Shown here one piece after another: positions 1 to 64,000 of a DNA stretch of 64,000 nucleotides (its first letter is position 1; every line of letters starts with the position of its first letter). The DNA comes from Flavobacterium gilvum (GTDB lineage: Bacteria > Bacteroidota > Bacteroidia > Flavobacteriales > Flavobacteriaceae), in the NCBI RefSeq assembly GCF_001761465.1, contig NZ_CP017479.1, positions 248,001-312,000 on the forward strand, given 5' to 3'. The notes beneath the pieces were generated by a model, which saw only the letters and a list, made by a program, of their open reading frames with translations, searched no databases and was not told the origin of the DNA. The position numbers and the translations under genes were made by a program.

Positions 1-272
1 GCGCCATTTTGGATTTGCCTCTTGGAAACACAGACAGCAAAGTTGCTGGAATTATGGTGAATCTTGTAGGAGCCGAAGGATTTTCGGGAGATGTTGTTTA
101 CGAAAATATCGAAACCATTTTGGGCTGGAATGGTGTTACTCCGCACATTTACGGAAAAAAACAAACACGCCCTTTCCGAAAAATGGGACACGTGACTATT
201 GTCAATGAAAATATGGCAGAGGCCAGACGTATTGCCGAGGAAGTTAAGAATACGATTAGAGTGATTTCATAA
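1..272 (+). CDS. purK: 5-(carboxyamino)imidazole ribonucleotide synthase, C-terminal part
   Basis: This is the 3' end of a gene cut by the left window edge; the reading frame is open from base 3. PurK carboxylates aminoimidazole ribonucleotide on nitrogen using ATP and bicarbonate, in cytosolic purine synthesis. The visible ~90 residues contain the PurK C-terminal signature: a hydrophobic stretch MVNLVG, then PFRKMGHVTI near the end. The assignment is supported by purE 87 bases downstream on the same strand, the usual partner that converts the PurK product. Only the C-terminal domain is visible, so the ATP-grasp active site cannot be checked. Confidence 0.9.
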   Translation, partial: AILDLPLGNTDSKVAGIMVNLVGAEGFSGDVVYENIETILGWNGVTPHIYGKKQTRPFRKMGHVTIVNENMAEARRIAEEVKNTIRVIS

Positions 273-288
273 TTAAAAAATTTAAAGC

Positions 289-333
289 TTGAAAAATTTA
301 AAAGATCGTGTTACCTATTTTTAAATTTTTCAA
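289..333 (+). repeat. Inverted repeat between purK and purE
   Basis: A 14-base perfect inverted repeat (TTGAAAAATTTAAA at 289-302 against its complement at 320-333) could form an AU-rich hairpin in the purK-purE transcript. There is no T-run directly after it, so it is not a good terminator. Confidence 0.5.
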
Positions 334-359
334 TCATTTAATCTTTAAATAAAAAATAA

Positions 360-845
360 ATGAGCAAAGTAGCAGTTATAATGGGAAGTATCTCAGACAT
401 GCCGGTCATGCAGGATGCGATAGACATATTAAAACAATTCAGTATAGAAGTTGAAGTCGATATCGTTTCGGCGCACAGAACACCAGAAAAGTTATTTGAT
501 TTTAGTAAAAATGCACACAATCGTGGTATTTCGGTAATCATTGCCGGAGCTGGTGGTGCTGCTCATTTGCCGGGAATGGTAGCATCGATGTCGCCTCTTC
601 CTGTAATTGGAGTTCCTGTAAAATCAAGTAACTCTATTGACGGTTGGGATTCGGTATTATCGATTCTTCAAATGCCAGGTGGAGTTCCTGTAGCAACTGT
701 AGCTTTGAACGGTGCTAAAAATGCCGGAATTCTTGCTGCACAAATTATAGGAAGCGCCGACAGAAATGTTTTGGACAGCATTATTTCTTATAAAGAAGGA
801 CTCAAAGAAGCAGTTTATAAATCCTCTGAAAATTTGAATAAATAA
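360..845 (+). CDS. purE: N5-carboxyaminoimidazole ribonucleotide mutase
   Basis: Class I PurE moves the carboxyl group of N5-CAIR to carbon 4, the step after PurK in purine synthesis. The 161 residues match the normal length. Visible hallmarks are the N-terminal GSISDMPVM phosphate-binding loop (usually GSDSDWPVM), the SAHRTPE motif that carries the catalytic histidine, and the AGAGGAAHLPGM loop. It follows purK in the same direction and ends at a strong hairpin terminator, so purK-purE form an operon end. The cytosolic octamer is known for the family; nothing here departs from it. Confidence 0.95.
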   Translation: MSKVAVIMGSISDMPVMQDAIDILKQFSIEVEVDIVSAHRTPEKLFDFSKNAHNRGISVIIAGAGGAAHLPGMVASMSPLPVIGVPVKSSNSIDGWDSVLSILQMPGGVPVATVALNGAKNAGILAAQIIGSADRNVLDSIISYKEGLKEAVYKSSENLNK

Positions 846-848
846 AGA

Positions 849-877
849 AAAAGCTCCCTGAAAAAGGAGCTTTTTTG
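849..877 (+). terminator. Terminator after purE
   Basis: The hairpin AAGCTCC / GGAGCTT with an 8-base loop is followed by six T and starts four bases after the purE stop codon. Confidence 0.85.
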
Positions 878-1148
878 ATATTGTTAAATCTAAACTTGGG
901 GGAGATTAATTTTAACAATAATCTTTGTGGTATTTAATATAGTATCTTTTTTTTTGGGGCAAAAAGAGTTTATATTTTCGATGAACTAATTCGCTTTCTA
1001 ATTAATTTCTCGACTAAAGTACACAAATAATCGATAAAAAACATATATATTTTAAATTTTAACATATTTTTCCTCATTAATTTTTCTGTTAAAATTCAAA
1101 AAACAAGCCACAAGCAACCAATTATTTGCAACAAAACAGAATAAAATC

Positions 1149-3176
1149 ATGAATATACTACTTCAAAAATTTGACACGAAGCTAGACACAGCGCCATTTT
1201 CTAAAATAAAAAACGATGATTACCTACCCGCTTTTCAAGAAGCAATTCTTTTAGCAAAAGCAGAAATTGACGTAATTGTAAAAAATACAGAAAATCCTAC
1301 TTTTAAGAACACGATTGAAGCTCTATCTTTTAGCGGAGACACACTTGACAGAATTTCAAATATCTTTTTCAATTTGAACTCGGCAGAAACGAGCGACGAA
1401 ATGCAAAAAATAGCTCAAGATGTTTCTCCATTGTTATCTGAATTTGGAAATGACATTCGTCTAAATGCCGATTTATTTGCCCGAGTAAAATCGGTTTATG
1501 ACCAGAGAGAGTCTTTGAATTTGAATCCTGAGCAAGAAACCCTTTTGGATAAACAATACAAAAGTTTTTCTAGAAATGGTGCTAATTTACCAGAAGACAA
1601 GAAAAATAAACTGCGTGAAATTGACAAAGAATTATCCTCGTTAAGTCTTAAATTCGGCGAAAATGTTTTGGCCGAAACCAATGCTTTCGAAATGCATCTT
1701 ACAGACTACAACCATTTGGCCGGTTTGCCTGAAGGAACTATCGAAGCCGCCCGCTCATTAGCGAAAGCGCAAGAAAAAGAAGGCTGGATTTTTACTTTGG
1801 ACCACCCGAGTTACCTTCCGTTTGTGACTTATGCGGACAACCGTGAATTACGCAAAAAAATTACAATTGCTTTTGGTGCCAAAGGCTTTCAAAATAACGA
1901 ATTTGACAATCAGGAAATTGTTTTAAAAATCGCCAAACTGCGTTTTGAAAGAGCCAATCTTTTGGGTTACAAAACCCACGCTCACTTTGTCCTTGAAGAA
2001 CGAATGGCCGAAAGTCCAGAAAAAGTTTTGTCTTTTTCTAATGATTTATTAGCCAAAGCCAAACCAGCTGCTCAAAAGGAATTTGCAGAATTATCGGCTT
2101 TCGCCAAAAAACTGGACGGTATCGAACAATTAGAAAAATGGGACGGCGCTTATTATTCAGAAAAACTGAAACAACAATTATTCAATTTGGATGATGAAAA
2201 ATTGAAGCCTTATTTCCAATTGGAGAAAGTATTAAACGGTGCTTTCACTATTGCAGGAAAACTATACGGATTGACTTTTACCGAAGTTTTTGACATCGAC
2301 AAATACCACGAAGAAGTTAGCACTTATGAAGTAAAAGACAAAAACAACGAATTGGTTGCAGTTTTCTATGCCGATTTTTTCCCAAGAAAAGGAAAACGAA
2401 ACGGGGCTTGGATGACATCATTCAAATCACAATATGTAAAAGATGGCGTAAACGAAAGGCCGCACATTTCGAATGTCTGCAACTTTACCAGACCTACAGA
2501 AACCAAACCATCGCTTTTGACATTCAACGAAGTAACAACCTTATTTCATGAATTTGGGCATGGATTGCACGGAATGTTGGCCAATACCGTTTACCCAAAT
2601 CTTTCGGGAACATCTGTTTACTGGGATTTTGTGGAATTACCAAGCCAAATTATGGAAAACTGGTGCTACGAACCGGAAGCCTTGGCTCTGTTTGCACACC
2701 ATTACGAAACCGGCGAAGTTATTCCCCAAGAATACGTTCAAAAAATCAAAGAGAGCGCCAGTTTCTTGGAAGGAATGGCAACAATGCGTCAATTGAGTTT
2801 TGGATTGCTTGACATGGGTTGGCACGGGCAAGACCCAACAAACATTACTGATATAAAAACTTTTGAAACAGAGCATTTCGCTTCTACCAAATTGTATCCT
2901 GATGTTGCCGAAAACGCTATGAGTACTGCCTTTTCTCATATTTTTCAAGGCGGATATTCTTCCGGTTATTACAGTTATAAATGGGCCGAAGTTCTCGATG
3001 CAGATGCTTTTGAATATTTCAAAGAAAATGGCATTTTCAACGAGGAAATAGCTGAAAAATTCAAAGAAAACATACTTTCCAAAGGTGGAACCGAACATCC
3101 TATGTTACTCTACAAACGCTTTAGAGGACAGGAACCAAAACCGGATGCATTGCTGAAAAGAGCGGGGTTATTGTAA
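1149..3176 (+). CDS. M3 family zinc metallopeptidase (peptidyl-dipeptidase/oligopeptidase A type)
   Basis: The 675-residue protein has the length and layout of M3A oligopeptidases such as Dcp and OpdA: a long helical N-terminal part and a C-terminal catalytic domain. The zinc motif HEFGHGLHG lies at residues 467-475 (HExxH at 467-471), followed by the conserved segment containing SGTSVYWDFVELPSQIMENW, which supplies the third zinc ligand in the family. There is no signal peptide, so it is probably a cytosolic enzyme that degrades short peptides, for example from protein turnover. It stands alone with its own terminator 36 bases downstream. Family-level assignment is secure; whether it releases dipeptides (Dcp) or acts as an endopeptidase cannot be told from sequence alone. 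Confidence 0.93.
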   Translation: MNILLQKFDTKLDTAPFSKIKNDDYLPAFQEAILLAKAEIDVIVKNTENPTFKNTIEALSFSGDTLDRISNIFFNLNSAETSDEMQKIAQDVSPLLSEFGNDIRLNADLFARVKSVYDQRESLNLNPEQETLLDKQYKSFSRNGANLPEDKKNKLREIDKELSSLSLKFGENVLAETNAFEMHLTDYNHLAGLPEGTIEAARSLAKAQEKEGWIFTLDHPSYLPFVTYADNRELRKKITIAFGAKGFQNNEFDNQEIVLKIAKLRFERANLLGYKTHAHFVLEERMAESPEKVLSFSNDLLAKAKPAAQKEFAELSAFAKKLDGIEQLEKWDGAYYSEKLKQQLFNLDDEKLKPYFQLEKVLNGAFTIAGKLYGLTFTEVFDIDKYHEEVSTYEVKDKNNELVAVFYADFFPRKGKRNGAWMTSFKSQYVKDGVNERPHISNVCNFTRPTETKPSLLTFNEVTTLFHEFGHGLHGMLANTVYPNLSGTSVYWDFVELPSQIMENWCYEPEALALFAHHYETGEVIPQEYVQKIKESASFLEGMATMRQLSFGLLDMGWHGQDPTNITDIKTFETEHFASTKLYPDVAENAMSTAFSHIFQGGYSSGYYSYKWAEVLDADAFEYFKENGIFNEEIAEKFKENILSKGGTEHPMLLYKRFRGQEPKPDALLKRAGLL

Positions 3177-3212
3177 ATTAATTAGATTGTTAGAATCTTA
3201 GATTATTAGAGA

Positions 3213-3241
3213 AACCGAAGTTGTAATGCTTCGGTTTTTTC
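3213..3241 (+). terminator. Terminator after the M3 peptidase gene
   Basis: The stem AACCGAAG / CTTCGGTT with an 8-base loop ends in a run of T. Confidence 0.85.
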
Positions 3242-3419
3242 ATTTCAAAAACTCCCTGAAATTTTCTTTCGTAACCATCAAAAATTTTGGTTGATAGGCT
3301 TCCTCAAATGGTTTTGGCAATTTGACTTTCTTTAAAGATGCCCATTTGAATTCGAAAGCAGTTCTATTCCTATTCACCAATTTTACACCAAATTCGGTGA
3401 ATATATTCACCAAAATCAT
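3240..3419 (-). CDS. Small possible gene or gene remnant, 59 residues
   Basis: An open frame runs from ATG at 3419 to TGA at 3240-3242 on the minus strand. The translation is compositionally protein-like: it starts MILVNIFTEFGVKLVN, contains the tract KPFEEAYQPKFLMVTK and ends KENFREFLK. The codon use (AAA, GAA and TTT rich but balanced) looks more coding than the surrounding AT-rich spacer. No family was recognised. There is no clear promoter, and it overlaps the T-run of the peptidase terminator. It could be the C-terminal remnant of a larger gene, because the frame stays open for several codons upstream of the ATG. Confidence 0.35.
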   Translation of the reverse strand: MILVNIFTEFGVKLVNRNRTAFEFKWASLKKVKLPKPFEEAYQPKFLMVTKENFREFLK

Positions 3420-3429
3420 ACTTTTTAAA

Positions 3430-3540
3430 GAAGAAGTAAGATTCTAAGACTCTAAGTTGCTAAGATTCTGAGTCCAAAAAACTTAGAATCTCAGCTTCTT
3501 AGAAACTCAGCAACTCATAAAGTAACTCAGCAACTCATAA
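3430..3540. repeat. Low-complexity direct and inverted repeats
   Basis: The stretch is built from variants of TAAGATTCTAAG / CTTAGAATCTCAG and ends in two copies of AACTCAGCAACTCATAAA. The last copy overlaps the stop codon of the downstream minus-strand gene. Confidence 0.6.
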
Positions 3541-4347
3541 AAAAACAACCATCAGCCACCAAAAAATAGGCACAGCTTCGACCCAAAAAGAAGTATAATA
3601 TTTGGATCGATTTGTGTTGGCAAAAAAGATAAATAACATTAGGGTTATTACCATAATAAGGTTTATGACGGCATCATGATAATTAAATGTCGATATAAAA
3701 ACTTCCAAAAACCAAAATGGGATTAATAGCAAAAACCCTAAAAGCTTGGTTTTTTTTACGCCAATTGTCTGTGGAACTGTTTTTAAATGCGGATCATCAT
3801 TTGCCAAATCGATTATTTCAAAAACTAAAATCAGTACAAAAACCAAAATAAAACGCTGTATGCATTTTATAAAAAAATCTGATGTAACAGCGATTTCGGC
3901 ATTTATTAAAGGTAAAACCAAAGTTGCCCCAACCCAGCAAAGTGATACGATATAAATTTTTACTCCTGCCCAATTTCTGGCGTTTTTTCTATTTGGAAAA
4001 AAGGGCAAAGTATAAAGCGCTGTTATTGCGAGAATAACGACAGCGACAACTTGGGTAATCCTTTTTAAATGAAAAAAATAATATCCAACTAAAAGCACCG
4101 AAACAAAACTCAAAACAGCAATAGTTTTCAATTGATTCCTGACCAGTTTTCTTTTTACCCGAACCAATGCATCGTATTTAACAAAATTATAACCGACAAT
4201 TGCTCCAAAAAAAACAAACAATGCCATGGCTTGGTCATACGGAATATGAAAAACATGAAACGTAATCTGCACCAAAGCAAAGCACGACAAGGCAACATGA
4301 ATGCTACTGTTTACATAGAACCGGAGAATGTTTTTCAAAACCTTCAT
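3535..4347 (-). CDS. UbiA-like integral membrane protein
   Basis: The 270-residue protein is strongly hydrophobic, with seven to nine predicted membrane segments. It resembles UbiA-family prenyltransferases, which transfer polyprenyl chains to aromatic or other acceptors in the membrane. The second signature is recognisable as EIIDLANDDPHLKTVPQTIG (UbiA: DxxxD followed by KT-P-x-x-G). The first Asp-rich motif (NDxxDxxxD) is degenerate: the corresponding segment reads NFVKYDALVRVK. This suggests either a divergent acceptor or loss of prenyl-diphosphate chemistry. The ATG at 4347 is preferred over the TTG one codon upstream. It is a lone minus-strand gene divergent from gcvP. The family relation is moderately sure; substrate unknown. 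Confidence 0.65.
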   Translation of the reverse strand: MKVLKNILRFYVNSSIHVALSCFALVQITFHVFHIPYDQAMALFVFFGAIVGYNFVKYDALVRVKRKLVRNQLKTIAVLSFVSVLLVGYYFFHLKRITQVVAVVILAITALYTLPFFPNRKNARNWAGVKIYIVSLCWVGATLVLPLINAEIAVTSDFFIKCIQRFILVFVLILVFEIIDLANDDPHLKTVPQTIGVKKTKLLGFLLLIPFWFLEVFISTFNYHDAVINLIMVITLMLFIFFANTNRSKYYTSFWVEAVPIFWWLMVVFL

Positions 4348-4350
4348 CAA

Positions 4351-4590
4351 AATATTTAATCAATTGTTAATAAACCAGTCTATTAGTTGAAAAATCCCTA
4401 TAAAATCAAGTTAAAAAAGGGTAATATTTTGAGATTAATATTTATTTTTGCACCACAAAAAATCACAACACTTTTTATTTCTACACTAAATTGTCCTGAT
4501 TCGAACGAAATTCAAATATAGATGAATATTTATGAAATCTGGCTTTTCCTTTAGACATAAAAAATAAACTGTAGCTACACAAAACACAAT
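4351..4590. other. gcvP leader region
   Basis: This is a 240-base gene-free stretch. TATTTTTG at 4443-4450 fits the flavobacterial -7 consensus TAnnTTTG, but no TTG lies at the expected 17-19 base spacing. If used, it gives a leader of about 135 bases. No glycine riboswitch structure could be recognised in it. Confidence 0.35.
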
Positions 4591-7440
4591 ATGAAAACAG
4601 ATGCATTTGCTTTAAGACACATCGGTCCTAATGAAACAGACCTTCAACACATGTTGAAAACAATTGGAGTTGAATCGATAGACCAACTTATCTACGAAAC
4701 ACTTCCGGACGATATTCGACTAAAAGCACCTTTGAATCTTGACCCCGCAATGACGGAATACGAATTTGCCAATCATATTCAACAATTAGGAAATAAAAAT
4801 AAAGTATTCAAATCCTATATCGGTTTAGGATATCACCCAACAATTATTCCTGCTCCTATTCAAAGAAATATTTTTGAAAACCCAGGATGGTACACTGCTT
4901 ATACGCCTTACCAAGCCGAAATTGCCCAAGGTCGTCTGGAGGCTATCCTGAACTTCCAAACTGTAGTTACCGAACTTTCCGGAATGGAAATTGCCAACGC
5001 TTCTTTGCTTGACGAAGGTACTGCCGCTGCCGAAGCAATGGCTTTATTGTTTGACGTAAGGACACGCGATCAAAAGAAAAACAACACCAATAAATTCTTC
5101 GTTTCCGAAGAAATATTACCACAAACTTTATCGGTTTTACAAACCCGTTCCACTCCAATCGGAATCGAATTGGTTGTTGGAAATCACGAAACTTTCGACT
5201 TTTCAAATGAATTTTTCGGAGCTATTCTTCAATACCCTGGAAAATACGGTCAGGTAAACGATTATTCTGCTTTTATTGCAAAAGCAAAAGAAAACGAAAT
5301 CAAAGTAGCTGTTGCTGCAGATATCTTATCATTGGCAACTTTGACTTCTCCGGGAGAAATGGGAGCTGCTGTAGTAGTTGGAACCACACAGCGTTTCGGT
5401 ATTCCAATGGGTTACGGCGGTCCTCACGCAGCTTTCTTTGCAACCAAAGAAGAATACAAACGTTCTATGCCGGGACGTATCATTGGGGTTTCTATCGATG
5501 CGAACGGAAACCGTGCTTTGCGTATGGCTTTGGGAACTCGTGAACAACATATCAAACGTGAAAAAGCAACTTCAAACATTTGTACCGCTCAGGTTTTACT
5601 TGCAGTTATGGCCGGTATGTATGCTGTGTATCACGGGCCAAAAGGATTACGATACATCGCCAACAAAGTTCATGCTTCTGCAGTTACAACTTCTGAAGCT
5701 TTAAATAAATTAGGCGTTTACCAAACCAACTCAGCTTTCTTTGATACGATTTTGGTTAAAGCCGATGCTCAAAAAGTAAAAGCCATTGCCGAAAGAAATG
5801 AGGTAAACTTCTTCTATGTTGATGCCGAAACGATTTCAATTTCGTTGAACGAAACGACTTCAATTGCAGACATCAACCAAATCATTTCCATTTTTGCGGA
5901 AGCGACAGGAAAAGAAACTTTCACCGTTTCAGAACTTGCAACAGCTTCTCAATTACCGGCTTCGTTAGAAAGAACTTCTTCTTTCTTAACGCATGATGTA
6001 TTCAACAACCATCATTCTGAAAGCCAGTTGATGCGCTACATCAAAAAATTAGAACGTAAAGATTTATCGTTAAATCATTCGATGATTTCATTGGGTTCTT
6101 GTACGATGAAATTAAACGCTGCTTCCGAAATGTTGCCTTTATCAATGCCAAACTGGAACAGTATTCACCCTTTTGCACCAATAGAACAAGCTGAAGGTTA
6201 CATTACCATGCTTAAAAAATTAGAGGAACAATTAAACGTAATTACAGGATTTTCCGGAACTACTTTGCAACCCAACTCGGGAGCACAAGGCGAATATGCA
6301 GGCTTAATGGCCATCCGCGCTTATCATATTTCACGTGGCGAAGGATACCGTAATGTATGTTTGATTCCGGCTTCGGCTCACGGAACCAATCCGGCTTCGG
6401 CGGCTATGGCGGGAATGAAAATCATTGTTACCAAAACTACTCCCGAAGGAAATATTGACGTTGAAGATTTAAGTGAAAAAGCCATTGAACACAAAGACGA
6501 TTTATCTTGCCTGATGGTAACTTACCCTTCGACTCACGGAGTTTACGAATCTTCGATTATCGAAGTCACAAAACTAATTCACGAAAACGGAGGATTAGTA
6601 TATATGGACGGTGCCAATATGAACGCCCAAGTAGGCTTGACAAACCCTGCCACTATCGGTGCTGATGTTTGTCACTTAAACTTACACAAAACATTCGCAA
6701 TTCCTCACGGAGGTGGCGGACCTGGTGTTGGGCCAATTTGTGTAAATGAAAAATTAGTTCCGTTTTTGCCAACAAACCCAATTCTAAATGTAGGCGGAGA
6801 GCAAGCAATTACGGCAATTTCCTCAGCTCCTTATGGATCTGCTTTGGTATGTTTGATTTCTTACGGATACATCACAATGATGGGTGCCGATGGATTAAAA
6901 AGCGCTACCGAGCACGCCATTTTGAATGCCAATTATATGAAATCCCGTTTCGAGGGGCATTACCCAATTCTTTATACCGGAGAATGCGGAAGAGCCGCTC
7001 ACGAAATGATTTTGGATTGTCGTTCGTTCAAAGAAAACGGAATCGAAGTTGGCGATATCGCCAAACGTTTGATGGATTACGGCTTCCACGCACCAACAGT
7101 TTCTTTCCCGGTTGCCGGAACATTAATGATTGAACCAACCGAGTCTGAAGATTTGGCCGAATTAGACCGTTTCTGTGATGCGCTTATCGCCATTCGAAAA
7201 GAAATCGAAACAGCCTCTGCAGATGACAAAAACAACGTTTTAAAAAATGCGCCTCATACATTAACAATGTTAACTGCCGACACTTGGAATTTCCCATACA
7301 GCAGAGAAACAGCCGCTTATCCATTAGAATATATTGCCGATAACAAATTCTGGCCATCTGTTCGTCGTGTAGACGATGCGTATGGTGACAGAAACTTGGT
7401 TTGTTCCTGCGCACCTATCGAAGCGTATATGGAGAGTTAA
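4591..7440 (+). CDS. gcvP: Glycine dehydrogenase (decarboxylating), single-chain P protein
   Basis: GcvP is the pyridoxal-phosphate enzyme of the glycine cleavage system. It decarboxylates glycine and passes the aminomethyl group to the lipoyl H protein. The 949 residues match the fused single-chain form found in Bacteroidota. The N-terminus RHIGPNETD is typical of the family, and the PLP lysine is K700 in [17 protein letters not shown], followed by the Gly-rich loop. The middle [10 protein letters not shown] and the [10 protein letters not shown] motifs are also conserved. The gene is monocistronic: a leader of about 240 bases precedes it and a strong hairpin follows. gcvT and gcvH are not in the window. 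Confidence 0.97.
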
Positions 7441-7462
7441 TATTTTATATTGCAGATTACAT

Positions 7463-7501
7463 AAAACCCTTTCAGTATTAAATCTGAAAGGGTTTTCTTT
7501 T
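7463..7501 (+). terminator. Terminator after gcvP
   Basis: A 13-base perfect stem (AAAACCCTTTCAG at 7463-7475 with its complement at 7484-7496), an 8-base loop and a T-rich tail. Confidence 0.88.
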
Positions 7502-7584
7502 GCTTATCAAAAAAACTGCGACAATCTGCATGAAAAAAATATCAAAATAATAAGGAGCAGACGTTTTCCACTTCGATTCACCAC

Positions 7585-7685
7585 ACTCCTGCTGTCCGCT
7601 ATAGTCCCGATTTAGAAAACTGCAGCAAAAAAGCCTTGTTTTCTAAATCGGGAGCTGTCGCTTCCATCAGGGCTAGTTTACAGCT
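7585..7685. repeat. Modular hairpin element, copy A
   Basis: The constant piece GCTGTCCGCT (7591-7600) is followed by a perfect 15-base inverted repeat (CCCGATTTAGAAAAC at 7606-7620 against 7638-7652) and then by CGCTTCCATCAGGGCTA. The flanking pieces recur around different hairpins at 19.2, 19.8, 35.8 and 45.7 kb. The rest of the 7502-7988 gap is AT-rich with no other recognisable gene. Confidence 0.65.
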
Positions 7686-7966
7686 TTTGTTCTTAAAACC
7701 TCTTTTCTCAAAAACCATCAATTTCAAACAAATTTTTACTTTCAATTTCACCCCAAAAATCAAGGATTAAAAAGGTTTTTTATTTTTTATAACAAAAAAC
7801 AGTCACTTTGTTATTAATAATAATTCAAAAAATATAGGTCTGGTTTTTGCGATATTCAATAAAATATATTCGATATTTTTACAACACGTTCAATATTTCA
7901 TAATTATATGCATGCATAGCAAATAATTTGTGATTTATACATTTATTATAATTAATTTAGCCAAAA

Positions 7967-7974
7967 TATATTTG
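7967..7974 (+). promoter_or_regulatory. Candidate -7 box for the ketosynthase gene
   Basis: TATATTTG matches TAnnTTTG and sits 15 bases before the ATG at 7989. No TTG is present at 19 bases upstream (TTA instead). If functional, the leader would be under 15 bases. Confidence 0.45.
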
Positions 7975-7988
7975 GCGAATATCATAAA

Positions 7989-9047
7989 ATGAAAATAAAA
8001 ATAACTGGAATAGGAAGCTACATTCCTGAGAAAAATATAAGCAACACCGACTTTGGCGATCACGTTTTCCTAAACGAAGACGGGACTCCATTTGCATATC
8101 CAAACGAAGTGGTTATTACCAAATTCAAAGGAATTACAGGAATCGAAAAAAGAAGATATGCCGAAGATCATTTTACCGCTTCGGACTTAGCCTTTTTTGC
8201 TTCTCAAAAAGCAATCGAAAACGCAGGAATAGACCCTGAAACTCTTGATTATATCATTTTTGCACACAATTTTGGCGATGTAAAACACGGAACGGTTCAA
8301 TCGGATATCATACCTAGTTTAGCCACAAGAGTAAAACATCAACTGCAAATAAAAAACCCAAAATGTGTGGCCTACGACATCCTCTTTGGTTGTCCGGGAT
8401 GGATTGAAGGGGTATTGCAAGCCAATGCATTCATAAAATCAGGCATGGCAAAAAGATGCCTTGTCATAGGAGGCGAAACCTTATCCCGCGTTGTAGATGC
8501 ACACGATAGAGATTCTATGATTTACTCGGATGGAGCCGGAGCCACTATTATAGAAGCCTCCGAGGATGAAACCGGAATGTTGTCCTATGAAAGTGCCACC
8601 TATGCCGCCGAAGAAGCCAATTTCCTTTTCTTCGGAAAATCATACAATCCCGATTTGAATCCGGATACCAAGTATATCAAAATGTACGGTCGAAAAATTT
8701 ATGAATTTGCTTTAAGCCATGTACCTACAGCAATGAAAAGCTGTCTGGATCAAAGCGGTATTGCGATTGAGGATGTCAAGAAAATCCTTATCCATCAGGC
8801 CAATGAAAAAATGGACGAAGCTATTATTCATCGTTTTTACAAATTATACGGTCAGACACCCCCGGAAAACATTATGCCGATGAGCATACACGATCTTGGA
8901 AACAGCAGTGTTGCAACTGTTCCTACGCTTTTTGATTTGCTCGTAAGAAATCAAATTGAAAATCACCAAATACAAAAAGGGGATGTCCTTATTTTTGCTT
9001 CTGTTGGAGCCGGAATGAACATCAATGCCTTTGTTTATCGATATTAA
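7989..9047 (+). CDS. 3-oxoacyl-ACP synthase III (FabH-like ketosynthase)
   Basis: The thiolase-fold enzyme condenses an acyl-CoA starter with malonyl-ACP. The 352-residue length is longer than classic FabH (~317-330), with an N-terminal insertion seen in Bacteroidota paralogues. The catalytic triad is complete: C135 in FGCPGW, H269 in LIHQANEK and N305 in LGNSSVATVP. The gene is monocistronic, with a candidate promoter close to its start and a strong terminator after it. It could be the housekeeping initiation enzyme or a specialised paralogue for branched or secondary lipids; the sequence does not decide, so no symbol is given. Confidence 0.9.
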   Translation: MKIKITGIGSYIPEKNISNTDFGDHVFLNEDGTPFAYPNEVVITKFKGITGIEKRRYAEDHFTASDLAFFASQKAIENAGIDPETLDYIIFAHNFGDVKHGTVQSDIIPSLATRVKHQLQIKNPKCVAYDILFGCPGWIEGVLQANAFIKSGMAKRCLVIGGETLSRVVDAHDRDSMIYSDGAGATIIEASEDETGMLSYESATYAAEEANFLFFGKSYNPDLNPDTKYIKMYGRKIYEFALSHVPTAMKSCLDQSGIAIEDVKKILIHQANEKMDEAIIHRFYKLYGQTPPENIMPMSIHDLGNSSVATVPTLFDLLVRNQIENHQIQKGDVLIFASVGAGMNINAFVYRY

Positions 9048-9068
9048 GATTAACCGTACGCTTTTTTT

Positions 9069-9108
9069 GAAGCCCACTTCCCTTTTTTAAGGAAGTGGGC
9101 TTTTGTTT
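9069..9108 (+). terminator. Terminator after the ketosynthase gene
   Basis: The stem AGCCCACTTCC / GGAAGTGGGCT is followed by TTTTG and a T-rich tail. The rest of the gap to 9399 is AT-rich, with several copies of GCAAATT in both orientations and no gene. Confidence 0.88.
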
Positions 9109-9352
9109 TTCCCTAAAATGAACACAAAATCATAAGTTCAAATATTTACATAAGTAATTTTTGAGCTAAGAGATGACTGCAAATTCGCAAATTTGTATTT
9201 AGAATTTGCAAAAGACAATATATTCTGATTCATTTAAAAACTAATAAATCATCCCAAACTGACTTAAAAAATTTGGGAATTTGCGGTAAAAAAAACCAAA
9301 TATTTCCTCTCGACAAATTTGGAATAACAAACCGTATAAGAAACAGAATCTT

Positions 9353-9360
9353 TATATTTG
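9353..9360 (+). promoter_or_regulatory. Candidate -7 box for the methyltransferase gene
   Basis: TATATTTG fits TAnnTTTG and lies 40 bases before the ATG at 9400. No TTG is found at the ideal spacing. Confidence 0.45.
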
Positions 9361-9399
9361 CAAACGCTAAAGCAAAAGCGATAGTTAAAAATAAAAATC

Positions 9400-9921
9400 A
9401 TGTACGAAAAAACGTTTCCCAATAAAAGGTTCAAGCATACTTTAGAATTTTTAAAAAAACACGTTCCTACTTCCCAAACCATTTTGGATTTGGGAGTCGA
9501 CAATCCTTTTTCCAAAATCATGAAAGAGGAAGGTTATACTGTTAAAAACACAACTGGCGAAGATTTGGATATTAACCAAAACGTTTTTTCGGAAGAGAAA
9601 CAAGATGTGGTTACTGCTTTCGAAATTTTTGAGCATTTACTGAATCCCTACACTATTTTAACCGAAATAAAATCAGATAAATTACTAATCTCCATTCCTT
9701 TGCGCCTATGGTTTTCTTCGGCCTATAGAAGTAAAACAGATATGTGGGACAGACATTATCATGAGTTTGAAGATTGGCAATTAGATTGGTTATTGGAAAA
9801 AACGGGTTGGAAAATCATCGACAGGGAAAAATTCACACATCCTGTCAAAAAACTTGGACTGCGTCCTTTATTGCGACTCTTTACTCCAAGATATTACATA
9901 GTTTACGCAGAGAGAGTATAA
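9400..9921 (+). CDS. Class I SAM-dependent methyltransferase-like protein
   Basis: The 173-residue protein is a short Rossmann-type methyltransferase. The glycine-poor motif I reads TILDLGVDNPFS (residues about 27-38). A post-motif aspartate pair is at GEDLDI, and VVTAFEIFEHLLNP resembles motif IV plus the FEHL helix of Methyltransf_11/23-type enzymes. It lacks the extra C-terminal strands of full-size enzymes. It precedes a family 2 glycosyltransferase by 85 bases on the same strand, which hints at a role in decorating a surface glycan or lipid. The fold is fairly sure; the substrate is unknown. Confidence 0.75.
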   Translation: MYEKTFPNKRFKHTLEFLKKHVPTSQTILDLGVDNPFSKIMKEEGYTVKNTTGEDLDINQNVFSEEKQDVVTAFEIFEHLLNPYTILTEIKSDKLLISIPLRLWFSSAYRSKTDMWDRHYHEFEDWQLDWLLEKTGWKIIDREKFTHPVKKLGLRPLLRLFTPRYYIVYAERV

Positions 9922-9940
9922 ACAATAAAAGACAAAATAA

Positions 9941-9982
9941 AAATTCCAAATTCCAATCTCCTTGTTGGAATTTGGAGTTTCA
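9941..9982. repeat. Inverted repeat of the TTCCAAATTCCAA type
   Basis: AATTCCAAATTCCAA and TTGGAATTTGGAGTT form a hairpin with an 8-base loop between the methyltransferase and glycosyltransferase genes. Confidence 0.6.
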
Positions 9983-10006
9983 CCATTTGGAATTTAATTT
10001 TTTAAG

Positions 10007-10855
10007 ATGAATTACTACATTGTCATTCCAGCGCACAACGAACAAGACCTAATTGGTCTTACTTTACAGTCTTTGGTTTCGCAAACCGTTTTACCTTCAA
10101 AAGTTGTGGTTGTCAACGACAATTCTACCGATAAAACGGAAGAAGTTGTATTGGGTTTTGCCAAAGAAAATCCTTTTATTTCGATTGTAAATAAAACCTC
10201 GGATGCAATTCACATGCCCGGAAGCAAAGTGATTCAAGCCTTTCAAAAAGGTTTTGAAACGCTGGATTCTAATTACGATATTATTGTAAAAATCGATGGC
10301 GATTTAATTTTTCCTCCCAATTATTTTGAAACCATTATCAATCATTTTAAATCAGATTCAAGAATTGGAATGGCAGGAGGATTTTGCTACATTGAAAAAA
10401 ACGGAGACTGGGTTTTAGAAAACTTAACCGACAAAGATCATATTCGTGGCGCATTGAAAGCGTACCGAAAAGAAACTTTCCAACAAATAGGTGGTTTAAA
10501 ACCGGCTATGGGATGGGATACAGTAGACGAATTGCTCTGTAAATTCTACAATTGGAAAGTGGTAACCGATTCCTCTTTACACGTAAAACACCTTAAACCA
10601 ACTGGCGCAAGTTACAACAAAACAGCTCGTTACAAGCAAGGAGAAGCTTTTTATACACTTGGATACGGTTTTTGGATTACCACAATCGCTTCGGTAAAAC
10701 TAGCCATGATGAAAAAGAAACCATTGCTTTTTTTGGATTATATAAATGGTTTTTGGAAAGCCAAAAAGGCCAAAACTCCTTTATTGGTTACCGAAGAACA
10801 GGCTCGTTTTATACGAAATTATCGTTTACAGAAAATGAAACAAAAACTTTTCTAA
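10007..10855 (+). CDS. Family 2 glycosyltransferase
   Basis: The 282-residue GT-A enzyme starts with YYIVIPAHNEQDLIG, followed by VVVVNDNSTDKT, the nucleotide-binding part of GT2. The metal-binding D-x-D is D97-G98-D99 in KIDGDL. The acceptor-side motif WDTVDELLCKFYNWKV corresponds to the ED/QxxRW-like region. There are no obvious transmembrane anchors apart from a hydrophobic stretch near residues 220-245. It transfers a sugar from a nucleotide donor to an unknown acceptor, probably a surface glycan or glycolipid, given the methyltransferase upstream. Confidence 0.87.
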   Translation: MNYYIVIPAHNEQDLIGLTLQSLVSQTVLPSKVVVVNDNSTDKTEEVVLGFAKENPFISIVNKTSDAIHMPGSKVIQAFQKGFETLDSNYDIIVKIDGDLIFPPNYFETIINHFKSDSRIGMAGGFCYIEKNGDWVLENLTDKDHIRGALKAYRKETFQQIGGLKPAMGWDTVDELLCKFYNWKVVTDSSLHVKHLKPTGASYNKTARYKQGEAFYTLGYGFWITTIASVKLAMMKKKPLLFLDYINGFWKAKKAKTPLLVTEEQARFIRNYRLQKMKQKLF

Positions 10856-10858
10856 GGA

Positions 10859-10892
10859 AAAACTCATAACTCATAACTTATAACTCACAACA
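10859..10892. repeat. Short tandem repeat, 7-base unit
   Basis: About four copies of AACTCAT (variants AACTTAT, AACTCAC) lie between the glycosyltransferase and the transporter genes. Related AACTCAT units occur at 3.5 kb. Confidence 0.6.
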
Positions 10893-10924
10893 AGTTTGTA
10901 ATTTAGCCCATATTCTATACAATT

Positions 10925-11674
10925 ATGATGCTCATTCGCTATATAAACCAAATCGGAAAATATTTTTTGATGTGGAGGGAAATCTTCAAAAAACCAACAA
11001 AATGGTCGGTTATGAAAGGTTTAATCTTCAAGGAAATTGATGATTTAATCATTGATTCATTAGGAATTGTTTCTTTCATTTCTTTCTTCGTTGGTGGGGT
11101 TGTTTCCATTCAGACAGCTTTGAACCTAACTAACTCCTTTATTCCAAAATACCTTATCGGATACGCGACACGCCAGTCGGTGATTTTGGAATTTGCCCCT
11201 ACTTTCATGTCCATCATCATGGCAGGAAAAATGGGTTCTTTCATAACATCGAGCATCGGGTCGATGAGAGTAACCGAACAAATTGACGCACTCGAAGTAA
11301 TGGGGGTTAACTCTCTTAATTATTTGGTTTTTCCAAAAATCATTGCATTGCTTTTGTATCCTTTTCTCATCGGAATCGGAATGTTTCTGGGTATAGCCGG
11401 CGGTTATCTGGCAACGGTTTATGGTGGTTTTGGCGCCGATGTCGATTTTGTCGAAGGAATTCAAAGAGACTTTTTTCCATTTCATATCATCTATTCTTTT
11501 ACAAAGACGTTTATTTTCGGTATGCTTTTGGCTACTATACCCTCATTTCATGGATATTACATGAAAGGAGGAGCGCTTGAAGTAGGTAAAGCCAGTACCG
11601 TATCCTTTGTTTGGACTTCGGTTACCATTATTGTTCTCAATTATGTTATTACCCAATTACTATTAACAAAATGA
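10925..11674 (+). CDS. mlaE: MlaE-family ABC transporter permease
   Basis: The 249-residue permease has five to six hydrophobic segments. It carries the family hallmarks of MlaE: a conserved segment ALNLTNSFIPKYLIGYATRQ, then MAGKMGSFITSSIGSMRVTEQIDALEVMG, the cytoplasmic EQIDALE helix that couples to the ATPase. Such permeases move phospholipids between inner and outer membrane. Its stop overlaps the start of the ATPase gene by four bases (ATGA), showing translational coupling. No MlaD substrate-binding protein gene follows here, so that part must be elsewhere. The start could also be the second ATG at 10928. Confidence 0.92.
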   Translation: MMLIRYINQIGKYFLMWREIFKKPTKWSVMKGLIFKEIDDLIIDSLGIVSFISFFVGGVVSIQTALNLTNSFIPKYLIGYATRQSVILEFAPTFMSIIMAGKMGSFITSSIGSMRVTEQIDALEVMGVNSLNYLVFPKIIALLLYPFLIGIGMFLGIAGGYLATVYGGFGADVDFVEGIQRDFFPFHIIYSFTKTFIFGMLLATIPSFHGYYMKGGALEVGKASTVSFVWTSVTIIVLNYVITQLLLTK

Positions 11675-12432
11675 TAGAAGTAAAAAAAATAGAAAAATCG
11701 TTTAACGGTGTCAAAATCCTAAAAGGCGTTTCGAGTGTTTTTGAATCCGGCAAAACCAATTTGATAATTGGGCAAAGTGGCTCTGGTAAAACCGTTTTAT
11801 TAAAATCATTATTAGGAATTCATACACCCGAAGTAGGAACTATTTCGTTTGACGGACGTATTTACTCGGATTTGAACACCGATGAAAAAAGAGAACTACG
11901 CACCGAAATTGGTATGCTTTTTCAAGGAAGCGCGTTATTTGACAGTATGACCGTTGCCGAAAATGTAGCTTTCCCATTAAGAATGTTCACCAATGACAGT
12001 AATTACAAAATCATGAAACGAGTTGATTTTGTTTTGGAAAGAGTAAATCTTGTGGGAGCCCACAAAAAACTTCCCTCAGAAATTTCAGGAGGAATGCAAA
12101 AAAGGGTAGCCATTGCAAGAGCCATTGTAAACAATCCTAAATATTTATTTTGTGACGAACCAAATTCTGGTTTGGATCCCAATACCGCAATATTAATTGA
12201 CAACCTCATCAAAGAAATTACTGAAGAATACAACATTACAACCGTTGTAAACACTCACGACATGAACTCTGTAATGGAAATTGGTGACAATATTTTGTTT
12301 CTAAAAAATGGCGTTAAAGCTTGGCAAGGGAACAAAGAAGAAATTTTCCTTACTGAGAATGAAGCCATCGTTGAATTTGTATATTCATCCAACTTATTCA
12401 AAAAAGTTAGAGAGTCTTATCTAAAAGGATAA
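11671..12432 (+). CDS. mlaF: MlaF-family ABC transporter ATP-binding protein
   Basis: The 253-residue ATPase powers the MlaE permease. Walker A is GQSGSGKT (residues 34-41), the signature is SGGMQKR (about 138-144) and Walker B is LFCDEPNSGLDP (about 158-169), with an H-loop at VNTHDM. The start is ATG at 11671, which overlaps the permease stop as ATGA; a longer frame beginning at 11611 would overlap the permease by 64 bases and lacks family similarity there. The pair probably maintains outer-membrane lipid asymmetry. The gene ends before a strong bidirectional terminator facing the convergent manC gene. Confidence 0.94.
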   Translation: MIEVKKIEKSFNGVKILKGVSSVFESGKTNLIIGQSGSGKTVLLKSLLGIHTPEVGTISFDGRIYSDLNTDEKRELRTEIGMLFQGSALFDSMTVAENVAFPLRMFTNDSNYKIMKRVDFVLERVNLVGAHKKLPSEISGGMQKRVAIARAIVNNPKYLFCDEPNSGLDPNTAILIDNLIKEITEEYNITTVVNTHDMNSVMEIGDNILFLKNGVKAWQGNKEEIFLTENEAIVEFVYSSNLFKKVRESYLKG

Positions 12433-12448
12433 AACTATACCATTCAAT

Positions 12449-12489
12449 AAAAAAGCCAGAATATTTTAAAAATATTCTGGCTTTTTTTG
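12449..12489. terminator. Bidirectional terminator between mlaF and manC
   Basis: AAAAAGCCAGAATATT and its complement flank a 4-8 base loop, with A-run before and T-run after, so it can serve both convergent genes. Confidence 0.87.
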
Positions 12490-12505
12490 TTAATAAAATC
12501 GGTTA

Positions 12506-13564
12506 TCAATTCTGCAATTGAGCAACAATTCCTTTTATTTCCTGTTCCTTGCTTTTAGGATAAATCAACAGGACATTGTCTTTGTCTACAATTATAAAAT
12601 CTTCCAAACCGTCAATAATTACTAGCTTTTCTTTGGATGCACTGATAATATTGCTAGAAGAATTTTGCAATAACACCTTGGCATTTACCACTGCATTATT
12701 ATTATCATCTTTTGGTAATTTTTCATAAAGAGAACCCCAAGTCCCTAAATCATTCCAATCAAAAGTAGCCAGTAACACGTAAACATTCTTGGCATTTTCC
12801 ATGACGGCATAATCGATAGAAATATTTTCGGCCAAGGCATAATTTTCGGCTATAAAAGATTTTTCATTGGCGGTATTATAACTTTCAAAACCTTTTTGGA
12901 ACAAAGAATTCATTTGTGGTTGAAATTTTTCGAAAGCATCGGTAATGGATTTAACACTCCATATAAAAATACCGCCATTCCAAAGAAAATTACCTCTTTT
13001 CAGGAATGATTTGGCTGTTTCATAATCTGGTTTTTCACGAAATTGCGAAACTTTTTTCACAGAATTAGTATCCTTTTTATCATATTCTATATATCCAAAA
13101 CCTGTATTTGGGAAAGTAGGCTGAATTCCAAGTGTCATCAATGCATTTTCATTGGAACAAAAATCAAAACACTGTTGCAAATTTTGAGTAAAAGCATTTT
13201 CATCCTCAATCCAATGATCGCTCGGAGCAACAACCATAACCGCATTCGGGTTTTCTTTTTGAATTTTCAAAGACGCATACAAAATGCAAGGAGCTGTGTT
13301 TCTCATTGCCGGCTCCAATATAACCTGCTCCTGTTTCACCATTGGCAATTGCTCTAAAACAATCGCATTATAGTTTTCATTGGTCAAAATCAAAATGTTT
13401 TCTACAGGAATCAATTTTGATAATCTGCTAAAAGTTTTCTGGATCAAGGTCTGACCTGCACCCAACATATCGTGAAACTGTTTTGGCGTTTCTTTGGTAC
13501 TAACCGGCCAAAATCGTGAACCGATTCCACCAGCCATTAATATTGCATAATAATTTTTGTTCAT
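12506..13564 (-). CDS. manC: Mannose-1-phosphate guanylyltransferase
   Basis: The enzyme makes GDP-mannose from mannose-1-phosphate and GTP for surface polysaccharides and fucose-type sugars. The 352 residues correspond to the single-domain form without the phosphomannose isomerase module. The nucleotidyltransferase signature GGIGSRFWPVS is at residues 12-22, followed by PKQF. APSDHWI, GFGYIEY, REKP and WNGGIFIW motifs are all conserved, and FDWNDLGTWGSLYE closes the active site. It is the last gene of a minus-strand run, 37 bases after the SprT-like gene. Confidence 0.94.
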   Translation of the reverse strand: MNKNYYAILMAGGIGSRFWPVSTKETPKQFHDMLGAGQTLIQKTFSRLSKLIPVENILILTNENYNAIVLEQLPMVKQEQVILEPAMRNTAPCILYASLKIQKENPNAVMVVAPSDHWIEDENAFTQNLQQCFDFCSNENALMTLGIQPTFPNTGFGYIEYDKKDTNSVKKVSQFREKPDYETAKSFLKRGNFLWNGGIFIWSVKSITDAFEKFQPQMNSLFQKGFESYNTANEKSFIAENYALAENISIDYAVMENAKNVYVLLATFDWNDLGTWGSLYEKLPKDDNNNAVVNAKVLLQNSSSNIISASKEKLVIIDGLEDFIIVDKDNVLLIYPKSKEQEIKGIVAQLQN

Positions 13565-13600
13565 TTCGTTTAATTTTTGTTTACTATTACAGCAAACCTT

Positions 13601-14203
13601 TTATTGACTGGGTAATAGTTCAACCTCAGCATTTGGATTAAATAAATATAATCGTCCGGAACTTATTTCCAAACACTCATAGCGTTTAGTCCGGATTGCA
13701 ATTTTCTTAAAAATCTTTCCATTTGAAATTCTAAAAACACTGCCATAAGGGATTTCAAAGATATAGTTTTTATCATTTGGTTTATCGTACTGTTTTAGTG
13801 CCAATGCCAATGTGGCATCCGTGTCGCTACTTGCCGAAGGATTTCTAAAATGCCTTGCTAACAACGGTAGTAAATGGTTCGGGAAAATCTCCGGCCGAAT
13901 AAACGGCACCATCATTCTTTGAAAAGAATATTTCCACTCATTTCCGTGGGGTTTTATATTACGGCCAAACTTTTCAAAAGCAACCAAATGCGATATTTCA
14001 TGAATCAGCGTAATCAAAAATCGGTATTTATTTAGGCTTGCATTCACAGTAATCTCATGTTTGCCATTTGGTCCTTTTCTATAATCACCGTGACGGGTCT
14101 GCCTTTCGTTGACAATTTTTAGATGCACTCCATGTGTAACAATCAGTTCAAAAACTGGTTTTACGGCATGTTCAGGCAAATATTTCAAAAGTGTTTCGGA
14201 CAA
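13601..14203 (-). CDS. SprT-like zinc metalloprotease-domain protein
   Basis: The 200-residue protein carries the SprT/Spartan zinc site: HEISH at residues 68-72, with a third ligand at H86 in KPHGNEW. The C-terminal half is a small beta-rich domain (FEIPYGSVFRISNGKIFKK), which lacks the four cysteines of a zinc ribbon. Eukaryotic Spartan cleaves DNA-protein crosslinks; the bacterial role is not well defined. It sits between a short-chain dehydrogenase and manC on the minus strand with short gaps, consistent with cotranscription. Confidence 0.85.
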   Translation of the reverse strand: MSETLLKYLPEHAVKPVFELIVTHGVHLKIVNERQTRHGDYRKGPNGKHEITVNASLNKYRFLITLIHEISHLVAFEKFGRNIKPHGNEWKYSFQRMMVPFIRPEIFPNHLLPLLARHFRNPSASSDTDATLALALKQYDKPNDKNYIFEIPYGSVFRISNGKIFKKIAIRTKRYECLEISSGRLYLFNPNAEVELLPSQ

Positions 14204-14222
14204 GTTAATTATGAATTATGAG

Positions 14223-14897
14223 TTACGGATTTGTAGAAGAAACCGGCAAGACTTTACCGTTAAAATATTTATGTCCTGAAAGCGTGAAATCAAAAATATA
14301 ATTGGCCATCTCAGCTGCCGAAAGAGGCGCTTGATAACCTGGAAAAGCTTCTTGAAGCATTTCGGTTTGAACAGAACCCAAAGCCAAAACATTAAAAGAA
14401 ATTCCTTGTTCTTTATATTCTTCGGCCAATAATTCAGACAGCGTAATTACGGCTCCTTTGCTGGAACTGTAGGCTGCCAATCCTGCAAACTTCAAACTTC
14501 CCTGCACACCACCCATAGAACTGATGGTTACTACATGACTGCCTTTTTTTAAATAAGGCAAACAGATTCGGGTTAAATTGGCAACGCCAAAAACATTGAC
14601 TTTATAAATGTTTTCGAAATCCTGTTGGGTTATTTCGGCAAATGGTTTCAATAATAAACTGCCCGCATTATGGACAACAGCATCGATGTTATTCCAACTT
14701 GTAGAAAGAAAATCGGTTACTTTTTGCAACTCATCTTCATTGGACAAATCAACCGATAAAAAAGTGATGTTTTTATGAGAAAGTCTCTGATTTGATTTTC
14801 TTGACAAAGCAAGCACCTGATGTCCTGCATTCGCAAATTGCAAGGCTAATTCAAGACCTATTCCCCTGCTTGTTCCTGTAATTACAATATTCTTCAT
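14223..14897 (-). CDS. Short-chain dehydrogenase/reductase
   Basis: The 224-residue Rossmann enzyme has the classical cofactor loop GTSRGIG (8-14), the NAG motif (78-80) and the catalytic S126/S127, Y143 and K147 (YSSSK). Arginine in LSRKSN (residues 31-36) after strand two suggests NADP(H) preference. The substrate is unknown. The gene lies 19 bases upstream of the SprT-like gene and 23 bases downstream of a membrane protein gene, in one minus-strand cluster. Confidence 0.9.
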   Translation of the reverse strand: MKNIVITGTSRGIGLELALQFANAGHQVLALSRKSNQRLSHKNITFLSVDLSNEDELQKVTDFLSTSWNNIDAVVHNAGSLLLKPFAEITQQDFENIYKVNVFGVANLTRICLPYLKKGSHVVTISSMGGVQGSLKFAGLAAYSSSKGAVITLSELLAEEYKEQGISFNVLALGSVQTEMLQEAFPGYQAPLSAAEMANYIFDFTLSGHKYFNGKVLPVSSTNP

Positions 14898-14920
14898 TCA
14901 GCAAAAATAATGAAAACTCG

Positions 14921-15694
14921 CTATTTAATATATTTTTTATAAACTTTAAAAGCCTGCCAAAAGGCCAAAATCACAAAAAATAATGGAATAAAAACCGGCA
15001 TTATGTACTTGGAAAAAGGAATTGTATTCCCCGACAAAGAATCGAACACCAATATTACTACAAACATTCCCCAAAAAGTCCCTACTATGGTTCCCAATAG
15101 ATAATGAAACTTCAGCTTACTGACCAATGATATGTGATTGGCGTTCATCAAATACAAATTCCATGCCACCCAAAAAGGGATTTGCAGAAAATTCAACGTA
15201 CATAAAACAACTCCAATCAGTAATGGAGAATATCGAACATACTCTTCAAGATAATTATGTTCCTCGACAGTTATATTTGAATGAGCGTAAAACAAATACG
15301 CCAATAACAAAAGAAAAAAAACTGCGAAAAAATCAATTCCCTTTATCAGTTTTTTATTACTTATCAACCGATTGGCAAAAATTATCGTAAAATAAACTAC
15401 TATCGTCTGCGCAATAATCACTCCCACCAAATAAGAAACAAGTGAATTCATTCCAAATTTAGAGAACACCTCTACCCCAATAATATTCAAGTAACTCAGT
15501 GGTAACGATCCTACGAAGCTCACAATAAACCCAACCGCTATGTTCTTAAAGGGCCTCATCTTTTTTATTATTTCTTTTGAGTAAGCAATCCACAAAAGTA
15601 AACAAACTCCAAATGAAAAAATTGCAACTAGGGATAAAAAAAATCCAAACTCGTAATTCAAGTTTGGATTCTCATCTTTTTTTAATAAAATCAA
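14921..15694 (-). CDS. Conserved hypothetical membrane protein, 257 residues
   Basis: The protein has about seven hydrophobic helices, beginning around residues 15-36. No family was recognised. The most likely start is a TTG at 15694, which follows the stop codon of the acyl-CoA dehydrogenase gene without any gap; the next in-frame ATG is at codon 46 and would remove the first helix. The charged loop between helices one and two contains KEIIKKMRPFKN. Tight linkage to the upstream dehydrogenase implies translational coupling. A role in lipid or membrane metabolism is a guess from context only. Confidence 0.7.
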   Translation of the reverse strand: MILLKKDENPNLNYEFGFFLSLVAIFSFGVCLLLWIAYSKEIIKKMRPFKNIAVGFIVSFVGSLPLSYLNIIGVEVFSKFGMNSLVSYLVGVIIAQTIVVYFTIIFANRLISNKKLIKGIDFFAVFFLLLLAYLFYAHSNITVEEHNYLEEYVRYSPLLIGVVLCTLNFLQIPFWVAWNLYLMNANHISLVSKLKFHYLLGTIVGTFWGMFVVILVFDSLSGNTIPFSKYIMPVFIPLFFVILAFWQAFKVYKKYIK

Positions 15695-16834
15695 TTATGC
15701 CTTTAATGTTCTCGAAATTACAATTCGTTGAATTTCGGAAGTCCCTTCATAGATTTGAGTGATTTTGGCATCACGCATCATGCGCTCCACATGATACTCG
15801 GCAACATAACCATTCCCACCATGAATTTGCACCGCTTCTATTGTGGTATCCATTGCCGTTTGAGAAGCAAAAAGTTTGGCCATCGCCCCAGATTGCGAAA
15901 TATCCATTCCAGCATCTTTTTGAAAAGCAGCATTATAACACAGTAATCTTGCTGCGCTAATTTGGGTTGCCATATCTGCCAGTTTAAAAGCAATTGCTTG
16001 ATGATTGAAAATTTCCTTTCCAAACGCTTTTCGCTCCTGCGCATATTTCAAAGATAATTCATAAGCTCCAACAGCAATCCCCAAAGCCTGCGAGGCAATA
16101 CCAATGCGCCCTCCGTTCAAAACGGCCATTGCAAAATTAAATCCAAAACCATCGACCCCAATTCTGTTTTCTTTTGGCACTTTTACATCATTAAATAATA
16201 AAGAATGGGTATCAGAACCGCGAATTCCCATTTTCTTTTCTTTCGGACCAATATCAAAACCCGCCCATCCTTTTTCTACAATAAAAGCATTAATTCCTTT
16301 ATGCCCTTTTTCAATATCGGTTTGGGCCATTACTATATATGTTGAAGCCGAAGCCCCATTGGTAATCCAATTTTTCATTCCGTTCAACAAATAATAATCT
16401 CCTTTGTCAATCGCGGTGGTTTTTTGTGAAGTCGCATCCGACCCCGCTTCTGGTTCCGACAAACAAAATGCTCCAATCACCTCACCTTTGGCAAGTGGCA
16501 CCAAATATTTCATCTTTTGCTCTTCATTACAATATTTTTCCAATCCCGCACAAACCAATGAATTATTTACAGACATAATAACTGCTGCCGAAGCATCCAC
16601 TTTGGCAATTTCACTAATGGCCAAGACATAGGAAACGCTATCCAGACCTGATCCTCCATATTTGGGATCAACCATCATGCCCAGAAAACCAAGTTCGCCC
16701 ATTTTTTTGACCTGTTCTGTAGGGAATTTCGAGTGTTCATCTCTTTCTATTACCCCTTCCAACAATTCAGTTTGAGCAAAATCTCTCGCTGCTTGCTGTA
16801 TCATTAATTGTTCTTCGGTTAGAGTGAAATCCAT
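15695..16834 (-). CDS. Acyl-CoA dehydrogenase
   Basis: The flavoenzyme introduces the alpha-beta double bond in acyl-CoA. The 379 residues match short- or branched-chain family members. Motifs seen are FCLSEPEAGSDA (FAD and substrate binding), NGMKNWITNGASA, and the catalytic glutamate E363 in QIYEGTSEIQR near the C-terminus. QIHGGNGYVAEYHVERMMRD is the conserved C-terminal helix. It is the first gene of the minus-strand run and divergent from anmK. The chain-length preference cannot be read from the sequence. Confidence 0.95.
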   Translation of the reverse strand: MDFTLTEEQLMIQQAARDFAQTELLEGVIERDEHSKFPTEQVKKMGELGFLGMMVDPKYGGSGLDSVSYVLAISEIAKVDASAAVIMSVNNSLVCAGLEKYCNEEQKMKYLVPLAKGEVIGAFCLSEPEAGSDATSQKTTAIDKGDYYLLNGMKNWITNGASASTYIVMAQTDIEKGHKGINAFIVEKGWAGFDIGPKEKKMGIRGSDTHSLLFNDVKVPKENRIGVDGFGFNFAMAVLNGGRIGIASQALGIAVGAYELSLKYAQERKAFGKEIFNHQAIAFKLADMATQISAARLLCYNAAFQKDAGMDISQSGAMAKLFASQTAMDTTIEAVQIHGGNGYVAEYHVERMMRDAKITQIYEGTSEIQRIVISRTLKA

Positions 16835-16918
16835 AATAATATAAAATAAAAGTTGTTTTTTGTTTAAAAAATATATTCAAAGATACTCTTAAATTATCAA
16901 ATATTTAATTTTGAATCG

Positions 16919-16926
16919 TAAATTTG
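16919..16926 (+). promoter_or_regulatory. Candidate -7 box directly at the anmK start
   Basis: TAAATTTG fits TAnnTTTG and ends four bases before the anmK ATG. Transcription starting at the usual distance would begin at or next to the ATG, giving a leaderless message. No TTG is found at 19 bases upstream. Confidence 0.4.
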
Positions 16927-16930
16927 CGTC

Positions 16931-17998
16931 ATGAAAAAAGACAACTATAACGTTATCGGAGTGATGTCAGGTACATCGTTGGATGGAGTTGATTTGGCTC
17001 ATATTCAATTCGAAATAAAAAATGGTAAATGGGCTTTTGAGATACTCGAATGCGAAACTATTTCTTATACCCCTGATTGGATTTCCAACTTAAAAGCAGC
17101 TGTAAATTACGAAAAAAATCAACTAACTGCTTTGAACGAAAACTACACCAAATTATTATCTTCAATAATTATTGATTTCATTCAAAAACATAAGCTTGAA
17201 AATCTGGACGCCGTTTGTTCACACGGACACACCATTTTGCACCAGCCCCAAAACGGATTTACGCTTCAAATTGGAAATCTGCCCGAAATTGCAAAACTGA
17301 CCCAGCAAAAAGTGGTTTGCGACTTCAGAGTTCAGGATGTTCAATTAGGAGGGCAAGGTGCGCCTTTGGTTCCTATTGGTGATCACATTTTATTTGCAGA
17401 ATATGATTACTGTATGAATCTTGGCGGTTTTTCAAATGTTTCATTTGAAGAAAATAATAGCCGAATCGCATTTGACATTTCAGCAGTAAATACAGTTCTT
17501 AATTTTTACGCCAATCTATTGGGACTGGATTATGACAACAAAGGTCAAATTTCAAAAACTGGAAATTGTAATACTGAATTACTCGATGAGTTGAACGCTT
17601 TGAACTTTTATCAAAAAAAACACCCAAAATCGTTAGGTTTTGAATTTGTAAAAGAAATCATTTTCCCGATTATAGAGCGTTATCACATTTCTACAGAAGA
17701 TAAATTACGCACTTATACCGAACATATTTCAATTCAAATCGCCTTGGCTTTGCCAAAGAAAAACGGAAGTATGCTTACAACCGGAGGAGGCGCATACAAT
17801 GAATTCCTGATGGAAAGAATTCAGTTTCACTTACCCGAAATGAATATTATCATTCCTTCGAAAAAAATTCTGGAATTCAAAGAAGCATTAATCTTTGCCT
17901 TATTGGGCGTTTTAAAAATGCGGGAAGAAATCAATGCGCTTCATAGTGTTACGGGAGCAAAATACGACCACAGTTCCGGAGTGATTTATGACTATTAA
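16931..17998 (+). CDS. anmK: Anhydro-N-acetylmuramic acid kinase
   Basis: AnmK hydrolyses and phosphorylates 1,6-anhydroMurNAc released during cell-wall turnover, giving MurNAc-6-phosphate for recycling. The 355-residue protein has the signature VMSGTSLDGVD (residues 11-21), the CDFRVQDVQLGGQGAPLVP segment with the catalytic aspartate, NLGGFSNVS, and TGGGAYNEFLM of the ATPase fold. The cytosolic location is typical. It is divergent from the acyl-CoA dehydrogenase gene and followed by a terminator. Confidence 0.95.
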   Translation: MKKDNYNVIGVMSGTSLDGVDLAHIQFEIKNGKWAFEILECETISYTPDWISNLKAAVNYEKNQLTALNENYTKLLSSIIIDFIQKHKLENLDAVCSHGHTILHQPQNGFTLQIGNLPEIAKLTQQKVVCDFRVQDVQLGGQGAPLVPIGDHILFAEYDYCMNLGGFSNVSFEENNSRIAFDISAVNTVLNFYANLLGLDYDNKGQISKTGNCNTELLDELNALNFYQKKHPKSLGFEFVKEIIFPIIERYHISTEDKLRTYTEHISIQIALALPKKNGSMLTTGGGAYNEFLMERIQFHLPEMNIIIPSKKILEFKEALIFALLGVLKMREEINALHSVTGAKYDHSSGVIYDY

Positions 17999-18042
17999 TA
18001 GCAATGCAACTATTTTTAAGATTGCCATAAACGACACGGATT

Positions 18043-18078
18043 AAACGGCTTCAAAATAATTGGAGCCGTTTTTTTTTA
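18043..18078 (+). terminator. Terminator after anmK
   Basis: The stem AACGGCTTC / GGAGCCGTT (one mismatch) is followed by eight or more T. Confidence 0.8.
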
Positions 18079-18188
18079 CCATATAAGGCATATAAGGTCA
18101 TTTAAAGCTGATGTGTTAACGCAGTCAACATTTTGCTTCTTTCCCTTGTTTTATAAAACTTATATGCCCTTATATGTCTTATATGGTT
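18078..18188. repeat. ATATAAGGCATATAAGG inverted repeat, copy 1
   Basis: ACCATATAAGGCATATAAGG at 18078 is answered by TTATATGTCTTATATGGT ending at 18188. Two further copies lie directly upstream of the two GH2 genes at 32.0 and 35.7 kb. The gap up to 18296 holds no other feature. Confidence 0.7.
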
Positions 18189-18296
18189 AATTAAAAAATA
18201 TGTTTCCCTTGAATTAGACCCCTGCCGTTTTTTTGTCTAGACAATTTTTACTACTTTTCGGCGTTTTATAAATACACTTTAAAATCCATTTTCACA

Positions 18297-19199
18297 ATGA
18301 GTTTTGCCCTTTCCAACGATCAAAAGAAATCACTAGCCTTATCCATACTCATTTATGCCTCTTTGTTGATACTGTTGTTTTTCATTCGGTTTTGGCCACC
18401 ATCCAATCTCGAACAACTTATCGGAAGTGGCGGTGGCGGTGGCGGCGTTACCATAAATTTTGGAGATAGTGATTTGGGCTCTGGAAAGAATACAAACAGC
18501 AAAGTCCTGAATGTGCAAAACCACGCCAAAGCAGTTCCTGTAAAAAGTACGCCAGATGAAGCCACTTTGGCTCAAGAAAACAGCACCGAAGAAAGCGCAG
18601 TAATCCCTCAAAAAGAAAAACCTAAAAAACAGGAAGTAGTTGTAAAACCAGAACCCAAACCCGAAGTGGTTAAACCAAAAGTATCCAATTCGACCAATGA
18701 CGCTTTGGCCAGCATCCTCAAAGGTTCCAACAAAGGCGGTGACGGCGATGACAAAACCGCAGGAAACAAAGGAAAATCCAACGGAAGTTTGACCGCAACA
18801 GGTTATTATGGCACAGGCGGTTCCGGCGGTGGTACTGGTGGCGGAAACGGAACTGGAACTGGAATTGGCAACGGAAGCGGTTACGGCCCGGGAAGCGGTG
18901 GCGGCTCTGGTGGAGGTAATGGCGGTGGTTCCGGCTATTCCCTCGGTAACCGAAAAGCACTCTCGAAACCCGCTCCAAAATATACCTGCAACGAATCCGG
19001 AAAAGTGGTCGTAGAAGTGACTGTTGACCAAACCGGAAAAACCATAACTGCAACACCCGGAGTAAAAGGAACAACCAATACGGCAAGTTGCCTTCTCGAT
19101 CAGGCCAGAATTGCTGCTATGAACACCAAATGGGAATCTGACAGCAACGCCCCAATAAAACAAATTGGAAAAATTATTTATAATTTCAGCTTGAATTAA
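18297..19199 (+). CDS. TonB-like energy transducer with Gly-rich linker
   Basis: The 300-residue protein has one membrane helix near residues 13-32 (LALSILIYASLLILLFFIRF), then a Gly-rich patch, a Lys/Pro/Glu-rich periplasmic spacer (residues about 95-130), a long Gly/Ser/Thr/Asn segment (about 150-218) and a C-terminal TonB-type domain with GKVVVEVTVDQTGKT and a final beta strand. It would couple the proton motive force via ExbB/ExbD to outer-membrane receptors, including SusC-type importers. The exbD and exbB genes are only 750 bases away but on the opposite strand. The long glycine linker in place of a Pro-rich one is common in Flavobacterium. Confidence 0.8.
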   Translation: MSFALSNDQKKSLALSILIYASLLILLFFIRFWPPSNLEQLIGSGGGGGGVTINFGDSDLGSGKNTNSKVLNVQNHAKAVPVKSTPDEATLAQENSTEESAVIPQKEKPKKQEVVVKPEPKPEVVKPKVSNSTNDALASILKGSNKGGDGDDKTAGNKGKSNGSLTATGYYGTGGSGGGTGGGNGTGTGIGNGSGYGPGSGGGSGGGNGGGSGYSLGNRKALSKPAPKYTCNESGKVVVEVTVDQTGKTITATPGVKGTTNTASCLLDQARIAAMNTKWESDSNAPIKQIGKIIYNFSLN

Positions 19200-19210
19200 T
19201 CCGATAATTA

Positions 19211-19345
19211 GGAGCACAACTTTTGTGCATTTCATCAACGGTAGTCCCGCTGTCCTTCCTATCTTTTTAAAAAATACCCCTTTCCGAGTTTTAGATCGTG
19301 AAAGGGGTATTTTTTAAAAAGGATATTCCCTCCCATCGGGGCTAT
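19211..19345. repeat. Modular hairpin element, copy B
   Basis: Hairpin 1 is GCACAA/TTGTGC (19214-19228). The spacer holds CCCGCTGTCC. Hairpin 2 is a perfect 21-base inverted repeat (19264-19284 against 19300-19320). The right end CCCATCGGGGCTATTTTAC matches copy A (CCATCAGGGCTAGTTTAC). It probably also terminates the TonB-like gene. Confidence 0.7.
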
Positions 19346-19425
19346 TTTACAAGTTTAGTTTTTCATAAGTCTTTGCGAGGAACGAAGCAATCTCATTACG
19401 CATATACCCCGTGCTACCCGTGCTA

Positions 19426-19525
19426 GCGCGAGCGTCCCGCTCGTGCCCACAAAGTAATACCATCTACAAATAGTCATACAGAAAAGCAGATTTAGATTGT
19501 GTTCACGAGCGGGGACAATATTGTG
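19426..19525. repeat. Inverted repeat around GTCCCGCTCGTG
   Basis: GAGCGTCCCGCTCGTGCCCAC at 19429-19449 and GTTCACGAGCGGGGAC at 19501-19516 are near-complementary, spaced by about 50 bases. Confidence 0.5.
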
Positions 19526-19538
19526 GCAAAGCTGTATG

Positions 19539-19556
19539 AAAAAAAAAAAAAAAAAA
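19539..19556. repeat. Poly-A tract of 18 bases
   Basis: An uninterrupted run of 18 A in the repeat-rich gap between the TonB-like gene and exbD; no gene covers it. Confidence 0.8.
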
Positions 19557-19657
19557 CGGCGATTGATTATAGAATACAAAAGAAACTTCACAATCAATAT
19601 CAAAAAAAATCAATTAATAATCCATAACATCTCGTGTTCCCTCCGACCCGCGTGAAG

Positions 19658-19819
19658 GCAATGTCATTAAGTTAAGCGTTTTTTATGTCATTTCGACGAA
19701 GGAGACTCGAGCGACAGCGAACAGGCGAAGCAAATCACATAACGTGAGTCACTAGTGAGATTCCTCGTGCCTCGGAATGACAAAACGATGGTTTTATATC
19801 CTTAACTTAATGACATTGC
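19658..19819. mobile_element. 162-base nested palindromic element with 19-base terminal inverted repeats
   Basis: The ends GCAATGTCATTAAGTTAAG (19658-19676) and its exact complement (19801-19819) flank an inner palindrome (about 19686-19782) of the TGTCATTTCGACGAAGGAG family. GCGTGA occurs on both outer sides (19650-19655 and 19820-19825), as a target duplication would. There is no coding capacity, so it resembles a MITE or REP-type element. Confidence 0.55.
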
Positions 19820-19936
19820 GCGTGAGGGATGGAAGCAAGTTACCGAAGTAACGCGGACAGCCCGACAGCATAAAGGAAAGGAGCCGAATCACCGTTGCGA
19901 TGATTTGGCTCCTTTTCTTTATGGTGGCGCGCCCCA
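19820..19936. repeat. Modular hairpin element, copy C
   Basis: On the minus strand this reads GGGGCGCGCC, hairpin 1 (arms 19869-19885 and about 19908-19923, near-perfect), GTCGGGCTGTCCGCG, a small hairpin TTACTTCGGTAA, then GCTTCCATCCCTCACGC. Hairpin 1 lies 13 bases after the exbD stop codon and probably terminates exbB-exbD. Confidence 0.7.
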
Positions 19937-19949
19937 ATTATTTTTAATA

Positions 19950-20345
19950 TTACTTTGGACTTGTAGCGATGACAAATTTCAGGTTGTTCTTCACTCCTAT
20001 TTGCAATACATCGACCAAATCTTGCACTTGAAGATTGAACGGAATTCGGACGATTACCGTTTGGTCTTTTTCCGTGTTTATTTTGGACATCAAAGTAGTC
20101 TCGAGTTCTTCGAAAGCAACGGGCTGTTTGTCAATATAGAATTTTTTGTCCTCAGTAACCGATAAACTGATGAACTGCTTGTTGGTTTTTTCATGTGATT
20201 TTGCCTTTGGCAACGTCATTTTTATCACGTTTGGATTGGCCAAAGTGGAGATAATCAGGAAAAAAAGCAACAAAAAGAACATGATGTCACTCAAGGAGGA
20301 AGTGGCGACTTCGGCATGAAATCTTCTTTTTCTTTTGATGGACAT
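19950..20345 (-). CDS. exbD: ExbD/TolR-type biopolymer transport protein
   Basis: The 131-residue protein has one N-terminal membrane helix (FFLLLFFLIISTL, about residues 25-37) preceded by VATSSLSDIMFF, where the conserved aspartate of the proton channel sits. The remainder is a periplasmic domain. It starts three bases after the exbB stop codon, so the two are translationally linked. With ExbB it forms the proton-driven motor for TonB. Confidence 0.92.
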   Translation of the reverse strand: MSIKRKRRFHAEVATSSLSDIMFFLLLFFLIISTLANPNVIKMTLPKAKSHEKTNKQFISLSVTEDKKFYIDKQPVAFEELETTLMSKINTEKDQTVIVRIPFNLQVQDLVDVLQIGVKNNLKFVIATSPK

Positions 20346-20348
20346 GGT

Positions 20349-21047
20349 TTACGCTTTTTGAATAATGTTTACGAATTCCAATATTTGTTTTTGCACTTTC
20401 AGTGCATAATTATCAATCTTTCCGTTGAGCAAGTGGTAAGCGCTGTAGGCAATGATTCCCACAATTAATCCAGAACCACTACTGATCATTTTTTCATACA
20501 AACCTCCCGAAATATTTCCGATACTGATGTTTTCGGTTACCGAAATACTGTAGAAAATCTTGATAACCCCAGAAATCGTTCCGATAAATCCTAGTGTGGG
20601 CGCGATACCGGCGATAAGTCCCAATTGTCCAAGATGTTGTTCCATTTCGGCAATTTCGATATCGGCGGCGCGATCCATATTCGATTCAATTTCGGCAATA
20701 GGACGACCAATCAATGTAATCCCTTCTTTTATTACGTTTCCGGAAGCCGTGTTGGTTCGCTCGGTTATGGAACGAGCCAGCTCAAAATTTCCTGAGGTCA
20801 AATGATCTTTGACATCACGCATCAAAAGCGGATCAACCTTTGCTTTTTTATTGATATACAAATAGCGTTCAATAATCACATAAAAAGTATAAAATAACAG
20901 TATCGCAATAGGTATTAAAAAAAATCCTCCTTTAAAAATAAATTCCAGAACGGAGATTTCATTATTGGTAGTTGCCACTTTTTCGACAACAACATTGGAT
21001 GCTGCATTAGCAAGGGTATCGGCCTGTAATTGTATAAAACTAAACAT
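20349..21047 (-). CDS. exbB: ExbB/TolQ/MotA-type proton channel protein
   Basis: The 232-residue protein has three membrane helices: one near residues 35-60, and two in the C-terminal half (LGLIAGIAPTLGFIGTISGV and SGSGLIVGIIAYSAYHLL). The conserved TLGFIGTISG segment of the MotA/TolQ/ExbB family is intact. The N-terminus has an additional hydrophobic or signal-like stretch. It heads the exbB-exbD pair and is divergent from folC. Confidence 0.93.
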   Translation of the reverse strand: MFSFIQLQADTLANAASNVVVEKVATTNNEISVLEFIFKGGFFLIPIAILLFYTFYVIIERYLYINKKAKVDPLLMRDVKDHLTSGNFELARSITERTNTASGNVIKEGITLIGRPIAEIESNMDRAADIEIAEMEQHLGQLGLIAGIAPTLGFIGTISGVIKIFYSISVTENISIGNISGGLYEKMISSGSGLIVGIIAYSAYHLLNGKIDNYALKVQKQILEFVNIIQKA

Positions 21048-21177
21048 ATTTTATTTTTGGTTTATAATCATTAATTGCAAAAAATATTTGAATTTTGTGG
21101 TTTACTTTTTTGCGCTGTAATATTAAACTAAAAAAAGCGAAAAATATTTCAATTTCAAACTATTTTATCAAAAATAA

Positions 21178-22413
21178 ATGAACTATCAAGAAACGACAAA
21201 CTGGATGTTTAACCAACTTCCAATGTATCAGCATCAAGGCGCTTCGGCTTACAAAAAAGACTTGACCAATGTTATTTTGCTTGCGGATCATCTTGATAAT
21301 CCTCATAAAAAAATAAAATGCATACACGTTGCGGGTACCAACGGCAAGGGTTCAACCTCACACATGCTGGCTTCTGTTTTACAGGAAGCCGGATATAAAG
21401 TTGGGCTATACACTTCCCCGCATTTGAAAGATTTTCGGGAACGAATAAAAATTGACGGCAAGGAAATCTCCGAAGATTTTGTTTGTGAATTTATCCAAAA
21501 GCATAAATCTTTTTTTGAAGCCAATGACATGAGTTTCTTTGAAATGACTGTTGGCTTGGCTTTTGAATATTTTGCCAAAGAAAAAGTGGATATCGCTATT
21601 ATAGAAGTGGGATTGGGTGGAAGACTCGATGCCACTAATATTATCACGCCATTGGTTTCTGTAATAACCAATATTGGCATTGACCACGTTCAGTTCCTGG
21701 GCAACACGCTGGAATCTATCGCGACGGAAAAAGCCGGAATTATCAAACCCAAAATACCTGTGGTTATTGGTGAATATACCCCTGAAACAAAGCCTGTATT
21801 TTTGGCGAAAGCCGAAACAAACAAAGCTGAAATTTATTTTGCTTCTGATTTGATTCCAGAAACGTTCCCTTCCGATTTAATTGGTGATTATCAGGAACAC
21901 AACAAAAAAACTGTCATCCAAACTTTTAAAATTCTGAACGAGCAAACTAATTTTAAAGTAAGTGAACAAAGCCTAAAATCAGGATTACTCCAAGTAGTCA
22001 AAAACACCGGATTACTGGGTCGATGGCAACAATTGGGCGTAAATCCAAAAATTATTTGCGACACGGCACACAACAAAAACGGGCTCGAGATTGTTTTGGA
22101 ACAAATTCAAAAAGAAACTTTCGAAAACTTACATATCCTTCTGGGGGTCGTAAACGACAAAGAACTGGGTGAAGTTTTAGCGTTATTTCCAAAAAATGCA
22201 ACCTATTACTTTTGCAAACCAAATATCCCAAGAGGTCTGGATGCAAACTTATTACAAGAAAAATCATCGCAATTTTCACTTATTGGGAATACTTATAATT
22301 CTGTTTTAGAAGCTTTTGCTTCTGCACAGAATAATGCTACAAAAAACGATTTTATCTATGTGGGCGGGAGCACCTTTGTAGTGGCTGAATTGCCATTAAA
22401 TAAAGAGGTTTAG
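21178..22413 (+). CDS. folC: Folylpolyglutamate synthase / dihydrofolate synthase
   Basis: The Mur-ligase-family enzyme adds glutamate to dihydropteroate and to folates. The 411 residues fit the bifunctional form. The P-loop is GTNGKGS (residues 53-59), followed by GLYTSPHLKDFRERI; GLGGRLDATN and TNIGIDHVQFLG supply the magnesium and ATP contacts; DTAHNKNG is the C-terminal glutamate-ligase motif. It is transcribed alone, divergent from exbB. Confidence 0.95.
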   Translation: MNYQETTNWMFNQLPMYQHQGASAYKKDLTNVILLADHLDNPHKKIKCIHVAGTNGKGSTSHMLASVLQEAGYKVGLYTSPHLKDFRERIKIDGKEISEDFVCEFIQKHKSFFEANDMSFFEMTVGLAFEYFAKEKVDIAIIEVGLGGRLDATNIITPLVSVITNIGIDHVQFLGNTLESIATEKAGIIKPKIPVVIGEYTPETKPVFLAKAETNKAEIYFASDLIPETFPSDLIGDYQEHNKKTVIQTFKILNEQTNFKVSEQSLKSGLLQVVKNTGLLGRWQQLGVNPKIICDTAHNKNGLEIVLEQIQKETFENLHILLGVVNDKELGEVLALFPKNATYYFCKPNIPRGLDANLLQEKSSQFSLIGNTYNSVLEAFASAQNNATKNDFIYVGGSTFVVAELPLNKEV

Positions 22414-22528
22414 CAATCACTATTTTTTTTCTTAAAAAAATAAATTAAAATTTCATAACTACTTGATTAACAATTAACTAAATTTATATGTGTTTTTTGT
22501 TAATTAATCACTTAATTTTTAATTTATT

Positions 22529-23343
22529 ATGAAAAAGAAAACTTTTTTTTCGTTGAGAATGTTGATTTTAACATTCTGCCTAAGCGTAAACAGTTATGCT
22601 CAGGATGCCCCAAAACAAGATCCCCCCAACCTGTATTTATCACAATGACAACCCTACACAGAAATTTGGATATTGATCCTAAGGATTGGAAGGCAACGGA
22701 ACAAGAGTACTTTGACAAAATAACAAGCAAAAATGATTTAGTTCTCGGTTCAGAAATCCTTACCCATTATTACACCAGCAACAATACTGAGGTCATTTTG
22801 GTTGATGTTTACAAAACTTGGGAAGACATCGAAAAAGCCCAAGAAATAGACGACGAACTCGCCAAAAAAGCCTGGCCTGACGAAAAAGCAAGAACCGCTT
22901 TTTTTGACAAGCGAAAAAGTTATTACACTCCTTTCCACTCAGACGAAATCTACTCTTCGATTGAAACGATTGGTCACAAAGAGTTCAAACCTTCATCAAA
23001 AGAACCCATGATTATTTATATAAGAAAATCGCAGCTATCAATGAGCGGTAAAGGGAAAGGTATGAAGGAATTTAACGAAAAGGTTACCCTAAAAGATCCT
23101 ACCATCAAAGGATATTATCCTTTCCGCCACGCCTGGGGATCTGATAGCAGGGATTTTATGGAGGCTTATTACTTTGACTCATTCGCAGACATAGAAAAAT
23201 CCAACAAAAAGCAAGACGAACTAGAAAAAACGGCCTGGCCTAAAGAAGCTGACAGCAAAGCTTTTTTTGATGAATTAAAATTAGCATTCACAGGTGTTCA
23301 CGGAGACTATATCTACCATAATTTACCAGAAGCTTCCAAATAA
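22529..23343 (+). pseudogene. Secreted alpha-beta barrel-like protein, apparently frameshifted
   Basis: A good signal peptide starts at ATG 22529 (MKKKTFFSLRMLILTFCLSV, then NSYAQD) but hits a TGA at 22646-22648. The main 232-residue frame begins at ATG 22645 in another frame. Adding one C to the C6 run at 22622-22627 joins them, giving ...DPPQPVFIT followed directly by the main frame, a natural mature N-terminus. The main part contains two similar halves (both with K/Q-x-x-D-E-L then AWP and AFFD), suggesting a duplicated ferredoxin-like domain. No family was recognised. Either a real frameshift, a phase-variable C-run or a sequencing error is possible; an ATGA overlap would alternatively allow coupled translation of two pieces. 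Confidence 0.65.
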
Positions 23344-23373
23344 AAAAACTATACGCAAATAATACAAAAAACA

Positions 23374-23451
23374 GCCACAGATTAAAAAGATTCACACAGA
23401 TTTCTTTAACACTTATGTATAAAATCAGTGTGAATCTTTTTAATCTGTGGC
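23374..23451. repeat. CCACAGATTAAAAAGATT inverted repeat
   Basis: A perfect 24-base inverted repeat (23374-23397 against 23428-23451), located just after the frameshifted gene. Variants with the same CACAGATTAA core occur at 48.6, 58.1 and 59.6 kb. Confidence 0.75.
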
Positions 23452-23490
23452 AAAAAAATCTTAGCACACTTTTAATGACTGCCATAAAAA

Positions 23491-23543
23491 ACAATCAGCA
23501 CAAATTACACTGTTCTATCAGTAATGCAATTTGTGCTGATTGT
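23491..23543. repeat. ACAATCAGCACAAATT inverted repeat
   Basis: 16-base perfect arms at 23491-23506 and 23528-23543; lies 28 bases beyond the AsmA-like gene stop codon and may form a transcript-end hairpin for it. Confidence 0.65.
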
Positions 23544-23570
23544 TTATAAATCTCTACATGAGTAAAAAAC

Positions 23571-26336
23571 TTACTCTTCTATGTCTTTTGTTTCCTCAAT
23601 TTCTTCTCCTTGTTTTCCTACTTTCACTTTTGGATTATCCTTAGTTCCTGTTACCGTCAGCGGAACTCCGATAATTCCAAACGGAGGTAATCCCAATCGC
23701 ATTTTGATATTTAATTTACCGTCTAAACTTGATGTTCCCTCAATTCTTGGTCTGAAACCGGCAAACTTAAACTTAAATCTTTCAATGGTAATGATGTTGT
23801 TTTTTACTGTTGTTTTGATATTAACATTTGACAATTCGGGGTTTTTCATTTCCTCGTGATCCGTTTTACTACTAACCGCACCAAACATTTTCATTCCTTT
23901 TACTTTCACATTTTTCACAGAAATAACACCACCACCTATCAGCGAAGGATAAACAGGCATCATTTGCTGATCCAGCCTTCCTTTTATTTTGTAATCCAAC
24001 GAAACAATTCCTTCGGCATTTTCGGCGGCACTGGCCATTTCTCTAAACATTTTCACTTGTTTATAAGCTCGTTTTATATCAAATTCTTTTGCATTGATTT
24101 GATATTCAAAAAGTGCTTTTTGTGGAGTGAGTCCTTCGTAAGCGGCATTCATCATCACATTACAACCAATTAAATTGAAGCCGGTATTTTGCATCAATAT
24201 TTTTCCGTTTTTCATTTTTACAGCTCCTTTTCCGTCCTGTAAAGTCAGTCCCTGATAATTTATTTTATGAGCAGTGGCATAAAATTGTAAATCCAGATTA
24301 TGCGGAACCAAAATCACTCCGCTCTGTTGAGCAGTTGGCGGTGGAGTTGCATTTGGTGTTCCATTTGTCGAAGCTTCCGGAGCTGTCGCAACGGCTGTAC
24401 TTGACATAAACTCATCTACATTAATGTATTTTGAATTTAACGTAAATGCCCCTCTTAAAACTCCATTTTTAGACGAAATGAAATTAAATACATTTTGCAA
24501 ATAACCATTCATTTTAAAATCAGACTCTCCATAGGATGCCAAAAACGTATTGAAAGACATTTTATCCTGATTGAATCTAAATATCCCTTCTTTAATCAGT
24601 AATGATTTAGGCAAATACTCTGTAACGACATTAATGTTTCGAACTTCAAGCGTTCCTTTATTATTCAATTTGGCGTAATTCCCTTTTTCAGCATCACTTT
24701 GGTTTCCAGTTAATTCCAAATCGGCTTTGACATAACCATCTACATCCAATCCTTTTTGAGAAAACACCTTGTATATTTTGCTGATATTCAAAACCCCTTT
24801 GGCTTTAATATCATAATTTAGATTATCAAAATTTTTCAAATCTGCTTTTACCCAAAAAGGTTCCCCTTCAAAAGTAAAACCTGCCGGATCCAATACAACT
24901 GAAAGGCCATCATAAGTTCCTTTTTGATTGTTTATTTTGGAAACGACATTGATATCAGTAATCGGATTTGGGTAATACGGTGTTTTCACAAATCCATTTT
25001 TCAAATCCACCGTTCCATTCGCATTTGGAAAAAGTCTTTGTTTTTTATCGAATTTCCCTTTGGCTTTCAAATCACTTACCAACATTCCTTTTAATTCTAT
25101 ATTCGAAACTCCAAGTGCGCGATTTAATTTCTCCAAATCAATTTTGGAATCCAAAACCAAATCAACGTCCGGAGCAGACAATCCATTCATTTTTAATTGA
25201 GTTTTCAGATAATTTTTCTCAATATTTAAAGATAAATTTCTGGCATCCACAATCAAAAGTTCAGGATTTAAAGAAGGTACTTTGGTCGAAATATCCATAT
25301 TTAAGTTGGAAACGGGAAAAGCACTTTTTTTATAATTTACAAATCCATCTTTTACTTTAAAATCCAAATTCAAATCTGGTGCAATTTTTTTTGATGCAAT
25401 GTATTCCCCTTTGAGCGTAAGCAATAAATCTATTTTACCATTTAATTCTGCATCTTTCAACCAAGTAATATATTTTGGCGGAAAAGCTGTGAAAAGCTCA
25501 TAAAGATCACTTTTGTATGATTTTACAACAAAATCCATATTGTATCCATCTTTTAGGAAATCAAATTTCCCTTTAAAATCGACCAAAAGTTTATTAATTG
25601 ATAAGTCATTTTCTTCAAAAACAAAAGAAAGCGAATTGGTATTAATTTTGGTAATCAATTCCCCATCGACTTTTTTATTCATCAAATAAGGCTCTTTGGC
25701 GTAAATTAAATTCAACTTACCGATTTTAATTTTCGAATGTAATTCAAATATAGCCTGACTCAAATCTCCATTTCCTAAATAATCAAACCCGAAAGCATCA
25801 ATATGAACATCTGTAGACTGATCGTCATAAACGAGCTTACTGTTATTGATTTGAATTTCTTCTAATTTGATTCCTGTTTCAGACTCTTTTTCTTTTGCAC
25901 CTGTTTCTTTTTCGCCTTTATAAACATTATAATTGGCTTCTCCTTTTTCATTCACTTTCACATTAATCAAAGAATTGGAAAGAAAAATTTCGTCAATTTT
26001 GATGGTTTTTCCAAAAACGAGACTGCTCAAATTGATTCCGAAAGCAACTTCATCGGCGGCAATAAATTTTTCATTTTGAAAAGGAGCCGACCCGTTTAAT
26101 TTGAAATCGGTTAACGAAAGCGTTAATGAGGGGAAATGAGTAAAAAAAGAAACATTGGCATCTGTATAATTCAACTCGCCATTGAGTCTTTCATTGGCTG
26201 TTTTCTTTACCTGGTCCCTTATTTTATCCGAAAAAGCCAATGGCACGATAAACATCAGAGCCAATAAAACAACAAGAGTAATACCCACATATTTTAGAAT
26301 CTTTAAACCTATTGATTTATAATTGGTAGCTGCCAT
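23571..26336 (-). CDS. AsmA-family large membrane-anchored protein
   Basis: The 921-residue protein has a single N-terminal membrane helix (about residues 13-32, VGITLVVLLALMFIVPLAF). It continues as a long beta-rich body of repeated LDLKVKDG-like strands, ending in the AsmA C-terminal region (about 780-895). AsmA-like and TamB-like proteins are thought to bridge the periplasm and carry phospholipids to the outer membrane. A low-complexity Thr/Pro/Ala/Asn insert lies near residues 645-670. It stands alone on the minus strand and is followed by repeats. Confidence 0.85.
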   Translation of the reverse strand: MAATNYKSIGLKILKYVGITLVVLLALMFIVPLAFSDKIRDQVKKTANERLNGELNYTDANVSFFTHFPSLTLSLTDFKLNGSAPFQNEKFIAADEVAFGINLSSLVFGKTIKIDEIFLSNSLINVKVNEKGEANYNVYKGEKETGAKEKESETGIKLEEIQINNSKLVYDDQSTDVHIDAFGFDYLGNGDLSQAIFELHSKIKIGKLNLIYAKEPYLMNKKVDGELITKINTNSLSFVFEENDLSINKLLVDFKGKFDFLKDGYNMDFVVKSYKSDLYELFTAFPPKYITWLKDAELNGKIDLLLTLKGEYIASKKIAPDLNLDFKVKDGFVNYKKSAFPVSNLNMDISTKVPSLNPELLIVDARNLSLNIEKNYLKTQLKMNGLSAPDVDLVLDSKIDLEKLNRALGVSNIELKGMLVSDLKAKGKFDKKQRLFPNANGTVDLKNGFVKTPYYPNPITDINVVSKINNQKGTYDGLSVVLDPAGFTFEGEPFWVKADLKNFDNLNYDIKAKGVLNISKIYKVFSQKGLDVDGYVKADLELTGNQSDAEKGNYAKLNNKGTLEVRNINVVTEYLPKSLLIKEGIFRFNQDKMSFNTFLASYGESDFKMNGYLQNVFNFISSKNGVLRGAFTLNSKYINVDEFMSSTAVATAPEASTNGTPNATPPPTAQQSGVILVPHNLDLQFYATAHKINYQGLTLQDGKGAVKMKNGKILMQNTGFNLIGCNVMMNAAYEGLTPQKALFEYQINAKEFDIKRAYKQVKMFREMASAAENAEGIVSLDYKIKGRLDQQMMPVYPSLIGGGVISVKNVKVKGMKMFGAVSSKTDHEEMKNPELSNVNIKTTVKNNIITIERFKFKFAGFRPRIEGTSSLDGKLNIKMRLGLPPFGIIGVPLTVTGTKDNPKVKVGKQGEEIEETKDIEE

Positions 26337-26375
26337 ATTTATTGTGATATAAATTAATTAAATTAAAAAGAAGTT

Positions 26376-26957
26376 TTACCCGTGTACGGTTTCATTTTTA
26401 CCGTAATTAACAATGATCGAAGTTTCATACTCAATCCATTCTTTCCAACGCTTGTCTACATCAAAATTGTCTACATATTTTCTGGCAAAGCCAAGGAAAG
26501 TAGTATAATGTCCCGCTTCAGAAATCATTAAATCTCTATAAAATTTGGCCAATTCTGGATCTTCAATATTCTCTGATAACACTTTGAAACGCTCACAACT
26601 TCTGGCTTCAATCATAGCCGAAAACAGCAATCGATCCACCAAAGCATCTTTGCGGCTGCCGTCTTTTTTCATGAATTTAAACAATTCATTTACATAATGA
26701 TCCTTTCGCTCCCTACCCAAGGTCAGCCCTCTGCTTTTTATTAAATTATGAACCAATTGAAAATGCTCCAATTCTTCTCTAGCAATCACCAACAACTCGG
26801 TCACTAATTCCTCTAACTCAGAATTATAAGCTATCAAACTAATAGCATTAGAGGCTGCTTTTTGTTCACACCAAGCGTGGTCAGTTAATATTTCTTCGAT
26901 ATTGGTTTCTACTATATTTACCCAACGTGGGTCTGTGGCTAATTTCAATCCAAGCAT
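26376..26957 (-). CDS. miaE: tRNA-(ms2io6A)-hydroxylase
   Basis: MiaE is a diiron monooxygenase that hydroxylates the isopentenyl group of ms2i6A37 in tRNA. The 193 residues form a ferritin-like four-helix bundle. Candidate iron ligands are E31 (CEQKAAS), E62 and H65 (REELEHF), E117 (IEARSCERF), E147 and H150 (SEAGHYTTF). The pattern matches the family throughout. It starts divergently from the glycosyltransferase gene and lies 39 bases upstream of the AsmA-like gene. Confidence 0.94.
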   Translation of the reverse strand: MLGLKLATDPRWVNIVETNIEEILTDHAWCEQKAASNAISLIAYNSELEELVTELLVIAREELEHFQLVHNLIKSRGLTLGRERKDHYVNELFKFMKKDGSRKDALVDRLLFSAMIEARSCERFKVLSENIEDPELAKFYRDLMISEAGHYTTFLGFARKYVDNFDVDKRWKEWIEYETSIIVNYGKNETVHG

Positions 26958-27066
26958 GACAACTAATTTAATCCTACAAAATTAGTGTTTTCTTGTCGAT
27001 TTTCCCTTGAAAATAATGTTTTAACCATACAAATTGCATTATTTTGCACCATTATCATAAATAATC

Positions 27067-28323
27067 ATGAATCATATTCAAACGGTTTTAATCATAGGTT
27101 TCGTTTGGCCCGAGCCCAATTCTTCGGCAGCAGGTGGCAGAATGTTACAGTTAATCACACAATTTCAGCAACAGGGCTATTCCATTACGTTTGCCAGCCC
27201 TGCCATGGACAGTGATTTTATGGTTGATTTGGCCGCCCTGAATGTGGACAAAAAAACAATTGCACTGAATTGTTCCAGTTTTGACATTTTTGTCAAAGAA
27301 CTGAACCCAGCCATTGTATTATTTGACCGATTTATGATTGAAGAGCAATTTGGCTGGCGCGTTGCCGAAAATTGCCCGAATGCCCTGCGAATATTGGATA
27401 CTGAGGATTTACACTGTCTACGGTCTGCAAGGCAAAAGGCGTTTAAAGCACATCGCGATTTTGTAATTACAGATACATTAAAAGAAGAAGTCGCCAAGAG
27501 AGAAATCGCTAGTATTTTGCGATGCGACTTGTCTCTAATTATTTCCGAATTTGAAATGGAATTATTAGAAAAAATCTTTAAAATAGATTCACAATTATTG
27601 TATTATCTACCTTTTTTACTCGAACCAATTTCACAATCTACCTTTGAAAAACTCCCCTCTTTTGAAGAAAGAAACGATTTTGTTTTCATAGGCAACTTTC
27701 TGCACGAACCCAATTGGAATGCGGTACAATATCTAAAAGAAAGCATCTGGCCACTGATAAGAAAGCAATTACCAAATACCAATCTAAATATTTATGGCGC
27801 TTATCCTTCCCAAAAAGCATTACAATTACACCAACCAAAAGATGGTTTTTATATAAAAGGTCGTGCAAATGATGCCAATGAAGTAGTCCAAAATGCAAGA
27901 ATCGTTTTAGCACCATTGCGTTTTGGCGCAGGCATAAAGGGAAAACTGATTGAAGCCATACAATGCGGGACTCCCAGTATTACGACTAGCATCGGTGCCG
28001 AGTCGATGCAGGGAAATTTGCCTTGGAATGGTTTTATTACAGATGATGTGACCGAATTCACCAAAGCCGCAGCAGAATTGTACATGGATAAACAGCTTTG
28101 GACAACTGCTCAACAAAACGGAATTGCCATCATCAATCAACGCTATTCAAAAGAAAAGTTTGAAAATGATTTTGCCGCAAAAATTCAGTTTTTACTCGCC
28201 AACTTATCCCAACACCGTTTGGATAACTTCATGGGAGCATTATTACAGCATCACACTTTGACCAGCACCAAATACATGTCAAGGTGGATTGAAACAAAAA
28301 ACAGTAAAGAGAAAAAAAATTAG
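27067..28323 (+). CDS. Group 1 (GT4-type) glycosyltransferase
   Basis: The 418-residue protein has a GT-B layout. The N-terminus reads VLIIGFVWPEPNSSAAGGRM (acceptor side), a middle DTEDLHCLRSAR motif is typical of a Bacteroidota subgroup, and the C-terminal donor site has FVFIGNFLHEPNWNAV and LRFGAGIKGKLIEAIQCGTPS, the E-x7-E equivalent. It has no signal or membrane segment and acts at the cytosolic face, probably in surface glycan synthesis. It is a single gene between miaE and tRNA-Val. Confidence 0.88.
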   Translation: MNHIQTVLIIGFVWPEPNSSAAGGRMLQLITQFQQQGYSITFASPAMDSDFMVDLAALNVDKKTIALNCSSFDIFVKELNPAIVLFDRFMIEEQFGWRVAENCPNALRILDTEDLHCLRSARQKAFKAHRDFVITDTLKEEVAKREIASILRCDLSLIISEFEMELLEKIFKIDSQLLYYLPFLLEPISQSTFEKLPSFEERNDFVFIGNFLHEPNWNAVQYLKESIWPLIRKQLPNTNLNIYGAYPSQKALQLHQPKDGFYIKGRANDANEVVQNARIVLAPLRFGAGIKGKLIEAIQCGTPSITTSIGAESMQGNLPWNGFITDDVTEFTKAAAELYMDKQLWTTAQQNGIAIINQRYSKEKFENDFAAKIQFLLANLSQHRLDNFMGALLQHHTLTSTKYMSRWIETKNSKEKKN

Positions 28324-28479
28324 CCAAAAGAGTCAGCCTTCAGAAAAATCGATATGTAATCATTTTAATCCGTGTCTCAATAAATTATTTTTTCATTTTT
28401 TTTTATTTTCTTAAAACACTAAATATTAGAGCGCTGACTATTTTTTTAAAATAAAAATCAAAAAAACTTTCGAAATGTT

Positions 28480-28509
28480 TTGCATAAGCGAAAAACCTGC
28501 CTATATTTG
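28480..28509 (+). promoter_or_regulatory. Flavobacterial promoter of the tRNA-Val gene
   Basis: TTG at 28480-28482, exactly 19 bases, then TATATTTG at 28502-28509, an exact match to the Bacteroidota consensus TTG-N19-TAnnTTTG. It lies 38 bases before the tRNA. The rest of the gap from 28324 is AT-rich with nothing recognised. Confidence 0.85.
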
Positions 28510-28547
28510 CACTCGCAATCACGAAATGATAGCAATCCAATAAAATA

Positions 28548-28622
28548 GGGCGATTAGCTCAGCTGGTTCAGAGCACCTCGTTTACACCGAGGGGGTCGGG
28601 GGTTCGAACCCCTCATCGCCCA
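28548..28622 (+). tRNA. tRNA-Val (anticodon TAC)
   Basis: The cloverleaf is complete: acceptor stem GGGCGAT / ATCGCCC, D-arm GCTC...GAGC, anticodon stem CCTCG / CGAGG with loop TTTACAC giving anticodon TAC, variable loop and T-arm GGGGGTTCGAACCCCTC. It reads GTA and related valine codons. The 3' CCA is not encoded (ACA follows). Confidence 0.97.
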
Positions 28623-28623
28623 C

Positions 28624-28656
28624 AAAACTTCTCAAGGAATTGAGAAGTTTTTTTTT
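28624..28656 (+). terminator. Terminator after tRNA-Val
   Basis: AAAACTTCTCAA / TTGAGAAGTTTT stem with GGAA loop, followed by T-run. Confidence 0.9.
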
Positions 28657-28742
28657 GCGGTAAATTTTTCTTACTTTTATTTGTCGAAAATAAATAATTG
28701 TTAAATACACACTTAACTTGTAAAAAATTGAGATTGTGTTTC

Positions 28743-28792
28743 GTACTTTTAAACTCAAATAAAATAAAAGTACTGACATAAATTAACATCAA
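28743..28792 (+). promoter_or_regulatory. Possible operator region upstream of the DUF3826-type gene
   Basis: GTACTTTTA and TAAAAGTAC form an inverted repeat (28743-28773), directly followed by TGACATAAATTAACATCAA (28774-28792). The latter recurs with a single extra T at 41134-41153, in the promoter region of the lipoprotein propeller gene. This is the only sign of a shared regulatory site in the locus. Confidence 0.4.
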
Positions 28793-28797
28793 TTTTT

Positions 28798-29460
28798 ATG
28801 AAAAATAAAAGAATGAAAGCATTATTGCTCATTGGATTTCTAATTATAAACACTGTCATCAGAGCGCAATCTGTTTCAACGGCCGAAGAGGATATTACAA
28901 AAGCAAAAGAGTGGATTACCTCTTTATCATTAAATGACAGCTCGAAGGAAAATAGATTAATACAAGTAGTTGCTACTCATCTTTCCACAATAAAAGATTG
29001 GCATAATACCCACCCCGCCTCTACAGTTCCTGCGGGAATTAATCCTCTGGACGGGAAGCCTCTTTCAGAACTTCATCGGCAAATTATTGCAGATTCGGCA
29101 ATACCTTCTACAACTCATGAAAGTTTAATGAGTGGGTTAAGAAAAGATTTAAGCGAAGACCAAGTAGCTTTGGTTTTAGACAAATACACTATTGGAAAAG
29201 TAGCTTTCACGATGAAAGGCTACCAATCTATTGTTCCTGATATGACAGCTACAGAAACTGCTGAAATTCAAAAATTATTAGAAAAGGCTCGTGAACAGGC
29301 AGTGGATTATAAGAGCATGAAAGAGATATCGGCTATTTTTGAAATTTATAAAACCCAAGCTGAACAATATTTAAACAACCACGGTCGTAATTGGCGTCAG
29401 ATGTATGGTGATTATACCAAAAAAATTAAGGCAGAAAAAGAAGCCAAGAAACAAAAGTAG
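28798..29460 (+). CDS. Secreted DUF3826-type protein
   Basis: The 220-residue protein has a signal peptide (ALLLIGFLIINTVIRAQS, cleaved about residue 24) and a helical mature domain. Segments such as HNTHPASTVPAGINPLDGKPL and DKYTIGKVAFTMKGYQSIVP match my recollection of DUF3826, a domain of unknown function found in Bacteroidota pectin loci. It is the first gene after tRNA-Val and convergent with the minus-strand enzyme cluster. The charged C-terminus is KKIKAEKEAKKQK. A periplasmic role in pectin breakdown is inferred from context only; no catalytic residues can be named. Confidence 0.75.
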   Translation: MKNKRMKALLLIGFLIINTVIRAQSVSTAEEDITKAKEWITSLSLNDSSKENRLIQVVATHLSTIKDWHNTHPASTVPAGINPLDGKPLSELHRQIIADSAIPSTTHESLMSGLRKDLSEDQVALVLDKYTIGKVAFTMKGYQSIVPDMTATETAEIQKLLEKAREQAVDYKSMKEISAIFEIYKTQAEQYLNNHGRNWRQMYGDYTKKIKAEKEAKKQK

Positions 29461-29480
29461 ACTTTTGTCTCAAAACCAAA

Positions 29481-29522
29481 AAAGGGCTGTCCAAAAGTAA
29501 TTTTCCGGACAGCCTCTTGATG
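29481..29522. terminator. Hairpin between the convergent DUF3826-type and GH2 genes
   Basis: GGGCTGTCC (29484-29492) and GGACAGCC (29507-29514), with an A-run before and a short T-containing tail after; it can serve both directions. Confidence 0.75.
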
Positions 29523-29567
29523 TGATATCTAATAAGGCCTTGAGTATAATTTTTCCCTAAACTGCCT

Positions 29568-31982
29568 CTATTCCACTTTTATTTCTATGGCTTTCGCCAA
29601 AATATCGATCCCCGTTGAAGCTTTTAACTGAATATTTTCTTTCTTTCCGTTAGATTGAATAATGGCGATACATTTACCATTAAATACTTTGCAAGAATTG
29701 GCTTTGAACGAATCCCAACCTGCCTGATAACCATTGTCAACTCCAACTAATTTTCCGCCACCTATCACTTCAAAATCGATTAGATTATTGGCGTTTGGCA
29801 CTAAGTTTCCGTCTTTATCAGTTATAGAAACGGTTACGTAAACCAAATCATAACTGTCATTTTTCAGGGTTTTCTTGTTGGCTACTAAAGCAATTTTCGA
29901 AGCTTCTCCAGCTGTTTTGATTTCTTTTTCCAAAACAACTTTTCCCCCTTTTCTAGAAATGGCTTTTATTGTTCCGGGTTCGAATTTTACACGCCATGAA
30001 ATGTGTAAATCGTCATTTTGCTTGGATTTTTTACCCAATGATTTTCCGTTAAGGAACAATTCGACTTCATCGGCATTGTTGTAATACGCCCAAACATCGA
30101 CTTCCTGTCCAGCCGTCCAATTCCAGTGAGGAAAAATATGCAAAACGGGTTTGGTCGTCCATTCACTTTGGTACATATAATACACATCTTTGGGAAAGCC
30201 AGCCAAATCAATAATTCCGAAGTACGAACTCCTTGCAGGATAAGGATACGGATCGGGTTCCCCAATATAATCGAATCCTGTCCAGATGAAAGTTCCCGCC
30301 ATAAAATCCTGTTTTTTGATGGTTTTCCAATTGTCTTCGTGAGTCGCTCCCCAATAGGATTTCACCTGATCGTAAGCCGAAACAGTCCAATCGGCATTGC
30401 CATCAAACGGAGCACCATATTTGGGTGGCCAAGTTTTTATCACATCCGAAGGTTGGTCATAATGTCCACGGGTTTCGAGCGCCGAAACACTCTCGGAAGC
30501 GAGTATCTTTTGCCCTTTGAAACGAACTGGAAAATCTTTGTAATCTTCGTGTTTATAATTGAATCCCAACAAATCCAAAGCACCCGATTGGTAAATAAAA
30601 TTTTTCTCAATAACATTTTCAGTCAAAGCGCTCGTTACGGGACGCGTTTTGTCTAGCGATTTAACAATTTGTGCCAATTCTCTAGTAATCGCAATTCCGG
30701 TGCTGTCAAATTGCTCACGGATTTCATTTCCGATACTCCACATCATCACCGACGGATGGTTGCGGTCTCTTTTGATAAAATCTTCCAAATCCTGTTTGTG
30801 CCACGCATCCCAATCTTTGTGGTAATCGTTGGTTACTTTTTTCTTTTTCCAAACATCAAAAGCTTCGTCCTGAACAATAAATCCCATCTCGTCGCACAAC
30901 TGCATCATTTCCAACGAATGTGGATTATGTGCCATTCGGATGGCATTAGCTCCCATTTCTTTCAGGATTTTCAGTTTTCTTTTTACGGCGTGAATATTTT
31001 CCACAGCCCCCAAAGCGCCGTTGTCGTGATGCAGACAAACGCCTAATATCTTTGTTGGTTTTCCATTCAATGAAAATCCTTTTTCGGCATCAAAACTGAA
31101 GAATCGGAAACCCAATGGAGTTTCATAATTGTCGATTAATTTTGAATTTTCATAGATTCTCGTCAGCACTTTGTACATATATGGATTTTCAGTATCCCAT
31201 AATTTTGGCTGATTAACGGTTAAATTATGAACCTTTTTTGCAGAAGTTTTTGGCTCAAATTTTTCTATAGAAGTGCTGTTTGCAACCTCAACATTGTTTG
31301 CATTTACTATTGAAGTTACCAGTTTGAATTCTTTTGCGGAAGCGTTTTCATTGTCAATAGTAACCTCACAATTAACGCTTGCTTTTTGTGCAGAAACCTC
31401 CGGAGTCGTTACATAAGTTCCCCATTTGGCCACGTGCAGTTTCTCGCTGACAACTAATCGCACATTTCTGTAAATTCCCGATCCCGTGTACCATCTTGAA
31501 TTGGGCTGCGCATCATTATCAACTTTGACAGCGATAACATTTGGTTTTCCAAAATACAAATATTGGGATAATTCATAACCGAAAGAAATATATCCGTTCG
31601 GGCGAATTCCCAACGAATGTCCATTTATGAATACTTCACTGTTTTTGAAAACACCATCAAATTCGATTGAAATGGCTTTGTTTTTCCAATTGGCAGGAAT
31701 GGTAAAAACTTTGCGGTACCAACCTTTTCCAGCTGGCAAGAATCCTTGCGCTTGTTTTGTTTTACTGTCTTTATCAAATGCTCCTTCAATGCTCCAATCG
31801 TGAGGCAAATTCAAAGTTCTCCAATCAGCGATATTGAAATTAGCATTTATTGCCTGAGGATAATCCCCTAGTTTAAAATTCCAGTTTTTATTAAAATCCT
31901 CAACGATTCGGGCTTTTTTAGTTTGGGAAAAACTTGCTATTGAAAGCAATAATACCAATACGATTCCTGTTTTTTTTACCAT
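29568..31982 (-). CDS. GH2 family exo-glycosidase (beta-galactosidase type)
   Basis: The 804-residue secreted enzyme starts with a signal peptide ending near SIASFSQ (residue 20). Order: jelly-roll sugar-binding domain (25-180), Ig-like domain (185-290), TIM barrel (295-580), and a C-terminal pair of beta domains of the DUF4982/Ig type (600-800). Acid/base is E420 in SIGNEI and the nucleophile is probably E497 in ILASESVS. GVCLHHDNGALGA and RMAHNPHS are conserved in the GH2 barrel. It is the last gene of the minus-strand cluster. The sugar removed may be beta-galactose, beta-glucuronic acid or a related residue of pectin side chains; the sequence does not settle it. Confidence 0.88.
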   Translation of the reverse strand: MVKKTGIVLVLLLSIASFSQTKKARIVEDFNKNWNFKLGDYPQAINANFNIADWRTLNLPHDWSIEGAFDKDSKTKQAQGFLPAGKGWYRKVFTIPANWKNKAISIEFDGVFKNSEVFINGHSLGIRPNGYISFGYELSQYLYFGKPNVIAVKVDNDAQPNSRWYTGSGIYRNVRLVVSEKLHVAKWGTYVTTPEVSAQKASVNCEVTIDNENASAKEFKLVTSIVNANNVEVANSTSIEKFEPKTSAKKVHNLTVNQPKLWDTENPYMYKVLTRIYENSKLIDNYETPLGFRFFSFDAEKGFSLNGKPTKILGVCLHHDNGALGAVENIHAVKRKLKILKEMGANAIRMAHNPHSLEMMQLCDEMGFIVQDEAFDVWKKKKVTNDYHKDWDAWHKQDLEDFIKRDRNHPSVMMWSIGNEIREQFDSTGIAITRELAQIVKSLDKTRPVTSALTENVIEKNFIYQSGALDLLGFNYKHEDYKDFPVRFKGQKILASESVSALETRGHYDQPSDVIKTWPPKYGAPFDGNADWTVSAYDQVKSYWGATHEDNWKTIKKQDFMAGTFIWTGFDYIGEPDPYPYPARSSYFGIIDLAGFPKDVYYMYQSEWTTKPVLHIFPHWNWTAGQEVDVWAYYNNADEVELFLNGKSLGKKSKQNDDLHISWRVKFEPGTIKAISRKGGKVVLEKEIKTAGEASKIALVANKKTLKNDSYDLVYVTVSITDKDGNLVPNANNLIDFEVIGGGKLVGVDNGYQAGWDSFKANSCKVFNGKCIAIIQSNGKKENIQLKASTGIDILAKAIEIKVE

Positions 31983-31999
31983 TGTAATTATTTTTTTTC

Positions 32000-32079
32000 A
32001 ACCATATAAGGCATATAAGGTCATTTAAGGAAAACTTAAACATATAACTTATATGAACTTATATGCCTTATATGGTTTA
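32000..32079. repeat. ATATAAGGCATATAAGG inverted repeat, copy 2
   Basis: ACCATATAAGGCATATAAGG is answered by TATATGCCTTATATGGT; located 18 bases upstream of the 804-residue GH2 start. A further partial arm lies at 32141-32160. Confidence 0.72.
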
Positions 32080-32166
32080 AATCCATCTCAATTTTTAATT
32101 ATTTTGTACACTCAAATAGAGCCGATTTATTTTAAAAACTTATATGACTTATATGTTTTTAAATAT

Positions 32167-35100
32167 TTACTGAAACTCAAAAGAATCTAGTAACAATCCC
32201 TGCATATCCTCTGATTCTAATGTGATTGTGTACGTCCCTGCGTTGATATAACCGCCTGATGTTGTATTCAAAACTTTCCATTTTTCGGGCGAAGGAGGAA
32301 ACTCAATCGTATCGTTTCTCATCAAAATTCCGTAAGCATCTTCCATTTTGAATTTGACTTTTAATGGTGTTTCATTTCGATTCATATATCGGAAACGCAT
32401 CAGGTAAATCCCGGCTACTCCAGGTTTTACTTCAAACTGAATGCTGTTTTTTGTTTTTTGTGTAAACTCAACATAATCGCTCTTTTTAAAATTAGCCTTC
32501 TGAATTCCCGATCCATCCGTTTTGGCAGTTTCGGCTTCAATAAGCACCACAGGACGCGAATCGTCTTTTTCGCCCATATCATACGTTGGAACCACAGCAA
32601 CAGAACTCAAACTTTCAAAATTTTCGAAAAATACTTTTTCGCCCTTTTTTACTTTTTTCTGAAAAACAGTAAACTCAATACCTTCTGAATTTCTAGCCGA
32701 ACCTTCTATTTCTTTATATCCAGGAATTGAATCTTTTGGTTTCCGAGGCACTAAAAGATAAATATCAGAATCTTCTTTGGTCTCAAAAGAACCTGTTGTT
32801 TTTGCATTGACAGGAAACTGCAAATACTCGGCACCAAAAACCTCCGAAGGTAATTTTGTAAAAAAAACATTCCCATTCGAATATTGCACCGAATTTATAT
32901 CAAGCCAAGAATCTATTTTGCAAGCTGTTTTATCCTCTGTATCAATAACGACATTCTGAATATTTCCTGAAGATGCAGGCGCTCCTTTCACTGTTTTGTC
33001 TTTGGTCGCAATGGCTATTGCCGAAATAATTGCCTGACTCGCTTTTACATTTGGAAACGAAATCACAATTTTCCCATTTTTACTTTTTACAACAAAAGTT
33101 TTCTTCAATGCCTTGTCGTGCCCAACCTGATTCCAAATATCAAAATCTTTTAAAACCACTTTATCATTAATAGCCACATCAAACAAACGCCAGCCTTTGC
33201 AATCCAATCCGCCACCAGTTCCGTACCAAGGTTCGATGAAATACAATTCCACCAAATATTCTCCATCTGGAGCTGGAAATTCGTAACGCAGTTTGTCGAT
33301 TCCATATCTAAAATCCTGAAATAATTTCCAATCATTTGTCCCCGCAATTGGATCGAAAGTACTTCTTTGACTCGCATAAAAATCAGGAAGCTGTTTGAAA
33401 TTATCTGTCCAAGACAAAGAACCCCAAGTCCCATCGCCACTTTTATGCACATCCGCCTGCCAGGTATTCCCAAAAGCATCTGTCATTTGGCCACCTCCGC
33501 AATTTACTCTGTAGATATAATTATAGTCTTTTGCTGGTTTTAAAAACACATCATTCTCTGTTTCCAATACGCTGAAATTAGGTGCTTTCGGTAAACCGTT
33601 CAATATGATATAATCTTTGGCCACAGCTTTTCCGTTTAAATAACCAACAGCGTATAAAACATTATACTTAATCATGACATTATTCCATTGAAAATGCTGA
33701 CCCAAGCCTGGATTTTTAAGTCTGCCCAGTGATGTTTTATCCACATTATTGAACAATTCCACCTCATCACAATTGGAATACACATCAATTCCGCTTTTAA
33801 TTCCGGCAGAAGCCCAACGATTTGTCCAAGTATGCGAAACGATATACACCATCGGGTTGGTTTTGTTCGAAACATAATTGGCTCGGTACATATAATAAGC
33901 GTCCAGAGGTTCTCCCCAAATACTGAAAAGTCCTTTGTAATTTACAGGCCCCACTTTGTCTATATCCCTGAATCCTTCGCCGTTTTGAACGCGTCCCGGA
34001 TTTTCGTGCGAGGCAAAAAGCCAGTTGAATTGCCCAGCGATTTTATCTTTAACCGACTCGGCTTCGCGAACTTTTATTTCCATTAATTGGGAAAAACGGT
34101 TTTCGCTCAATGTCCCTTTTTGGTCAAATTCGCCTTCGGTATGTAAATCGTGTGAACGCCATGCGCCGTATTCTCCATTTAATAATTGTTTGCTCATTTC
34201 GACATCGTAATTAAACGGATCGCCACCATAGGTTCCCGACCAGTTTTGCACGACATTCCAGTCGGTTCCTTCTCCTCCGTTGCAGGTTGTAACAATGCGT
34301 TGTGAAGCTGACATCGGATCCATTTCTCGAATGATTTTGGTGCATTCTTCGGCAAATGCAGCCGGAATCGTGCTCTCGTTTTGCAATCCCCACATCACAA
34401 CTGAAGGACTGTTTCTGCGTTCTTTAATCCATTCACGCAATAAGGTTTTGAAATTCTCTTTGAATTCGGGAGTATCGTACCAAATATGCGCCGAAAACTG
34501 GCTCCAAAACAAAATACCATTTTCGTCTAATTCCTTCTGATATTCCAAATTATGTGGTTGATGCGCTTCGCGAAAGGCATTGAATCCGCTGGCTTTTATT
34601 TGTTCAATTCTCGAATGGATTTGTTCTTTCGAAAACGAATGACTGTTCCCTATTAAATGTTCGTATTCACAGGTTCCGTTAATAAACAATGGCTCATCGT
34701 TGATAAAAAAACGATTGTCTTTTCCATCTCTGCTCACCGGCCAGCTTACCCAACGAATTCCGTAAGGTGTTTTTAGCTCATCAATTTTTTTCCCTTTTTC
34801 TAAAATAGTGGTAACCAATTGGTACAAATAAGGATTGGCTGGCGACCATAATTTTGGCTGTAAAATTTCGGGGAGCGATTGTGCTATTTCGTTTGTTTTA
34901 CCTACAAAGCTGTTCGTTTCACTTTTTGAAGTAGCAACTTTTTTTCCGTCTTTGTCATAAAGAGTATTTACTATTGTTAAATACCTGTCCGATTTTCCGT
35001 AGTTTTTGATTTCGGCGGTAACATTTAAAACAGCTTTTTCTTTGGAAGTTGCTTTGTCATTCCAAATATGGACACCAAAAGGTTCTATCCGAATGGCATT

Positions 35101-35691
35101 GGTAACGACCAAAGTCACCGGTCTGAAAATCCCCATCGGTTGTGAACCTTCTGAAAATCCCCACTCGCCTGAACAACCTCCGCAAACCCAAGGCAAATCG
35201 GCGATAAATGACGGATGTGAAGCTTTGACTACTATATTATTTTCTTTTTCGAAAGAAACAGCATTGGTTATATTTAGTGTAAAAGTGGTTCTCCCGCCTT
35301 TATGTTCACCAACTTTTTTTCCGTTTACCCAAACAGTAGCATAGGAACTTACTCCTTCAAAAAAAAGGAAAAGCTTTTTTGAAGCATATTCTTTGTCTAG
35401 TTTTAATGTTTTGTGATACCAGGCTATTCCATGCAGATTGCCATGTTTTGTTCTTCGGAATCCGTAATACTGATCCCAATTGTGAGGAACGTTTACTTTT
35501 TCCCAGTCGGCGTTTGTCTTTAGGTTTTTTACAAATGTTTCTTCTTGTGACGGATTATCTAAAATGATTGTTTCCCAAGAAGAATTAAGCGAAACTTCTT
35601 TACGGAATCCCGCTGATTCCTTATTGCTTTGGCTAAATACCATGCAAAAACTTGAAAAAAAACTAACTATAAAAAAAACTGCTTTCTTCAT
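32167..35691 (-). CDS. Large GH2 family enzyme with malectin and C-terminal carbohydrate-binding modules
   Basis: The 1174-residue protein has a signal peptide (to about residue 20), a GH2 sugar-binding domain (35-195), an Ig-like domain (200-310) and a TIM barrel (315-640) with acid/base E439 in MWGLQNES and nucleophile E507 in LLNGEYGAW. A malectin-like domain follows at about 735-905 (YIYRVNCGGGQMTDAFG). The C-terminal ~130 residues are a CBM6/35-like module starting VLIEAETAKTDGSG. The GLQNE variant replaces the usual IGNE. This many-domain form is typical of enzymes on complex glycans. It sits between the other GH2 and the uronidase-like gene. Substrate not determinable from sequence. 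Confidence 0.87.
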   Translation of the reverse strand: MKKAVFFIVSFFSSFCMVFSQSNKESAGFRKEVSLNSSWETIILDNPSQEETFVKNLKTNADWEKVNVPHNWDQYYGFRRTKHGNLHGIAWYHKTLKLDKEYASKKLFLFFEGVSSYATVWVNGKKVGEHKGGRTTFTLNITNAVSFEKENNIVVKASHPSFIADLPWVCGGCSGEWGFSEGSQPMGIFRPVTLVVTNAIRIEPFGVHIWNDKATSKEKAVLNVTAEIKNYGKSDRYLTIVNTLYDKDGKKVATSKSETNSFVGKTNEIAQSLPEILQPKLWSPANPYLYQLVTTILEKGKKIDELKTPYGIRWVSWPVSRDGKDNRFFINDEPLFINGTCEYEHLIGNSHSFSKEQIHSRIEQIKASGFNAFREAHQPHNLEYQKELDENGILFWSQFSAHIWYDTPEFKENFKTLLREWIKERRNSPSVVMWGLQNESTIPAAFAEECTKIIREMDPMSASQRIVTTCNGGEGTDWNVVQNWSGTYGGDPFNYDVEMSKQLLNGEYGAWRSHDLHTEGEFDQKGTLSENRFSQLMEIKVREAESVKDKIAGQFNWLFASHENPGRVQNGEGFRDIDKVGPVNYKGLFSIWGEPLDAYYMYRANYVSNKTNPMVYIVSHTWTNRWASAGIKSGIDVYSNCDEVELFNNVDKTSLGRLKNPGLGQHFQWNNVMIKYNVLYAVGYLNGKAVAKDYIILNGLPKAPNFSVLETENDVFLKPAKDYNYIYRVNCGGGQMTDAFGNTWQADVHKSGDGTWGSLSWTDNFKQLPDFYASQRSTFDPIAGTNDWKLFQDFRYGIDKLRYEFPAPDGEYLVELYFIEPWYGTGGGLDCKGWRLFDVAINDKVVLKDFDIWNQVGHDKALKKTFVVKSKNGKIVISFPNVKASQAIISAIAIATKDKTVKGAPASSGNIQNVVIDTEDKTACKIDSWLDINSVQYSNGNVFFTKLPSEVFGAEYLQFPVNAKTTGSFETKEDSDIYLLVPRKPKDSIPGYKEIEGSARNSEGIEFTVFQKKVKKGEKVFFENFESLSSVAVVPTYDMGEKDDSRPVVLIEAETAKTDGSGIQKANFKKSDYVEFTQKTKNSIQFEVKPGVAGIYLMRFRYMNRNETPLKVKFKMEDAYGILMRNDTIEFPPSPEKWKVLNTTSGGYINAGTYTITLESEDMQGLLLDSFEFQ

Positions 35692-35714
35692 ACTTTTTCC
35701 TGAACCTATTTTTT

Positions 35715-35744
35715 AACCATATAAGGCATATAAGGTCATTTAAG
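35715..35744. repeat. ATATAAGGCATATAAGG repeat, copy 3 (single arm)
   Basis: AACCATATAAGGCATATAAG followed by GTCATTTAAG, identical to copy 2 over the arm and 23 bases upstream of the large GH2 start codon. Confidence 0.65.
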
Positions 35745-35758
35745 TGTTTCCTCAAAAC

Positions 35759-35791
35759 AGACCTAACAGGTTTTTAAAACCTGTTAGGTCT
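35759..35791. repeat. AGACCTAACAGG hairpin, copy 1
   Basis: Perfect inverted repeat AGACCTAACAGGTTTT / AAAACCTGTTAGGTCT. Copies also at 46.0 and 55.3 kb; each lies downstream of the stop codon of a minus-strand enzyme gene. Confidence 0.78.
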
Positions 35792-35809
35792 AACTTTACT
35801 TATTGGTTT

Positions 35810-35906
35810 GCGTGAGGGATAGTAGCGGCATCCTTTTGTGGCGGGGTTCGCCACAAAAGAAATAGCGAATAGCCCGGACCCGTAGTTTTTACGGAGGGTC
35901 ACGCCC
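35810..35906. repeat. Modular hairpin element, copy E
   Basis: Minus strand: GGGCGTGACCC, small hairpin CCGTA/TACGG, GTCCGGGCTATTCGCTATTTC, hairpin CTTTTGTGGCG/CGCCACAAAAG (35833-35843, 35849-35859), then GCCGCTACTATCCCTCACGC. It starts nine bases after the uronidase-like stop codon. Confidence 0.72.
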
Positions 35907-35914
35907 ACATTATT

Positions 35915-38647
35915 CTAATAAAACAACCAATCTACTGCTCCTTTTTCGCCTTCGTCAATATAACCCACATCCCGGGTTGTAATGGTTTGGTTCGCATCTA
36001 TAAAGCCTAAAATCAAGACTCTTCCTTTGCCCAAATCCAATTTGTTTTCACCGGGCTGAAAGGTATAAGTGTGAACGTTTATTCGTGGTAATTCTTTTAA
36101 ATTCATTGCGCTTGCCAAAATCACTTCGGCCTGACCATAAGCATTTCCGGCGGCATCGGTCTCCAAACTTGGCGGAAATAAAAATCTTTTTTGGTCAGAA
36201 TTGAAATAACCAACAACCAGTTTTACCGCTTTAGTGTTTTTGAATTTCAGATGCGTTCCTTTTTCGTTTTGCTCCGTTTCGTCGAATGCAATTCCTTTTA
36301 GATTCTGCAATTCGGGAGCTACTTTTGTAAATTCCGAAATTGGTGTGTTATATACTTTTGTTCCATTTTTGACTGCATAAGCTCCTTTGCTTTCGCTCAA
36401 CAAAGTCACTTCGGCAGTTTTCCAAGGTTTGCCATCTTTGGTTACAATTTTACCGTCTTTTGAGGATTTCAGCAGCTCTAGATTTCGTTTAAAATTAGCC
36501 AACTCACGTTCGTAATGTGGCAGTAATTCGGCCCAGGTTTTGTTATTTCCATCGTCTCCTCCAATTGGGATTCGGCGTTGTGCGGTCTGCATACTGTTGG
36601 CGTACAAATAATGATCTTTGGTCAAATTAACCAAAGTTTGATAACATTCAATGCTTTTTTCCAAATGTGGCAAGGCTTTGTCCAAATCCGAAATATCATT
36701 AGAATAACTGTAACGCAAAACCAATATGGCCGCTTTTACTTTTTCCGAAAAGAAATCGGCAAAAGCTTTATAAGCATGCATATCGTTTTTCAGACGCAGA
36801 AATTCTTCTTTGTCTCTGGTTACGCTTGCTTCGGCTTTGTCAATTGCTTCAACTGCCAATCTTCCGTGTTCTGTGATTTCGGCAATAATTTGCGTTGGTA
36901 ATTCACCCACATGCGGTTCTTTGTTCCATTCTTTTTTGGCATACTCCAAAAGTAATTCGCCCACTGGCCCACAAGATTCGTGGAAACCTGGATATACACG
37001 CCATTTCGACGGATTCACTAGTTGGCTTTCAAACATTCCTAATAATAAAGTCTGACGGTTTCCTTCGGTGATTCCAAAACGTCTTAACGTTTTTGGAGCA
37101 ATTTCTCCCGCTTCTTCATAAGCTTTTCGGATGTTATTTGAAGCTTCTTCATTGGTTCCATATTTATCTGTCAGCAACTGAGCCCAATACTTAATTTCCT
37201 GATCTCTATCTCTTTTGCAATTCCAAGCGTATCTTGCCCAGGCTTTGTACCAAATCCAATCGCGATCCATTTCAAGTAATCGTTCGCCTGTTTTGGTTTT
37301 ATCTGCCGTGTAAGGCCAGTCCCAGTAAGATGCTTGGGGATATAAATGCAACGCATTGGCTCCGTGGGCAGTGTGCATTGCATTCACCGTTTTCTGGATA
37401 AAGTCCGGAGATCCGTAACGGAAAGGTTCCAAATTTGCCAAAATATGTACGTTTTCGATATGAATAGAACCCAACGAACTCAGCTGTTTATGCGTTTCTC
37501 CCCAAGGCCCGCCAGGCGTATAAGTGGTCAAAGACTCGCCATTATACTTACTCATCGTATACAAATTTTTGTAAATAGGCAATGCTTTTGCCATTACAGC
37601 AGGCGCATCGGTATCGTGAGATCTCAAAATAATTGGCGGTTCCTGCGTTTGTCCTAAGGCTTTCATTCCATCCTGAACGCCCGGAATAATGGTTTTGGTG
37701 AACCATTCCACATCATCATCAATAGTGTTGATGGCTTCTCCCAGACAAACCAACAATCCTACATTTGGGTATTTCTCTATAAAAGCGGCGATTGATTTCC
37801 TTGTGTAATCGGCTATTTCGGGAGTGATTGGACGTGAACGATCCTGCGTTTTTATACCATAATGCTCCGCAAAAGGTTTTGAAACGATGATGTTATAAAA
37901 CATTTGAATTACCCAAATTCCTCTTTTGTTGGCTTCTTCGGTTAGGAATTTGAAGATTTCTTCATTTTTTTTGAAATCCTCTTCACTTACTTCAAGCGCA
38001 AAGGGATAATCTTTTAGTTTCACCAAAGAAGCAAAAGGGTGTCCATTCCACAAATACAAAGAATTCAGACGGTTTTCGACCATCATATCCAGATATTCTG
38101 TCCAGAGTTTTTTATCATAAAACCAAGGAAAAGATTCTGGTGTATATGGATATTCATAAACATCTCTTCCGGGAAGATAAACCGGTTTTTGGAGTCCGAT
38201 GCAAGAACCTCTCAGCACCATTTCGGGACTGTCTTCTATATTTATTTCTGATGGAATTTCGCCTGAAGATTTAATACGGTCAGTCAATTCTAAAGCACCA
38301 TATAACACGCCAGTAGCATCTGTTCCTTCGATGAAAATAAAGTTCTTATTAGAACGGATTTGGAAACCTTCTTTTTTTGTCAACTTGCTGTCATCAATAA
38401 CAGTATTTTTGGAATTTTGTTTCCAAAAATCGGTTCCTTTTTCACCAATAATGATTACTTTGTCGTTCGATTTTTTTGGTGCTTTGTCTACAAAAGCCAC
38501 TTTGAACCCTTTGGCAGTTACCGCTTCTGACAATTTTTGTGCTCCGAATTCTGTTCTTGGCGCATTGGCATCACGAACGATTGTGATGTTTTGCGCTGTA
38601 GCAAAAGTGGCACATAATCCTAAAAAAAGTAAGCTTAAATATTTCAT
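35915..38647 (-). CDS. Alpha-uronidase-like glycoside hydrolase (GH138/GH115/GH67 type)
   Basis: The 910-residue protein has a signal peptide (to about residue 18), a GH67/GH115-type N-terminal domain (to about 130, ending in EGTDATGVLYGALELTDRI), a TIM barrel (about 145-480) with MMVENRLNSLYLWNGHPF and GLLVCLGEAIN, a helical region (about 480-720) and a C-terminal beta domain. These folds are used by alpha-glucuronidases and by the alpha-galacturonidase family GH138 of rhamnogalacturonan II degraders. The pectin context favours GH138; xylan-specific partners are absent. Candidate acidic residues are in CLGEAIN and the following DDDVEW. The exact family needs a profile search. Confidence 0.72.
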   Translation of the reverse strand: MKYLSLLFLGLCATFATAQNITIVRDANAPRTEFGAQKLSEAVTAKGFKVAFVDKAPKKSNDKVIIIGEKGTDFWKQNSKNTVIDDSKLTKKEGFQIRSNKNFIFIEGTDATGVLYGALELTDRIKSSGEIPSEINIEDSPEMVLRGSCIGLQKPVYLPGRDVYEYPYTPESFPWFYDKKLWTEYLDMMVENRLNSLYLWNGHPFASLVKLKDYPFALEVSEEDFKKNEEIFKFLTEEANKRGIWVIQMFYNIIVSKPFAEHYGIKTQDRSRPITPEIADYTRKSIAAFIEKYPNVGLLVCLGEAINTIDDDVEWFTKTIIPGVQDGMKALGQTQEPPIILRSHDTDAPAVMAKALPIYKNLYTMSKYNGESLTTYTPGGPWGETHKQLSSLGSIHIENVHILANLEPFRYGSPDFIQKTVNAMHTAHGANALHLYPQASYWDWPYTADKTKTGERLLEMDRDWIWYKAWARYAWNCKRDRDQEIKYWAQLLTDKYGTNEEASNNIRKAYEEAGEIAPKTLRRFGITEGNRQTLLLGMFESQLVNPSKWRVYPGFHESCGPVGELLLEYAKKEWNKEPHVGELPTQIIAEITEHGRLAVEAIDKAEASVTRDKEEFLRLKNDMHAYKAFADFFSEKVKAAILVLRYSYSNDISDLDKALPHLEKSIECYQTLVNLTKDHYLYANSMQTAQRRIPIGGDDGNNKTWAELLPHYERELANFKRNLELLKSSKDGKIVTKDGKPWKTAEVTLLSESKGAYAVKNGTKVYNTPISEFTKVAPELQNLKGIAFDETEQNEKGTHLKFKNTKAVKLVVGYFNSDQKRFLFPPSLETDAAGNAYGQAEVILASAMNLKELPRINVHTYTFQPGENKLDLGKGRVLILGFIDANQTITTRDVGYIDEGEKGAVDWLFY

Positions 38648-38680
38648 TGTGTTTTTATTTTATTAAACAATCCCGCCAAG

Positions 38681-38772
38681 TTTGTCATTCCGAGGAACGA
38701 GGAATCTCATCACAGTTAATCAAGTATTAAGGATTCAGCATACTGAGATTTCTCCTTCGTCGAAATGACAAA
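38681..38772. repeat. TTTGTCATTCCGA palindrome, copy 1
   Basis: Imperfect arms of about 29 bases (38681-38709 and 38744-38772), beginning TTTGTCATTCCGAGGAACGA and ending GAAATGACAAA. Part of a four-copy family with members at 19.7, 45.9 and 56.3 kb. It sits between the uronidase-like gene and the TIM-barrel gene. Confidence 0.78.
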
Positions 38773-38790
38773 AATGAGGAAACATATTTT

Positions 38791-39684
38791 CTAATTCTGA
38801 AAAATTTTCTTCAAATAAGCAACATTTGCACCGTAATTTACCTTTACGTTGTGCACTTGTGTCACATCTCGCGAACGCTCTACAATAAGCCAGCCACTCC
38901 ATTTCATTTCGTCTAGTGTTTTTTTGATTTTTGGGATATCAATGGCTTTATCATTTTCTAACCAGACATTATCCGTATTGGAAGCGTGAATTTGTGCCAA
39001 ATGTTTTTTGCCCAAAATCTTTAACTCGGTGGCAATGTCCCTTCCATTATCAACCGCATTCGCAAAATTGAACGAACTTTTAATGTGTTTTGAACCTATT
39101 TCTTCCAATAGTTTTTTCTCCTCCGTCGCGTTCAGTGACGTTTCAATAGCGATAACGCCTCCAATTTTCCCGACTTGTTTTCCAGCCCATTTTAGTCTTT
39201 CAACAACTATTGGACGCAATTCTGGATTTTTAGACAAATCACATTGAGTCCCCAATGGCAGGTAAGCGACTTTGACATTCATGTTTTTCATGGTCATGAT
39301 ACAGTCATCAACCATTTGAGTCACTGTTTCTCTTTTTGCAAAAGACTGTGCATAAAAACCGGACATCGCAATCGAACTGATGCCAACATTCAATTCTTTG
39401 GATGCATCCAAAAACTTTTGTCTTTCTACAGGGTCACCCAATTTGCTATCAAAAGTGGGACGATTTCCCAAACCTCCCATATCGAGTTCAATTCCGTCTG
39501 CCTTTATTTCGCCAGCTAATGCAAAAGCGCCGAGTTTTTGCCTTTTTAAAATCATCCAATCGCAAACTGCCACTTTATATTGTTGCTTTTTTGATGATTG
39601 TGCAGAAATTGTACCATTGAAAGTACCGCACAAAACAGCAAGAAATAAAACAATATCGTTTCTTTTAAAATAAGTTGACTTCAT
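38791..39684 (-). CDS. Secreted xylose-isomerase-like TIM-barrel protein
   Basis: The 297-residue protein has an N-terminal signal sequence (NDIVLFLAVLCGTFNGTISA) and an AP-endonuclease 2 / sugar-phosphate-isomerase type barrel. Seen are GIELDMGGLG (strand with first acidic ligand), AIETSLN, FNFANAVDNG and LIVERSRD (typical metal-ligand strand ends: E, D/N, H, E). Cytosolic members isomerise or epimerise sugars; secreted ones are common in Bacteroidota loci but poorly characterised. Metal-ligand completeness is uncertain: one expected His is in LAQIHASNTDN. The function in the periplasm is unknown. Confidence 0.72.
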   Translation of the reverse strand: MKSTYFKRNDIVLFLAVLCGTFNGTISAQSSKKQQYKVAVCDWMILKRQKLGAFALAGEIKADGIELDMGGLGNRPTFDSKLGDPVERQKFLDASKELNVGISSIAMSGFYAQSFAKRETVTQMVDDCIMTMKNMNVKVAYLPLGTQCDLSKNPELRPIVVERLKWAGKQVGKIGGVIAIETSLNATEEKKLLEEIGSKHIKSSFNFANAVDNGRDIATELKILGKKHLAQIHASNTDNVWLENDKAIDIPKIKKTLDEMKWSGWLIVERSRDVTQVHNVKVNYGANVAYLKKIFQN

Positions 39685-39697
39685 ATTCCTTTATTTT

Positions 39698-39850
39698 ACC
39701 ATTAAGATATTAAGAAAATTAAGCGTTACACTTAATAAAACTTAATATCTTAATGGTTCATTTATAATTTTACTCTTCTTATTTTTGACTTTAAGACATT
39801 TAGAAAATCAAGCCTTACACTTAATCTTCTTAATATCTTAATAGTTCATT
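39698..39850. repeat. ACCATTAAGATATTAAG inverted repeats, two units
   Basis: Unit 1 has perfect 17-base arms (39698-39714, 39741-39757). Unit 2 (about 39791-39847) is a diverged copy. The same family fills 53141-53345. Confidence 0.72.
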
Positions 39851-39856
39851 TATAAT

Positions 39857-41005
39857 TTAATCTTCCTCTGCTTTCACAGCTTTCACAACCTTTCCTTCTT
39901 CACCAGGCCAGATTCCGTTTTTGATTGGAAGAGCCACCAATTTGCTTGGATCAATTTTTACATATTTCAGTTTTTCTCTTCTCCAGGTGTAAACAATATG
40001 AACCATTCCGTCTGAACTCTGAATCATAGATGGATAAGAATATTGACTGATTTTTGAATCTTCCAAAACCAAAGCAGCATTCCAATGGATTCCATCATTA
40101 GAAATCGAAACATTAAGTGGTGTTCTTGGCCCTTTGGCTTCGGTTCCGGGAGGCAAAACGTGGTTGTAAACCAATAAATGCTTTCCGTTTTTAAGCGTTA
40201 CAGCATCCGTTCCAGAGTTGTTATTTGGCAACCCAATCAACTCTAAATCTGACCAGGTTTTTCCGTTATCTTTAGAAAAAGTGCTGAAAATAGCTCTGTT
40301 TCTGGTTCTTCCAATCGCCTGAATACTTCCGTCTTTATGGAACAGAATACTAGGCTGGATGGCATTGATTTTTTGTTTTCCTCTTGACAAAGTATCGCCC
40401 ATAACCCAAGTCTTTCCGAAATCTGGAGTAAATTCCATACGGAGTCTCCATCCATCGCCTTCTATACTGGAAGGACACAAAAGCGTTCCGTTGCTCAATA
40501 AAACCGGTTTGTTTTTGATTGGCCCCAAGAAATCTTTGCTTGGCATATTTTTGGCTTCAGACCAGGTTTTTCCACCATCTGAAGAAGTTCTAATTACACC
40601 CCACCATTCCGCTGGTTTTGGTCCTATTTTATAAAACAACATCAAATCTCCACCCGGAATTTGGTACAAAACAGGATTCCAAGTTGGAAATCGTGTGCCG
40701 TCTGGCATTACTCCATCGGCTACTTTCACTCCTTCAGTCCATTTATCAGTCCCTTTGGGTTTTATAGCTACATAAATACATACATCCGGATTTCTTTCTG
40801 CAGTTCCTCCAAACCAGGAAGCCACTAAATCTCCATTGGTCGCTTCCACAATCGTCACTGCATGACAGGATGGATAAGGTGCTTTGTCGTATATAAATTC
40901 ATCTACCAGAATTCCTTCTTTCCATGTCTTTTTTTCCAAAGAAGGTTTACAACTTCCCAAAAGCAACAGTCCAAAAAGGGTAATAGTTATGTGTTTGAGT
41001 TTCAT
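39857..41005 (-). CDS. BNR-repeat beta-propeller lipoprotein (sialidase-like fold)
   Basis: The 382-residue protein has a lipoprotein signal (ITLFGLLLLGSC, lipid cysteine at residue 19) and a six-bladed propeller with Asp-box repeats (SSDGGKTWSE, SKDNGKTWSD). The pattern SWFGGTAERNPDVCIYVA near residue 64, NPVLYQ and the QPSILFHKDGSIQAIGRT strand define a BNR_2 group. It lacks a clear Arg triad for sialic acid, so a sialidase label would be misleading; enzymes with this fold in pectin loci cleave other sugars or act as lyases. It is one of two lipoproteins in the cluster, hence membrane-anchored. A candidate promoter lies upstream at 41.15 kb. Confidence 0.78.
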   Translation of the reverse strand: MKLKHITITLFGLLLLGSCKPSLEKKTWKEGILVDEFIYDKAPYPSCHAVTIVEATNGDLVASWFGGTAERNPDVCIYVAIKPKGTDKWTEGVKVADGVMPDGTRFPTWNPVLYQIPGGDLMLFYKIGPKPAEWWGVIRTSSDGGKTWSEAKNMPSKDFLGPIKNKPVLLSNGTLLCPSSIEGDGWRLRMEFTPDFGKTWVMGDTLSRGKQKINAIQPSILFHKDGSIQAIGRTRNRAIFSTFSKDNGKTWSDLELIGLPNNNSGTDAVTLKNGKHLLVYNHVLPPGTEAKGPRTPLNVSISNDGIHWNAALVLEDSKISQYSYPSMIQSSDGMVHIVYTWRREKLKYVKIDPSKLVALPIKNGIWPGEEGKVVKAVKAEED

Positions 41006-41138
41006 TATTTATTTTTTTTATATTATCAGATAAAATTAAACACCAAAAAAATGGTGCACTTCTACATATTAAGTGTAAAAATAACACTAAAAAAATAACG
41101 AAGTAACCTGTACCGTCCTGTGTTGAAAAAAATTGACA

Positions 41139-41168
41139 TAAATTTAACATCAAAACTTTGATTTACAA
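41139..41168 (-). promoter_or_regulatory. Candidate internal promoter of the enzyme cluster
   Basis: On the minus strand TTG (41168-41166), exactly 19 bases, then TAAATTTA (41146-41139), one base off TAnnTTTG. This would start a message about 125 bases before the propeller lipoprotein gene. It is the only TTG-N19-TAnnTTT match found in the minus-strand gaps of the locus. It overlaps TGACATAAATTTAACATCAA, shared with 28774-28792, and a hairpin AAAACTTTG/CAAAGTTTT. Confidence 0.45.
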
Positions 41169-41191
41169 TAAAATACACAAAGTTTTATAAA

Positions 41192-43945
41192 TTATTTTAC
41201 ATTCAAAATATAGGTGCCAGACGGTAAATTCAAGACAAGATTATTTTTTTCAATTTTAAAAAAAGTTGAAAGCTGAGTTAGTTTTTGATTATTCACCATC
41301 ACAGATGAAGCATTATTTGTTGGCAAATAAACTACCGCAGAACTGTTTGCTGGAATGGTAATTTTCCATTCTAAAGCACTTTTATTTTTCTTCCAATCAC
41401 TTTTTATCAGACCGTAAATCGATTCATAAGAAGCATTTACATAAGTCAGTCCCGCATTGAAATCCGGTTTCATAATGATTTGTTTAAAGCCCGGCGTTTC
41501 GGGATTGCTCTTGATTCCCGCCATATTTTCGTAGTACCAAATCAATAAATCACCCAAAAGCATTACGTGATTTTGCGAATTCATTGATGGGTCTGCGGTG
41601 TTTCCGTTCCATAATTCCCAAATGGTCGTAGCTCCATTTTCGACCATAAATCCCCAACTTGGATACGTTTTATTCGAAGCTAATTTGAAGGCCAAATCTC
41701 CTCTGCCAAAATTTGTCAGTGTTCGCATCAAAAACTGCGTTCCGATTACTCCCGTACTGATGTGCCCGTTTTTGTTTACTTCAATTTCGTGTACCATATT
41801 TTGGAAAACTTTCTCTTTTATATCTTCAGGAACGATTCCGAAATACAACGGCAACAAATTGGCTGTAACCGTATTATTCGCATACGTATTGGTCGCAGCA
41901 TTAAAAAATTTGGTATTAAAAGCTTTTTTGATTCGCACTGCCAAATCATCGTAATACGCAATATCGGATTCGGCATTTGAGATCTTGGCAAACTTTTTCA
42001 TGATGCCTAAAAGCTGATAATAAAACGCACTCGACAACAATTGTCCGTCCGTTAAGCGGGCTGGATCTTTGGAACGAATCAACTCTAATGATTCCGGCGG
42101 AACGCACCAATCGCCATATTTATCCTTGTCCATTAAATCATTTTGCAGATAATTTTCCTCCATGTACACCATCCATTTTTTCATGGAATGATATTGTTTT
42201 TTAATCACTTCCTGATCACCAAATTGCTGATACAACATATCGGCAACCGTGATATACGTTCCCGGCCAGGTCACATTATCACCGTAATAACGCCAAAAAG
42301 CCGGCGCCACATCAGGCAACCCTCCGTCTTGCGTTTGAGAATATTTAATATCATCAAGCCATTTGGCATACAACGTTTGGTTGTTGAACAGAAAACTTTC
42401 TCCATAAGCACCCGTCGTTCTGTCTCCCAACCAAGGCTGACGCTCGTTTCGTTGCGGACAATCGAGAGGCATTCCTTTGTAATTTCCGCTGATTCCCCAC
42501 CATGCATTTTTGAAAATCTGGTTCATAGTCGCATTTGAAGATTCAAAAGTTCCGGTGGTTTTCATATCATCGTAAACCACTTTTCCAACGAAATTATCCA
42601 AAGTTGGCTTACCCGGAAAACCAGAAATTTCTACAAATCTAAAACCGTGAAATATAAATCTCGGCTCCCAAATTTCTTCACCTTCACCTTTCAGCGTATA
42701 AATATCAGTCGTTTTTGCATCACGCAAATTGGCAATGTACAACGAACCATCGGCCTGCAACGACTCGGCAAATTTCATCGTGACTTGGTCGCCACTTTTT
42801 CCTTTTATTTTCAGTTGCAACCAGCCCACCATATTCTGCCCCATATCAAGAATGTAAGTTCCTTTCGCAGTCGCTTTAATCGAAATTGGTTTTACCTCGC
42901 CTTTAATTTTCATATTCGGCGTCATTTGCGCTTCATAAAAACCGCCCGGTTCCTGAACATATCTCGCATTTACCCAGTTTTTATCATCAAAATTGGTCGT
43001 GTTCCAGCCTTTCATTTCCTTGCGGGCATCGTATTCCTCGCCGTCATATTCATTGTTAGCCAAAATCGGTCCTTCGGTGGTCAGTTTCCAAGTGTCATCT
43101 GTTCTAATGACTTCACTCGTTCCGTCGGTATATTCGACAAACAACTGCAAAGCCATTTTTGGCAAACCAAATGATTTGATTTTATACGGCTTGTAATCCT
43201 GACGCATCGCAAAAAATCGTCCGTTTCCTAAAATCGTTCCCAACATATTTTTGCCTTCTTTCAGTTGAGAAGTCACATCAAAAACATTGTATTTTACGTT
43301 TTTGGTGTAATCCGTCGGAACAGGCGCCAAAACTTGGTCACCAATTTTATTTCCGTTAATATACAGCTCGTACAAGCCCATCCCCATAATATACACCTTG
43401 GCGTTTTTGACCTGTTTTTTTAGATTGATTTCTTTTCTCAAATAACGTGCTGACAACTTTGAGAATTGAGAAATACTATCGTCTTTCGACAATTTTTCAT
43501 ACCCAATCCAACGAGTCGATTTCCAGTCGGCATAGGTTAAAATCCCGATGCTGAAATGTGCATTTTCTATTGATTTTGCTTCTCCTTTATTCGTAAAAAC
43601 GATTACTTTCCAAAACGCATTTTGTCTATCTTTTAACTTTTTTCCTTTATAAACAACATTAACCGATTCATCGCTGTTTACTTTTCCGCTATCCCATAAA
43701 TCGGCTTTGTTCGCGTTCAGGTTTTCCAATGTCGAAGCGATTAGAATTTGATAGGCGGTTTGTTTTACATCATTCACATCCGACTTTATCTGCCAGCTCA
43801 AACGAGGTCGCAAAACATCAATGCCTTCGGGATTGTTCAGCATTTCGCATTGCAGATTGGTAACGCTGATTTTGTTTTGGGCTTTCGCCAAAGAAAAACA
43901 GACCGACGCAATTAGAATGAATGTAGATAAAAATATTTTTTTCAT
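41192..43945 (-). CDS. GH78 alpha-L-rhamnosidase
   Basis: The secreted enzyme (917 residues from ATG 43945; a GTG six codons earlier is less likely) has a signal peptide ending SVCFSLAKAQ. Order: N-terminal Ig-like domain (30-150), the Bac_rhamnosid N domain and concanavalin-like domain (165-460), the (alpha/alpha)6 barrel (470-810) and a C-terminal beta domain. The GH78 signature DCPQRNERQPWLGD is intact, as is FRFVEISGFPG before it and GATTIWELWNG in the late barrel, where the base glutamate sits. It removes alpha-linked rhamnose by inversion, expected in rhamnogalacturonan side chains or backbone. Confidence 0.93.
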   Translation of the reverse strand: MKKIFLSTFILIASVCFSLAKAQNKISVTNLQCEMLNNPEGIDVLRPRLSWQIKSDVNDVKQTAYQILIASTLENLNANKADLWDSGKVNSDESVNVVYKGKKLKDRQNAFWKVIVFTNKGEAKSIENAHFSIGILTYADWKSTRWIGYEKLSKDDSISQFSKLSARYLRKEINLKKQVKNAKVYIMGMGLYELYINGNKIGDQVLAPVPTDYTKNVKYNVFDVTSQLKEGKNMLGTILGNGRFFAMRQDYKPYKIKSFGLPKMALQLFVEYTDGTSEVIRTDDTWKLTTEGPILANNEYDGEEYDARKEMKGWNTTNFDDKNWVNARYVQEPGGFYEAQMTPNMKIKGEVKPISIKATAKGTYILDMGQNMVGWLQLKIKGKSGDQVTMKFAESLQADGSLYIANLRDAKTTDIYTLKGEGEEIWEPRFIFHGFRFVEISGFPGKPTLDNFVGKVVYDDMKTTGTFESSNATMNQIFKNAWWGISGNYKGMPLDCPQRNERQPWLGDRTTGAYGESFLFNNQTLYAKWLDDIKYSQTQDGGLPDVAPAFWRYYGDNVTWPGTYITVADMLYQQFGDQEVIKKQYHSMKKWMVYMEENYLQNDLMDKDKYGDWCVPPESLELIRSKDPARLTDGQLLSSAFYYQLLGIMKKFAKISNAESDIAYYDDLAVRIKKAFNTKFFNAATNTYANNTVTANLLPLYFGIVPEDIKEKVFQNMVHEIEVNKNGHISTGVIGTQFLMRTLTNFGRGDLAFKLASNKTYPSWGFMVENGATTIWELWNGNTADPSMNSQNHVMLLGDLLIWYYENMAGIKSNPETPGFKQIIMKPDFNAGLTYVNASYESIYGLIKSDWKKNKSALEWKITIPANSSAVVYLPTNNASSVMVNNQKLTQLSTFFKIEKNNLVLNLPSGTYILNVK

Positions 43946-43999
43946 AGTTGTATTTTTTGTCACTGCTTTAAAAGATTCTTATACTTTTTTCTGAGAAAG

Positions 44000-44060
44000 T
44001 CTGCGAAGTCTGCGTGCTAAATTTTTTCGCACAGACTTCGCAGATTTACGCAGATTTTTT
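44000..44060. repeat. TCTGCGAAGTCTGCG inverted repeat
   Basis: CTGCGAAGTCTGCG at 44001-44014 pairs with CGCACAGACTTCGCAG at 44028-44043. It lies between the rhamnosidase start and the (alpha/alpha)6 gene stop. Confidence 0.65.
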
Positions 44061-44111
44061 ATTCTCATTTTTGTCAATTCATACAAATGGGAAGGAAAAC
44101 CCGTAAACAAT

Positions 44112-45674
44112 TTAATTCGAAACTATTCGCTCCAATTTCTCAGAAACAGCAATTTCCTTTCCGTTTTTAAAAATTCTAAAGCCTTTTCCTTTATGATATT
44201 TCTCTCCGGTTTTATCCCAAAGAATTGTGATGATATTTCCGTGGTACAAGACATTATCCAAACAAAACCAATCCCATTTGTCCTGCGGAATCAACGGATT
44301 TGCCTCAATTTTTTCATCGGCTCTCGGGCGTAAACCAACCAATCCCGTAATCACCAAATCATTAAAAGTTGAGTGATTATAATAACGGCTTCGCTCCCTT
44401 TCGCCCATTAACCAATAACCTGTGGTTTCATCTAGATACTCTCCCAAATAAGGTTTTCCGTGAAAATACTGTGATTCTACATACAAACTCATTTGCTTAA
44501 AATAATCGGTTTTGGCAACAAAATTCTGATCGTAATTATTCAAAACATTTGCCAGAGCCGTCAAAGTCTGCGAACTCGCAAAAGGCCAAATCGCTCCGTC
44601 CCATTCACAAGTTCCGGTTCCGTGCGTTCTAAAACGTGGACTTCTTCGTTCTGCTGTTGTCAAACCAAAAGGCGCCGAAAACCCTTTTTCATCCTTAATT
44701 TGTTCCCAAGCTTTTTCGAAACCTTTGTTTTTTTCTGGTAAATTAAAATACCAAGGAATAAATCCAATCGCTTCTCTCACCTGAGCCAAAGTATCTTTCT
44801 CTGTAAAAGTTTCAAAAAACTCCGCTTTCGAATTCCATAATTTGGTTTCAACCAATTGTTTCAAGTCATTTGCTTTGACTTCAAATTTTGCTTTCACATC
44901 TTTATCACCTTTCATTTCGGCCATTTTTGCAATCGCCACAGCATTTCCATACATATAACTGTTGATCGTCGGACGCGCATTTTGTACTTTTCGCCCGCCA
45001 CTCAAGGATTCTTCCATTCCGTCTTTTACATCATGTTGCCAAAACAAACCATCTTTGCGCTGACGGTCTTTTTCCCAAACCGCATAATCGGTAATCATGT
45101 CCGGATACATGTCCAACAAAAACGTTTTGTCATAATTCACCAAATATCGGTTGTACAAAGCATCGGCTGTCCAGCTGCTAAATTTGTATAATTTGTTCAT
45201 TGGTTTTCCGTCGTTCCCGCGGTACCATAATTTTACATCTTGCTCAATGTATTGCGGGTCGTGCACCCAACGGAACTCATTGATGTGATGTCCAACCGCA
45301 CAGGCAATCATATTATACTTGTCGGCATAGGAACGGTCCACCAAAAACTCAGTAATTGCAAATCCCTGTGGCGTTTTCTTGATGTGTTTACGTGCGCTCC
45401 ACCAACGGAAATAATAAATCTCCTCAAAGTTTTGCTGTGGACATTCAAACAACGGAACGTTCTTTTTCATCCAAGTCCACGCACTGTCATTTGGAATCAC
45501 AAATTTCAAATTCTCGTCTTCCATCGCGTTGAAATAATCAACATAATGCTTGTAATTTTCGGCTTTTAAAATGACTGCTTGGCTTTTTTGCGAATGTCCT
45601 GATCCTGATTTACAACTGCTGTTCAAAGCAGAAATCAGAATTACAAAAGCTATTATTTTGTATTTAAAATTCAT
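44112..45674 (-). CDS. (alpha/alpha)6-barrel glycoside hydrolase lipoprotein (MGH1-like)
   Basis: The 520-residue protein starts at ATG 45674 (a TTG two codons upstream is less likely). It has a lipoprotein signal (FVILISALNSSC) and an (alpha/alpha)6 barrel in the glucosidase I/MGH1 style. Motifs: WWSARKHIKKTPQGFAITEF, NSYMYGNAVAIAKMAEM, GTGTCEWDGAIWPFASSQT (acidic pair in EWDGA), TTGYWLMGERERSRYYNHS. It contains no lectin or propeller domain. The fold recalls the arabinosidase module of larger rhamnogalacturonan II enzymes (GH142), but assignment to a CAZy family is uncertain. It is membrane-anchored by its lipid. Confidence 0.72.
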   Translation of the reverse strand: MNFKYKIIAFVILISALNSSCKSGSGHSQKSQAVILKAENYKHYVDYFNAMEDENLKFVIPNDSAWTWMKKNVPLFECPQQNFEEIYYFRWWSARKHIKKTPQGFAITEFLVDRSYADKYNMIACAVGHHINEFRWVHDPQYIEQDVKLWYRGNDGKPMNKLYKFSSWTADALYNRYLVNYDKTFLLDMYPDMITDYAVWEKDRQRKDGLFWQHDVKDGMEESLSGGRKVQNARPTINSYMYGNAVAIAKMAEMKGDKDVKAKFEVKANDLKQLVETKLWNSKAEFFETFTEKDTLAQVREAIGFIPWYFNLPEKNKGFEKAWEQIKDEKGFSAPFGLTTAERRSPRFRTHGTGTCEWDGAIWPFASSQTLTALANVLNNYDQNFVAKTDYFKQMSLYVESQYFHGKPYLGEYLDETTGYWLMGERERSRYYNHSTFNDLVITGLVGLRPRADEKIEANPLIPQDKWDWFCLDNVLYHGNIITILWDKTGEKYHKGKGFRIFKNGKEIAVSEKLERIVSN

Positions 45675-45696
45675 ATTCAAATTATTTTAATTTTTT

Positions 45697-45822
45697 GGGC
45701 GTGCCCCTTCGTGAAAAACTTCGGGTCGTGCTGTACGTTCCCGCTTTTTTTCTTTGCATAGCCCAGGGTTTAAACCCTGGGCTATGCAAAGAAAAAAGAG
45801 CTCCACTGCCATCACTCACGCG
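45697..45822. repeat. Modular hairpin element, copy D, with 40-base perfect palindrome
   Basis: GGGCGTGCCCC, hairpin TTCGTGAAAAACTTCGG, GTCGTGCTGTACG, then a perfect 40-base palindrome (45752-45791, centre GGGTTTAAACCC) flanked by T and A runs, then CCACTGCCATCACTCACGC. Same frame as copies C and E with another hairpin inserted. Confidence 0.75.
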
Positions 45823-45844
45823 GACTAACAATCCTATTTCTTCT

Positions 45845-45873
45845 CCTGCAAGGTCTTTTTTGACCTTGTAGGT
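45845..45873. repeat. CAAGGTC hairpin
   Basis: TGCAAGGTC and GACCTTGTA with a T-rich loop. Confidence 0.55.
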
Positions 45874-45893
45874 TTGATATTTTTTCTTCCCTT

Positions 45894-45984
45894 TTTGTCA
45901 TTCCGACGGAGGAGGAATCGCATCCCATATTCCACAACAATGAGTGCTCAACTTGTGTGATTCCTCCTCCGTCGGAATGACAAA
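45894..45984. repeat. TTTGTCATTCCGACGGAGG palindrome, copy 2
   Basis: Perfect 26-base arms (45894-45919, 45959-45984). Same family as at 19.7, 38.7 and 56.3 kb. Confidence 0.82.
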
Positions 45985-45999
45985 CTAGACTCAACATCT

Positions 46000-46029
46000 A
46001 GACCTAACAGGTTTTAAAAACCTGTTAGG
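46000..46029. repeat. AGACCTAACAGG hairpin, copy 2
   Basis: GACCTAACAGGTTTT and AAAACCTGTTAGG; lies 61 bases after the GH95 stop codon. Confidence 0.75.
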
Positions 46030-46089
46030 ATTACGAAATCAACAGATTCAACAATTTGTATAAATCTGTGTAATTTGTGTTTCCTTTTT

Positions 46090-48555
46090 TTAATTCGCCG
46101 AAAAACTATACGTCTGACCCGCTTTCATATTCACATCATAAACATTATACTTCGGCAACTCAACTTGTTTCAAACTAGCTTTATCCGAAATAATCGGTTT
46201 TTTCACTTCTACATCATAAAACAACGGATTCGGGTTTTTGCCGTTGGCTTTTTTTATCGATGTCCCTTTTTGGGCTTTTAAATTGTTTTCCAATTTCAAT
46301 CGGCAGTTTCCTCCTATTTTAGAATAAATTTTTAACGTCGAAACCTTATTATTTTTCCAAGTCATATCAATCACAAATCCTCCTCTGGCTACCAAACCTT
46401 TGATGCTTCCGTTTTTCCAAACACTTGGTAAAGCTGGTAATAACTGAATTGCATCTTCCTGAGACTGCATCAGCATTTCGGCAATTCCAGCAGTACAGCC
46501 AAAGTTTCCGTCAATCTGAAAAGGTTGGTGTGCATCAAGCATATTCGGATACGTTCCGCCACCCTTTTTTTGCTCTGCAGTAACCAAATGCAACTGATCT
46601 TGAATCAATTTATAAGCATGGTTTCCGTCCAATAAACGAGCCCATAAATTCACTTTCCACCCCATAGACCAACCTGTAGATTCATCGGTTCTGTAAATCA
46701 GCGATTGCTTGGCCGCTTCAAATAATTCAGGAGTTTTAATTGGCGAAATTTGATTACTCGGAAACAATCCGTACAAATGCGAAACGTGTCGGTGATTGTC
46801 TTTTGGGTTATCCCAATCGTTCTGCCATTCCTGTAATTGATTGTATTGCCCTATTCTCATCGGAGGCATTTTTGCCAAAGCATCACTTATTTTTTTTGTA
46901 AAAGCCGGATCTGGCGAAACCAAAGCCGAAGCTTCCATTGTATGGGTAAACAAATCAAAAACCAACTGATTATCCATCGTAGTTCCCGATGCAATCGTTG
47001 CTTTTCCAGTACCTCCGGCGTGCGTGTTCTCAGGAGAAACTGACGGGACAACTACCAAATAACCCGTGTTTGGATCCATAATCATGAAATCCAAAAAGAA
47101 ACTTGCCGCTCCTTTAATAATTGGATAAATTTCTGCTAAGTATTTTTTATCCCCGGTGTACAAATATCTTTCCCATAAATCCTGACAAACCCAAGCGCCA
47201 CCTGTAGGCCACATTCCTGAAGCGGCGGAATCCACGGGAGCTGTTACGCGCCAAATATCGGTGTTGTGATGCAAAACCCAACCGCTCGCATTGTACATCA
47301 TTTTTGCAGTTTCGGCACCTGTTATACTCAACTCTTTTGCCATTTGTATAAAAGGCTCGTGCATTTCGGAAAGATTTGTTACCTCAGCCGGCCAATAATT
47401 CATCTCGGCATTGATATTAGTTGTGTATTTACTGTCCCAAGGCGGAGTCACCATATCGTTCCAAATCCCTTGTAAATTGGCAGGCTGACCACCCGGTTGC
47501 GAACTAGAAATCAATAAATAACGTCCAAACTGAAAATACAAACTCGCCAATTGTGGATCATATTGTTTTGAGAAATCACGAATTCGCTCGTTTGTTGGTT
47601 TGGCAACCAAATCATTAACGCCTAAATCCAATGAAACTCTGTTGAAGAATTTTTGGTAATAGGCTACGTGCGCTTTTTTAATTTCATCAAAACTTTTTGG
47701 TAATGCTTTCTCCAAATACGATTTGCTTTTCACCACTTCATCTTCGCTGATGTCCTGATAATTTTTGAAATTAGTTGCTATCGAAATGTACAATGTCACC
47801 TCATCGGCTTTGTTGATGCTCAAAATTCCATTGCTTGCCGAAACTTCACCGCCTCTATTTTGTGCAGCCAATCTTCCTTGAAATTTTACTTTTCCTTTTA
47901 CGCCTTCAAAATTGGTTCCAACACCAGAAAGGATTATTTGGTTCCCTTCGGTCGAGGAAACTGTTTTGTCAATCGGGCTGTTCATAAAAACATTACAGGT
48001 AATTTGTCCCGGCTGACTCGCCGATAATTTTACTGCAATCACCTGATTGGAAAAATCAGTCAATATTTCTCTTGTAAACTCAACTCCGTTTACCGTGTAT
48101 TTTACTTTTGCCGTAGCATCACCAATATTTAAATCGCGGTAATAATTGGTGTATTTCTGATGTCCCAGAAACGAAATATAAACGCTCCCAAAAGTTTGAT
48201 ACGGCATTCCGTCATTAGTTTGCGACATGATATCACGAGTAGCCAAATCCTGTGCTTCATCAAATTTACTTTCAAAAATAAGTTGTCTTACTTTTGGCAA
48301 AGCTTCAATTGATTTTGTATGTGCATTGCTGTTTGGCGAGCCTGCCCAAATGGTTTCTTCGTTCAATTGCAAACGCTCTACCGATGGATCTCCAAAGACC
48401 ATAGCACCCAATCGACCATTACCCAAAGGCAAAGCTTCGTTCCAAATGGTTGCCGGTTTATCGTACCAAAGTTTTAGTTCGCTGTTGTTTTGCGCCGTTG
48501 TCGCAAATGAAACAATTCCGAAACAGATTGCGGTTATTTTATTTTTCAATTTCAT
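46090..48555 (-). CDS. GH95 family alpha-L-fucosidase/alpha-L-galactosidase
   Basis: The 821-residue secreted enzyme (signal ending FATTAQ, residue 22) has the GH95 order: N-terminal beta domain with [20 protein letters not shown], linker, (alpha/alpha)6 barrel, C-terminal beta domain. The catalytic-site segments are [30 protein letters not shown] (the paired asparagines that activate water) and [18 protein letters not shown]95 inverts alpha-1,2-L-fucosides or the related alpha-L-galactosides; in rhamnogalacturonan II degradation a GH95 removes L-galactose from chain A, which fits this context. The choice between the two is inference. Confidence 0.92.
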
Positions 48556-48630
48556 ATTTTATTTTTTTTTGCCACGAATTCACGAATTGATTCTAATTCG
48601 AGATTGTGTTTAATTTCTCAAATTTGTTTA

Positions 48631-48705
48631 GCCACAGATTAAAAGGATTATTTGGATTTTTTTTATACTTAAATAAATCTGTGTGAATCTTATTAATCTG
48701 TGGTT
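48631..48705. repeat. GCCACAGATTAA inverted repeat
   Basis: GCCACAGATTAAAAGGATTA and AATCTTATTAATCTGTGG; diverged member of the family seen at 23.4 kb. Confidence 0.65.
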
Positions 48706-48765
48706 AAAAATAAAATTCGTGAATTGCTACGCCTATTCGCTAACGCTCGAGTCGTGGCTATCAAT

Positions 48766-50193
48766 TTACTTCTTAACCTCGTAAACTTTTTCATTTTTTT
48801 CTCCGAACATTTCATATAATTTATTAATGTCTTTCAGAGCATTTTTAGGCAAATTTTCGGCTTTGTTGCCAAAAACATATAATTTATCGTAAGGCTCAAT
48901 CACACAAGTTGACTCGTCGATTTCGCCTTTGGCATTTTTCACTTTATTCAAATCCAAACCTAAATACTTTGCCATAAACGGATACAAAGCCATGCGTTTT
49001 GAAACACCAAAATCATGCCCTTCATTCGGTAAATGAACATTTTCAACCAAATCTTTTTTTCCGTACAATCCGTAAGTTCTCTGAATAAAAGGAAATTCCA
49101 ATTCGGGAACAGCCAGCGTCCAGTCTTTTCCATCAGAAACAATCAATTGTGGTTTTGGAGCCATCATTGCTGAGATTTCGGCATTATTGGTTCCGCTTCC
49201 GCAAAGGTGAATACCGCGACCGCTTTCGCAAGGACATCCACCGGAGAAATGACAGGAAACCATCACCACCGGAGCAGTAACCGTAACCCTGTCGTCTAAA
49301 GCGCCCAAAAACATGGTATGCGAACCTCCGCCGGAACCTCCAGTAACGCCTACACGGGACATATCCACATTTTTTTGAGTCGATAAATAATCCAACAATC
49401 GCATTCCACTCAACACCTGAACGGTAGATGCAATACTGTTTCGGTGCGTTTCAGTTGGAAATTGAAGCAATGATTCGCCCCAAGCAAACAAATCGTAACT
49501 CACTACGATGGCTCCCATTTTGGCCATCATAGCACAACGATACTGCTCGTCTTTTCGGTATCTTCCGTCGCCAAAATGTCCATCGGGAGTTAAGATAACC
49601 GCTGATTTTTTGTCTAAAGGATACGGCTTATAAATAGAACCCGTTGTGTAAACGCCCGGAAGAATTTCCAACGCGATATTCTCTACGCTGTAATCTTTGT
49701 AAATTCTTTTTGGAGTCAAAATGGGCTTTGACTTTGGCATTGCCGGCGTTTTGTCCAAACCAAAAGACGTAATCATACAGGCTTTTATTTCTTTTTTGCG
49801 TGCTTCCCAATCGGAAACATTCGAATACAAAGTCGTTAAATATTGTAAACGTTCTTTTCCTTTATCGACCGAAACTTTATGATTTTCATATTTTCGGATT
49901 TGATACGTTCCATCGGGTTGTTTGAAATAAGTCAATTCAAAAGGAACCAAAATATTAGCCAAAGAAACTTCCAAATTCCCTTGTTCAATTCGCCAATCGG
50001 CATAATCCAATTCTTTTCCTTTCAATAAACCTCTGTCATCGACAACGGTTATATGAAAAACAGTTTCAATCTTTTTGATGGTTTCAGTCACCGGTTTTCT
50101 AAAATTAGTATCCGATGTGCTTTGAGCATTCGAAAACGTCAAACTAAAGATTGAGACAAGTAAAATAAGTGTTAGGTTTTTTAAATTTTTCAT
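48766..50193 (-). CDS. Alpha/beta-hydrolase esterase with N-terminal STN-like domain (candidate CE19)
   Basis: The 475-residue secreted protein (signal ending SNAQ, residue 24) has two parts. Residues about 36-102 resemble a secretin/TonB short N-terminal (STN) domain (KKIETVFHITVVDD...LEVSLANILVPFELTY). Residues 165-430 form an alpha/beta hydrolase with nucleophile S287 in VTGGSGGGS and H393 in NEGHDFG. The cysteine-rich loop SCHFSGGCPCESGRG is distinctive. Similar hydrolases in pectin loci, including the CE19 pectin methylesterase group, remove methyl or acetyl esters; that is the best guess. An acetylxylan-esterase label is possible but less suited to the context. Confidence 0.78.
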   Translation of the reverse strand: MKNLKNLTLILLVSIFSLTFSNAQSTSDTNFRKPVTETIKKIETVFHITVVDDRGLLKGKELDYADWRIEQGNLEVSLANILVPFELTYFKQPDGTYQIRKYENHKVSVDKGKERLQYLTTLYSNVSDWEARKKEIKACMITSFGLDKTPAMPKSKPILTPKRIYKDYSVENIALEILPGVYTTGSIYKPYPLDKKSAVILTPDGHFGDGRYRKDEQYRCAMMAKMGAIVVSYDLFAWGESLLQFPTETHRNSIASTVQVLSGMRLLDYLSTQKNVDMSRVGVTGGSGGGSHTMFLGALDDRVTVTAPVVMVSCHFSGGCPCESGRGIHLCGSGTNNAEISAMMAPKPQLIVSDGKDWTLAVPELEFPFIQRTYGLYGKKDLVENVHLPNEGHDFGVSKRMALYPFMAKYLGLDLNKVKNAKGEIDESTCVIEPYDKLYVFGNKAENLPKNALKDINKLYEMFGEKNEKVYEVKK

Positions 50194-50208
50194 TACTGTT
50201 TTTTTTAT

Positions 50209-50329
50209 TTGCCTCCTGCTTTAGCTGGAGGAAACTAATTGATTTCTAAAATTGGCTTTAGCCAAAACTCAATTTGGCTAAAGCCTTATTCTCTGATATT
50301 TTTTAGCCATCCAGCTAAAGCTGGAGGCA
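50209..50329. repeat. GCCTCCAGCTTTAGCTGG nested inverted repeat
   Basis: Arms of 20 bases with one mismatch (50209-50228, 50310-50329) enclose a second hairpin TTGGCTTTAGCCAAA with an extra GGCTAAAGCC arm. Located between the GH78 and esterase genes. Confidence 0.72.
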
Positions 50330-50338
50330 ATTCAATTT

Positions 50339-53125
50339 TTATTTACATTCTATTGTATAAATTCCTGATCCTAATTTCAAGGTGGATTTCTTTTGATTTT
50401 CATCAAAACCTTGATTGGTTTTCTCTGCCAATTTCCCGTTTACCATAATCGTTGTATCCTTAGAAACAGGCAATTTTATCGTCGCCGATGTATTGGCGGG
50501 AATCTCCACTTTCAGGATTAATTTTCCATCTTTTTTCTCCCAAGCCGATGCAATTTTTCCGTAAATCGATTGGTAAGTCGCTTTCGCAAAAGTCATATCT
50601 CCCACAATTTCCGGCTGAATAAAGAAATGTTTGAACCCCGGATTTTCTTCATCCGCAACAATTCCGGCAAGACTTTGATAAAACCATTCTTCAATTTGTC
50701 CCATCATAAAATGATTCCACGAATTTCCTTTGCGTGGATCCCATTGCTCAGTCAAAGTCGTCAAGCCAAATTTTATCTGAAAACCATAACCCGGCGCATC
50801 ATAATGATTGGTCATTTTGTACATCGTTTCGTTTTCTCCGTTTTGTGCCAAAGCCTGAAACAAATAACGATTTCCAACATCGCCCGTTGTCAATCGGTCG
50901 CCTTTTGCTTTGATGTCTGCCAATAAATTTTGCATCACTGCCTGTTTGTACTTCGGTTCTACGATGTCCATAAAAATGGGAACGGCATTACAGAATTGGC
51001 TGTTTGTCCCGTATTGTTTGGTTTCGGGATTAAAAAATTTGTCGTTAAATGCCTTTTTTATGTCTGAAGTCAAAGTTTCATATTTTGAAATATCTTCTGT
51101 TTTATTCAGCAATTTTGCAGCTTTTGCAACCAAACTTGCCCCATAAAAATAATGCGAAGTCGCCGAAAGCGCTATCGGACTGTTTTTTGAATATCCTGCC
51201 GCGTGTGTCCCATAATCGTACCAATCGCCCAATCCGTGCGAAACGATGTGATTGGTGGCTTTTGTTCCCAAATAATCCACATATTTTTTCATTACAGAAT
51301 AATATTTTTCGAGCAAAGAAGCATCGCCATAATACTCGTAGTACATCCAAGGCAAAATTACACCGGTCACTCCCCATTCTGGTGAATCAGTGAAATCACC
51401 CCCAAAAACTACATATTCAGGAACAATCGTTGGAATCAAACCAGTATCACGCTGTGAATCCGAAATGTTTTGCATTGTCGCCGGAATAAAACTTTCGAGA
51501 TTGTAATTGAAAAATAATCCCGGACCATTCAAATGAATTTCCTCTATCCAACCTAATTTTTCGCGTTGCGGACAATCGGTAAAAACACTTTGAAAATTAC
51601 TTTTTATGGCATTATTAATCAGTATGTGGGTTTTATTGTAAATGTCATTTGAACACTCAAAAGTTCCCGCTTCTCCAGCTGAATTATAAATAAAATTTGA
51701 TTTTAAATCTAGTAAGGTTGGCAGATTTGCGTCTTTGGTATCTTTATAATTGATGTTTTCAATCTGCACATATTGAAAACCGTAATAACTGAATTTTGGC
51801 GTCCATTCTTCAACACCTTCGCCTTTCAACGTATAGTCGTAATAATACGGTTTTCCAGTTTTTCCCTGTCCGACAGTTCCGTCTTCATTTAGGCTTTCTC
51901 CAACCCAAACACGAACAGTTTGACCTTTCTTTCCTTTGACTTTTATACTGGTAAATCCCGAAAGATTTTGCCCCATATTAAAAATATAGAAATTAGGTTT
52001 CAGCTCTTTGGCGTCTTTGACTTCGTACTTTTTTTGCACAATAATTGGTGAAGTCGTCTGAGGTCTTAAAGTCCCTTTTGGCGCTTCCTGAACGATAACT
52101 TTTTTCCAACTAGCATCATTAAATCCTTTAGAATCCCAACCTTTTTGTTCCAAATTGGCGTTATAATCCTCGCCTCCAAAAATGCTGTTGTACGTAATTG
52201 GGCTTTTGCTGTATTTCCAGCTTTCATCGGATTTTATGATTTCCTCAGAACCGTCTTTATAGACAACTTTCATTTTGAAAAATAAAGTCGGTGGACCAAA
52301 ACTTACATAAAACTTCGAGTAACGTTCGGCAAGCGTATTGTACATTCCGTTGCCTAACAAAACACCAACTACATTTTCGCCTTTCTTTAATTGATTTGCC
52401 GATAATTCATAAGTGTTGTAATTAACCGTTTTATCGTAATCTGTCCATAACGGTGCAAACTCGCTGTTACCAACTTTTTTTCCGTTAATGGTTAATTCGT
52501 AATGACCCAAACCAGAAATATAAACTACAGCTTCTTTGATTTTTTTGCTTACCAAAAATGGTTTTCGAAGCATAATACTTCTTCGTGACAACGAATCTGA
52601 AGCATTGATAAGAGAGGCTTTTTTCTCTTTGTTGAAAGTAGCTGTATGGTAATTTCGGCCTTCCGGCAAATGACTATCCGCTTTGGTAATCGCTCCAATC
52701 CAAATGGGTTTCAATTCCGTTTCTGAAGGTGCAATTCGAAAAGAAGCTGTTTTGCTCCAGATCGAAGCCTTATCTTTTTGATTCCAAACTTTGACTTTCC
52801 AGAAGTATTTGGTTTCGCTTTTTAATGGGCTTCCACCAAAAGTTATCTGAAGATTTTTATTGGAAATTACTTTTCCGCTATTCCAAACATCGGCTTTATT
52901 TTTCTGCAGTTTTTCTGCCGATGAAGCAACCAAAATTTGATAGGCGGTTTGCGACACATTTGATTCCTTGGAAACCAATTGCCAGCTTAATCTCGGTTGG
53001 TTTGTGTTTACTGCCAAAGGATTTACGTCCATTTCGCACTTTAAATGTTCAGCAGAAATTTGTCCGTTAGAAACGAAAACAAAAAAAAGAAAAATGAAGG
53101 ATAATATGGTTTTTGAACTATTCAC
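50339..53125 (-). CDS. GH78 alpha-L-rhamnosidase (second)
   Basis: The second secreted rhamnosidase has the same domain order as the 41.2 kb gene but is distant in sequence. The signature reads DCPQREKLGWIEEIHLNGPG, a subgroup variant. LTTLTEQWDP and GNSWNHFMMGQ mark the end of the barrel. Start: frames open to ATG 53167 run through a TTAAGATATTAAG repeat, so a GTG at 53125 or ATG at 53149 is more credible; from the GTG the signal peptide is NSSKTILSFIFLFFVFVSNG. Two different GH78 enzymes suggest two rhamnose linkages in the substrate. Confidence 0.92.
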   Translation of the reverse strand: MNSSKTILSFIFLFFVFVSNGQISAEHLKCEMDVNPLAVNTNQPRLSWQLVSKESNVSQTAYQILVASSAEKLQKNKADVWNSGKVISNKNLQITFGGSPLKSETKYFWKVKVWNQKDKASIWSKTASFRIAPSETELKPIWIGAITKADSHLPEGRNYHTATFNKEKKASLINASDSLSRRSIMLRKPFLVSKKIKEAVVYISGLGHYELTINGKKVGNSEFAPLWTDYDKTVNYNTYELSANQLKKGENVVGVLLGNGMYNTLAERYSKFYVSFGPPTLFFKMKVVYKDGSEEIIKSDESWKYSKSPITYNSIFGGEDYNANLEQKGWDSKGFNDASWKKVIVQEAPKGTLRPQTTSPIIVQKKYEVKDAKELKPNFYIFNMGQNLSGFTSIKVKGKKGQTVRVWVGESLNEDGTVGQGKTGKPYYYDYTLKGEGVEEWTPKFSYYGFQYVQIENINYKDTKDANLPTLLDLKSNFIYNSAGEAGTFECSNDIYNKTHILINNAIKSNFQSVFTDCPQREKLGWIEEIHLNGPGLFFNYNLESFIPATMQNISDSQRDTGLIPTIVPEYVVFGGDFTDSPEWGVTGVILPWMYYEYYGDASLLEKYYSVMKKYVDYLGTKATNHIVSHGLGDWYDYGTHAAGYSKNSPIALSATSHYFYGASLVAKAAKLLNKTEDISKYETLTSDIKKAFNDKFFNPETKQYGTNSQFCNAVPIFMDIVEPKYKQAVMQNLLADIKAKGDRLTTGDVGNRYLFQALAQNGENETMYKMTNHYDAPGYGFQIKFGLTTLTEQWDPRKGNSWNHFMMGQIEEWFYQSLAGIVADEENPGFKHFFIQPEIVGDMTFAKATYQSIYGKIASAWEKKDGKLILKVEIPANTSATIKLPVSKDTTIMVNGKLAEKTNQGFDENQKKSTLKLGSGIYTIECK

Positions 53126-53140
53126 TCCGTGTATTTTTAA

Positions 53141-53345
53141 TTGAACCATTAAGATATTAAGTTGCATTAAGCGTTGACTTTTTTATTTCTTATAATTAAG
53201 TTCCATTAAGCTTTCAACTAAATTTTCTTAATATTTTTTATTGAACCATTAAGAGATTAAGTCATATTAAGAGTCAGCTTCTTTATTCTAAAAATTATGT
53301 TTGTATTAAGCATTCAACTTAATTTCCTTAATTTCTTAATGGTAA
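53141..53345. repeat. TTAAGATATTAAG repeat block
   Basis: Two tandem units each start TTGAACCATTAAG and have return arms of the CTTAATTTCTTAATGGT type; related to the block at 39.7 kb. The left side touches the annotated start of the GH78 gene. Confidence 0.68.
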
Positions 53346-53348
53346 AAA

Positions 53349-55226
53349 CTATTGTATTTTTTTAGTAACCAACGATTTAATATTAAAAACAGCTTCTGGG
53401 ATTAATTTTCCGGTGTCCGGTAAATCTGTAAAATCTGGTGTGTCAGGTTCAGTGTCGGCATTTGGCGTATAACGTTGTTCACCCGTACGGAACATAATGC
53501 GCGAAATGCCATCTACCGGTGCATAAAATATCTTAGGTGTTTCTTTGCCATCATTCACTTTCACTGTATAAGAACGGGAAGTGACATCTAGTTTTACTGT
53601 AACGGTGTATTCTTTTCCAGCTTCATATTTGCCTATTCCGCCATGACGGGCACCGTGTTTAACTTTTATTTCCCCATCCGAATCGAAAACAATACGAATC
53701 GCAGGAAGTCCTTGTTTGTTTTGGAATTCAACCTGAAGCAATCCGTGATTATTTTGTTCCGGTTTTATGGTAAAAGTCGCTTCCATTTTTTTGGCAAAAG
53801 GTATCACACGCTCTGCTCGAGAATAATCAAAATAGTCCTGATCTCTTAGCGTCAGCCATTTTTGACCGTCTTTTTTCTTTTCTATTTTAGTCGATGCCCA
53901 AGACAAATCATAGGTATTCCATAATTTTAATTCATCACCGTTTGGCAAATCATTAAAAACATCATTTACATTTTCTTTGACTTCGCTGGTTACAGGAACC
54001 GGAATAGAAGCCACCCAAATATCTTCTTTGTTCATGCTGTAACCCACCCACAGTTTTCCGTCTGGCGGAGTTCCGTTTCCTTCGAGAATTCCACGAACGT
54101 ATTGCGGTCCAGCCGATTTATAATTTCCTCCGTAACGCATCGGACTGATTTCGCCATGAACAAGCAATAAATCTTTATAATTCAATCCGTCATCACTAGT
54201 TGAAATTGCCAATGGCCAACGGTATTCGGATGGGTTATAAACAGTTGCAAAACGATTATCAGATGTTTTTTGTCCCCATATTTTGGCATTACTGTTTACA
54301 AAACCAGGAGCTCTCAGTGGCGTGTATTCCCAGGTTTTCCCTTCGTCCTTACTTATCGAAGTCAAGGCAAATTTCCATAAACCAACTACGTTTCCGTTTG
54401 GCAAATGGTAATAACTAAAGGCTTTGTATTGCTTTTTTAGGGGAATCAATTCATCGTCTCTATCTGCTTCTTCGACCCATTGCTGCATCATCAAAGGTTT
54501 GGACAATAACTCATCACAAGCTTTGATGAATTTCTTGTCTTTGCTTTCTTTATAAAAAGGATAAGTTGCCGGAATTGGGTTTACCGTTTTATTATATCGG
54601 ATATAATAAATTGGTCCAAAAGATCCATTCTTATAAATTTCTCTCACAACACGACCAATTCCTTTTCCGTCGTTTGGATCATCTTTTTTGTCCAATGCCA
54701 CTCCATAATACCCCAAAGACAACAATCTGTTATCCGATGAAACATAAAATCCCATTCGCTGATGCATAATAGCGTCCAAGTCTTTGGCAACTCCTTCAAC
54801 TCCTTCTTTTTTAAATCCGTCTGGAACTCGGTAAATCGGGAAAAGAACTTTCGGTTTTGTCCAGGTTACTCCATCCTTAGAAGTCATCAAAAAAGTCTGA
54901 CTCGGCGGAATGTGTTCTCCCGATGGGTCGCTTAAATAATGCAGATAAAAAGTATTATTCCAATACGCCATCATAGGTTGGTGGTTGTATGTCCATCCAA
55001 AATCATCGGCTTTTTCTTTATGCTCTCTACTCGCACGCATAATCTGCGTGGCATGAACTCCAACGGCAGGACTTAACTGCCCGTGATGGTAATCAACATT
55101 GGACAACGTTTTGCCGGTATAACGAATGGTGTCTTGTTGGGCTTGCGCCGAATTGACTGCAACACAGCTTAACAAAATGGTTGTTGCTGTTACGACATTG
55201 GTTTTAATTTTTTGTAAAGCGATCAT
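53349..55226 (-). CDS. Beta-propeller protein with C-terminal jelly-roll domain
   Basis: The 625-residue secreted protein has a signal peptide (TTILLSCVAVNSAQA) and a BNR-like propeller (about residues 50-420; repeats TSKDGVTWTKP, SKDEGKTWEY, STSDDGLNYKD), then a jelly-roll or LamG-like domain (430-590) with MEATFTIKPEQNNHG. SPMRYGGNYKSAGPQYVRG and DRFMxYNPSEYRWPLAIS-like strands carry the polar residues of the central pocket. The protein is probably a glycosidase or lyase of the pectin locus, but no catalytic residues can be assigned. It differs from the lipoprotein propeller at 39.9 kb in length and in its extra domain. Family unknown. Confidence 0.7.
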   Translation of the reverse strand: MIALQKIKTNVVTATTILLSCVAVNSAQAQQDTIRYTGKTLSNVDYHHGQLSPAVGVHATQIMRASREHKEKADDFGWTYNHQPMMAYWNNTFYLHYLSDPSGEHIPPSQTFLMTSKDGVTWTKPKVLFPIYRVPDGFKKEGVEGVAKDLDAIMHQRMGFYVSSDNRLLSLGYYGVALDKKDDPNDGKGIGRVVREIYKNGSFGPIYYIRYNKTVNPIPATYPFYKESKDKKFIKACDELLSKPLMMQQWVEEADRDDELIPLKKQYKAFSYYHLPNGNVVGLWKFALTSISKDEGKTWEYTPLRAPGFVNSNAKIWGQKTSDNRFATVYNPSEYRWPLAISTSDDGLNYKDLLLVHGEISPMRYGGNYKSAGPQYVRGILEGNGTPPDGKLWVGYSMNKEDIWVASIPVPVTSEVKENVNDVFNDLPNGDELKLWNTYDLSWASTKIEKKKDGQKWLTLRDQDYFDYSRAERVIPFAKKMEATFTIKPEQNNHGLLQVEFQNKQGLPAIRIVFDSDGEIKVKHGARHGGIGKYEAGKEYTVTVKLDVTSRSYTVKVNDGKETPKIFYAPVDGISRIMFRTGEQRYTPNADTEPDTPDFTDLPDTGKLIPEAVFNIKSLVTKKIQ

Positions 55227-55258
55227 TGTTCTTAAGTGTTTTTTTGATAACTTTTATG

Positions 55259-55291
55259 AGACCTAACATGTTTTTGAAACCTGTTAGGTCT
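55259..55291. repeat. AGACCTAACATG hairpin, copy 3
   Basis: AGACCTAACATGTTTTTG / AAACCTGTTAGGTCT, one mismatch; 13 bases after the GH43-like stop codon. Confidence 0.75.
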
Positions 55292-55303
55292 ACTGAAAAT
55301 AAA

Positions 55304-56221
55304 TTATTTCTTTTCAATTAATCCTTTTAAAACGTCTTCGGAAATGGTTGTAATCGTTCCGTGTTTGTGTCCTTCGGGAAGGCTTATTTTTGATGACACA
55401 TCTTCGAAATGCACAAAATCCGAAGTGCTTAAAGCTTTGTAATTTTTGGAGCCGTAATTATCGTAATACAGCAGCCAATTTTTACCGACTTTTACCACCG
55501 TTGGTCCTTCAGATAAATATTCTGTCAATGGCTGTGAACTTTTTTCGAAAGGCCCCAAAGGCGATTTTCCGAAAGCTACTTTTATGTTTCGCATTGGTCT
55601 CGTATTATCTTTTAGAACCAAGACATAATCCTTTTTCCCTTTTTTGACAATCACACAGTCAATCACACTAAATCCGGGATCATAATACAATTTTGTATCC
55701 GAAAAGGTTTTGAAATCCTTGGTAGTTACGTAATACATTCGGTGGTTGTTTTTTTCTTCTTCGACCCCTTTAGGAAATCGGAATGGAATTGTCGATGCCC
55801 AAATAATGATGTATTCTTTTTTTACATCATCATAAAAAATCTCCGGTGCCCAAACGTTTACAACATCAGGCTCGTTTTTCATCACGGGAATATATTCTTG
55901 TTTTGACCAATGAATCAAATCTTTGGAACTCGCGTATCCAAAACCGTTTCCGCCTTTCCAGTCGGTTGTCCAAACCAAATGATAGGTTCCATCTCCTCCT
56001 TTGGTGATTGATGGGTCACGCATTATTTTGCTGGCACCAATTTCGGGTTTTAGAAATGAACCCTGCAAACCTTTCCAGTTGTAGCCATCTTCACTGTAGG
56101 CAAGATATAAACCTTCGGTCGCTGGTTCCCTGAAAGATGTGAAAAGAAAAATTTCCTTTTTTTTCTGGGAGTAGCTTACCGCAAAAAGTGAAAGCGTTAG
56201 TATAATAAATATTTTTCTCAT
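55304..56221 (-). CDS. GH43-like five-bladed beta-propeller glycosidase
   Basis: From ATG 56221 the product is 305 residues with a signal peptide (FIILTLSLFAVSYS). A longer frame to 56278 would translate part of a repeat and is rejected. The propeller has the GH43-type candidates D69 (MRDPSI), D188 (VIDCVIV) and E238 (SEGPTVV), with spacing as expected for general base, pKa modulator and acid. VWAPEIFYDD is a family strand. GH43 enzymes release L-arabinofuranose or xylose; arabinofuranosidase activity fits the pectin context. Subfamily unclear. Confidence 0.8.
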   Translation of the reverse strand: MRKIFIILTLSLFAVSYSQKKKEIFLFTSFREPATEGLYLAYSEDGYNWKGLQGSFLKPEIGASKIMRDPSITKGGDGTYHLVWTTDWKGGNGFGYASSKDLIHWSKQEYIPVMKNEPDVVNVWAPEIFYDDVKKEYIIIWASTIPFRFPKGVEEEKNNHRMYYVTTKDFKTFSDTKLYYDPGFSVIDCVIVKKGKKDYVLVLKDNTRPMRNIKVAFGKSPLGPFEKSSQPLTEYLSEGPTVVKVGKNWLLYYDNYGSKNYKALSTSDFVHFEDVSSKISLPEGHKHGTITTISEDVLKGLIEKK

Positions 56222-56236
56222 CGTTATGTTTTTATT

Positions 56237-56470
56237 CTGCAAGGTTTCCAAAACATAAATTTCGAAAGAATGCAGCAATTATTTTATCGTGTCTAAACCG
56301 ACTTGTTTTGTCATTCCGACGGAGGAGGAATCTCCGCAATCATAATCCACAAATCTTGGTCGAGCTTCTAACGGAGATTCCTCCTCCGTCGGAATGACAA
56401 TATTGTGGAAAAAATCAGCCGAATATTGTCTTGCTCATCTTCCGAAATTTATGTTTTGGAAACCTTGCAG
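56237..56470. mobile_element. 234-base nested palindromic element with 28-base terminal inverted repeats
   Basis: Perfect 28-base ends (56237-56264 and 56443-56470, outer bases CTGCAAGGTTTCC) enclose a second perfect palindrome with 29-base arms (56308-56336, 56372-56400) of the TTGTCATTCCGACGG family. No coding capacity. The architecture matches the 162-base element at 19.7 kb with different outer ends. Confidence 0.6.
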
Positions 56471-56484
56471 GATTGCTCAATGTC

Positions 56485-58059
56485 CTATTCTGTAATTGCT
56501 TTTTTATCCAGATCTTTTCCTTTTTTAACGGTTGTCGTTACGTTGTTGAACACATTATTTTTGAGGAAAATATTTTTGGTTTCTTTTCCATCGGCTTCAA
56601 GGAAAACATCCGTTGAATTGAATGGAAAATTGTTGTTGATCATAATATTCGAAGCATTATCGATTTTGATAACCGGAACTCCTTTGATTGGCGTCGAAGA
56701 ACCTACGTTGTCCAGAATCAGGTTTTTGGAATCACTGATTTTGAAAGACGAACCGATTGATGCGTTTACTTTTACATCGTGAAACTCGATGTCTGAAGCG
56801 GTGATTACCGTAAAACCTTCTTTTCCATCCATATTGATGTCTGAAAAAGTAATGTTTTGAATTGGCATTTCGGAAATTCCGCGTACAAAACCGGCCTTGT
56901 TTACATTTCCACCAGTGACATTGCTGATGTGCATATTTCTAAAAATTGGCGTACGCTCCGTAACAGGCTCAGCCGCATTGTCTTTATCATAAAACAAATC
57001 AAGAATAATAGCTTCTTCTTTGATGTTTTTCATCACGATATTATCCACACGAATATCCTCGACAACTCCGCCACGACCACGAGCCGATTTGATTCGGATT
57101 CCTCTATCGGTTCCATCAAAAACACAGTTTGAAATAGTTACTTTTTTGATTCCTCCCGACATTTCGCTTCCGATAACAACACCTCCGTGACCGCTTAACA
57201 TCGTGCAGTTTGTAATGGTTACGTTCTCGGTTGCTTTTCCGTATTTGCGCCCATCTGCGTCCCTTCCTGATTTGATGGTAATACAATCATCACCAACACT
57301 AATATGGCAATTTGAAATATGAACGTTTGTACAGGACGAAGGATTGATTCCGTCTGTATTTGGCGAATAGGGATTAAAAATCGAAATTCCGGTTACGGTT
57401 ACATTATCACAAAATTCCGGATTTATTGTCCAGAAAGGGGAGTTTTTGAACGTAACGCCTTCAATCAAAATATTTTTGCAGTTGTATGCCTGAAAGAAAG
57501 ATGGCCTAAAAAACTTTTTGTCAATCGTTCTTTTGTAATACGGCTCATATTGAATTCCCGGATTTTGCTCTACCCACATAGTTTGGTATTTTGTCAACGG
57601 AATAGGCGTTTTTGCAGTTTCAATTCGGTACACTTCATTCCACCAGGCTTTACCTTGTCCGTCGATAATTCCTCTACCTGTAATGGTAATATTCTCTGCA
57701 TCTTTGGCATAGAATAATGGTGAAAAACTTTTCATTACGATTCCCTCGTAACGCATTTCCACATACGGTAAAAAATCGTCAAAATTCTCCGAAAATTTCA
57801 AGATTGCACCCGAATCTAAATGGATGGTAATGTTACTTCTTAATTTTAAAGCTCCCGTTAAATATTCACCAGCGGGAAAAAAAATAGTTCCGCCTCCGTT
57901 TGCAGCAGCTTTTTCTATTGCTTTTTGTATCGCTTCGGTACATTTTATTCCTTTGTTGTTTCCACCTTCGTTTAGAATGTTTAACCACCCGTCATTTGCG
58001 AAAGCGGTATTCAATCCGATAATAAAACAGAAAGCGATTAGTATGTTTTTAATTTTCAT
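56485..58059 (-). CDS. GH28 family polygalacturonase-type enzyme
   Basis: The 524-residue secreted protein (signal to about residue 22) is a right-handed beta-helix with all GH28 motifs: NTDG (234-237), GDD (256-258), GHG (290-292) and RIK (322-324). An N-terminal Pfam-style lid begins NKGIKCTEAIQKAIEKA. It hydrolyses alpha-1,4-galacturonosyl linkages by inversion; the insertion between residues 140 and 190 (EVYRIETAK...YKRTIDKKF) is seen in exo-acting Bacteroidota members, suggesting release of single galacturonates from oligosaccharides. The upstream neighbour is the GH140-type gene. Confidence 0.93.
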   Translation of the reverse strand: MKIKNILIAFCFIIGLNTAFANDGWLNILNEGGNNKGIKCTEAIQKAIEKAAANGGGTIFFPAGEYLTGALKLRSNITIHLDSGAILKFSENFDDFLPYVEMRYEGIVMKSFSPLFYAKDAENITITGRGIIDGQGKAWWNEVYRIETAKTPIPLTKYQTMWVEQNPGIQYEPYYKRTIDKKFFRPSFFQAYNCKNILIEGVTFKNSPFWTINPEFCDNVTVTGISIFNPYSPNTDGINPSSCTNVHISNCHISVGDDCITIKSGRDADGRKYGKATENVTITNCTMLSGHGGVVIGSEMSGGIKKVTISNCVFDGTDRGIRIKSARGRGGVVEDIRVDNIVMKNIKEEAIILDLFYDKDNAAEPVTERTPIFRNMHISNVTGGNVNKAGFVRGISEMPIQNITFSDINMDGKEGFTVITASDIEFHDVKVNASIGSSFKISDSKNLILDNVGSSTPIKGVPVIKIDNASNIMINNNFPFNSTDVFLEADGKETKNIFLKNNVFNNVTTTVKKGKDLDKKAITE

Positions 58060-58093
58060 AGTGCTGTTATTTTTTTGGGCACAAAGACACTTT

Positions 58094-58140
58094 TTTTGGC
58101 CACGGATTTCACAGATTAAACGGATTAATTCGGATTTTTT
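58094..58140. repeat. GGCCACGGATT / CACAGATTAAACGGATT arm
   Basis: A single arm of the CACAGATTAA family between the GH28 and GH140 genes. A more complete copy at 59561-59618 lies upstream of the GH140 start. Confidence 0.5.
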
Positions 58141-59539
58141 ATTTGTTCGACGTTAAAATCAATACCCAGTCGTTTCCGTCTTCTTTTATGCCGGATGGCT
58201 TGAATTTCTTTATTCCTTTGTTATCAAAAATTCCGATTTTAGTTTTTTGACCGTTTCTTGGATTGTACCAACTCGCGGTTACTTTGGTTCCGCCAATTTT
58301 GCCCATATTAACGGCAATTTCTCTTCCAGTATAGGTATAAATCAAAGCATAATTTTTCCCTTTGGTCGCTACAATATAATCGTATTTTTCACCTTGATTG
58401 GCAACTAATGATTGGTCAGGAACTCTTTCTAAATATGGAAATTCCAACATCAGTTTTTTAATATAAATCATTTGTCCAGCTCCGAGTGAATTGATTGCTG
58501 TAGTCCATAATTCTTTGTTTCCGTAAGCAGGTTTATCCCCTTTTCTGAACATTTGCATTACAGCATTGTTTCCATAAGTATAACCTGCTCCTCCTGCAAA
58601 AACCGACCAATATCCGTAGCGTCTTACATCATTTGCTGTCCATTTTGGTTGCAAAGTATCGTGCAAACCGTGAGGAATTCCTTCGTAAGAAGGTTCTCCG
58701 TCAAGCGTAGGTTTTGTTGGTTTTAAATTCCAATCTCTATGGATAAATTTGTAATTATCTTCTTTGAAAGCGGTTTTCACTGTATCCTGATCGTATCTTT
58801 TGTGACCAGATTGAAACATATTGAAATCCAGCCAGGACGCATTGTTATAATCGTCCGAAGAATCTGTTCTTCCGAAAGGATGGAACGTCACCAATTGATT
58901 CGGATTATTTGTTTTTAAAGTATTCCCGATAGCATTCCAGATGTCCTGAAATTCATTTCCGCGTGTGTCTCCACCGTTTAACCAAATCACATTGGTTCTG
59001 TTTTTATATCGGTCAGCCAAAAATTTCGCATATTGAATTGCCTGTTCTTTATTCACTTTATCTCCTTTTGAAACATTGGTTCCCCAAACCGGAACCATTG
59101 CAAGGTAAATTCCGTTTTTCTGAGCCACATCCAAAGTGAAATCTACATGATCCCAATAATCGTATTCCTCCTTATTATTGAAGTTATTTCCAGGAGTTGT
59201 AATTGGTTTTGAAACGTCTTCGTCTACTAAAGCTTTGGCTCCATAAACGTTTACCGCATTTATGTTATGCAAAACCATAACCTGTACTACGTTGAATCCT
59301 TTGGCTTTTCTATCGGCAAAATACTTTTCGACTCCAGCTCTGTCCAATTTTCCGAATGTCAGCCAACCTGTATCACCCAACCAGAAAAAAGGTTTTCCAT
59401 CTTCGGTAACAAAATAATGCTGATTTTTTGAAACTTTTATTTGAGGTAACTTTGCAGATTGTGAAAATCCACTTTGTGTAATAAATATAAAGCTTATGCT
59501 AAGTGCTAATAGATATTTAATTTTTATACTCATTTTCAT
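58139..59539 (-). CDS. GH140-type apiosidase
   Basis: The 466-residue secreted protein (signal ending SGFSQ, residue 27) has a DUF4038 TIM barrel (about 35-380) and a C-terminal beta domain of the putative collagen-binding type (385-465). Family landmarks are GKPFFWLGDTGWLTF, GFNVVQVMVLHN, the likely acid/base D191 in WLNGGDTRG and nucleophile E282 in TLDGEPSYEGIPHG. GH140 enzymes release apiose-linked side chains of rhamnogalacturonan II by cutting between apiose and the galacturonan backbone. This is the most diagnostic gene for the substrate of the locus. Conservative codon 1 at 59539; a second ATG is two codons later. Confidence 0.85.
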   Translation of the reverse strand: MKMSIKIKYLLALSISFIFITQSGFSQSAKLPQIKVSKNQHYFVTEDGKPFFWLGDTGWLTFGKLDRAGVEKYFADRKAKGFNVVQVMVLHNINAVNVYGAKALVDEDVSKPITTPGNNFNNKEEYDYWDHVDFTLDVAQKNGIYLAMVPVWGTNVSKGDKVNKEQAIQYAKFLADRYKNRTNVIWLNGGDTRGNEFQDIWNAIGNTLKTNNPNQLVTFHPFGRTDSSDDYNNASWLDFNMFQSGHKRYDQDTVKTAFKEDNYKFIHRDWNLKPTKPTLDGEPSYEGIPHGLHDTLQPKWTANDVRRYGYWSVFAGGAGYTYGNNAVMQMFRKGDKPAYGNKELWTTAINSLGAGQMIYIKKLMLEFPYLERVPDQSLVANQGEKYDYIVATKGKNYALIYTYTGREIAVNMGKIGGTKVTASWYNPRNGQKTKIGIFDNKGIKKFKPSGIKEDGNDWVLILTSNK

Positions 59540-59560
59540 TTTATTTTGAATTATGATTTA

Positions 59561-59618
59561 TGGCCACCGATTTTACGGATTAAACGGATTCTCACCGATT
59601 GTTATAATCTGTGGTTAT
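59561..59618. repeat. GGCCACCGATT / AATCTGTGG inverted repeat
   Basis: GGCCACCGATTTTACGGATT pairs imperfectly with AATCTGTGGTT; same family as at 23.4, 48.6 and 58.1 kb. It sits at the 3' end of the beta-helix/TIM fusion gene. Confidence 0.5.
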
Positions 59619-62600
59619 TTTTTTTTCACTACAAATACTACTTTTTCTTTGATTTCAGCTTGAGGAATAGTTACGTTCTTTCCTCCGCTGATAGTTGCTT
59701 TTTTGACAACACTTCCGGTAGCTCCATTAATTACATACACTTCGAAAGTTCCTTTGTAATTTGACAAATCAACTGAAACATCTTGGTTGTTTTTCAGATA
59801 AAAAAGATAGGCATTTCCTTTGTTTTCCATTTTCCAAAGATTGTCTGAAAACGAAGTCCCCTCTACAAAATTCATACCAATGAGAGCCGAATAAAACGCA
59901 GGAAGTTCAATTTTAGGAATATTTGGTAATGAAGCTCCGGCCATTAAAGCCGCCCATCCAAAACGTGGAGAACCATCTGTAGAATACAAAATAACTTTCT
60001 CAGGATATTTTTCACGATATTCACGAACTGCTCTATACACCTGACCATCCGTTTCTTTACCTACTTTCAATTTTCGAGCGTGCTGACGTGGCGCCAAATT
60101 GACACCTCCTTCGGGTGCATACGCCGAACCGTCTTCTTTGTAATACCAATAACGAATATCAATAGCATCGACAGTTTTGGCTCTGTTCGCATCGTTCAAA
60201 ATGGCATCCTGAACATCTTTGGTTGCACTTAAACCAATAATTCCTTTTTTGCCCGTTTCGTTTTTCCATTTTTGAACTTCATCCAACCAAAATTGCATAA
60301 AATGAAGTGGTCCTGTATATTCGGCACTCGTCAACTGAATGACGTTGCTGTTTTCCTGAAAGTTTTCCAATGATTTCCGGATGAAACCTTGATGCAATTT
60401 TTTTCTTGCAGCATTGGTAACATCATAAAACTGTTCTGCCATAAAAATACGCTTGTCTCCTGCATACGGTGGTGGTTCTGGAAAACCAGTACTGTTTATA
60501 TTATTGGCTGAACGCCAAGGTGAACTCGCCCAATGCGCTCCAGCCTCAATAATATTGTGTTGAAAATACTGCTGATTGACCAATAATTGTCCTTTGGCTT
60601 CCGCCAAATTCGCAAAACGCGACAGGCGATCCCAGTACCAGTCATTGAATTTTGTCAAATCGTATTTACTCAATTGGTCCCAAGCCAAATCCTGACCACT
60701 GCGGGCAAAAGGTTGTTCGTAAAACGGCGGCCAAACATCGGCATCAAAACGGCGAACGCGTTCGTGATCATCCATGCGACGCTCGTACCACAATCCATAA
60801 TTATGTTCCAAAGCGACCATATTATTGGTACTCAAATAATCTACCACTTCGTTGATATTGTCTGTAAATCCGGTACCTCTTCTGCCGGGAACAAATCTTG
60901 TAACGTCCGGCAAAGATTTTGAAATATCGCTGTCTCGAAGACTTCCTCTCCACCATGGCACATTCAATCGGTCTCCGGCAATTAATTTATCCTCAAAAGT
61001 CAACCAACCGTTCTTTACAATTACTTTGGATTTGTTGTCCGCAACTGTCGAATTTATTTTTAAATCATTGGCATTTTTAAGTCCCGAAGCATTAGTATTA
61101 ATTGGATTCAATTTAGAAACTTCTAAAATCCATTCAACTAAATTTTCCTTTCTGCTAACTGACTCCTTAGTTAATTGCTGCGCCACTTCGACAGAAGGAC
61201 TTGAGGAAGGTTCCGAACCTAAATCATAAATATGAGGGTCAACAGGTAGTTTTCCTAATCTGTTTTCCAACTGCGTATAAAACAAACTTCGCGGACTAAT
61301 GTGGCCGTTTACATCTTTCCAGTGACCGTCACCAGCCATAATTCCGCCCCAAGTTCCAAAAGCCCAATTTTGAGCTGTTGGCGGACTGTAACATTCAATT
61401 TTTGAAGCAGATGTTTCCCAGATTACGCTATTGGCGGCAGTCCAACCTGCACCTCTGCCGTTCTGTTCTCTGTTGTTATAACTTAAAGCGTGTCCATCAA
61501 CATACGATACTTCAAAGAGTATTCCTGTAGCCCAACTGCCTATCGCTCCGCTATTATTGAAAGGCTGAAACGATTCGCATTGCACAAAAACATTTGGCCC
61601 CGCAGTTCCAAATCCGCCTACCGAAAAATCGTGGTAACCATTTTCAGAATAACAACGCTGAAACAAAGTTTGTTGGCCTTCGGTATAAAAAGTATGTCGT
61701 CTAAAACCTCCTATTTCTGAAATTGGTTCGGTTGCAATACAATCTTCAACCGTAATTTGTTGAGCTGATTTTAATGCAGCAACTGCACCACCTGAAAAAT
61801 GCTTAAAATTCACTTGTTTTACCCAAGCATTTTTCGTGTTTTCGATGCTGATTCCCTGCCATCTGTGCTCTTCATCTTTAGGATTTGATGTATCATAAGT
61901 CGATTTCATCAGGATGTTTTCAATCCCGATTTGTTCAATTCTACCCGGCCAAGAATATACAGTAACTTTTGCAGTTCCGTATTTATCATCCAAAGCCATT
62001 GTCAATGGTGCGTTCAATGTTACTTCATTGCCATTGATTTTGGCAACTACCCTATTCCAGGTTATATCCCAATCATTTTTTTTCCAGCCAACCCAAGCTG
62101 TTTCTGCACCAAAATCATCCATTTTCAATTCTTTAATCCAATTATCGGTTAAAGCTTTGCTGATGATAATTTCATCGGAAGGTTTTAATTTGGAAGCATT
62201 TTTCAATTGAATTTTTTGTGTGCCTAGCGGCGTATAGGAATTTCCTATTTCTAATGTCTCGCCAAGTTTTTTATCATCCGCACCCAAAATTCGGATTACA
62301 GATTCTCTCTTTACTCCGGTTCCCAACAGTACGGTTCCGTTTTCTGTATTTCCGCTTCCGCGAAGAACCACACCCGATTTTTTTATATATAAAGTTCCAC
62401 TAATTTTGAAAATTCCTTTATCCAAAAGAACTGCGCCTCTAAAACCCGATTTGTCCGGTTTTAGATTACTTACATAATCAATTGCAGCTTGTATTTTTTG
62501 GGTAGCATCCTCTTCTTGTTTTGGCACAAAAATTTTATTGTCCAAATTTGGAATCGTTTTTTCCGAAGCCATATAACCGGCATACGAAAAATCAGGAATT

Positions 62601-62770
62601 TGGTTTCCTTGGCTATCAGCCGTAAAAGAAAGTTTCCCTTCTTTGTTTTTTACAATATCAGGAAATGTATTTTGCGCCACGCTTATATTGGCACAAAAGA
62701 AAACAACAAAACAGGATAAAACGAGTAAATCCTGTTTTATTATTCTATTTTTTAATTGGATAAAATTCAC
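59615..62770 (-). CDS. Beta-helix plus TIM-barrel fusion protein (DUF6298-like)
   Basis: The 1051-residue secreted protein begins at a GTG (62770) with a signal peptide (LLVLSCFVVFFCANISVAQ). Residues about 70-520 are a pectate-lyase-like right-handed beta-helix (KIQAAIDYVSNLKPD, VLRGSGNTENGTVLLGTG, GGFRRHTFYTEGQQTLFQRC). Residues about 590-960 are a TIM barrel with VDAIDIRYWYYKEDG and VILYSTDGSPRFGW. The last ~70 residues are a small beta domain like that closing GH140 proteins. I recall the second domain as DUF6298. No catalytic pair is established; D/E residues at barrel strand ends (AEYTGP, DIRYW) are candidates. The fusion suggests one protein cutting backbone and side chain. Confidence 0.72.
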   Translation of the reverse strand: MNFIQLKNRIIKQDLLVLSCFVVFFCANISVAQNTFPDIVKNKEGKLSFTADSQGNQIPDFSYAGYMASEKTIPNLDNKIFVPKQEEDATQKIQAAIDYVSNLKPDKSGFRGAVLLDKGIFKISGTLYIKKSGVVLRGSGNTENGTVLLGTGVKRESVIRILGADDKKLGETLEIGNSYTPLGTQKIQLKNASKLKPSDEIIISKALTDNWIKELKMDDFGAETAWVGWKKNDWDITWNRVVAKINGNEVTLNAPLTMALDDKYGTAKVTVYSWPGRIEQIGIENILMKSTYDTSNPKDEEHRWQGISIENTKNAWVKQVNFKHFSGGAVAALKSAQQITVEDCIATEPISEIGGFRRHTFYTEGQQTLFQRCYSENGYHDFSVGGFGTAGPNVFVQCESFQPFNNSGAIGSWATGILFEVSYVDGHALSYNNREQNGRGAGWTAANSVIWETSASKIECYSPPTAQNWAFGTWGGIMAGDGHWKDVNGHISPRSLFYTQLENRLGKLPVDPHIYDLGSEPSSSPSVEVAQQLTKESVSRKENLVEWILEVSKLNPINTNASGLKNANDLKINSTVADNKSKVIVKNGWLTFEDKLIAGDRLNVPWWRGSLRDSDISKSLPDVTRFVPGRRGTGFTDNINEVVDYLSTNNMVALEHNYGLWYERRMDDHERVRRFDADVWPPFYEQPFARSGQDLAWDQLSKYDLTKFNDWYWDRLSRFANLAEAKGQLLVNQQYFQHNIIEAGAHWASSPWRSANNINSTGFPEPPPYAGDKRIFMAEQFYDVTNAARKKLHQGFIRKSLENFQENSNVIQLTSAEYTGPLHFMQFWLDEVQKWKNETGKKGIIGLSATKDVQDAILNDANRAKTVDAIDIRYWYYKEDGSAYAPEGGVNLAPRQHARKLKVGKETDGQVYRAVREYREKYPEKVILYSTDGSPRFGWAALMAGASLPNIPKIELPAFYSALIGMNFVEGTSFSDNLWKMENKGNAYLFYLKNNQDVSVDLSNYKGTFEVYVINGATGSVVKKATISGGKNVTIPQAEIKEKVVFVVKKK

Positions 62771-62868
62771 TTCTGTTTTCTTTTTAGATTTTCATTGAAT
62801 TTTTAGAATATAGAAGAAAGAGTAAAGAACATAGACTTTTCCAAAAAAACATTTTTTTCTATAATGTA

Positions 62869-62960
62869 AGCTCGATTGCTAAAACATATACCGCTCCGAT
62901 GGAGCTCAAATTCAGCAACATTTACGCTTTCTACAAACATTACGCTCCTAACGGAGCTAA
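62869..62960. repeat. CGCTCC(N)GGAGC repeat pair
   Basis: ACCGCTCCGATGGAGCT and TTACGCTCCTAACGGAGCT are two small hairpins spaced by about 45 bases, between the fusion gene and the pectate lyase gene. Confidence 0.6.
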
Positions 62961-63024
62961 AAATCAATTGAATTGATTTTAAATAATAATAGAACTCAAG
63001 TCTACACTCTTTCTTCTTTGCTCT

Positions 63025-64000
63025 TTACTGCAATAATCCTTTTAACTGTGCCAATGTATCCGTGTTATTTTCAGTTTTCTTCCAATCTGTTTTTTTGCTT
63101 GGATCAATACCGTTAAAATATTTCTCGATATTGGTATAACCGTCACCGTTTAAGTCTTTACTGGCATCGGAAGCATCTTTTGGATTCAAACCATATTTAT
63201 TTTCCCAAGCATCTGGAATTCCATCACCATCGGTATCTTTATAGGCTTTTCCTTTATAATCAGGATAACCGCCCACTTGATCAGGATGTGTTATAATTCC
63301 TTTTTTATACGAATCTGCAGGCAATCTTCTTTTGATATATTCTTTACCAATTGAATTTTCCAATCCGTCTTTGACTTCAATTTTTCCGGTGCGAACTTGT
63401 TTGACAATGCGTTCGTCAACCGCGTCTCTTTTTGGAATATTTGCCCCAACATTATTCAATACAAACTCATAAGCTTCTTCAGCCTTCATAATGGTAATAT
63501 CCGGCATTAAAAAAGGTTTTGGCTGTTTGATTAATTCTAAATATTCTTTGGATTGTTCCAATGAAAGGTCTTCCAATTGTACACCACCATTCCAGTTATC
63601 AGCTGTAACTTCGGGAGCATCTACAATATAGTTTCCAGAAATATACGCTCTTCCGAAAGTTTTTGGTTTCATATAACCCGATTCTGGTTTCAGGATTCTG
63701 TAACGAATTGGTTCATTTTTTGGAGTAATTGGCCCCGGTTTAAAATAATTATTGATGATATTAAACAACGAGCGATAATCGCCTCCATCCAAAGAACGGT
63801 TCCACCAGTTGAATACCACGTTATTTACAAAATTGAAGTCGCCATACATTCCGATAGAACAATTTCTAGAAATATTATCAGCCCATAAATTTCTCATAAA
63901 AGTACTGTTTAACCCTCCAATTGTACTACCAAAAGCATGGTTATAAGTATCCAAACCTTCAGAAGAAATTGTATTTTGAATCGTAATATTTACCGCTGGT
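63025..64000 (-). CDS. Pectate lyase (PL1-like), C-terminal part with calcium repeats
   Basis: The gene runs off the right edge; the frame is open to base 64000, so the TTG at 63954 is not its start. The visible ~324 residues begin PAVNITIQNTISSEGLDTYN, continue with the beta-helix segment GLNSTFMRNLWADN and NVVFNWWNRS typical of Bacteroidota PL1 lyases, and end with a thrombospondin type 3-like calcium tail DTDGDGIPDAWE...DLNGDGYTNIEKYF. Such lyases cut homogalacturonan by beta-elimination. A charged stretch KTDWKKTENNTDTLAQL follows the calcium tail to the C-terminus. The signal peptide is outside the window. Confidence 0.85.
   Translation of the reverse strand, partial: PAVNITIQNTISSEGLDTYNHAFGSTIGGLNSTFMRNLWADNISRNCSIGMYGDFNFVNNVVFNWWNRSLDGGDYRSLFNIINNYFKPGPITPKNEPIRYRILKPESGYMKPKTFGRAYISGNYIVDAPEVTADNWNGGVQLEDLSLEQSKEYLELIKQPKPFLMPDITIMKAEEAYEFVLNNVGANIPKRDAVDERIVKQVRTGKIEVKDGLENSIGKEYIKRRLPADSYKKGIITHPDQVGGYPDYKGKAYKDTDGDGIPDAWENKYGLNPKDASDASKDLNGDGYTNIEKYFNGIDPSKKTDWKKTENNTDTLAQLKGLLQ

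What the first reader, a model, noticed from the sequence alone, without database searches (positions are those of the whole stretch)
28798..64000. A ~35 kb enzyme cluster predicted to dismantle rhamnogalacturonan II
GH140 (apiosidase), GH95, GH28, two GH78, two GH2, a GH43-like enzyme, a CE19-like esterase, a uronidase-like protein and a pectate lyase occur together. This is close to the enzyme set known from the Bacteroides RG-II degradation loci. Two propeller proteins, a secreted TIM barrel, an MGH1-like lipoprotein and a DUF3826 protein have no assigned step, so they may cover linkages not yet explained in environmental bacteria.
Basis: partly seen in the sequence, partly recalled or inferred. 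Interest (0 to 1): 0.75.

Follow-up and report, generated by a model that had tools for sequence, protein, structure and literature searches.

The report
Flavobacterium rhamnogalacturonan II degradation locus

Summary
The window (a complete 4.40-Mb genome, almost certainly Flavobacterium) shows one end of a rhamnogalacturonan II (RG-II) utilisation locus. It does not end at 64000: 37 same-strand genes run to window-scale position 107326 (77.8 kb), adding SusC/SusD, GH127 aceric acid hydrolase, GH139, GH106, GH137 and GH141. Four of the five 'unassigned' proteins have a counterpart in Bacteroides RG-II enzymes: propeller 53349-55226 is GH143, the MGH1-like lipoprotein is GH142, DUF3826 is the C-terminal domain of the CE19 esterase BT1017 (activity unknown), and propeller 39857-41005 has the sialidase (GH33) fold and is fused to GH78 in three relatives, so it is probably the Kdo hydrolase of side chain C. 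The secreted TIM barrel and a DUF6298 protein stay unassigned, yet both occur in the same 19 of 395 Bacteroidota genomes that have GH143 in RG-II context. GH141 is fused to a mutarotase-type domain and sits with a symporter, an oxidoreductase and an L-fucose dehydrogenase, which suggests, unproven, use of the one RG-II linkage B. thetaiotaomicron leaves. New member of a known kind; function predicted, not assayed.

The parts
28548..28623 (+). tRNA-Val, flank of the locus
   Evidence: ARAGORN
28798..29460 (+). DUF3826 protein, free-standing counterpart of the C-terminal domain of BT1017
   Evidence: PF12875 E 6.4e-65; 6goc residues 473-654, E 1.6e-72
29568..31982 (-). GH2, secreted; candidate beta-galactosidase or beta-galacturonidase
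   Evidence: Pfam GH2 domains; NF041463 GalB 852 bits, below cut-off 900
32167..35691 (-). GH2 beta-glucuronidase with malectin domain = C-terminal part of BT0996 without GH137
   Evidence: PF11721; NF049877 positions 360-1400, 1578 bits, cut-off for the whole fusion 1800
35915..38647 (-). GH138 alpha-galacturonidase (BT0997 type)
   Evidence: NF049878 1555 bits over cut-off 1300
38791..39684 (-). Secreted TIM barrel with ketose-3-epimerase fold; no assigned step, tracks RG-II loci
39857..41005 (-). Lipoprotein with sialidase (GH33) fold; candidate Kdo hydrolase of side chain C
41192..43963 (-). GH78 alpha-L-rhamnosidase, partner of the sialidase-fold protein
   Evidence: Pfam; fusion in relatives
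44112..45680 (-). GH142 beta-L-arabinofuranosidase lipoprotein = C-terminal half of BT1020
   Evidence: 5mqr residues 613-1102, E 8e-228
46090..48555 (-). GH95, candidate alpha-L-galactosidase of chain A
   Evidence: PF22124 1.7e-183
48766..50193 (-). CE19 pectin methylesterase = BT1017 without DUF3826; triad S287, D357, H393
   Evidence: 6goc E 1.1e-124; residue numbers; triad from PMC7939467
50339..53167 (-). GH78, counterpart of BT1019 by position
   Evidence: Pfam; order in G238
53349..55226 (-). GH143 Dha hydrolase propeller = N-terminal half of BT1020
   Evidence: PF24067 3.7e-123; 5mqr residues 19-609, E 1.7e-224
55304..56278 (-). GH43-like, counterpart of BT1021 alpha-L-arabinofuranosidase by position
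   Evidence: PF04616 1.9e-10; order in G238
56485..58059 (-). GH28, counterpart of BT1018 alpha-galacturonidase by position
   Evidence: PF00295 1e-44; order in G238
58139..59539 (-). GH140 apiosidase
   Evidence: PF13204 1.5e-109
59615..62770 (-). DUF6298 protein, weak beta-helix signals before residue 480; no assigned step, tracks RG-II loci
   Evidence: PF19815 1.1e-235; for the weak signals; same 19 of 395 genomes
63025..64000 (-). PL1-like pectate lyase, continues to 64731 outside the window
   Evidence: NF041900 148.8 bits, E 2.1e-43, cut-off 840

Best explanation
The region is one end of a single large polysaccharide utilisation locus of a Flavobacterium dedicated to RG-II. Lyases and esterases open the backbone, SusC/SusD import fragments, and periplasmic or lipid-anchored exo-enzymes strip the chains: chain A by GH95, GH2, GH141, GH138, another GH2 and GH140; chain B by GH137, GH106, GH139, a GH2, GH127 and GH140; chain C by GH78 plus the sialidase-fold Kdo hydrolase; chain D by GH142 plus GH143; the arabinose branch by the GH43-like enzyme; the backbone by GH28. 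Shown here: family membership, gene order, conservation, split modules. Inferred from characterised relatives: each enzyme's linkage, its localisation and the order of attack.
For: Over curated cut-offs: GH138, GH127 aceric acid hydrolase 1106 against 950. GH143 and GH142 align end to end with the two halves of 5mqr. CE19 matches 6goc with the published triad intact (PMC7939467). GH139 matches 9hyq at E 4e-281 with the published catalytic residues kept (PMC12282258). GH137 matches BT0996 model positions 4-366, GH141 its insertion domain; SusC/SusD present. 11 to 16 of 16 window proteins recur in each of 17 other RG-II loci. In genome G238, of the genus of B. thetaiotaomicron, the order DUF3826, GH43-like, GH143+GH142, GH78, GH28, CE19+DUF3826 agrees with what is published for BT1022 to BT1017 (passages of PMC7939467 and PMC6828813; BT1020 by the Pfam family name).
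Against: No growth, expression or enzyme data for this strain. GH95, GH2 and GH78 hold several specificities; linkages are by analogy. GH43-like and GH28 match only general models, below the specific NCBIfam cut-offs; BT0996 parts and PL1-like lyases are also below theirs.
Confidence: 0.94

Rival explanations
1. A general pectin locus (homogalacturonan and RG-I) that happens to include RG-II-like families.
For: It also encodes GH28, two PL1-like lyases, a third PelZ-like protein, CE8 and a GH88/GH105-type protein, which can serve homogalacturonan or RG-I.
Against: GH137, GH138, GH139, GH142, GH143 and aceric acid hydrolase target RG-II linkages, several of them (Dha, aceric acid, 2-O-methyl-fucose) with sugars not known from other plant glycans (recalled; for 2-O-methyl-fucose PMC12282258). 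Each was found once among the locus genes scanned. No rhamnogalacturonan lyase family (PL4, PL9, PL11) appeared in the Pfam scans of the locus genes.
Confidence: 0.05
2. The sialidase-fold protein (39857-41005) is a true sialidase or a non-enzymatic binding protein, not a Kdo hydrolase.
For: Two usual GH33 catalytic positions look changed by motif reading: His48 for the first arginine, Gln217 for the glutamate (by-eye mapping). The best structural neighbours are sialidases.
Against: Relatives of at least 55% identity occur in 19 of 19 RG-II genomes and 0 of 14 RG-II-negative Flavobacterium genomes, one of which has a 38% relative. It is fused to GH78 in 3 of 17 loci, matching the Rha-Kdo disaccharide of chain C. 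A DHDPS-family aldolase adjoins it in G150 and G269, though in no Flavobacterium genome searched. A GH33 Kdo hydrolase is named among RG-II enzymes (PMC11214529, passage).
Confidence: 0.15
3. The TIM barrel and the DUF6298 protein are passengers with a general periplasmic role.
For: The TIM barrel's expected metal site looks degenerate: Asn206 where an Asp is expected (Lys in G238), and E181 is Arg in G394, so it may not be a metal isomerase.
Against: Each is found in the same 19 of 395 genomes as GH143 in RG-II context, one full-length copy per genome, in several bacterial families.
Confidence: 0.15

Closest known systems
Bacteroides thetaiotaomicron RG-II loci (Ndeh et al. 2017, recalled, not held; BT1017 paper PMC7939467 and GH139 paper PMC12282258 read in part)
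   Same: Same signature families: CE19, GH28, GH43-like, GH78, GH95, GH106, GH127, GH137, GH138, GH139, GH140, GH141, GH142, GH143, PL1-like, GH2, SusC/SusD.
   Different: Here one 78-kb same-strand block; bimodular enzymes are split; GH141 carries an extra mutarotase-type domain and sits with a symporter, an oxidoreductase and an L-fucose dehydrogenase; no hybrid two-component regulator was recognised in the scanned genes.
BT1020 (GH143-GH142), PDB 5mqr
   Same: Both halves present, aligned end to end.
   Different: Two genes 7.7 kb apart with GH95, CE19 and GH78 between them.
BT1017 (CE19-DUF3826), PDB 6goc
   Same: Esterase with conserved triad; DUF3826 counterpart.
   Different: Two genes about 19 kb apart on opposite strands. 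The other 9 RG-II-positive Flavobacterium genomes have a single DUF3826 gene each, of the second type (64848-65519).
BT0996 (GH137-GH2)
   Same: Both parts match the NF049877 model.
   Different: Two genes 55 kb apart.

Membership tests
RG-II utilisation locus of the Bacteroides type | Signature RG-II families encoded together | tested here: met
   GH137 to GH143, GH127 aceric acid hydrolase and CE19 in one 78-kb block
RG-II utilisation locus of the Bacteroides type | SusC/SusD pair | tested here: met
   PF07980, PF14322 and PF07715 at window scale 67410-72754
RG-II utilisation locus of the Bacteroides type | Induction by RG-II | not testable with these tools
   needs transcriptomics
GH140 | Apiosidase catalytic domain | tested here: met
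   PF13204 positions 1-319 of 320, E 1.5e-109; catalytic residues not checked
GH143 | BT1020 N-terminal propeller over its whole length | tested here: met
GH142 | BT1020 C-terminal module over its whole length | tested here: met
CE19 | Match to BT1017 with Ser-Asp-His triad | tested here: met
   S287, D357, H393 (residues from PMC7939467, numbering offset 6 in the PDB chain)
GH139 | Match to a solved GH139 with Q411, N412, E561, W683, D723 | tested here: met
   Q383, N384, E533, W647, D687 (residues from PMC12282258, numbering offset 1 in chain 9hyq, taken to be BT0984)
GH33 (Kdo hydrolase) | Sialidase fold with Asp boxes | tested here: met
GH33 (Kdo hydrolase) | Arginine triad, Asp acid/base, Tyr-Glu nucleophile pair (recalled) | tested here: inconclusive
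   By-eye mapping: D74, R233, R294, Y322 kept; H48 and Q217 at two positions; all invariant in 19 sequences
GH33 (Kdo hydrolase) | Release of Kdo | not testable with these tools
   needs assay
GH95 alpha-L-galactosidase | L-Gal rather than L-Fuc specificity | not tested
   family by PF22124; specificity by analogy only
Metal-dependent ketose 3-epimerase (TIM barrel 38791-39684) | E-D-H-E metal site (recalled) | tested here: inconclusive
   Motif mapping gives E181, N206, H233, E269; N206 where Asp is expected

The most novel reading that the evidence does not exclude
Environmental Bacteroidota carry an extended RG-II system: (a) DUF6298 and the secreted epimerase-fold protein are two unrecognised obligate RG-II families; (b) the GH141-mutarotase fusion with the Na+ symporter, Gfo/Idh oxidoreductase and L-fucose dehydrogenase is a module that imports and breaks 2-O-Me-xylose-alpha1,3-fucose, the disaccharide that B. 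thetaiotaomicron leaves in its medium, possibly by oxidation and elimination instead of hydrolysis.
Probability: 0.3. Interest if true: 0.72.

Novelty: new member of a known kind. Interest (0 to 1): 0.5.

Why it matters
It shows the gut RG-II pathway is shared by environmental Bacteroidota, gives single-module versions of enzymes studied as fusions, and names two protein families that track RG-II loci as strictly as the signature enzyme GH143 yet have no function. It also gives a testable candidate route for the one RG-II linkage the model gut degrader cannot cleave.

Tried and rejected
DUF6298 as the missing 2-O-Me-xylosidase: weakened, because the Bacteroides-type genome G238 has it too. A Kdo-type aldolase as universal partner of the sialidase-fold protein: found in 5 of 19 RG-II genomes (68% identity in G269, 40-44% in three) and 0 of 14 negatives, in none of the 10 RG-II Flavobacterium genomes. 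A uniform story 'CE19-DUF3826 was split in Flavobacterium': not borne out; only this genome of 10 has the BT1017-type DUF3826 gene, while some Sphingobacteriia-like loci have it beside GH78 and the propeller, the fusion was seen in G238 only, and G394 has a CE19 frame without it. Recent mobility: tRNA-Val lies at one end, an IS3-type transposase pair at the other, but no direct repeat of 40 bases or more was found in 28000-64000 and the locus is widespread in the genus, so I do not call it a recent island. TIM barrel profile against PDB: no match at E 0.001. The 568-aa protein at window scale 91827-93533: no Pfam match up to E 5; in 10 of 10 RG-II-positive and 0 of 14 negative Flavobacterium genomes, plus G286, of 33 searched; some relatives carry PF22847, a GH43-like N-terminal domain. 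It stays unassigned. SusC and SusD are less conserved (9 of 17 loci at 40% identity), and the last four genes of the run (101519-107326) are rarely found within 50 kb of GH143 (0 to 2 of 17), partly because the stretches end there, so their membership is less sure.

Papers. Ten searches: 12 and 14 gave none, 16 one, 38 ten, 43 listed 30 of 404, 44 three, 58 listed 15 of 21, 62 listed 12 of 28, 80 (DUF6298) none, 107 listed 12 of 35. I read passages of PMC7939467 (plus outline and section 4), PMC10807430, PMC7922503, PMC10154630, PMC6828813, PMC11214529, PMC4769552, PMC12282258 (plus outline) and PMC6499787. Ndeh et al. 2017 was not held; what I say of it is recalled. I saw no paper describing this Flavobacterium locus in the listings of searches, which cover only this open library and were capped lists in the last.

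Dropped rows and choices. Of 22 genomes over the GH143 cut-off I treat 19 as RG-II loci. G190 and G031, and a second copy in G238, were set aside because their GH143 is only 37-40% identical and none of the 16 window proteins was counted at 40% identity within 50 kb; G297 was a weak match. This choice was made after seeing the data; with G190 and G031 counted, DUF6298 and the TIM barrel are in 19 of 21, with G297 19 of 22. Surroundings were fetched for 17 of the other 18 RG-II genomes (not G324). The 80 named loci are the best of 589 and lean to Flavobacterium.

Full report
What is there. The window is G000:C1:248001-312000 of a complete 4,402,594-base genome. Genes 29568-62770 lie on the minus strand; DUF3826 at 28798-29460 is on the plus strand next to tRNA-Val. 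The same-strand run continues past the window to 107326, 37 called genes over 77,759 bases, then an IS3-type transposase pair and, further on, a C25-peptidase (PorU-like) and a PorV gene.

Outside the window, on the window's scale: PL1-like lyase 63025-64731; second DUF3826 64848-65519; second PL1-like lyase 65599-67308; SusD 67410-69380; SusC 69398-72754; CE8 73732-74742; GH127 aceric acid hydrolase 74811-76835 (1106 bits, cut-off 950); PelZ-like protein 76973-79426; GH139 79438-81768 (9hyq, E 4e-281); SASA-type esterase 81923-83356; GH106 83507-86944; LacZ-type GH2 87091-90402; GH137 90546-91700; unassigned 91827-93533; GH78-like 93667-95847; SSF symporter 95852-97432; Gfo/Idh oxidoreductase 97429-98493; GH141 with a C-terminal RhaM-type mutarotase domain (PF05336, 1.3e-10) 98634-101135; bifunctional aldolase/dehydrogenase 101519-103645 (NF006191, 1402 bits over cut-off 1240); SDR 104202-105002 (NF052481 L-fucose dehydrogenase, 354.7 over cut-off 300); ADH 105021-106037; GH88/GH105-type 106091-107326.

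Conservation. In 17 RG-II loci from other genomes, 16 window proteins were counted at 40% identity or more within 50 kb of GH143: 16 of 16 in 10 loci, 15 in two, 14, 13 and 11 in the rest (lowest: G269, G394, G286). GH143, GH142, GH95, one GH78, the GH43-like protein and GH140 are in 17 of 17; GH138, CE19, GH137, the other GH78 and the sialidase-fold protein in 16; SusC/SusD at that identity in 9. Some missing genes lie further off: in G394 and G238 a second stretch holds TIM barrel or DUF6298, SusC/SusD, GH106, SASA, and in G238 GH139; in G269 SSF, Gfo/Idh, GH141, TIM barrel, CE19 and the sialidase-fold protein.

Split modules. In 5mqr, the chain behind the BT_1020 family name, residues 19-609 match the 625-aa protein 53349-55226 and 613-1102 match the 522-aa lipoprotein 44112-45680. 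The chain of BT1017 (6goc) matches the esterase 48766-50193 at 25-460 and DUF3826 28798-29460 at 473-654. The BT0996 model is matched at 4-366 by 90546-91700 and at 360-1400 by 32167-35691, 521 and 1578 bits. A fourth pair came from relatives: GH78 41192-43963 and the sialidase-fold protein 39857-41005, neighbours here, are one open frame in G238, G394 and G150. Among the 17 loci, GH143 and GH142 are fused in 2 (G238, G394) and separate in 15, adjacent in two of these (G269, G150); GH137 and GH2 are fused in the same 2; CE19 and DUF3826 in G238 only. In the genus of G238, 26 of 28 genomes with a strong match to a GH142 piece (E below 1e-60) have it in an open frame of 1105 residues or more, by length alone. 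None of 80 named loci shows the GH143-GH142 fusion; 60 show a separate GH142 on the stretch of about 20 kb. Fusion thus looks like a trait of the Bacteroides side; I did not test the direction with a tree. For DUF3826 the picture is patchy: this genome has the BT1017-type gene, the other 9 RG-II Flavobacterium genomes do not.

The GH141 module. In 13 of 13 genomes where GH141 was seen beside the symporter and Gfo/Idh genes (own, 7 other Flavobacterium, G033, G080, G138, G150, G269), GH141 carries the RhaM-type domain; in the two genomes with GH141 but without those neighbours in the fetched stretch (G166, G238) it lacks it. G343 was cut by the stretch end, G324 was not fetched, and no GH141 was seen in G394 and G286. 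L-fucose dehydrogenase lies close by here, an 87-89% relative of it in G206, G170, G316, G222, G025 and G202, and G202 adds Amidohydro_2 and FAA-hydrolase genes, which together resemble the oxidative L-fucose pathway (recalled). B. thetaiotaomicron accumulates 2-O-Me-Xyl-alpha1,3-Fuc (PMC7939467, section 4). A genome that keeps fucose catabolism beside GH141 may cleave that disaccharide; this is inference. L-galactose from chain A is another possible substrate of the dehydrogenase.

Verdict. A well-supported RG-II locus in an environmental Bacteroidota: known system, new member. Co-occurrence of GH137, 138, 139, 142 and 143 in Bacteroidetes is in print (PMC7922503, passages), so that part is not new. 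New here, as far as my searches go: the 78-kb block, the split modules, the placing of four of the five orphans, and two RG-II-tracking families still without a role.

Noticed in passing
39697-39716, 39739-39758, 39827-39846, 53144-53163, 53244-53263: A 20-base element (AACTTAATATCTTAATGGTT, up to 3 mismatches) occurs 5 times, expected 0.02, at the TIM|propeller and GH78|GH143 junctions (53144 falls in the first codons of the longest GH78 frame). Possibly a small intergenic repeat; not searched genome-wide.
   Followed up: partly
L003 11827-13533 (window scale 91827-93533): Orphan of the locus whose N-terminal part resembles the C-terminal domain of GH138 (E 2.3e-20) and some of whose relatives match a GH43-like domain; a candidate new glycosidase.
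   Followed up: partly
G190, G031 and the second copy in G238 (L025, L026, L031): GH143 relatives at 37-40% identity with none of the other window proteins at 40% identity within 50 kb: perhaps a related activity on another glycan.
   Followed up: no
L004 7724-9084 (window scale 107724-109084): IS3-type transposase pair just past the end of the locus.
   Followed up: no
L189 (Sinomicrobium pectinilyticum): GH43-like and GH143 read as one 918-aa open frame, another possible fusion of RG-II modules.
   Followed up: no
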